Shown here piece after piece: positions 1 to 20,042 of a stretch of 20,042 nucleotides of DNA. A program made the translations under genes and the position numbers. The stretch spans positions 1-20,042 of the IMG/VR virus record IMGVR_UViG_3300036819_000187. The stretch is one strand, 5' to 3'. Within the stretch, counting starts at the first letter, position 1. Each line of letters opens with the position of its first letter. The notes below the pieces were generated by a model. The model ran no database searches, was not told the DNA's origin, and saw nothing but the letters and a program-made list of their open reading frames with translations. The stretch comes from a virus.

Positions 1-2
1 TC

Positions 3-167
3 GATTTCATGAGCCGCACGGTGGATCGATGGGATAAATTCCAGCGCGACAATCCAGACATCAAAGTCCCGGCGGTGCGCGAGCCGATTAATAAAGCGCA
101 CTTGTCCGAGAAAGACATGGAGCGCGCCACGCCCTCACCGGCGCTTCCCGAGCAAGGTTCCCGTTAG
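3..167 (+). CDS. C-terminal end of probable phage terminase large subunit (partial)
   Basis: An open frame enters from the left edge and ends at TAG 165-167, giving about 54 residues that begin DFMSRTVDRWDKFQRDNPDI. The fragment is charged and ends in a Pro/Glu-rich tail (SPALPEQGSR). No ATPase or nuclease motif lies within the window. The assignment rests on position: in lambda-like head modules the large terminase sits just ahead of gpW and the portal, and a short hydrophilic tail is normal there. The stop overlaps the stop of the convergent minus-strand gene (164-166), which supports both frames being real. It could instead be the end of another packaging or accessory protein. Confidence 0.45.
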   Translation, partial: DFMSRTVDRWDKFQRDNPDIKVPAVREPINKAHLSEKDMERATPSPALPEQGSR

Positions 168-388
168 CGGGAATCCGGCAACGCGCCGTAAGGCGAGATG
201 CGTTTCCCGGAGACGCGGCTTGCCCAACTGCAAAGAACGTTCGCCGCGATGCGCGTGCGGTCGATGCTCGTCGCTCTTTCTCTTGCCATGAGCACGTCGA
301 GGACGGCCTTCGGGACGACGAACTGAATCCTAATGTCGCCGACTTTTGGACGACCGGGGCCACGCCTGGCCGAAGCGACTTTTGGCAT
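164..388 (-). CDS. Small ribbon-helix-helix-like protein (moron-type gene)
   Basis: This minus-strand ORF encodes 74 residues from ATG at 388 (a TTG at 397 would add three). It opens with a basic, Pro/Gly-rich segment (ARRGPGRPK), then a predicted beta-strand (DIRIQFVVP) followed by two helices (KAVLDVLMARERATSIDRTRIAANVLCSWA). That strand-helix-helix layout is typical of small CopG/Arc-type DNA-binding regulators, where the strand contacts DNA in the dimer. It is the only convincing gene on this strand. It is convergent with the terminase fragment, with overlapping stops, and divergent from the next gene, with an AT-rich stretch just upstream. I infer a local regulator or antitoxin-like protein; no partner toxin is visible. 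The family call is by pattern only. Confidence 0.5.
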   Translation of the reverse strand: MPKVASARRGPGRPKVGDIRIQFVVPKAVLDVLMARERATSIDRTRIAANVLCSWASRVSGKRISPYGALPDSR

Positions 389-451
389 GGAGCGCAATTA
401 AAACTCATTTTTTAGAAATGGAAAGGGGATATTATCGCGGCGGTTCACCGA
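389..451. promoter_or_regulatory. AT-rich divergent intergenic region, possible promoter
   Basis: This is the only divergent gap in the window, between the minus-strand RHH-like gene and the first + strand head gene. Positions about 395-418 are markedly AT-rich compared with the surroundings. A TATTAT box (430-435) matches the sigma70 -10 consensus at 5 of 6 bases, but no good -35 lies 16-18 bases upstream. A purine run GAAAGGGG (421-428) resembles a ribosome-binding site but is about 24 bases from the ATG at 452. Weak evidence; it may serve either gene. Confidence 0.22.
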
Positions 452-754
452 ATGCCACCAACGCTGCCTAACGAAATCAAAATGGGAGACGATGCACCCT
501 TGCCGTCTCCCTACACCTGCGCGTGGGCGCAGCTCGGTCTGTCGAAAGCGATGGATGGAATGATGGCTGCCGGTAGCGGCGCGAGCGGTTACGGCATCGG
601 CACCCGTTGGGTGCGTTACAAGAGCGCCGCGGAACAACAAGTGGCCGTCGATTACTGGCAACGGATGGTCGAGCAATATTGCGGTTGCCCGCCAGTCCCT
701 TCCGTCGTCACCGGCCGCGCCACGGCCCGTCGAGTCATAATGCGCGATGTCTAG
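452..754 (+). CDS. Candidate gpW-like head-tail joining protein
   Basis: A 100-residue protein sits directly before the portal gene, the place of gpW in lambda-like head modules. The central part (about residues 46-78: GYGIGTRWVRYKSAAEQQVA and on) has the gpW pattern of a short Gly-initiated strand with a basic/aromatic face followed by a helix; gpW plugs the connector before tail joining. It is longer than lambda gpW (68 aa) because of N- and C-terminal extensions. The start is uncertain: ATG 452 and ATG 482 (90 aa) are in frame and neither has a good SD. Its end overlaps the portal start by 8 bases, implying translational coupling. Similarity is low, so the call depends largely on position. 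Confidence 0.45.
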   Translation: MPPTLPNEIKMGDDAPLPSPYTCAWAQLGLSKAMDGMMAAGSGASGYGIGTRWVRYKSAAEQQVAVDYWQRMVEQYCGCPPVPSVVTGRATARRVIMRDV

Positions 755-2483
755 CAGCCTAACGACTAAAGGACTCAACGGAAGCAGCCGCAACGGGCGA
801 CTGCCCGCGGGAACACTTTTGGATGTGACCGGGAAACCGCTCCGATCTGATTTTCGCAACGATGCCAGCGGAATGTTTCCGGCGCCGTGGGGCGGCGGCA
901 CGACTGGTTACGGTCAGTATGGCGCGAGCACGACGAAAAATTCGATGCTCGGCTGGCTCTATCGGGGCGGCGATGCGGACGCGGACATCGGGCGCAACGT
1001 CCAGATTCTGCGCGAACGCTCGCGAGACGCCTTCATGGGAATCCCGCTCGCGGCCGGCGCGATCGAAACACTCGACACGAACGTCATCGGAACGGGATTG
1101 AAGCCGGCGCCGAAAGTCGATGGCGACGCGCTCGGATTGAATCCCGAAAAAACGGCGGAGCTCAACAAGGAGCTGAAGACGAAGTTCGATTGGTGGGCCT
1201 CCGACCCGCGGGAATGCGATTTCGAAGCGAAGCATTCCTTCTACACGCTTCAGAGCGTCGCTTTTCAATCGATGTTGCTCTCCGGCGATTGCCCGGTCCT
1301 GTTCCCGTTGCTCGCGCGGCCGGGCGGATTGTTCGAACTGAAGCTGCGCGTTTTGGAAGCGGATCGGGTCATGAATCCGAACGTCTACGATCCGATGCTC
1401 AATATTTTTTCGGGTGTGGAATTGAGCAGCGACGGTCAACTGCTCGCTTACCACATCGCGGACCGGCACCCGCTTTCGGTCACTCCGATGATGGCGTTCC
1501 TGCCGCTGAAAACATTTCGCGTCGAGCCCTTCGGCGCCAAGACCGGGCGTCGCAACATGGTCTTGCTCATGCGGGCCGAGCGACCGGAACAGCGTCGCGG
1601 CGTGCCGATTCTTTCGGTCGGGATTGAGCTCTTGAAACAGATGGGCCGCTACGTGGATGCGACCGTCATCGGCGCGGTGATCCAGAGTTATTTCACCGCC
1701 TTTATCACGAGCGATTTTCCCGACGCCAATCTTTTCGGCGACATGCTGACCGAGGAGCAGAAGGCGGAAATCTTTTCCTTCAATCCCTACAACGTCCAGC
1801 TCGGACCCGGCATCGTGAATTTCATGCGGCCGGGCAACAAGGTGGAGTTCACCGCGCAAACGCAGCCGCCATCGACCTTCGGCGAATTCACCATCGCGGT
1901 GGCCAAGTTCATCGGCGCGGCGGTCGGGATTCCTTACGAAGTGTTGTTGAAACAATACAACGCCAGCTACAGCGCGAGCCGGGCGGCCTTGCTCGATTTC
2001 TGGAAACGGGTGCAAAAATATCGCCGGCTCGTCATCGCGCAACTCTGCCAGCCGGTTTACGAGGAATGGCTCGCCGACGCCCTTTCGATGGGGCGACTGA
2101 CCAATTTCAGCGGCGATTGGAACGATCCGATTGTGCGCCGCGCATTGCTCCGTTGCGGCTGGGCCGGGAGCACGCCTGGCTCATTGGACCCGATGAAGGA
2201 AGTGGCCGCGGCCGATCAAAAAGTGCAGTGCGGTTTTTCCACGATCGAACGCGAGTCGATGGAGCTGAACGGGAGCGATTGGCGCGACAACCTCGATGAA
2301 AACGCAGTCGAGATGCAGACTTATCACGATCGCAAGATGATCTACCCGCCCAATCGCGTCAGCGAGCGCGGCGGCGGCGTCGGCCCGCTTATCCCGAACA
2401 CGCCCACCCCGGCCAGCCCCGGTCAGCCGGCGGCGTTGCTTGGGTTCGAGGAAAACGAGGAAGTTCTCGCCGGACATCTATGA
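747..2483 (+). CDS. Phage portal protein, lambda family
   Basis: 578 residues, close to lambda gpB (533). The portal forms the dodecameric ring at the unique capsid vertex through which DNA is packaged and ejected and to which terminase and connector bind. Lambda-family signatures are visible: an N-terminal segment with a WLYRGGDADADI stretch, then LRERSRDAFMGIPLAAGAIE and TNVIGTGLKPAP, and a C-terminal region with YNASYSASRAALLDFWKRVQ followed by EEWLADAL. The last ~40 residues are Pro/Gly-rich. The start at 747 overlaps the preceding stop (752-754), and the stop TGA (2481-2483) overlaps the next ATG, so three genes are coupled. Residues 4-10 are encoded by a diverged copy of the 19-nt repeat found ahead of the capsid gene. 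The identification is strong. Confidence 0.93.
   Translation: MSSSLTTKGLNGSSRNGRLPAGTLLDVTGKPLRSDFRNDASGMFPAPWGGGTTGYGQYGASTTKNSMLGWLYRGGDADADIGRNVQILRERSRDAFMGIPLAAGAIETLDTNVIGTGLKPAPKVDGDALGLNPEKTAELNKELKTKFDWWASDPRECDFEAKHSFYTLQSVAFQSMLLSGDCPVLFPLLARPGGLFELKLRVLEADRVMNPNVYDPMLNIFSGVELSSDGQLLAYHIADRHPLSVTPMMAFLPLKTFRVEPFGAKTGRRNMVLLMRAERPEQRRGVPILSVGIELLKQMGRYVDATVIGAVIQSYFTAFITSDFPDANLFGDMLTEEQKAEIFSFNPYNVQLGPGIVNFMRPGNKVEFTAQTQPPSTFGEFTIAVAKFIGAAVGIPYEVLLKQYNASYSASRAALLDFWKRVQKYRRLVIAQLCQPVYEEWLADALSMGRLTNFSGDWNDPIVRRALLRCGWAGSTPGSLDPMKEVAAADQKVQCGFSTIERESMELNGSDWRDNLDENAVEMQTYHDRKMIYPPNRVSERGGGVGPLIPNTPTPASPGQPAALLGFEENEEVLAGHL
755..773 (+). repeat. Diverged direct copy (17/19) of the capsid RBS repeat
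   Basis: CAGCCTAACGACTAAAGGA differs from 4402-4420 at two adjacent positions (CT for AC at bases 12-13). It lies within the first codons of the portal gene, so it is coding here although the capsid copy is untranslated leader. Confidence 0.8.
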
Positions 2484-3682
2484 CCGAGAAATTTTACGAT
2501 TTCCGGATGGCGATGGACGACGACGCGCCCAACAGCGCGGAACTGCTCATTTTCGGAGCTATCGGCGAGCCGGATTTCATGGACCCGGATGCGGTCAGCG
2601 CCAAGCAATTCGCGCAAGACCTGGCGGCATTGCCGGCGAGCGTGAACAAGCTCAATATTCACATCAATTCGCCCGGCGGATCGGTTTTCGATGCCAGCGC
2701 CATCTATTCGCGCCTGGCCGATCATCGCAGCACAAAAACGGTTTACATCGATGGCATCGCGGCCAGCGCGGCCACCATCATCGCGATGGTAGGGCAAAAG
2801 ATTTTCGTGCGCTCGAACGCCACCATGATGGTGCACATGCCGAGCGGCGTCGTGATGGGCAACGCGGACGACATGCGCCAGACCGCATCCGCCTTGGACA
2901 CGGTGACGGAGTCCATGATCAACATTTACGAGAAGCGGACCAAACTCGACCGGGCTAAAATCAAATCGCTTCTCACGGCTGAGACCTGGATGTCTCCCGA
3001 CGACGCGGTTTCGAACGGTTTCGCAGACGAAGTGCGCGGAGTGGTCAAAGCCGCCGCCTCGTTAGGCAACGGCCGCTACAAATTTAACGATCGCGAGTTT
3101 GATCTCTCGCGCTTCGAGCATGTCCCGGTGTTCATCGCCACCAAACCAAAAGCAAAATCAAATATGAAAAAAGAAGCTACGTCAGAAATCGAAGAGGAAG
3201 GCGAGATCGAAGACGCCGCCACCAAAAAAACGACCGAAAAAACCGAAGAGGACGGCGGTGGTAAAAAGAAAACCACCACGACCACGAAGGAAAAAAAGGA
3301 TGGTGGCGAAAAGAAAACCAGCACGAAGCAGACTGAGAGCGAAACCGACGAAGACCCGGTCGCTATCGAACGCGCTCGCGTCGCCGCTTTGTTGAAAGCC
3401 GACAAGCCCGCGACTCACGAACTCGTGACCGCTGCCATCGCCGACGGACGCACCATCGGTGACATCGCTGCGGAGCTGATCGAAGCGATGGACAAGGGCG
3501 GCAAGCAAAAGTCCAGCCATGACGATCGCCGCGCCGACGCCAGCCAGGTCGACGGCATTCCCGGCACCGATTCTGGCGGAAAAGGCGAAGGCGAGAACGA
3601 ATTCCGCTCCCTGCTCACGAGCAAAACCAAAGCCTATCTGGAACGTCGGAAACCGGCGCGTGCCGTGCACAGCCGCAACTAG
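2480..3682 (+). CDS. ClpP-like prohead protease with scaffold-like C-terminus
   Basis: 400 residues. The first ~190 form a ClpP-type serine protease: substrate-strand motif NINSPGG-like (HINSPGGSVFDASAIY, 62-77), nucleophile Ser96 in DGIAASAATIIAM, His119 in MMVHMPSG, and the ETWMSPDDAVSNGFADEV block (168-185), where Glu168 appears at the ClpP Asp position. Prohead proteases process the scaffold and portal during capsid maturation, as lambda gpC does. Residues ~222-300 are a low-complexity Lys/Glu/Thr linker, followed by a helical segment (VAIERARVAALLKADKPATH) like the scaffold part of C/Nu3 proteins. An in-frame ATG at 3164 (Met229) could yield a separate ~172-aa scaffold. The start overlaps the portal stop as ATGA. 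No separate scaffold gene is present, which fits a combined protease-scaffold. Confidence 0.9.
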   Translation: MTEKFYDFRMAMDDDAPNSAELLIFGAIGEPDFMDPDAVSAKQFAQDLAALPASVNKLNIHINSPGGSVFDASAIYSRLADHRSTKTVYIDGIAASAATIIAMVGQKIFVRSNATMMVHMPSGVVMGNADDMRQTASALDTVTESMINIYEKRTKLDRAKIKSLLTAETWMSPDDAVSNGFADEVRGVVKAAASLGNGRYKFNDREFDLSRFEHVPVFIATKPKAKSNMKKEATSEIEEEGEIEDAATKKTTEKTEEDGGGKKKTTTTTKEKKDGGEKKTSTKQTESETDEDPVAIERARVAALLKADKPATHELVTAAIADGRTIGDIAAELIEAMDKGGKQKSSHDDRRADASQVDGIPGTDSGGKGEGENEFRSLLTSKTKAYLERRKPARAVHSRN

Positions 3683-3709
3683 CAGCAACAAAAAAGAAAG
3701 GGAAAAACC

Positions 3710-4390
3710 ATGCCTATTTTAGGTTCATTCGCACCAATCGAGCTTCTCAGTCACGACCCGCATCCGGGTTGGAAAGTCATTCGTTACCCGTGGACGGACG
3801 TTTCGCCGCAAGTGATCGGCGTCATGAAGCCGGGCTTTCTCGTCAAGTTTAGCTCGGACAAAACGCACGTCCTGCCGGCTCTCGCGGCCGACGACGCCAA
3901 TCTCATCGGCATCATCGTGGACCTGCCTGATCCGCAGGACGACCCGACCATGCCGACGGTGGCGGTCGCGCTCATGGGTTCGTTTAACGCCAACCGGATT
4001 CACTACGCGGACGCGTGGAGCAATCTGAACGCGCTCCCGCCGACGACTCCGACCGCGCTCAGTGCGGCGGCCATCACGCAGTTGCGGGCGAACAACATCT
4101 ATCTCGACCCGACGGTTGGGATGCCGGCGCTCGGCTCGATTCCGGGCGTGCCGGCGATCACGAGTTCTCTCACGGCGAGTGCCACTCACGCGACCGCGTT
4201 CAGCTACACGATCACGGCCAGCAATGGAGTGGACGAGTTTTTCGCCACCAATCTGCCGGCCGGTTTGACCTTGTCTGGAAATGTGATTTCCGGCACCGCT
4301 CCCGCGGCGGGCACTTACACAATCACGCTCTCCGCCGCCAACGGCGAAGGCACGGGCGCAACTTCGAGCCTTGTGCTCACCGTCAGCTAA
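3710..4390 (+). CDS. Head decoration protein (gpD-like) with C-terminal Ig-like domain
   Basis: 226 residues, directly before the major capsid gene, the position of lambda gpD. Residues ~1-140 fit a small capsid-stabilising protein that binds three-fold axes: an N-terminal arm followed by a beta-rich core (GVMKPGFLVKFSSDKTHVLP), here with a direct statement of position but only weak sequence resemblance. Residues ~145-226 form an Ig-like domain of the He_PIG type, with NLPAGLTLSGNVISGTAPAA followed by GTYTITLSAAN and a closing VLTVS strand. Ig-like domains on virion surface proteins are known in tailed phages and are thought to bind host or environmental glycans weakly. SD GAAAGGG lies about 7 bases before the ATG. 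High expression is expected. Confidence 0.75.
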   Translation: MPILGSFAPIELLSHDPHPGWKVIRYPWTDVSPQVIGVMKPGFLVKFSSDKTHVLPALAADDANLIGIIVDLPDPQDDPTMPTVAVALMGSFNANRIHYADAWSNLNALPPTTPTALSAAAITQLRANNIYLDPTVGMPALGSIPGVPAITSSLTASATHATAFSYTITASNGVDEFFATNLPAGLTLSGNVISGTAPAAGTYTITLSAANGEGTGATSSLVLTVS

Positions 4391-4401
4391 ACGCTCCGAA
4401 A

Positions 4402-4420
4402 CAGCCTAACGAACAAAGGA
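4402..4420 (+). repeat. 19-nt repeat covering the capsid-gene ribosome-binding site
   Basis: CAGCCTAACGAACAAAGGA includes the GCCTAACGA word and the AAAGGA SD of the capsid gene (10 bases before ATG 4431). An exact inverted copy lies at 6379-6397, and a 17/19 direct copy at 755-773. All bases were compared by eye. Confidence 0.85.
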
Positions 4421-4430
4421 AAAAAACATC

Positions 4431-5726
4431 ATGAATAACAATCCGTTTTACGAACCAAGGACGTTGCTGGCGCCATTCGAACAAGGGCCTCTCGTCGGAA
4501 CCTTCCTGCGCGACACCTTTTTCGAGGACCGCTCATTCCCGCCGACCGACCTGATCGAATTCGACTTCCGGCGCGGTCGCCGGCGCATGGCGCCCTTCGT
4601 CGCCCCGATCATCGGTGGGAAACTGATGGAGCGGCAGGGCTTTGAGACCCGGGTGTTCCGCGCCCCGCGCATCGCGCCCGTCCGGGCCTTGCGCACGCCC
4701 GATCTGGAGCCGCGCATGATCGGTGAAAACATCTACCAGCCGCAGACGAAGGCGCAGCGCGCCGCCGAGCTGGTCTTGCAGGATTCGATCGATCTCGACG
4801 CTTCGATTACGCGCCGGGAAGAATGGATGTGCCGGGAAGTCCTGGTTAACGGCTCAATCACCGTGAATGCCGATAACGGCTACCAGATGGTGATTGGCTA
4901 TCTCGAAGCCGGCTCCCCCGGAAATTACGTGAGCAATCACACCCCGGTCACGACGAAATGGGACGCTGGCGGAAGCGACCCAATCGCAGACTTGCAGCGG
5001 TCGAAACGCGATATGATCCGCGAGAGCGGCATCAGCCCGAACGTTGCTTTGTTTGGGACGGACGCATGGTCCGCGTTTCTCAATAACGCCAACGTCCGCG
5101 CGATTCTGGACAACCGTCGCATCAATGTGCTGACCATCGACCCGGTGATCGAGAGCGACGCGCTCACCCTCAATACCGTGATTGACGGAATGCAGTGCTA
5201 CGAGTACTCGGACTACTTCGAAGACGACGCCGGCAATCTCTTCGACATGCTGCCGCCCGATCTCGTGCTCCTGGCCTCGACTCGGGTGCAAAACAAAATC
5301 GTTTACGGCGCCTTCACGCAGTTGGAGAAAACGGGTCAAGTGACGCCGCATTTCGTAACTTACCAGCAGGCGCGCATTCCGTATGTTTACGCCGACGAGG
5401 AAAAAGGGCACTTGTTTTATCGCCTCACTTCCTGCCCGCTGCCGATGCCGTATGACATTCTCGGCTTCCGCATCGTGGAAGCTCTCGCCGGAAGCGCCGG
5501 TCCGTTCGGAGCAAAACGCCCGACGTTCAAGAAGAGCCCTGAAGAGGAAAAACTTGAGACAGAAGCGCTCAACGCGAAATCGTCCGACGACCTGAAGCGT
5601 CTCGCCGATGACGAGGGCATCGACCTGAAAGGCGCGAACAGCAAAGCGGACATCGTGGAAGCGATCAAGCAGGGTCGCCGTACGAACGCCGTTGAGATCG
5701 CGCCTCCCGCAAAGGGCAAGAAATAA
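4431..5726 (+). CDS. Major capsid protein, lambda gpE type, with SAP/HeH-like C-terminal extension
   Basis: 431 residues against 341 in lambda gpE. The N-terminal 350 residues show the gpE pattern: FLRDTFFEDRSFPPTDLIEF, then RMAPFVAPIIGGKLMERQGF, the helical QTKAQRAAELVLQDSIDLDA segment, and a C-terminal HFVTYQQARIPYVYADEEKG stretch. It builds the HK97-fold icosahedral shell. The additional C-terminus is a charged linker followed by residues ~383-415 (SSDDLKRLADDEGIDLKGAN and on to IVEAIKQG), a helix-extended-helix motif like SAP/HeH/Rho-N domains, ending in a basic KGKK tail. A DNA- or RNA-binding role for that tail is inference. A good SD (AAAGGA, 10 bases upstream) fits strong expression, and a hairpin follows the stop. 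Confidence 0.93.
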   Translation: MNNNPFYEPRTLLAPFEQGPLVGTFLRDTFFEDRSFPPTDLIEFDFRRGRRRMAPFVAPIIGGKLMERQGFETRVFRAPRIAPVRALRTPDLEPRMIGENIYQPQTKAQRAAELVLQDSIDLDASITRREEWMCREVLVNGSITVNADNGYQMVIGYLEAGSPGNYVSNHTPVTTKWDAGGSDPIADLQRSKRDMIRESGISPNVALFGTDAWSAFLNNANVRAILDNRRINVLTIDPVIESDALTLNTVIDGMQCYEYSDYFEDDAGNLFDMLPPDLVLLASTRVQNKIVYGAFTQLEKTGQVTPHFVTYQQARIPYVYADEEKGHLFYRLTSCPLPMPYDILGFRIVEALAGSAGPFGAKRPTFKKSPEEEKLETEALNAKSSDDLKRLADDEGIDLKGANSKADIVEAIKQGRRTNAVEIAPPAKGKK

Positions 5727-5732
5727 TCCGAT

Positions 5733-5766
5733 CGGGCGCGGAAGGACAAGACAACTTCCGCGCCCG
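5733..5766 (+). terminator. Stem-loop after capsid gene (attenuator or mRNA-stabilising hairpin)
   Basis: A perfect 12-bp inverted repeat (CGGGCGCGGAAG, 5733-5744, with CTTCCGCGCCCG, 5755-5766) encloses a 10-base loop and starts six bases after the capsid stop. There is no run of T after the stem, so it is not a standard intrinsic terminator. Partial termination, Rho-related attenuation, or protection of the capsid mRNA 3' end are all possible, and would explain high capsid but lower downstream expression. Confidence 0.65.
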
Positions 5767-5791
5767 GTTCACTGAAAAGAGGTAGCTTTTT

Positions 5792-5950
5792 ATGAGTGGA
5801 TTTAAGATTCTTTTGCTTCTCGGCATCATCGCCTTTGGTATCGGTGCGATCGTGCCGGCCTTGGTTCCAGGCGGCGGTCCCCGCAGTCTGAACTGGATTA
5901 GCCTCGGGCTCTGTTTTGTCACCGCCGCATGGTTTGTGCGCACACCGTGA
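5792..5950 (+). CDS. Small two-pass membrane protein (52 aa)
   Basis: The ORF runs from ATG 5792 to TGA 5948-5950. It is preceded by an AAAGAGG-type SD (5777-5782) at a spacing of about nine bases, one of the few clear SDs in the window. Residues ~5-25 (KILLLLGIIAFGIGAIVPAL) and ~35-49 (NWISLGLCFVTAAWFV) are hydrophobic and separated by a PGGGPRS turn. This predicts a helical hairpin in the inner membrane with little soluble mass. Its stop overlaps the GTG start of the next gene (GTGA). The size and topology would fit a holin, but it sits in the middle of structural genes with no lysin beside it, so I leave the function open; it may belong with the secreted proteins that follow. Confidence 0.6.
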   Translation: MSGFKILLLLGIIAFGIGAIVPALVPGGGPRSLNWISLGLCFVTAAWFVRTP

Positions 5951-6363
5951 AACGAGCGCTCTTTGTCATCATCTGCCTGCTTGCCTCACTGGCCAGCACT
6001 CGTGCCGGTGAATGGTCGAGTGAGACAGCCGGCAACATTAGCAGCACCCCCGTTCTGGTCGGCGGGAAATGCGACCTGAACGCGGTTCGGGAGCTGATCA
6101 ATGCCGATCCGACCCAGATTGTCTATCTCCATTTCTACAACGCGGCCAGTGCCGGCGACGTGACTGTCGGCACAACCCATCCGCTCCTCACTTTGGGCGT
6201 CGCGGCCGGTCCCGGCCATCTCCCGTTGCCCATCACGGGACAGGTCATCGACAACTTCACGCTCGGGCTCGTGATAGCCGCGACCACATCACCGCTCTAC
6301 AGCGGCACAACCGCACCGAACACCCCACTTGTCGTGTTCCTCACCTTCACTGCGAGACAATGA
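5947..6363 (+). CDS. Secreted beta-rich phage accessory protein with signal peptide
   Basis: 138 residues from GTG 5947. I prefer this to ATG 5929 (six codons upstream) because the GTG overlaps the previous stop as GTGA and places a textbook signal peptide at the N-terminus: MKR, hydrophobic core ALFVIICLLASLAS, and likely cleavage after TRA (residue 20). The mature part (VYLHFYNAASAGDVTVGTTH, then LLTLGVAAGPG and FTLGLVIAATTS) follows a strand pattern seen in small beta-sandwich phage structural proteins that describe a Tyr-Asn-x-Ala loop, a Gly-Thr-x-x-Pro turn and a late TxxxP strand. Those relatives normally lack a signal peptide. Its stop overlaps the next ATG. Exported decoration, or a protein acting on the host envelope, are both possible. 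Confidence 0.6.
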   Translation: MKRALFVIICLLASLASTRAGEWSSETAGNISSTPVLVGGKCDLNAVRELINADPTQIVYLHFYNAASAGDVTVGTTHPLLTLGVAAGPGHLPLPITGQVIDNFTLGLVIAATTSPLYSGTTAPNTPLVVFLTFTARQ

Positions 6364-7685
6364 AGCGGCTGCTTCTCATCCTTTGTTCGTTAGGCTGCGC
6401 GGCGAACTTGTTCGCCCAAGGCGGCCCGCTTACAACTGGCGGCACGACTTCCTTTTCCAGCCTTCCGCAATCGCAATATATCCTGCGGGACATAAACGAT
6501 CTCGCGACCGACCAAATGATGGCGTCGCTCTCCGGTCAGACGGCAGGGACGGCAGCGCAAAATCTTTTCTCCACCCGGACCGATAGTGGGAGCGGAACTT
6601 ATGTCAGAAGCACGACTTGGTTCGGCCACGCCATCGATCTCACCTGCGAGAGCGTTTACAACGACGGCGGCACGCCTCTCCAAACGATCACGCTCGTCGC
6701 GCCCGACATCGGCATTGGCGCGAATCATTACTTTCCCGCCAACGGCTCGCACGTTCGTTTTGTCGCCGCTGACGGGACGATCACGACGCTGACGATCGGT
6801 AGCTCGTCACAGATCGGCTCGACCGACATCCAGGTGATTAAGTTCACGAGCGGCGCGCCGAGCACGATCACGCCCGCGACGATCGCGAGCCCCAATGCGG
6901 AGGGCAACCTGAGCGGCGCTCCCGTTTTGTTCATCGATCAAAATCAGGAGGCATTCACCGGCGATGTTTCCGGCTTTGCCTCTGGAAGCATTGTAGTCGC
7001 GCAGTCGACCAACTCGATCCGTTCAACATTTTGGAAAACGCCGGTGACGGGAGACTCGAGCCATCCGCTCTTTGCTGCCGTCGACGGCAAGGCGATTCTC
7101 CTCGCTGCCTTCCAAACAACTTCTTCCGGGCCTTCCCTGGCTGAGAACGCAGCCGCGATCAACGCGGCGATGACTTCTCTCGGCTCGACCTATCAATTGA
7201 CAGTCGCACCGGTGGCGTCGGCGGCTAACTCGTCCAGCGGAACGAGCAACTCAGTAATGGCTGGAAATGGAATTGGCGGACTCACTCCGGTCACGTTTGC
7301 CGGCGATCTTTCCTACAGCCCAAGCACACACACCGTTACCAACACGTCCTCGGGCGGGACAGTCGGGCAGGCGTTTTTCACCGCCGACGGAGGACTCAGC
7401 GGGCTCGTCACTAAGGGCCTCATCTCGAATGTCACTCGAGCTACCACTCTCGGAGTCTCGCCCAAGTTCACGGTAACTTTCGGCATCGCACAATTGGATG
7501 CGAATTACGACGTGCACGCGATGGCGGACACGACAACGCAAGGCACTGGAGAAAGCGTTTCTCCCGCGCTGATTTCAGGCTCGAAAACGACGACGGGCTT
7601 CCAGATCGAATTCGACAACCCCGATGCAGGCGGAAGCGTCGACCCCGGAGTTTGCAGCATCTCGGTGGAGAAACTCTCACAATGA
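6360..7685 (+). CDS. Secreted trypsin-like serine protease with fibre-type C-terminal domain (putative)
   Basis: 441 residues from ATG 6360. This start is chosen over an upstream in-frame one because it overlaps the preceding stop (ATGA) and begins a signal peptide, MKRLLLILCSLGCAANLFAQ. Residues ~85-285 carry a chymotrypsin-type triad in order: His123 in GIGANHYFPANGSHVRF, Asp156 in GSTDIQVIKF, and Ser233 in GDSSHPLFAAVDGKAILLAA. The segment AAAINAAMTSLGSTYQLTVA (264-283) closes the domain. The usual GDSG is GDSS here, which could alter the oxyanion hole. A Ser/Gly/Thr linker (~286-335) leads to residues ~340-441, resembling a tail-fibre tip or surface beta domain (FTVTFGIAQLDANYDVHAMA, TTTGFQIEFDN). 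A protease acting on host surface protein is inference, and so is whether it ends up on the virion. Confidence 0.6.
   Translation: MKRLLLILCSLGCAANLFAQGGPLTTGGTTSFSSLPQSQYILRDINDLATDQMMASLSGQTAGTAAQNLFSTRTDSGSGTYVRSTTWFGHAIDLTCESVYNDGGTPLQTITLVAPDIGIGANHYFPANGSHVRFVAADGTITTLTIGSSSQIGSTDIQVIKFTSGAPSTITPATIASPNAEGNLSGAPVLFIDQNQEAFTGDVSGFASGSIVVAQSTNSIRSTFWKTPVTGDSSHPLFAAVDGKAILLAAFQTTSSGPSLAENAAAINAAMTSLGSTYQLTVAPVASAANSSSGTSNSVMAGNGIGGLTPVTFAGDLSYSPSTHTVTNTSSGGTVGQAFFTADGGLSGLVTKGLISNVTRATTLGVSPKFTVTFGIAQLDANYDVHAMADTTTQGTGESVSPALISGSKTTTGFQIEFDNPDAGGSVDPGVCSISVEKLSQ
6379..6397 (-). repeat. Inverted copy of the capsid RBS 19-nt repeat
   Basis: TCCTTTGTTCGTTAGGCTG is the exact reverse complement of 4402-4420. 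It encodes part of the signal peptide of the protease-like gene (residues ~7-13). In a shared transcript the two segments could form a 19-bp duplex over the capsid SD. Confidence 0.85.
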
Positions 7686-7717
7686 AACGTTGCCTAACGA
7701 GTCTAACACTCGCCTGA
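7682..7717 (+). CDS. 11-codon ORF MKRCLTSLTLA, possible coupling leader or signal-peptide remnant
   Basis: ATG 7682 overlaps the previous stop (ATGA) and the ORF ends at TGA 7715-7717, four bases before the GTG of the next gene. Like the two signal-peptide genes before it, it begins MKR at an NTGA junction. It contains the GCCTAACGA word (7692-7700). It may pass terminating ribosomes to the SD-less gene downstream, or be the stump of a lost third secreted protein. Translation is unproven. Confidence 0.3.
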   Translation: MKRCLTSLTLA

Positions 7718-7721
7718 TACC

Positions 7722-8084
7722 GTGCTGCGCGACAACTTCGCCACCGATCTTTCCACCGTGTTTATGAACACGGCCGAAATGGCCACCACCCGCGAGTTCC
7801 GGATCAGCGACGGGATGGGAGGCTTCACCATCTTTGACGCGCCGGTGGTCTGGGATCAGGAAGGCTCGAAAGATATGCCGATGGTGAAGATACAGGGCGT
7901 CTTCATGGGCGACGTGCGTTGCCACATCGAAGCGAAATATCTGCCACGCATCCCGCTGGCGGGAGAAATCATCTATTCGCCGGCCAACCAGGTCTGGGAA
8001 TGCATCGATGTGACGGATGAGGAAGGCTGCTACGTTTTGGGATTGAGCGCGACCCGATCGCAAGCCGGAGTGCTCAGCACTTAA
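7722..8084 (+). CDS. Head-tail joining protein, lambda gpFII-like
   Basis: 120 residues from GTG 7722 (lambda FII is 117). The layout matches FII-type connectors: an N-terminal amphipathic segment (LRDNFATDLSTVFMNTAEMA), a variable loop, then a beta-barrel with VKIQGVFMGD, the strand-turn PLAGEIIYSPANQVWECIDV, and a closing GCYVLGLSA. FII caps the filled head and provides the platform for the tail. Position fits: it follows the capsid block and precedes the gpZ-like gene. There is no SD, and initiation may depend on the 11-codon ORF just upstream. ATG 7764 (Met15) is a possible alternative start but would remove the conserved N-terminal helix. Confidence 0.6.
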   Translation: MLRDNFATDLSTVFMNTAEMATTREFRISDGMGGFTIFDAPVVWDQEGSKDMPMVKIQGVFMGDVRCHIEAKYLPRIPLAGEIIYSPANQVWECIDVTDEEGCYVLGLSATRSQAGVLST

Positions 8085-8091
8085 ACCAATC

Positions 8092-8652
8092 ATGGTCGCC
8101 ATCACGATTGATCCAAGAGAACTTGCCAAGCTGGAGCGCGCCATCGGCCACATCAAGGGCGCGGTGCCAAAGGCGATCTCCGCCGCGATCAATCGCACGC
8201 TCGACCGCGGCCGCACCACTCTGCGGCGCGAGATTCGGAAACAGTATTTGATCAAGCAAAAAGACATCCCGGTTAAAGTGCGCCGGGCGAGCGTCTCGCA
8301 TCTCGGCGGTGAAGTCCGCACCGATTCCGGCATGCTGGAATTGGCCAAGTTCAAGATCACGCCCAAAGGGGTGCAAAAGCGCGCCCACAAAAAACCGATC
8401 CGGGCGCAAGTGAAGAAAACGAGCGGCGGCAAACTCATCAAGCACGGCTTCGTCGCGCAAATGCCGAGTGGTTTCGTCGGCCCATTCCTGCGCAAAGGCG
8501 GCACGCGTCTCCCACTCAAAAAACTGCTCACGATCGGCGCGCCCATCATGGCAACTCAACCCGGCGTCGGGCCGGCCGTGAATAAAGCGATGGGCGAAGC
8601 ATTCGCCCGGAACGTCGATTCGCAGATCGATCGATTCCTGAAAGCCGCATGA
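8092..8652 (+). CDS. Minor tail/tail completion protein, lambda gpZ-like
   Basis: 186 residues; lambda gpZ is 192. The protein is strongly basic with the gpZ arrangement: N-terminal helix (LAKLERAIGHIKGAVPKAIS), then AAINRTLDRGRTTLRREIRK with YLIKQKDI, and a late GFVAQMPSGFVGPFLRKG segment, ending in a helix that reaches RFLKAA. In lambda gpZ sits near the head-proximal end of the tail and is needed for DNA to be positioned for injection. It is a siphovirus-type protein but here precedes a contractile sheath gene. Seven bases separate it from the FII-like stop, and its own stop overlaps the next start as ATGA. Confident at family level. Confidence 0.8.
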   Translation: MVAITIDPRELAKLERAIGHIKGAVPKAISAAINRTLDRGRTTLRREIRKQYLIKQKDIPVKVRRASVSHLGGEVRTDSGMLELAKFKITPKGVQKRAHKKPIRAQVKKTSGGKLIKHGFVAQMPSGFVGPFLRKGGTRLPLKKLLTIGAPIMATQPGVGPAVNKAMGEAFARNVDSQIDRFLKAA

Positions 8653-9314
8653 CCACGCCGACGCCCATCTCACCCGCCAATGTGACTGTGCGCTGCCGCA
8701 CGGCTTTCGATTTGGAGCTCACGCTCGTCAAATTCCTGACCAATCTTTTCGGCGGGACGCGGCTCGATAACCCGACCGTCAGTCTGGCGCAGCCTGCGAC
8801 CGTCCCTTACGACTACACGGAGCGGGCGGAAGCGCTCGATTACAAAGTGCCGCCCAAGGTGGTGCGAGGCCGCATCCCACGCACCCTCACGGGCGAAGTT
8901 GCGCTCGATAAAATCTCCGATGTCCCGGTCATCATCGTGCAATCGACTGGGGGCAAGATTAACAACGCGCCGGCCGAGATGGCCTTCGACCGCACCACAA
9001 CCAGAATCCTCTTTGTCGGTTACGACGAGAATCCCGACAGTCAGGGTTATCAGGACATTTTGAACCTGATCGAAACGGCCAAGGCAGCCTTGACGAGTTT
9101 CGGCCAGGGCGGCCTCGATAATGCCTACCCGATTCTCTTCCCGATCGAATGGAAGATCGATTCCGAAGCGTGGCCGCATTTCATTGGCGAGATCAGTTGC
9201 GACTGGCAACTGCCGTCCACGCGGCCGATGCCGGATATGTGGGATGCCCAGGCCTACTCGATTCCGATTCCGGGCGAATGGCTTGAAACGCGACAGGAGG
9301 CGATGGCATCATGA
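8649..9314 (+). CDS. Probable tail terminator/neck protein
   Basis: 221 residues located between the gpZ-like and sheath genes, where the tail terminator (which caps tube and sheath polymerisation) normally lies. I see an N-terminal helix (TAFDLELTLVKFLTNLFGG), a central ILFVGYDENPDSQGYQDILN stretch followed by helix LIETAKAALTSFGQGG, then a strand AYPILFPIEWKIDSE, WPHFIGEISCDWQLP. An alpha/beta protein with a terminator-like mix of strands and one long helix fits gpU/gp15-type terminators, but I recognise no diagnostic signature. Start and stop overlap the neighbours as ATGA at both ends, indicating tight coupling within the connector-tail unit. Confidence 0.45.
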   Translation: MTTPTPISPANVTVRCRTAFDLELTLVKFLTNLFGGTRLDNPTVSLAQPATVPYDYTERAEALDYKVPPKVVRGRIPRTLTGEVALDKISDVPVIIVQSTGGKINNAPAEMAFDRTTTRILFVGYDENPDSQGYQDILNLIETAKAALTSFGQGGLDNAYPILFPIEWKIDSEAWPHFIGEISCDWQLPSTRPMPDMWDAQAYSIPIPGEWLETRQEAMAS

Positions 9315-9652
9315 GCGAGACGATGACTCCGATTCGAGGCCAGGTGATTTACTGCGGCCCGACCATGCCGTCGGTCGGCTTGCAATACGGAACCATCTTT
9401 CGCAACGGCATTCACCCGCATCTTTACAAGGCAATCGAGGAATGCCCGGCGCTCGGCGGCCTCTTCGTGCCGGTGAAAGAATACGCGGCCGTGCGGCGGC
9501 AACTCAATTTCGACATTGCGCGCAACATGCGCGGCACATCCGGCAAACACGTTACTTTTTATCGGGAAGCTCAGACTTGGCTTGCAACGCGGGCCAGACA
9601 GAGTAAAGCACCAGCAGCAGCATCAAAAGGAGTCAAAACTCATGGCATCTAA
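9311..9652 (+). CDS. Conserved phage protein of unknown function preceding the sheath
   Basis: 113 residues. The sequence begins with a strand-rich part (IRGQVIYCGPTMPSVGLQYG, TIFRNG), continues with helical IEECPALGGLFVPVKEYAAV and RRQLNFDIARNMRG, and ends in a basic Ala/Ser-rich tail. Small proteins of this kind often lie directly before contractile sheath genes in myophages, and I infer a tail assembly or structural role. It starts within an ATGA overlap. Its last 11 bases overlap the sheath start, and the sheath SD lies inside its 3' end. No family is recognised. Confidence 0.55.
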   Translation: MSETMTPIRGQVIYCGPTMPSVGLQYGTIFRNGIHPHLYKAIEECPALGGLFVPVKEYAAVRRQLNFDIARNMRGTSGKHVTFYREAQTWLATRARQSKAPAAASKGVKTHGI

Positions 9653-11135
9653 CCTTGGACCATTTCCACACGGAGTATCTTGGACCGATTTACCAACCAG
9701 CGTTATTTCGCCGGTCAACGCAGTGCCGGGCGTCAATGTCGTCTTCGGCGCGGCGCCTCTGCATCTCGTTCTCGACGGCAACACCCGGGTCAACACACCC
9801 GTGCTCTGCAATAGCTACGACGAAGCAGTGACACAGCTTGGCTTCTCGAGCGATTGGGACACGTTCGATCTCTGCGAGCACATGGACGCAGCCTTCGTCG
9901 AGTTCGGCGTTTACCCGGTCATTTATGTGCCGGTGAACGACCCGACCGAAGGCGATACGACCTATTCCGGCACGCAATTCACACTCGTTAACGGCCAGAT
10001 CGATACCGAGGAGGGATTGATCGCGTGGCTCATCGTGGTCAAGAGCGCGGACGCGAGCGTGACTTATGTTCTGGGAACCGATTATCTGCTCAGCCTTTCG
10101 GATGCCAATACCTGGATCATCACGCGCGTGGCGACGGGAGCGATTCTCGACGATCATTCCATCATCACGGTCAGCGGCAAACTCCCAAACGCGAGCCCGA
10201 TCGATGGCACCGACGTGATCGGCGGCATTGTCACCGAAACCGGAGCCCGGCTCGGCCTCGAAGTGATCGAAAACGTTTTCCCGACGACCGCACTCGTCCC
10301 GGGAGTGATCATCTGCCCGAAATGGTCGAAAGACCCGGATGTGGCGGCCGCAATGGAAGCGAAATCGGAATCGATCAACGGCTGCTTTTCCTGCACCTGC
10401 TTGATTGACGTCGATACTTCTGTCGTGACCAAGGCAGCCGACGTTCTGGAGTGGAAGAACTCGAATAACATCGTCTTCCCGCGGCAGGAACTGCTTTTCG
10501 GCAAGCCGGCCCTGGTCGGGACAAGCGGGACGAAGATTTTCAACTTCGCCTCGCAGCAAGGCCCGCTCCTGCAATACACCGACGTGAATAACGGTCAGGG
10601 CCTGCCTTACTGCTCGCCGTCAAACAAAAATCTGCGCATGAATGCGCTCGTTCTCGAAGATGGAACGGAGATTTCAATGCACCTGCTCGATGCCAACATG
10701 CTCAATGGCCAGGGTGTGATCACGGCGCTGAACTGGATCGGCGGCTGGCGTTCCTGGGGCAACCGGACGGCGGCTTACCCGGCCGACACGGATGTCAAGG
10801 ACATGTTCATCAACGTGCGCCGGATGTTCGATTACATCGGCAACACGGTTGTGCTCACGATCTGGCAAAAGGTGGACGAACCGGGCAACCGCCGCCTCAT
10901 CGATGCGGTCGTCAACTCGCTTCAGCTTTGGCTCGATGGGCTCTCCAATCAGGGAGCACTTCTGGGCGCGCGGATCGAGTTCGATCAATCCGAAAACCCG
11001 ACGACCGAGTTGCTCAACGGCCACTACGTCTTTCACATTTATCTCGCGGTCCCGACGCCGGCCGAATGGCTCGACTTCCGCATCGAGTATTGGGTCCCGT
11101 ATGTGGACAATCTTTTCACTGACGCCGCGGCCTAA
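9642..11135 (+). CDS. Contractile tail sheath protein (P2 gpFI type)
   Basis: 497 residues from ATG 9642, chosen over an upstream in-frame ATG (9516) because AAGGAG (9627-9632) sits nine bases before it and the N-terminus then begins MASNLGPFPHGVSWTDLPTS. The protein polymerises around the tube and contracts to drive it through the host envelope. The C-terminal half carries sheath hallmarks: GWRSWGNRTAAYPADTDVKD, FINVRRMFDYIGNTVVLTIW, and a terminal YLAVPTPAEWLDFRIEYWVP. It is longer than P2 gpFI (396 aa); the extra length is around residues ~95-200, likely a surface-exposed insertion domain. It is followed by the tube gene after 20 bases. Gene order sheath-tube-chaperone-tape measure confirms the call. 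Confidence 0.92.
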   Translation: MASNLGPFPHGVSWTDLPTSVISPVNAVPGVNVVFGAAPLHLVLDGNTRVNTPVLCNSYDEAVTQLGFSSDWDTFDLCEHMDAAFVEFGVYPVIYVPVNDPTEGDTTYSGTQFTLVNGQIDTEEGLIAWLIVVKSADASVTYVLGTDYLLSLSDANTWIITRVATGAILDDHSIITVSGKLPNASPIDGTDVIGGIVTETGARLGLEVIENVFPTTALVPGVIICPKWSKDPDVAAAMEAKSESINGCFSCTCLIDVDTSVVTKAADVLEWKNSNNIVFPRQELLFGKPALVGTSGTKIFNFASQQGPLLQYTDVNNGQGLPYCSPSNKNLRMNALVLEDGTEISMHLLDANMLNGQGVITALNWIGGWRSWGNRTAAYPADTDVKDMFINVRRMFDYIGNTVVLTIWQKVDEPGNRRLIDAVVNSLQLWLDGLSNQGALLGARIEFDQSENPTTELLNGHYVFHIYLAVPTPAEWLDFRIEYWVPYVDNLFTDAAA

Positions 11136-11155
11136 CCAAAAGGAGATTTCACGCC

Positions 11156-11683
11156 ATGCAAATTCCAAGCACCCTATCGAACTACAATGTGTTCAAGGAC
11201 GGAAGTCAGCTTATCGGGCTGGCCGATGTCACCTTGCCGCATCTGCAAAACCTGACCGATCAGCTCAAGGGCGCCGGGATCTTCGGCGAGATCGAGATGC
11301 CGGTGCAGGCGCATTTCCAGTCCATGACCGTCATGTTCAAATGGCTCAGCATTACGGACGACATCTTTTTCGCCACGATCCAGAACGGCGCGCAGCTCGA
11401 TTGCTGGGCCTCCGTCCAGGGGCACGACAGCGGGACGAACCAAATCGTGCACGACGGCTGGCGCGTCGTCATCAACACGGCGCCCAAATCGACCAACTTC
11501 GGCAAGCTCGAAGTCGGCACGAAAGGCGACCTTGAGACTGAGTATGAGGTCATCTCGATGCGCATCTATCACAACGATGGGTTGCGCCTCGAGGTGGATA
11601 AGGAAAACGCTATCTGCCGCTCGTGGGATGGCTCGACCCTGGTGGACAGTGCGGCTCAGATTCGGCAACAAATTGGCTTGTAG
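11156..11683 (+). CDS. Major tail tube protein (P2 gpFII type)
   Basis: 175 residues; P2 gpFII is 172. It stacks as hexameric rings to form the inner tube. Characteristic segments: IPSTLSNYNVFKDGSQLIGL at the N-terminus, VTLPHLQNLTDQLKGAGIFG, EIEMPVQAHFQSMTVMFKW and DLETEYEVISMRIYHNDGLR, with VDKENAICR near the end; these correspond to the conserved tube signatures of P2-like phages. A strong SD (AAGGAG, about 10 bases upstream) lies just after the sheath stop, in keeping with near-stoichiometric expression of sheath and tube. Confidence 0.92.
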   Translation: MQIPSTLSNYNVFKDGSQLIGLADVTLPHLQNLTDQLKGAGIFGEIEMPVQAHFQSMTVMFKWLSITDDIFFATIQNGAQLDCWASVQGHDSGTNQIVHDGWRVVINTAPKSTNFGKLEVGTKGDLETEYEVISMRIYHNDGLRLEVDKENAICRSWDGSTLVDSAAQIRQQIGL

Positions 11684-11708
11684 CAGCGTATCCATTCCGT
11701 GCTAGACT
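11678..11708 (+). promoter_or_regulatory. Weak sigma70-like promoter candidate before the tail chaperone
   Basis: TTGTAG (11678-11683) and an extended -10, TGC-TAGACT (11700-11708), are 19 bases apart. This would start transcription near the ATG at 11718, which has no SD. The spacing is long and only 4 of 6 -10 bases match, so chance is a serious alternative. Confidence 0.2.
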
Positions 11709-11717
11709 CGACGCCTT

Positions 11718-12140
11718 ATGGATGACTCACTCTTGAAGAAACCGGGCGAGGAATCATCGCCTAACGAGGACGAGGCGCAATCTGAAGGCAAAGCGTATCG
11801 GAGTCTCGCGATTGAACAGGCACAGCCGCCCTTGCGACTGGTTTTCGATCCACCTGTCGAATTTGACGAGAAGAAATACTCGGAGTTGATCTTCGACTTC
11901 GATGCGCTGATCGGAAAAGATTTCCAGCGCGCGGAACGTGAGTTCAACAGGCTCTACAAAGCCGATAAGAACGAAACCGTCCTGCCGGAAATGAAACATC
12001 TTTACCACTGCATTCTGGCGGCCAACGTCGCCAACGTGCCAGTCGGGTTGATCATGAAACTGCCGCGGCGCTATTACATGCCGTTGCGGCTCGAAGTTTT
12101 AAAAGCCTGTGGCAGCTCGCCGGACGCGGAGAACGAATAA
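11718..12140 (+). CDS. Tail assembly chaperone, zero-frame product (gpE analogue)
   Basis: 140 residues between tube and tape measure, the invariant place of tail assembly chaperones that coat the tape measure during assembly and are absent from the virion. The acidic N-terminus is followed by the family pattern: LRLVFDPPVEFDEKKYSELI, then FDFDALIGKDFQRAEREFNR, HLYHCILAANVANVPVGLIM and a final PRRYYMPLRLEVLKACG. The 3' end contains TTTAAAA, a canonical -1 slippery heptamer, and the protein continues in the -1 frame (next entry). There is no SD. Function is assigned from the combination of position, motif pattern and frameshift. Confidence 0.8.
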   Translation: MDDSLLKKPGEESSPNEDEAQSEGKAYRSLAIEQAQPPLRLVFDPPVEFDEKKYSELIFDFDALIGKDFQRAEREFNRLYKADKNETVLPEMKHLYHCILAANVANVPVGLIMKLPRRYYMPLRLEVLKACGSSPDAENE

Positions 12141-12310
12141 CCGATCTTCTGCGCTCCGTCTCGATGCGTTTGGCGCGAGCGGTCGGGGGTGGCGTGGAAT
12201 ACTGGATGGAGCTGCCGATCTCGGAGTTATTGCTTTACATGCTTGAGCTGGCCCGACAACTGGAGCAGGAAAAAGAAGCGGCCGAACGCGGGCAAAAGAA
12301 ATTGAATTAA
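11718..12310 (+). CDS. Tail assembly chaperone, -1 frameshift product (gpE+E' analogue)
   Basis: Slipping back one base at T-TTA-AAA (12098-12104) joins the first 129 residues to 68 residues read in the -1 frame, ending at TAA 12308-12310 (197 aa in all). The extension starts SLWQLAGRGERITDLLRSVS and contains GVEYWMELPISELLLYMLEL, matching the W...LP..EL pattern of P2 E' and lambda T extensions, then ends in a charged helix. The -1 frame has no good start of its own (ATG 12164 would lose half), and it stays open across the zero-frame stop. P2 and lambda both make a short and a long chaperone this way at a fixed ratio. The tape measure starts one base after its stop. Confidence 0.82.
12098..12104 (+). 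other. Programmed -1 ribosomal frameshift site (TTTAAAA)
   Basis: The heptamer fits X-XXY-YYZ in the zero frame (T TTA AAA), with Leu128 and Lys129 codons slipping to TTT AAA. The only downstream stem I can find by eye is a modest CGGAG/CTCCG pairing (12127-12131 with 12154-12158); a stronger stimulator may need folding software. Confidence 0.8.
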
Positions 12311-12311
12311 A

Positions 12312-14348
12312 ATGGCAGTCGCCGGTCAACGACAATACAGCGCGGTCTTCGCAATCGGGGCCAGGTTCATGTCGAGCTTCAAAGGCGTCATGGCGCAGGC
12401 GCAAGCGAGGTTGCATCGTCTGAATGCGGCCGCGATCGCTCTCGGTCGCAACGTTCTGAAATTCGCGACGATTTTTGGCGGTCTCTCGGCCTTTGGAGCC
12501 GGCACGGTCTTGAGCCAAATATTCGAGGGCGCCAATGAAGCGGCCGAGGAACTCGATACGACGACGCGAAGGATCACCGAGGCCTTCATGACGCATGTCA
12601 AAATGCAGAAACTTGGGCGGGACATGACGGAGCAGGTCGTCCAGAAAATCTATAAGTATAACGAGGCGCTTTCTCAGCAGGGGGTGATTTCAAAGCAGGC
12701 TCTGGATGCGACCGCATCAATGCTGGCGCTTCAAGGTCTTTCGCCCAAAAAAATTGTTGGCACTCTTCGTCCTCTTAGTGACATGCTGGTTGCGACCAAA
12801 GGCATCGCGCAGGCGCAGGCGATGTTGCCGGATGCAGCCTTTGCCTTCGGCAAAGCGATTCGCACCGGGATGGCGAGGCCGCTCTTTCAATTCGGGCTCT
12901 CGTTAACCAAGCCGGAGCAGCAAATACTTTCGCAGAAGGCCAAGGTCGGGGATTTGGAAGGCGCCTACAAATTCTTGATGAAGATGGTGGTCAAATACTC
13001 AGGTGCGAGTGCGCGAGCCCTCAAAACTCCCGAAGGCAGAATTCACGCCCTGGCCAATGCAATCGGCGACATGCGCGAGCGGATCGGAGAGGCATCCCTG
13101 GAGTCGCGCGCGAGAATGTCCGACGCGTGGCTTGCCATTCTGCCTCGCGTCGAGCCGATTCTCATCAAATTGAAGGTTCTATCGAACAACGCGATGAGGA
13201 GTATCGCGGAGTATGTCAAGAGAGTAGGCATTCCAGCGTTTAAAGAGTTCGAGGTGTTTTTGAAAGGGCCGTTAGGCGATGCACTTAATCGTCTCAAAGC
13301 AGCTTGGACCGACATGGTAAGCAACATCGGTCCCGCCTTCGCACAGATGATGGGAAGACTGACAGGAAGCACGAAGAGCTTTCAAGGATCATTGGGTGAC
13401 ATACTCATCGGCGCGCTCAATAAACTTTCCGGTTTGCTGAAATCCGTCGGAAATAACGCGTCGTGGCTCGTGCCTCTTGTCACCGCACTTGTGCCGGCAT
13501 TTTATGCGTTCTCGGCTGCTGTCGGGGTGGCGAACGTGGCGCTCGCGTTAACGCCGGTAGGGTGGTTGATCATGGGACTTGCCGCAATAGGTGCGGGACT
13601 TGTTTATCTGAAACTCCAATTCGGCAGTCTGGAGAACGCTCGGAATGCATTTTGGAATTGGCTAAAACAAATACCGGTTCTCGGATCGGTCATCCAGTGG
13701 TGGAACAAACTCGCTGCGACCATGACGGGTTTGCTCGGCGGTTATTGGAACGCACTGACGCAGAATTGGAATAGCATTAGGACTGCGTTCGAAACGGCAA
13801 AGCCGATCCTCGTCGGCGTCTTCAAGGAAATCGGCAGTGCGATCTTGGAACAAATCCTGATGCCGATTCACGCGATTCAAACCGCTTGGTCGAGTTCGAT
13901 CGATTTCATCAAACGTCACATGCCAAGTTTCGGCGGCGTCAGACCGAGCGTCCCAACAGCGGCAGTCCCGCAAGCCGCCGCTTCCGCCGCCAAGGCTGCT
14001 TCGAAGATTCCCGGCATGGCAACTGGTGGAATCATTCGCGGTCACTCGCTTTTGCAGATTGCCGAGCGTGGACCGGAAGCCGTTATCCCGCTCTCGGGCG
14101 GTCCGCGCGCCAGAGGTCTGCTCGATTATGCCAGCCGCGCCATCGGCGTCGGCGGCGCGACGAATAACGGCGGCGATACCCACATCACAATCGGAGGCCC
14201 GCAGATCACGATCCACGGCAACGCGAGCGAGACGGAACAGCGTTCGCTCGCATCGCGCCTGCAAAAATATAGCGCCGATTTGGCTTCGCAGTTGAAGTCC
14301 GCGACCCGCGACGCCCGCCGCCTTTCCTTTGAATCAGGCTATGCCTGA
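12312..14348 (+). CDS. Tail tape measure protein
   Basis: 678 residues. The protein fixes tail length, fills the tube lumen and is delivered ahead of DNA. Evidence: position after the chaperone pair; long helical N-terminus (ARLHRLNAAAIALGRNVLKF); Ala/Gln/Lys-rich helices through the middle; a hydrophobic segment at ~384-436 (WLVPLVTALVPAFYAFSAAV to LAAIGAGLVYL) able to span the inner membrane; and the C-terminal signature GMATGGIIRGHSLLQIAERG PEAVIPLSGG seen in many tape measures. At about 1.5 angstrom per residue this predicts a tail near 100 nm. It contains one inverted GCCTAACG word (13270-13277). No peptidoglycan hydrolase domain is visible. The start lies one base after the chaperone stop, without SD. 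Confidence 0.9.
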   Translation: MAVAGQRQYSAVFAIGARFMSSFKGVMAQAQARLHRLNAAAIALGRNVLKFATIFGGLSAFGAGTVLSQIFEGANEAAEELDTTTRRITEAFMTHVKMQKLGRDMTEQVVQKIYKYNEALSQQGVISKQALDATASMLALQGLSPKKIVGTLRPLSDMLVATKGIAQAQAMLPDAAFAFGKAIRTGMARPLFQFGLSLTKPEQQILSQKAKVGDLEGAYKFLMKMVVKYSGASARALKTPEGRIHALANAIGDMRERIGEASLESRARMSDAWLAILPRVEPILIKLKVLSNNAMRSIAEYVKRVGIPAFKEFEVFLKGPLGDALNRLKAAWTDMVSNIGPAFAQMMGRLTGSTKSFQGSLGDILIGALNKLSGLLKSVGNNASWLVPLVTALVPAFYAFSAAVGVANVALALTPVGWLIMGLAAIGAGLVYLKLQFGSLENARNAFWNWLKQIPVLGSVIQWWNKLAATMTGLLGGYWNALTQNWNSIRTAFETAKPILVGVFKEIGSAILEQILMPIHAIQTAWSSSIDFIKRHMPSFGGVRPSVPTAAVPQAAASAAKAASKIPGMATGGIIRGHSLLQIAERGPEAVIPLSGGPRARGLLDYASRAIGVGGATNNGGDTHITIGGPQITIHGNASETEQRSLASRLQKYSADLASQLKSATRDARRLSFESGYA

Positions 14349-14398
14349 GATTTTCCTTTCGGCACACACCACGTCTCTAACCACAGAAACCAAACACA

Positions 14399-14824
14399 AT
14401 GGCAACCTTCAATAAGTTTTACGACTTTGTTCGTCAGCTCGGCAATAAAGAGCATGATCTTGATAGTGATGCGATCACCGTGGCGCTGACCAATACCGCT
14501 CCGGTCGCGACCAACGCCTACATGAACGCGATCACGGAGATCGCTTATACCGGCGTCTCGGGAAGCCGGGCGCTGACCACGAAGGTCTGGGCGCAAACCG
14601 GAGGCGTGGCGAAGCTGACTGCGGACGATCTTGTGCTCACAGGAACGGGCTCCGGGTTTGGTCCTTTCCGCTACGTCGTGCTCTTTAACGACACGCCTTC
14701 CACGTCGGCGACAAAAGGGTTGATCGGGTGGATCGATTACGGCAGCTCGATCAGTGTCAATGCAGGTGAGACTTTCACCGTCGATACCGACCAGGTTAAC
14801 GGCATTCTGACCATCGGTCCGTAG
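14399..14824 (+). CDS. Conserved phage beta-rich structural protein, function unknown
   Basis: 141 residues beginning MATFNKFYDFVRQLGNKEHD. It follows a pattern I know from many tailed phages: a short N-terminal helix, a DAITVALTNTAPVATNAYMN segment, then alternating strands with ITEIAYTGVSG, AQTGGVAKLTADDLVLTGTG, FGPFRYVVLFNDTP and a terminal LIGWIDYGSSISVNAGETFT. Relatives are usually uncharacterised virion proteins near fibre or tail-tip genes; a role as a fibre-associated or decoration protein is inference. The 50-base gap before it holds no SD, and the leader is A/C-rich. Confidence 0.6.
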   Translation: MATFNKFYDFVRQLGNKEHDLDSDAITVALTNTAPVATNAYMNAITEIAYTGVSGSRALTTKVWAQTGGVAKLTADDLVLTGTGSGFGPFRYVVLFNDTPSTSATKGLIGWIDYGSSISVNAGETFTVDTDQVNGILTIGP

Positions 14825-14847
14825 GGCGACGGTTAGCGCCATCGTTT

Positions 14848-17697
14848 ATGGCGATCGTTGTCACTAACCGCTATGCGCAGGGGAAGACGGTCAACGCTTC
14901 CTCCTACCAGACGGGAGCGTTTACCCCGAATGCCGACGCTCTCTTAATCGCCTGCTTCGCCGGCACGCACGGGAGCAGCGTGGCGCCGTCCATCCCGGCG
15001 CTCAGCGACACGTCAGGTCTGGCATGGGTCCAGATCGCGGACCTGATCTATAACACCACCGGGGTCAACCGCGCCCGCATCACGGTCTTCGCCGCTTTCG
15101 TCGGCTCGATGCCGGCCAGCACTCAGATCACGGCAGTCTACAGCTCCGCTCTGAATGGCATCCGGATGCTGGTTTTCGATGCCACGGGAACGGATGTGGC
15201 CACTTCCGGCGTGCTCGGATGCTTCGTCCAGAGCGTACTTTCAACCCCCGATTCTTCCGGGCTGAACCTTGCTCTCACTCTTGCCAGCGCGGGCGACCCG
15301 GATAATCGCTCGCTCGCATTTGTCGATCATTCGGCCAACGAAACGATCACGCCACGAGCGAGGTGGGATACGATTGGCACGGGCTCGCACGATGTGCCGA
15401 GCTTCGCCGCCAGCAGTCAGTGGAGCGTAGACTTCTTTGACACGAATATCAGCGCCAGTTGGGCCACGAGCACGTCTTATGGCGCAATGGCTTTTGAGCT
15501 GAAGGCCTCGACTCTCACGGCCTATGCGGTGGCTTATGGTGCGGCCCACTTCGCTTTCACGGGCAAACCGGTCGGGCTTTTGATCGGCCATCGGCTCAGC
15601 GTCGCAACCGGCGCTCTTGCCTTTGCCGGCGTCGCTGAATCCCTGCGGGTCAGGCGTACTTTGACTCTGGCGGGTTCCGGTTCCACTTCCACGGCCGGTC
15701 CCATCGGCTGGTATAAATTGACCGCGGCGACAAGTGGCGGGGTGGACATCACGGGCGACGAAGGATTGACCAATCCGGTCTGCGCCGGTTATCGCTACGC
15801 CGGTCGCGCCCTCGACTGGGTGACGGGCAATTCCGGCGCCGCGCTGGTTTACGACTGGAGCTTTTTCGACATTCTGCACGATCAATGTTTCGCCAACGGC
15901 AAAACCTACGGCTTGTCCATCGCCTTCGGCGTCACCACGCCGACGCTCCTTTATTCCGCTCCCTTTAACGTCAACACCTACGAGTTGGTGGACGATAACC
16001 GTTACCCGGGCCAGTCGATGCCGATCCCGTGGGATGCTAATTGGCTGAGCGTGCTCGGCCAGATGATTACCGACCTGACGAACCACATCGCGGCGCGAAG
16101 CGGCGGGTTGGCGGTCTGCAAATACATCGCCATGACGGGTGGCGGCCAGGCTAATTCCTTCATCGTTTCGAGCGGCACAACCGATTACGCCAATCTGAAC
16201 GCGCTCGCCATCTCAGCCGGGTATGGCACGACGACGCGTGGCGGCCGCACTTATTCGCAGCTCTACACCGCCATGACGGCGGTTTGGGCGGCTATCGTGC
16301 CGATGTATTCGAACGCCTTTCCCGGCATGGCGATTTTCTTTACCAGGAACGATCTCTACGAAGCGACAGCCACGAGCAATCCGACCGAAGGCACGATCGT
16401 TCAGAACAACATCATCAACGACTGGAAAGCGCTGCTCCCGAATACGCTCAGCTCGCTTTACAACGGCCAGGTGCCGACGTGTCCGCCGCACACTGGCGTC
16501 GTCACGCCCGTCGTCGGCCCCGGCACTTGCCAGGCTTTCGAGTCCTGCGCTCACATGCGGGGCGATTATCCCGGCAGCGGCAGCTACAAGCTGGCCTGCT
16601 CCGCCTACACCGGCACGCCCACACTCGTGCAAGTGTGCGACGATTTCTGTTATTCCGTCACGGAAAGCGATAAGCCGGCGGCGGAAGTTTATGTCGGCGA
16701 TTTGTCCGATCCCGATCTGGCCAGCACGTGGGCCTTTCATCTCGCTCGTATCAACGCCGGGCTTGGCGGCATCCCGGCGAGCAATTTCGCCTGCACCTTC
16801 AACGATGTAACGCTCACTTTTGGCCGGAAGGTGGCTCCGAGTGCGGTCAATTACCGATTCAGCACAATCCCGACTTTCGTGCGCGTCGCTCGCGCCCTCA
16901 GCACCGTCAAAGCGAGTTTCGGGTTCATCGGCGCGGCCGTCGTTTTTGGGATCGGACTGCCGGTCGCCTCGGCCAATTACGCTTTCGGCGCCCCATTGGT
17001 GGGGACGACCTTTGGCCTCACCGTTCATGTCGCCGCGACGGCCTTTGCCTACACCACGAATGGCGTCGGGTTTAACAGCAGTCAGTTTCTGGACATCGAT
17101 GCCGGCGCTTTTGGCTACAGCGCGAGCAACGTAAGTCTTCTCGTCGCTCGCAGCGTCGCGGTTGCCTACGCGCGATATGGTTTCACGGGCGACGACGGGG
17201 AGCTTGTTCTCAGTTATGTCGCCTCCCTGGGACGCGGGGACTTTGCTTTCGGCGCTCAGGACGTCACGCTCTTCAAGGCGGTTAATTCTGGGGTTGAAAC
17301 TGTTTCTTATGCCTACAGCGCCGCCGACGTGGGATTCGATCTTGGAATTCCTTTGGAGAGCGCTTCATTTCCTTTCGCCGGGAATTCTGTCGGGCTCGAT
17401 TATGTTCCACTCAGCGGTCAACTGCCGCCGCTTATCACCAACCCGCTCTTATTCCCGCCCGGCACGAAGCTCTACACCACCGTGCAGGGCGATCGATGGG
17501 ACTTGATCTCACTCCGCGTTTACGGGATGCAGCGCGGCTCGGATCATCACGAGGATTTGTTGATCGCGGCTAATCCCGGCTTGCAGGATTACAACGAGTT
17601 CCCCGGCGGCCTCTACGTCGTCGTGCCGGACTTGCCGGTGCAAACCGTCATTCCGCTCGTGCCCTGGAAGAACGCTTCGATTGTCACGGGCTCATGA
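14848..17697 (+). CDS. 949-aa tail fusion: beta-domain, beta-repeats, glycosidase-like domain, beta-repeats, C-terminal gpX/LysM
   Basis: One uninterrupted frame. Residues 1-220: beta-sandwich-like N-terminus (GAFTPNADALLIACFAG). ~226-272: two copies of a ~22-residue strand repeat with a central F/Y-x-F-x-G motif (GAAHFAFTGKPVGLLIG; TGALAFAGVAESLRVRR). ~284-640: a Trp/Asp-rich alpha/beta region resembling a TIM-barrel glycoside hydrolase (FANGKTYGLSIAFGV, MPIPWDANWLSVLGQMITDL, AEVYVGDLSDPDLASTWAFH), without a clear catalytic Glu pair. ~643-852: about ten more repeats. ~867-935: P2 gpX/LysM-like (GTKLYTTVQGDRWDLISLRV YG, LLIAANPGLQDYNEFPGG LYVVVP). gpX is normally ~70 aa and acts at the baseplate hub-wedge junction. 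The stop overlaps the gpD-like start (ATGA). The end domains are firm; the glycosidase reading is tentative. Confidence 0.75.
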   Translation: MAIVVTNRYAQGKTVNASSYQTGAFTPNADALLIACFAGTHGSSVAPSIPALSDTSGLAWVQIADLIYNTTGVNRARITVFAAFVGSMPASTQITAVYSSALNGIRMLVFDATGTDVATSGVLGCFVQSVLSTPDSSGLNLALTLASAGDPDNRSLAFVDHSANETITPRARWDTIGTGSHDVPSFAASSQWSVDFFDTNISASWATSTSYGAMAFELKASTLTAYAVAYGAAHFAFTGKPVGLLIGHRLSVATGALAFAGVAESLRVRRTLTLAGSGSTSTAGPIGWYKLTAATSGGVDITGDEGLTNPVCAGYRYAGRALDWVTGNSGAALVYDWSFFDILHDQCFANGKTYGLSIAFGVTTPTLLYSAPFNVNTYELVDDNRYPGQSMPIPWDANWLSVLGQMITDLTNHIAARSGGLAVCKYIAMTGGGQANSFIVSSGTTDYANLNALAISAGYGTTTRGGRTYSQLYTAMTAVWAAIVPMYSNAFPGMAIFFTRNDLYEATATSNPTEGTIVQNNIINDWKALLPNTLSSLYNGQVPTCPPHTGVVTPVVGPGTCQAFESCAHMRGDYPGSGSYKLACSAYTGTPTLVQVCDDFCYSVTESDKPAAEVYVGDLSDPDLASTWAFHLARINAGLGGIPASNFACTFNDVTLTFGRKVAPSAVNYRFSTIPTFVRVARALSTVKASFGFIGAAVVFGIGLPVASANYAFGAPLVGTTFGLTVHVAATAFAYTTNGVGFNSSQFLDIDAGAFGYSASNVSLLVARSVAVAYARYGFTGDDGELVLSYVASLGRGDFAFGAQDVTLFKAVNSGVETVSYAYSAADVGFDLGIPLESASFPFAGNSVGLDYVPLSGQLPPLITNPLLFPPGTKLYTTVQGDRWDLISLRVYGMQRGSDHHEDLLIAANPGLQDYNEFPGGLYVVVPDLPVQTVIPLVPWKNASIVTGS

Positions 17698-18857
17698 TTA
17701 CCCAAGTCCGCAGCGCCCGCCCATCGCTCATTCTCAATGGCACGGATTATTACGACAAGCTCGCGCCCTACTTTGTCACTCTCGAGTACACAGATAATTG
17801 CGACGGTGAAAAGGCGGACGATCTCAGCATCCAGCTCGGCGACCGGGACAAGCATTTTATTTCCGATTGGATGCCGGACAAAGGCACCTTTCTCGATGTC
17901 TCGATTATCGCGCAGCGCTGGCTCGCGCCCAACGCGCCGGCTCTCTCGCTCGATTGCGGCCGGCTTTGGATTGATTCGGTCGAACTGGAAATCCCGGCCA
18001 ACTCCGTCACGATCAAAGGCAGCTCCATCCCAACGAGTGCGTTTCTTAAAGCGAGCGACGAGACGCGAGGCTGGGAAAGCACTTCTTTGCAGGGCATCGC
18101 TCAGCAGGTCGCGAGCGAGAATTCGATGACGCTCGATTACCAGAGCAGCACAAACCCGCGTTACGATCGGGTTGAGCAGACGGAAGAAAGCAGCCTCGCT
18201 TTCCTCATGAAACTGGCCCGGGACGCGAAGCTCTCGATTAAAATTCATCGCAACGCGATCGTGATTTTCGACGAAGAGACTTACGAAGCTGCTGCCGCAA
18301 AATTTACGCTCTGGTATGGCAACGATGTGCCCGCGCCTGCGGGTGTGCCGGCTTACCGGATGACTGGCGCCCATTTTACCACCAGTCTCGTCGATACGAC
18401 CAAGACAGCGCGATTGAAGCATGCCAGACCCGAGACGGGACTGACGACGAACGAAGATTTCTCCGCCGATGACGACATATCGGATAACCTGACCAATAAC
18501 ATCAACGAGGATCCCGGTTACGGATCGGATGGCGGTGAGGGTGAAGGCGGCGGCGATGGCGGCGCTCGTCGGTTTGGCGATGGCCCCGATCCCACCCAAA
18601 TCGATTACAGTCTCGACGATGGCTCCGCGGCCGGTCAGCGCAAGGCGAAGTCCTCAGTGCGCGAGGCAAACAAACATAAGTGGACTGCGAGCATCGATCT
18701 TGCGCTTGGAAACCCGTTGATCGCTGCCGGGATGACGTGCAACGTGGTCGGAGTGGGAAATTACGACGGCAAATATTTCATCGAAAGCGCGAAGCACGTC
18801 GTCGGCCCCATGTATAATACTTCACTGGAAATCCGGCGTTGTTTGGTGGGATACTGA
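17694..18857 (+). CDS. Baseplate hub/late control protein gpD-like
   Basis: 387 residues; P2 gpD is 387. It forms the trimeric hub (gp27-like) joining tube and spike. N-terminal signature: SLILNGTDYYDKLAPYFVTL, CDGEKADDLSIQLGDRDKHF, then WMPDKGTFLDVSI. Midway: SLQGIAQQVASENSMTLDYQ and QTEESSLAFLMKLARDAKLS, the conserved gpD core. Near the end: RKAKSSVREANKHKWTASID, NYDGKYFIESAKHVVGP. A low-complexity Gly/Asp/Glu stretch at ~270-300 (DPGYGSDGGEGEGGGDGG) replaces an ordinary loop. The start overlaps the stop of the gpX fusion, and gene order X-D-V matches P2-like tails. In P2 the same gene name reflects effects on late expression; here only the structural role is supported. Confidence 0.9.
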   Translation: MITQVRSARPSLILNGTDYYDKLAPYFVTLEYTDNCDGEKADDLSIQLGDRDKHFISDWMPDKGTFLDVSIIAQRWLAPNAPALSLDCGRLWIDSVELEIPANSVTIKGSSIPTSAFLKASDETRGWESTSLQGIAQQVASENSMTLDYQSSTNPRYDRVEQTEESSLAFLMKLARDAKLSIKIHRNAIVIFDEETYEAAAAKFTLWYGNDVPAPAGVPAYRMTGAHFTTSLVDTTKTARLKHARPETGLTTNEDFSADDDISDNLTNNINEDPGYGSDGGEGEGGGDGGARRFGDGPDPTQIDYSLDDGSAAGQRKAKSSVREANKHKWTASIDLALGNPLIAAGMTCNVVGVGNYDGKYFIESAKHVVGPMYNTSLEIRRCLVGY

Positions 18858-18863
18858 AACGCG

Positions 18864-19481
18864 ATGGCACGAAATCTGGGCGAGACCGGCTACACCAAAA
18901 CGCCGGACAATCGGTTCAAATCGAGTATTCGAATCGGAATCGTGGCTGAAGTCGTGCCCACGGCCACGGGTGCGAATGTGCGGGTCATCTTTCCCGACTT
19001 GGTCGATCACAATAACCAGCCGCTCATCAGCAAGCCAATCCCAGTTTTGCAATCGGCTGCGAGCAAAAAACAGAGCTTCGCGCTTCCCCGGCTCGGAACA
19101 AACGTGGTCGTAGCCAAGCTGCCCAACGGCACGGCCGATTACATGGTGCTCGGCAGTTTTTACACCTCGAACAATCCGCCGCCTGTGACTGATCCAAATC
19201 TGGACTACACGAAATACGACGATGGGAGCGTGATTCAGTTCGACGCCGCTAACGGCACCTTGACTTGGAATTTGAAAGGCGGCATCACTCTCGAATGTCA
19301 GGGCAACATCGTGATCAAGTCCGACGCCGGCACTCTCACGCTGCAATCGAGCGGACTCCTGAACATGGTCGCGCCCAACATCAAGTTACAAGGCACGGTT
19401 GAGATTGACGGCGACATTACTCACACCGGCGGCATGACGACGAGCGGCGTGCACACTGACGCGAACGGAGTGCACACCTAA
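18864..19481 (+). CDS. Baseplate assembly/spike protein gpV-like
   Basis: 205 residues; P2 gpV is 211. The N-terminal part (IRIGIVAEVVPTATGANVRV, then IFPD, PRLGTNVVVAKLPNG, YMVLGSFYTSNNPP) is the OB-fold domain. Residues ~125-205 form a strand-rich spike with short periodic repeats (GTLTWNLKGGITLECQGNI, LTLQSSGLLNMVAPNIKLQG, VEIDGDITHTGG), ending GVHTDANGVHT. The spike trimer pierces the outer membrane. Known P2-type spikes end in an HxH iron site; here His187, 197 and 204 lie close to the tip but not as HxH, with a doubled GVHT. It begins six bases after the gpD-like stop. Confidence 0.88.
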   Translation: MARNLGETGYTKTPDNRFKSSIRIGIVAEVVPTATGANVRVIFPDLVDHNNQPLISKPIPVLQSAASKKQSFALPRLGTNVVVAKLPNGTADYMVLGSFYTSNNPPPVTDPNLDYTKYDDGSVIQFDAANGTLTWNLKGGITLECQGNIVIKSDAGTLTLQSSGLLNMVAPNIKLQGTVEIDGDITHTGGMTTSGVHTDANGVHT

Positions 19482-19484
19482 GTT

Positions 19485-19712
19485 ATGAAAGCAGGAACCA
19501 TCGAAATCAGCCCGGAGCGCGCAATGCAGATCGTCAACAATGTCGCGGAGGAATGGTCGGATTTAGGTAAGACGGATTTCGCAACTAAGGACGAACTCTG
19601 CGCGACAATTAACTGGCTGCGAAATACGGGTGGCGAGGAGGTTCAGAATCTGCTTGGGAAACTAAGCCAAATAGCCGTGCTCGCATTGGCGGCGACCCAC
19701 AACGAGCAATGA
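19485..19712 (+). CDS. Small helical protein, function unknown
   Basis: 75 residues between the spike and gpU-like genes, starting three bases after the gpV stop and ending in an ATGA overlap with the next gene. The sequence MKAGTIEISPERAMQIVNNV AEEWSD continues with KDELCATINWLRNTGGEEVQ and LGKLSQIAVLALAA, so two or three amphipathic helices are expected, with no signal peptide or membrane segment. I recognise no family. The tight packing between tail genes argues that it is translated and tied to tail assembly. Confidence 0.55.
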   Translation: MKAGTIEISPERAMQIVNNVAEEWSDLGKTDFATKDELCATINWLRNTGGEEVQNLLGKLSQIAVLALAATHNEQ

Positions 19713-20042
19713 TCGAAGGTCTCTACGGCTCCATTATCTTCGGTCGCGCGTTAGGCCGCATCCACACGCCTAACGAGATCGGGCGGAAATATTCCGGCCG
19801 CTACGGCTCGCACATGGTGCATCTGCAAAAGCCGCTTCTCGAATGGGCCGGGAGCGAGCTGATCAAGATCGAGCTGAAAGTGAGTCTCAATTCTTCCTGG
19901 TGCGGCAATCTAAACGCGCTCCTCGATCAATGGCATTATTATCACGATAATGGACTCGCCGCGCCCCTCATCATTGGATCGAAACCGATGGCTTCGGGGC
20001 TCTCGCTTTTCGTCATCACCGATCTCTCCGAGATGCACAATC
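19709..20042 (+). CDS. Tail protein gpU-like (partial, runs off window)
   Basis: 111 complete codons from ATG 19709 to the window edge, with no stop. The sequence shows the P2-type gpU pattern: a KPLLEWAGSELIKIELKVSL core, then LLDQWHYYHDNGLAAPLIIG and FVITDLSEMHN at the cut end. In P2-like tails gpU is a tail component and usually lies beside tape measure and X; here it follows the spike gene. Codons near 19749-19775 contain two opposed GCCTAACG words forming a perfect 8-bp inverted repeat. The start is coupled to the previous stop (ATGA). About 20-40 residues are probably missing. Confidence 0.78.
   Translation, partial: MIEGLYGSIIFGRALGRIHTPNEIGRKYSGRYGSHMVHLQKPLLEWAGSELIKIELKVSLNSSWCGNLNALLDQWHYYHDNGLAAPLIIGSKPMASGLSLFVITDLSEMHN
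19749..19775. repeat. Inverted pair of GCCTAACG words (8-bp stem, 11-nt loop)
   Basis: CGTTAGGC (19749-19756) and GCCTAACG (19768-19775) are perfect inverted copies separated by 11 bases, inside the gpU-like coding sequence. There is no T-run after the stem. It is the only closely spaced pair of this word in the window. Confidence 0.85.

Follow-up and report, generated by a model that had tools for sequence, protein, structure and literature searches.

In published descriptions of Cluster A mycobacteriophages such as L5 and Bxb1, stoperators are short, asymmetric sites scattered in the genome; a minority lie in promoters, and their consensus varies between related phages (PMC6550527, PMC9283540). 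Chi is reported to be over-represented in phages without recombinases (PMC3784561), and in some lambdoid phages it is described as concentrated in the interval from the replication origin to the packaging site. The DNA uptake sequences of Neisseriaceae are, in one account, tolerated in permissive regions and often arranged as inverted pairs (PMC3630211).

We analyzed 20,042 nucleotides of an uncultured phage with a contractile tail (IMG/VR record IMGVR_UViG_3300036819_000187, positions 1 to 20,042; hereafter, the window), in which the 9-mer GCCTAACGA recurs. The best explanation, to which we assign a probability of about 0.4, is that its copies are dispersed operator or "stoperator"-like sites for a putative DNA-binding regulator. 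The likeness to Cluster A stoperators, as the sources above describe them, is that of short, asymmetric sites dispersed along a single phage genome. Those stoperators, however, are mostly oriented in one direction with transcription, at 20–30 per genome, whereas the sites here are on mixed strands and at gene starts, and their repressor is only putative. Like Chi as reported in lambdoid phages without recombinases, the word is exact, asymmetric, and enriched in phage DNA, but its copies are at gene starts. It shares with Neisseriaceae uptake sequences the form of an exact short word and an inverted pair (19749/19768); uptake sequences, however, are a property of competent bacterial chromosomes, and the pair here lies at a gene start, not at a terminator.

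Enrichment and DNA-level constraint

The 8-mer GCCTAACG occurs 10 times in the window when both strands are counted (6 plus, 4 minus; Table 1), against an expectation of 0.35–0.45. Dinucleotide shuffles set the expectation at 0.45, and 0 of 100 reached 10; under a second-order Markov model it is 0.35, and GCCTAACG ranks first among all 8-mers in the window. Eight of the 10 copies extend to GCCTAACGA, which ranks first among all 9-mers (8 copies versus 0.10 expected under the second-order model). The word is asymmetric and repeated far above chance, as are sites of the Cluster A type. The initial annotation had given these 10 coordinates and strands, all exact on recount, together with the 8/10 extension. 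One-mismatch neighbors of GCCTAACG are depleted (6 versus 14.7 expected). The density of the word in the window is ~400 per Mb; Neisseriaceae uptake sequences reach several hundred per Mb. Among the titles listed by a literature search for the GCCTAACGA string and the reverse-complement 8-mer, none presented it as a word of phages or bacteria.

Table 1. Copies of the word in the window and one near-word
Feature	Positions	Strand	Offset from gene start	Context
GCCTAACGA copy 1	466..474	+	+18 (centre)	Gene at 452, head-tail joining position; just upstream if ATG at 481 is the start
GCCTAACGA copy 2	757..765	+	+14	Portal gene; within 20-bp repeat
GCCTAACGA copy 3	3059..3067	-	+584	Within head maturation protease gene, variable stretch; TTA codon
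GCCTAACGA copy 4	4404..4412	+	-23	Intergenic, before major capsid start; within 20-bp repeat
GCCTAACGA copy 5	6387..6395	-	+32	ORF at 6360; TTA codon
GCCTAACGA copy 6	7692..7700	+	-26	Intergenic, before gene at 7722 (minor tail protein)
Near-word GCCTAACCA	11130..11138	+		Sheath/tube junction; includes sheath stop codon
GCCTAACGA copy 7	11759..11767	+	+45	Gene at 11718 (tail assembly chaperone); N terminus non-conserved
GCCTAACG only, next base G	13270..13277	-	+962	Within tape measure gene; TTA codon
GCCTAACG only, next base C	19749..19756	-	+44	gpU-like gene
GCCTAACGA copy 8	19768..19776	+	+63	gpU-like gene

Synonymous shuffles that preserved the proteins and the pooled codon usage gave a mean of 0.30 coding copies and a maximum of 3, compared with 8 observed; 0 of 2,000 equalled the observed count. 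The codon phases are as the initial annotation had read them: the word takes 4 of the 13 TTA codons of the window (3060, 6388, 13270, and 19749), uses one of 7 CTA codons at 757, and encodes Pro-Asn-Glu at 466, 11759, and 19768, with 4404 and 7692 intergenic. At 19768, Pro-Asn stands in place of a Phe that all 11 aligned relatives have. Because of the shuffles, the share of TTA codons, and the replaced Phe, we regard the word as a DNA-level feature; there is good support for the initial proposal that selection acts on the DNA itself. A chance or codon-pair effect in one genome is very improbable. Other loci also hold strongly enriched words, so the count tail is heavier than Poisson; against such an effect stand the synonymous shuffles, the outlying placement of the copies relative to starts, and the identical 9-mer in other lineages. 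The near-word GCCTAACCA is probably an ordinary Ala-TAA-C junction sequence, judging from the similar sequence of relatives.

Placement at gene starts

Eight of the 10 copies lie within −35 to +65 bp of a gene start, a pattern that the initial annotation did not mention; the interval was set after the positions were seen, and the starts were chosen by hand from open reading frames (ORFs) and homology, without a gene caller. For comparison, 68 8-mers that each have 7 or more places average a fraction of 0.061 (6%) near starts, and the highest for an unrelated word was 0.286; CCTAACGA, which overlaps the word, reached 0.875. A narrower interval of −30 to +60 bp holds 7 copies, a number reached in 17 of 20,000 circular shifts. 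The start at 6360 is without homology support, its ORF having a signal-peptide-like N terminus and no relatives found, and a mechanical longest-ORF choice moves 6388 and 7692 elsewhere. All structural genes point in the same direction, and their coding strand holds 6 of the 10 copies, 6 of the 8 exact 9-mers, and 6 of the 7 start-proximal GCCTAACGA copies. The two other copies (3060 and 13270) are deep inside genes.

Because the copies cluster at gene starts, a regulatory site is favored over a word for uptake, segregation, or a Chi-like function. We infer that a protein binds the word and that the word acts on transcription. GCCTAACGA would then be recognized, at dispersed and non-palindromic sites, by a sequence-specific regulator that either phage or host encodes. 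With its sites where the late (head and tail) genes begin, this protein would, once bound, repress transcription or bring it to a stop, in the manner of repressor-bound stoperators of Cluster A mycobacteriophages. The start-proximal placement, the 6/7 start-proximal 9-mers on the coding strand, the synonymous shuffles, and the replaced Phe all argue for a regulator site, as do the intergenic word clusters and the hairpins of relatives described below. Three features speak against it: the strands are mixed, whereas stoperators are mostly one-way; two copies are deep inside genes; and the word is exact and lacks decayed variants, whereas operators usually vary. A search of the 20-kb fragment for the gene of a binding protein or regulator identified none; the sole candidate there is a small minus-strand ORF (164–388) with no supported family match.

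The word's position around start codons would also fit an RNA-level signal in the 5′ part of late mRNAs (a translational repressor, small RNA, or processing site), given that 6 of 7 start-proximal 9-mers are sense and that the copy at 4404 adjoins the AAAGGA ribosome-binding site of the major capsid gene. Such a signal is nonetheless unlikely: copies near starts at 6388 and 19749 and inside genes at 3060 and 13270 are all antisense, and a cluster in another phage (G045) uses both orientations. No Rfam family matched the window or three other loci (L199, L187, and L202) at the gathering threshold.

A 20-bp sequence ending in AAAGGA is common to the copies at 757, 4404, and 6388, and the copies at 4404 and 6388, in inverted orientation, are identical over 19/19 bp. 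This repeat is the clearest case for recombination linkers, short common sequences at gene edges that would aid gene exchange between phages. Placement at gene edges, the 19-bp identity, and the hairpin repeats at gene edges of relatives are in keeping with linkers, but only 9 bp are common to most copies, no sign was seen of joint exchange of the genes behind the word, and the word is absent from relatives at the junctions compared; we consider linkers quite improbable. A longer conserved element was rejected: the 17-mer that includes the ribosome-binding part was found in 3 viral stretches, all of one identical context, and a looser form retrieved 18 viral stretches, with no word-rich contig among 15 new loci. 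An integron attC site is also doubtful: the shared heptamer is an attC core, but the arms of the 19749/19768 pair would run in the order opposite to that of attC.

Possible hosts and related phages

The main rival to the regulator-site reading is a host recombination or self-marking word, retained by the phage for being read by the machinery of the host; it could be a Chi-like sequence, another self-marking word, or an uptake word. A Chi-like sequence would spare phage DNA from an end-degrading recombination enzyme of the host, such as RecBCD, AddAB, or AdnAB, and the phage would carry it in both orientations wherever its proteins tolerate it. We consider such a word possible but doubtful. It would account for an exact non-palindromic 9-mer without decayed variants, for the use of both strands at a spacing of order 2 kb, and for the identical 9-mer in two other phage lineages; the reported over-representation of Chi in phages without recombinases points the same way (PMC3784561). 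The initial annotation had likened the word to host uptake, segregation, or recombination words, a comparison that is not supported: 8/10 copies cluster at gene starts, which such words are not expected to do. Large non-conserved stretches (ORFs 5929 and 6360; intergenic 5727–5928 and 12141–12311), moreover, hold a single copy, near a start.

The likeness to host words is further weakened by 44 related phage records (24 + 20), which are not enriched: they hold 32 copies of the 8-mer versus 54 of a reversed control word. The same counts rule out family-wide conservation of the word. Counting the word in bacterial genomes, as first suggested, found none near ~400 per Mb among those sampled; neither 200 Pseudomonadota genomes (highest ~8.5 per Mb) nor 61 Bacteroidota genomes (highest ~12 per Mb) showed enrichment or supplied a host for a Chi-like or uptake word, and the host may lie in another phylum. 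A reference-genome scan returned 31 portal relatives, mostly from Bacillota and Pseudomonadota with single Bacteroidales and Synergistaceae (phyla from record titles); since all are only 35–45% identical, naming a host from these prophage relatives was ruled out.

The nearest phage by composition, G028, has 5 copies in 50 kb (0.96 expected), one of them near a homologous start (−55 from the tube start), and L087, L008, and L011 have 3 copies each in 6–7 kb, mostly at what look like ordinary coding positions. Six related loci (G028, L086, L092, L007, L157, and L156) carry their own hairpins, repeated or single. The junctions involved are partly the same: those preceding the genes at 452 and 11718 and the tube and gpU genes, and that separating the capsid gene from the gene at 7722. 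In a hand comparison, 5 of the 7 word-bearing starts fell among the 6 hairpin-associated starts of 21, a set selected after the fact (hypergeometric ~0.006, or ~0.014 when the start at 6360, which lacks support, is left out). A mechanical scan of 36 relatives for perfect stems of at least 9 bp found them in 2/22 regions for the gene at 452 (one outside any repeated family), 2/18 for tube, 1/15 for 11718, 3/8 for gpU, and 7/25 for 8092, there within the coding sequence of the preceding gene; 0/25 regions at 7722 had a stem, nor did those at other genes. With so few regions having stems, support is thin, and the apparent correspondence between relatives' hairpins and word positions is only suggestive. 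In the window, only 19749 (left arm) and 19768 are paired, with an 11-nt spacer and 8-bp arms, shorter than the 9-bp minimum stem of that scan; the other copies are single. Like the word, the hairpins are genome-specific, with several dispersed along their genome and some at the same junctions; unlike it, they are palindromes of ~22–30 bp and mostly intergenic, whereas GCCTAACGA is a single asymmetric 9-mer. At shared junctions, they may be counterparts with other specificities.

The 9-mer in other phage lineages

Two further phage lineages also contain clusters of exact GCCTAACGA, and a gene is shared between them at 62% identity; both were found by a search for paired word copies, which favors such records. 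In G045, GCCTAACGA is the top 9-mer (7 copies versus 0.22 expected), with 4 copies in both orientations within 230 bp, located in a single intergenic region and at its margin, and a further copy at −19 of another ORF start. The related G275 has two GCCTAACGA and three GCCTAACAA in 90 bp that appear intergenic; this array matched no named phage, and against plasmids gave 6 weak matches of 31–33 bp, in rhizobia (E 0.07–3). The circular record G273 has 6 distinct copies (0.26 expected); two of these are next to iteron-like repeats that lie downstream of a primase-like gene. An ORF of G045 resembles a cytosine-5 DNA methyltransferase, a candidate from ORF reading, and the exact asymmetric word could be what a methyltransferase or restriction system of phage or host recognizes. 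This is barely plausible: restriction sites tend to be avoided rather than concentrated where genes start, and the word is non-palindromic, whereas most cytosine-5 enzymes have palindromic sites.

A broader proposal is speculative: in this contractile-tail phage family, a set of late-gene starts that recurs among genomes may be marked by a dispersed regulatory element whose sequence is switched between genomes, a stoperator-like immunity or timing code that overrides a conserved residue and whose specificity has moved between unrelated lineages. The element would be an asymmetric 9-mer here and palindromic hairpins in relatives.

On either reading, one 9-mer with mapped positions and other carrier phages is a direct test object. 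A host word would provide a sequence tag for assigning hosts to phages. If the word is a regulator's site, related phages whose elements differ would fall into natural immunity groups, and the dispersed codes of actinobacterial phages would extend to uncultured phages, where they could be read from metagenomes.

An exact word within a phage structural module

The window, a 20,042-base virus record, carries a head-and-tail module from a contractile-tail phage, with every structural gene on the plus strand (see table). Its relatives, recognized by portal, capsid, and sheath, are metagenomic contigs, the nearest sharing 64-71% portal identity; the source samples are presumably soil, going by contig names. 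The nearest reference-genome portals are only 35-45% identical to that of the window, too distant to point to a host. Upstream of the head-tail joining position (gene at 452), a small minus-strand ORF (164-388), opposite to all structural genes, looks from its sequence as if it may encode a small DNA-binding protein; no family match supporting this was found. Two ORFs at 5929-7685, between the capsid gene and the minor tail protein gene at 7722, have signal-peptide-like N termini and no match among the relatives searched.

All ten positions that the initial annotation listed for the 8-mer GCCTAACG (466, 757, 3060, 4404, 6388, 7692, 11759, 13270, 19749, and 19768) proved exact, six on the plus and four on the minus strand, and the described extension to the 9-mer GCCTAACGA is present in 8 of the 10. 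Expected counts of the 8-mer are 0.45 (shuffles) or 0.35 (second-order model) versus 10 observed, and both words rank top for enrichment in the window. Words with z above 10 occur in several of 111 other loci, where tails are heavier than Poisson; the count alone would therefore not decide the case. Separately, the GC-rich word CCGGGCCA is strongly over-represented in three AT-rich records (L097, L099, and L111).

The proposal that selection is on DNA was borne out when synonymous codons were shuffled among all genes of the window: the eight coding copies compare with a mean of 0.30 and were never reached in 2000 trials. The word takes up 4 of 13 TTA, 1 of 7 CTA, and 3 of 27 CCT codons (6339 codons total). 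At 19768, it makes Pro-Asn, the first position of which is Phe in 11/11 aligned relatives (10 distinct, as L153 and L154 are identical there). One-mismatch neighbors are fewer than expected (6 observed versus 14.7), so the word is exact, with no sign of decay. The constraint acts on DNA. Copies 757, 4404, and 6388 have in common a 20-bp sequence ending in AAAGGA, with 4404 and 6388 agreeing at 19/19 bases in inverted orientation. At 4404, the AAAGGA end is the ribosome-binding region and is also present in relatives; the word is missing from the relatives aligned there, and no extended form of it is widespread.

Placement at gene starts

Copies of the word mark gene starts. Relative to starts that we chose from ORFs and homologues, eight word centers lie at +18, +14, -23, +32, -26, +45, +44, and +63, and the remaining two at +584 and +962. 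The interval from -35 to +65, picked after the positions were known, captures 8/10 copies (19749 and 19768 being non-independent) within 10.6% of the sequence. For -30 to +60, the count is 7/10, which 17 of 20,000 circular shifts reach. Among 68 8-mers with at least seven places, the start-proximal fraction averages 0.061, and the highest unrelated word reaches 0.286. The start at 6360 is without a homologue, and a greedy longest-ORF choice assigns 6388 and 7692 to other ORFs; with an alternative start at 481, the start-proximal count is still eight.

Repeats in relatives and in other lineages

Across 44 related records, the word is not enriched (32 copies versus 54 of the reversed-letter control), and several relatives instead carry their own genome-specific repeated elements (see table). 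The closest to the window in composition, G028, has a sheath 75% identical and a palindrome of ~28 bp repeated nine times, chiefly in intergenic DNA and in several cases immediately ahead of a start codon. Among the junctions with hairpins in relatives are those preceding the gene at 452, those in the capsid-7722 interval, and those preceding the tube gene, the tail assembly chaperone gene at 11718, and gpU; their overlap with word-bearing starts of the window is suggestive only. A mechanical hairpin scan of relatives gave low counts, including 0/25 at 7722. In several relatives, a GC-rich perfect hairpin lies inside coding sequence at the end of gene 7722 (7/25 regions before the gene at 8092), perhaps reflecting protein constraint.

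Structural module of the window and hairpins of its relatives
Feature	Record or locus	Coordinates	Remarks
Portal, head maturation protease, major capsid, minor tail, sheath, tube, tail chaperone, tape measure, baseplate, gpD-like, gpU-like	Window		+ strand
Palindromic hairpin (examples)	G028 (loci L212-L214; record of L149)	L212:4068-4095, L212:11156-11183	
22-bp palindrome	L086	5357-5395, 9132-9170	
Hairpins	L092	8145, 11942	another type
Hairpins	L007	8068, 11902	another type
Hairpins	L157	3040, 11949	another type
Own hairpin	L087		another type
Hairpin	L156		another hairpin, before gpU

An inverted-pair scan for the word returned 14 stretches, one from the viral record G045 (23,968 bp). Its seven copies, all GCCTAACGA (expected 0.22), make this the top 9-mer of the record; four of them cluster at 3683-3911, within and next to a single intergenic region, another sits at -19 of an ORF start, and the last two are intragenic. 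A direct-pair scan gave 23 stretches in 22 records, including G273, taken as circular from a 127-bp terminal repeat (44,264 bp; 6 distinct copies, expected 0.26), and G275, where two GCCTAACGA and three GCCTAACAA form an array; the other 20 hold 2 or 3 copies each. Since the paired word was how these records were found, only copies additional to the pair carry evidential weight. G045 and G275 are related phages (many structural genes 38-89% identical), and despite this kinship their word clusters occupy differing places; G273 and G045 have one gene in common (62%). Downstream of a primase-like gene in G273 (L197:13028-13140), iteron-like copies of a palindromic 10-11-mer lie next to three exact or near-exact occurrences of the word, possibly a replication origin.

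Host word or regulatory sites

The suggested uptake, segregation, or recombination word of a host found no comparable density in the bacterial genomes sampled: versus ~400 per Mb in the window, the 9-mer reaches at most ~8.5 per Mb in 200 Pseudomonadota genomes, where it is usually rarer than the reversed control, and at most ~12 per Mb in 61 Bacteroidota genomes. Soil-abundant phyla such as Acidobacteriota or Verrucomicrobiota lie outside this sample, so the word may still be one of a host. Density was no higher in seven genomes with distant portal relatives of the phage. Two observations, placement at gene starts and intergenic clustering in G045, G273, and G275, fit putative regulator binding sites better than a host word. 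The main alternatives are Chi-type enrichment, described for phages in PMC3784561, and uptake sequences, among which inverted pairs occur according to PMC3630211.

By behavior, the closest known system to these putative regulator sites is that of the stoperators in Cluster A mycobacteriophages, which PMC6550527 and PMC9283540 describe as asymmetric repressor sites, 20-30 of them dispersed over a genome, mostly one-way and varying in sequence between related phages. Since the orientation of the present word is mixed and its repressor only putative, we do not class the word as a stoperator. The word is genuine at the level of DNA and is placed at gene starts, and its copies are most likely sites for a putative regulatory mechanism.

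Follow-up and report, generated by a model that had tools for sequence, protein, structure and literature searches.

Gene Context of the Fusion

The window, as the whole stretch of DNA analysed is called here, is a 20,042-base fragment of an uncultured phage (IMG/VR record IMGVR_UViG_3300036819_000187, positions 1 to 20,042) and represents an incomplete genome. Since it carries genes for a portal, a head protease, the capsid, the neck, the sheath, the tube, the tape measure, gpD and gpV, it can be assigned to a P2-like contractile-tail phage. The tape-measure gene (12312–14348, plus strand, as are all window features given below) marks the upstream border of the proposed insertion and is followed by the gene for a 141-aa phrog_644 protein (14399–14824), the cassette partner of the fibre. 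Next comes the coding sequence of the fusion (14848–17697), a 949-aa protein composed of an N-terminal domain, a repeat stalk split by a GH42-like domain, a Pro-rich linker and a gpX/LysM domain. Its stop codon overlaps the start of the gpD baseplate hub gene (17694–18857) in an ATGA, and the gpV baseplate spike gene (18864–19481) lies downstream. The fusion is therefore found between the tape measure and gpD of a contractile-tail operon, which is the position of the Phage_tail_X/LysM glue. Elsewhere in the window, a 538-aa ORF (6069–7685), flanked by the major capsid gene and the neck genes, has no Pfam or PHROGs matches, and Pfam matches of window proteins to Mn_catalase and UTP20 were rejected as being at chance level.

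The C-Terminal gpX/LysM Domain

gpX is a small protein that normally resides inside the tail baseplate. In the fusion it forms residues 874–949 (17467–17694), where Pfam PF05489 matches residues 877–934 (40.5 bits, E 2e-10, with a curated cut-off of 22 bits) and phrog_46 matches residues 875–944 (E 9e-13), so that the boundary given in an earlier note on this DNA, at about residues 867–935, was correct to within a few residues. Single-sequence comparison with the PDB gave weak matches to the PA0627 glue (6u5b, E 0.012) and to tail protein X (2ltf, E 0.014). An AlphaFold2 model of residues 862–949, built on an alignment of 53 gpX sequences that leaves out rows from annotated records, has a mean pLDDT of 80 and shows the LysM fold. 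Foldseek aligns it with the glue of pyocin R2 (6u5b_6; rmsd 2.3, 34% identity, TM 0.79 by target length, probability 0.99, E 0.13), and further matches in the PDB include chains with a LysM domain from the A-1(L), AlgoCIS, phiCD508, phi812, P1, Mu, PVC and Milano baseplates. The matches are mainly LysM proteins, some of them non-phage. Because the domain is small, all Foldseek E-values lie above 0.05, and the sequence evidence therefore weighs most for its identity as gpX; the fold nonetheless agrees with the structural match to gpX/LysM that the earlier note had proposed to look for. The LysM glue is typically a small standalone protein, and the two fused phages, with 949 and 580 aa, depart from this, although small size is not strictly defining, since other LysM fusions exist. 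No second gpX was found in the window, which is a fragment, or in the 50-kb contig of the second fused phage, neither being a complete genome; the fused domain is the only gpX found in either contig, as the earlier reading of the locus had entailed.

An Uninterrupted Frame That Recurs in a Second Phage

The frame runs without interruption from the ATG at 14848 to the stop codon at 17695–17697, which confirms the single 949-residue frame described before. The earlier remark that no internal Met directly precedes gpX also holds, as ATG is absent from residues 791–885. GTG or TTG codons occur at residues 828, 836 and 879, in each case without a Shine-Dalgarno-like sequence, and no start with a ribosome-binding site was found ahead of gpX in the window or in the second phage. 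Over all 949 codons the third position is the highest in GC, and this codon-position signature is continuous in the fusions of both phages.

The second phage (IMGVR_UViG_3300038441_001406, hereafter L010) is a distinct phage with a gpD about 60% identical to that of the window. Its fusion of 580 aa (3489–5231) has the same architecture minus the GH-like insert and is embedded in the same gene order of tape measure, phrog_644, fusion, gpD and gpV, with phrog_644 proteins that are 77% identical. The two fusions share 43% identity over 241 aa in the N-terminal domain and 32% over 353 aa in the repeat stalk and gpX, while the gpX ends are 61% identical and the gpX of L010 reaches 26.8 bits against PF05489, above the cut-off. 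Another phage with gpX at the C-terminus of a long ORF, for which the earlier note had suggested a search, thus exists.

These observations bear on whether a sequencing or assembly error could have merged a fibre gene with an ordinary gpX gene by erasing the stop and start that separated them. The rarity of the architecture would fit such an error, as true in-frame coding fusions make up only two (the window and L010) of the 173 distinct gpX cores of our survey, which was seeded with the gpX subfamily of the window and P2-like relatives and does not cover the Phage_tail_X family as a whole. By contrast, L010 independently has the same architecture, and in both phages gpX lacks a preceding start signal and the codon-position GC signature is unbroken. 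An artefact of this kind is extremely improbable, because a distinct phage shares the fusion. Both examples are metagenomic (n = 2).

Relatives retrieved via gpD or gpX have gpX as a separate gene, mostly of 70–130 aa, in the interval from the tape measure to gpD. The gpD tree joins the window and L010 as sister taxa (support 100/98) within a set of phages that have gpX as a standalone gene, and a single derived origin is therefore enough to explain the fusion. Two other long frames ending in gpX, in L064 (2610–5204, 865 aa) and L222 (1920–3707, 596 aa), were rejected, since the GC pattern upstream is that of a shifted frame; they are shifted-frame read-through in high-GC DNA and overlap the tape-measure gene. 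Shorter gpX-ending frames in L193, L197, L214 and L260 were likewise rejected as fusions due to a shifted-frame GC signature upstream. Pattern scans found no relatives of the whole protein and, for the N-terminal domain, only the L010 contig; searches of plasmid and phage records gave no further gpX fusion, and scans of genome contigs with gpX and with gpD confirmed no relative.

The N-Terminal Extension

The N-terminal domain, a putative distal tip (residues 1–221; 14848–15510), is conserved with the L010 fusion over 241 aa and has a weak match to phrog_38872 (E 1.2e-5). It is followed by the initial stretch of the repeat stalk, roughly two units of the HFAFTGKPVGL... type (residues 222–280; 15511–15687), and, after the inserted domain, by the main stalk of about ten units of ~22 residues (residues 641–855; 16768–17412), recognised by self-comparison with a peak at lag 22 that exceeds all 300 shuffles. 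Similar repeats occur in other phages, in fibre-type ORFs that in several cases directly adjoin phrog_644, and the fusion thus shares its elongated repeat stalk with fibre-type proteins. Together with the PF05489 and phrog_46 matches, the 22-residue repeats bear out the earlier description of gpX as C-terminal to a long, fibre-like protein with beta-type repeats. Arrays of ~22-residue “FTLTGxDxxL” repeats recur near phrog_644 in otherwise different phages (L125, L127, L129, L144, L146 and others), where in the fibre-type ORFs they often lie below variable N-terminal domains. A full-length AlphaFold2 model based on two sequences was set aside (pLDDT 27).

The stalk is interrupted by a putative TIM-barrel of about 360 residues (residues 281–640; 15688–16767), which is missing from the L010 fusion and is homologous to a separate 500-aa gene product of the L010 phage (phmmer E 2.4e-8). 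That protein in turn resembles GH42 weakly (Pfam E 0.0085, short of the cut-off; beta-galactosidase 6y2k in the PDB, E 0.0055), while the inserted domain itself has no direct GH42 match, and a pattern scan for its relatives returned the L010 contig only. In the sister phage, the GH42-like gene (L160, 5219–6721) adjoins a gene (6718–13587) whose 2289-aa product weakly matches Ig-like domains (HYDIN/VesB). The acid/base catalytic motif of GH42 is an Asn-Glu after the fourth strand. In a manual alignment, the corresponding residues are GG in the window and GQ in the 500-aa protein, and catalysis by the inserted domain is doubtful, since the expected acid/base glutamate is apparently replaced in both. 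The earlier label “possibly enzymatic” therefore stands as far as the kinship of the insert with a weakly GH42-like protein is concerned, but not as regards the acid/base residue, and a glycan-binding domain derived from an enzyme is at least as likely as an enzyme. A tethered depolymerase, with the middle domain as an active glycosidase, could draw on the weak GH42 similarity of the L010-phage homolog, but it is highly unlikely given the apparently altered motif, an identity of only 25% in the alignment and a sister fusion that does entirely without the domain.

Residues 856–873 (17413–17466) form a Pro-rich linker to gpX, which has a Pro-rich counterpart in the L010 fusion; Pro-rich N-terminal tails are also present in many standalone gpX proteins. 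Such a linker, probably flexible, could be a site of processing, in which one chain is cut to yield free gpX and a separately attached fibre or other tail-associated protein, the fusion serving only to equalise their stoichiometry. This is the main rival to a lasting fusion, since the linker between the barrel and the LysM domain of Alg7 in AlgoCIS was found to be cleaved (PMC8894135). However, no protease or conserved cleavage motif was identified, and the two linkers, from the window and from L010, show no sequence conservation, so that processing appears unlikely, if still worth bearing in mind.

Comparison With Known LysM-Containing Baseplate Proteins

The fusion shares its LysM-like domain, its place before gpD and its fold with the standalone gpX/PA0627 glue (PF05489) of P2, pyocin R2 and IMG/VR relatives, but has ~870 extra N-terminal residues compared with the ~70–130 aa of these proteins. 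LysM domains on larger baseplate chains are known from Milano gp25, Mu gp43, PVC/Afp and AlgoCIS Alg7, where the domain (BW4) is part of the tube initiator or centrepiece and, in the Milano, PVC/Afp and Alg7 chains, is C-terminal (PMC10811340, PMC11915804, PMC8894135). In these the partner is an internal protein of the tube or hub type, whereas in the window it is a fibre-like protein with a repeat stalk. A511 gp102 and SPO1-like phages likewise have a fused baseplate protein, with LysM at the C-terminus of BW1 (PMC10811340), yet the partner there is the sheath-initiating wedge protein rather than an appendage. In the open-access literature we found no fusion of LysM/gpX to an external fibre; the domain is known, while its covalent pairing with a fibre-like protein is new by this comparison.

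AlgoCIS Alg11 resembles the fusion in placing carbohydrate-binding-type domains within a core baseplate protein (PMC8894135), but its domains are inserted in a wedge protein with neither LysM nor a repeat stalk. As the large carbohydrate-binding-module domains of Alg11 cage the spike (PMC8894135), the extension could by analogy reinforce or shield the baseplate instead of binding a receptor, and fibre genes other than the fusion are present in the L010 phage. The stalk repeats, however, are like those of fibre-type ORFs with variable tips, and a GH-like domain has been swapped in, as would be expected of an adhesin, which makes a structural shield distinctly improbable.

Proposed Origin of the Fusion

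The simplest history would be that a cassette made up of the phrog_644 gene and a fibre gene with a repeat stalk inserted into the late operon of a P2-like myophage, downstream of the tape measure and upstream of gpX, and that an in-frame fusion subsequently linked the fibre to the tail at the gpX N-terminus. The relative L003 has gpX as a standalone gene; its phrog_644 (9329–10150) lies downstream of the baseplate genes, after J, with a LamG-like fibre ORF behind it, which points to a cassette that moves between positions. In other phages, phrog_644 has repeat-bearing fibre-type ORFs immediately after it or no more than a few kilobases further on. Acinetobacter phage HFM1 (L166) resembles the window in having a receptor-binding-type gene beside gpX and before gpD, namely an 878-aa tailspike-like gene (3337–5973) downstream of a 114-aa gpX, but here the two are separate genes. 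This arrangement indicates that the neighbourhood of gpX accepts appendage genes.

A Glue Subunit as a Putative Anchor of Reversed Fibres

Overall, we consider it probable that a fibre cassette landed beside gpX and was fused to it, that gpX has kept its role as glue, and that its N-terminal arms serve as built-in adhesins. What is proposed here on a fixed copy number, on exposure at the surface and on binding to a receptor is by analogy with homologous baseplates. The baseplate of A-1(L) has six LysM proteins that connect the hub with the wedges, and their N-terminal tail heads downwards to the wedge (PMC10966104), while the LysM protein of pyocin R2 touches neighbouring wedge units and was named glue (PMC10811340). 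The gpX/LysM domain of the fusion would still glue the hub to the wedges in about six copies per tail, and its N-terminal tail would carry the repeat stalk, the N-terminal tip and, in the window phage, the GH42-derived domain outside the baseplate. Provided that the fused gpX fills the usual LysM site, the baseplate would have about six stalks emerging from it.

Ordinary fibres are anchored by their N-terminus (PMC10684548) and carry the receptor domain at the C-terminus. The only baseplate domain of the fusion is C-terminal, so its polarity would be the opposite, with an anchoring C-terminus and a distal N-terminus. The arms may act as adhesins that bind surface glycans, cutting of these being less likely. 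Since the L010 phage also carries fibre-type genes downstream, receptor binding may depend mainly on a protein other than the fusion, whose appendage probably complements ordinary fibres rather than replacing them. A more specific version, which seems to us as readily right as wrong, holds that the glue subunit has been turned into a C-terminal anchor that makes about six reversed fibres an obligatory covalent part of the baseplate, that these could relay receptor contact directly to the joint between hub and wedges, which opens on contraction, and that modules such as the GH-derived domain are swapped into the stalk.

If the chain stays intact, the baseplate itself would set the number of adhesins, a separate step of fibre attachment would be needless, and receptor contact would be mechanically tied to the opening of the joint for contraction. 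The N-terminal tail of gpX would then be a site at which an insertion of more than 800 residues is naturally tolerated, and this tolerance may offer a new angle for testing how receptor contact triggers contraction.
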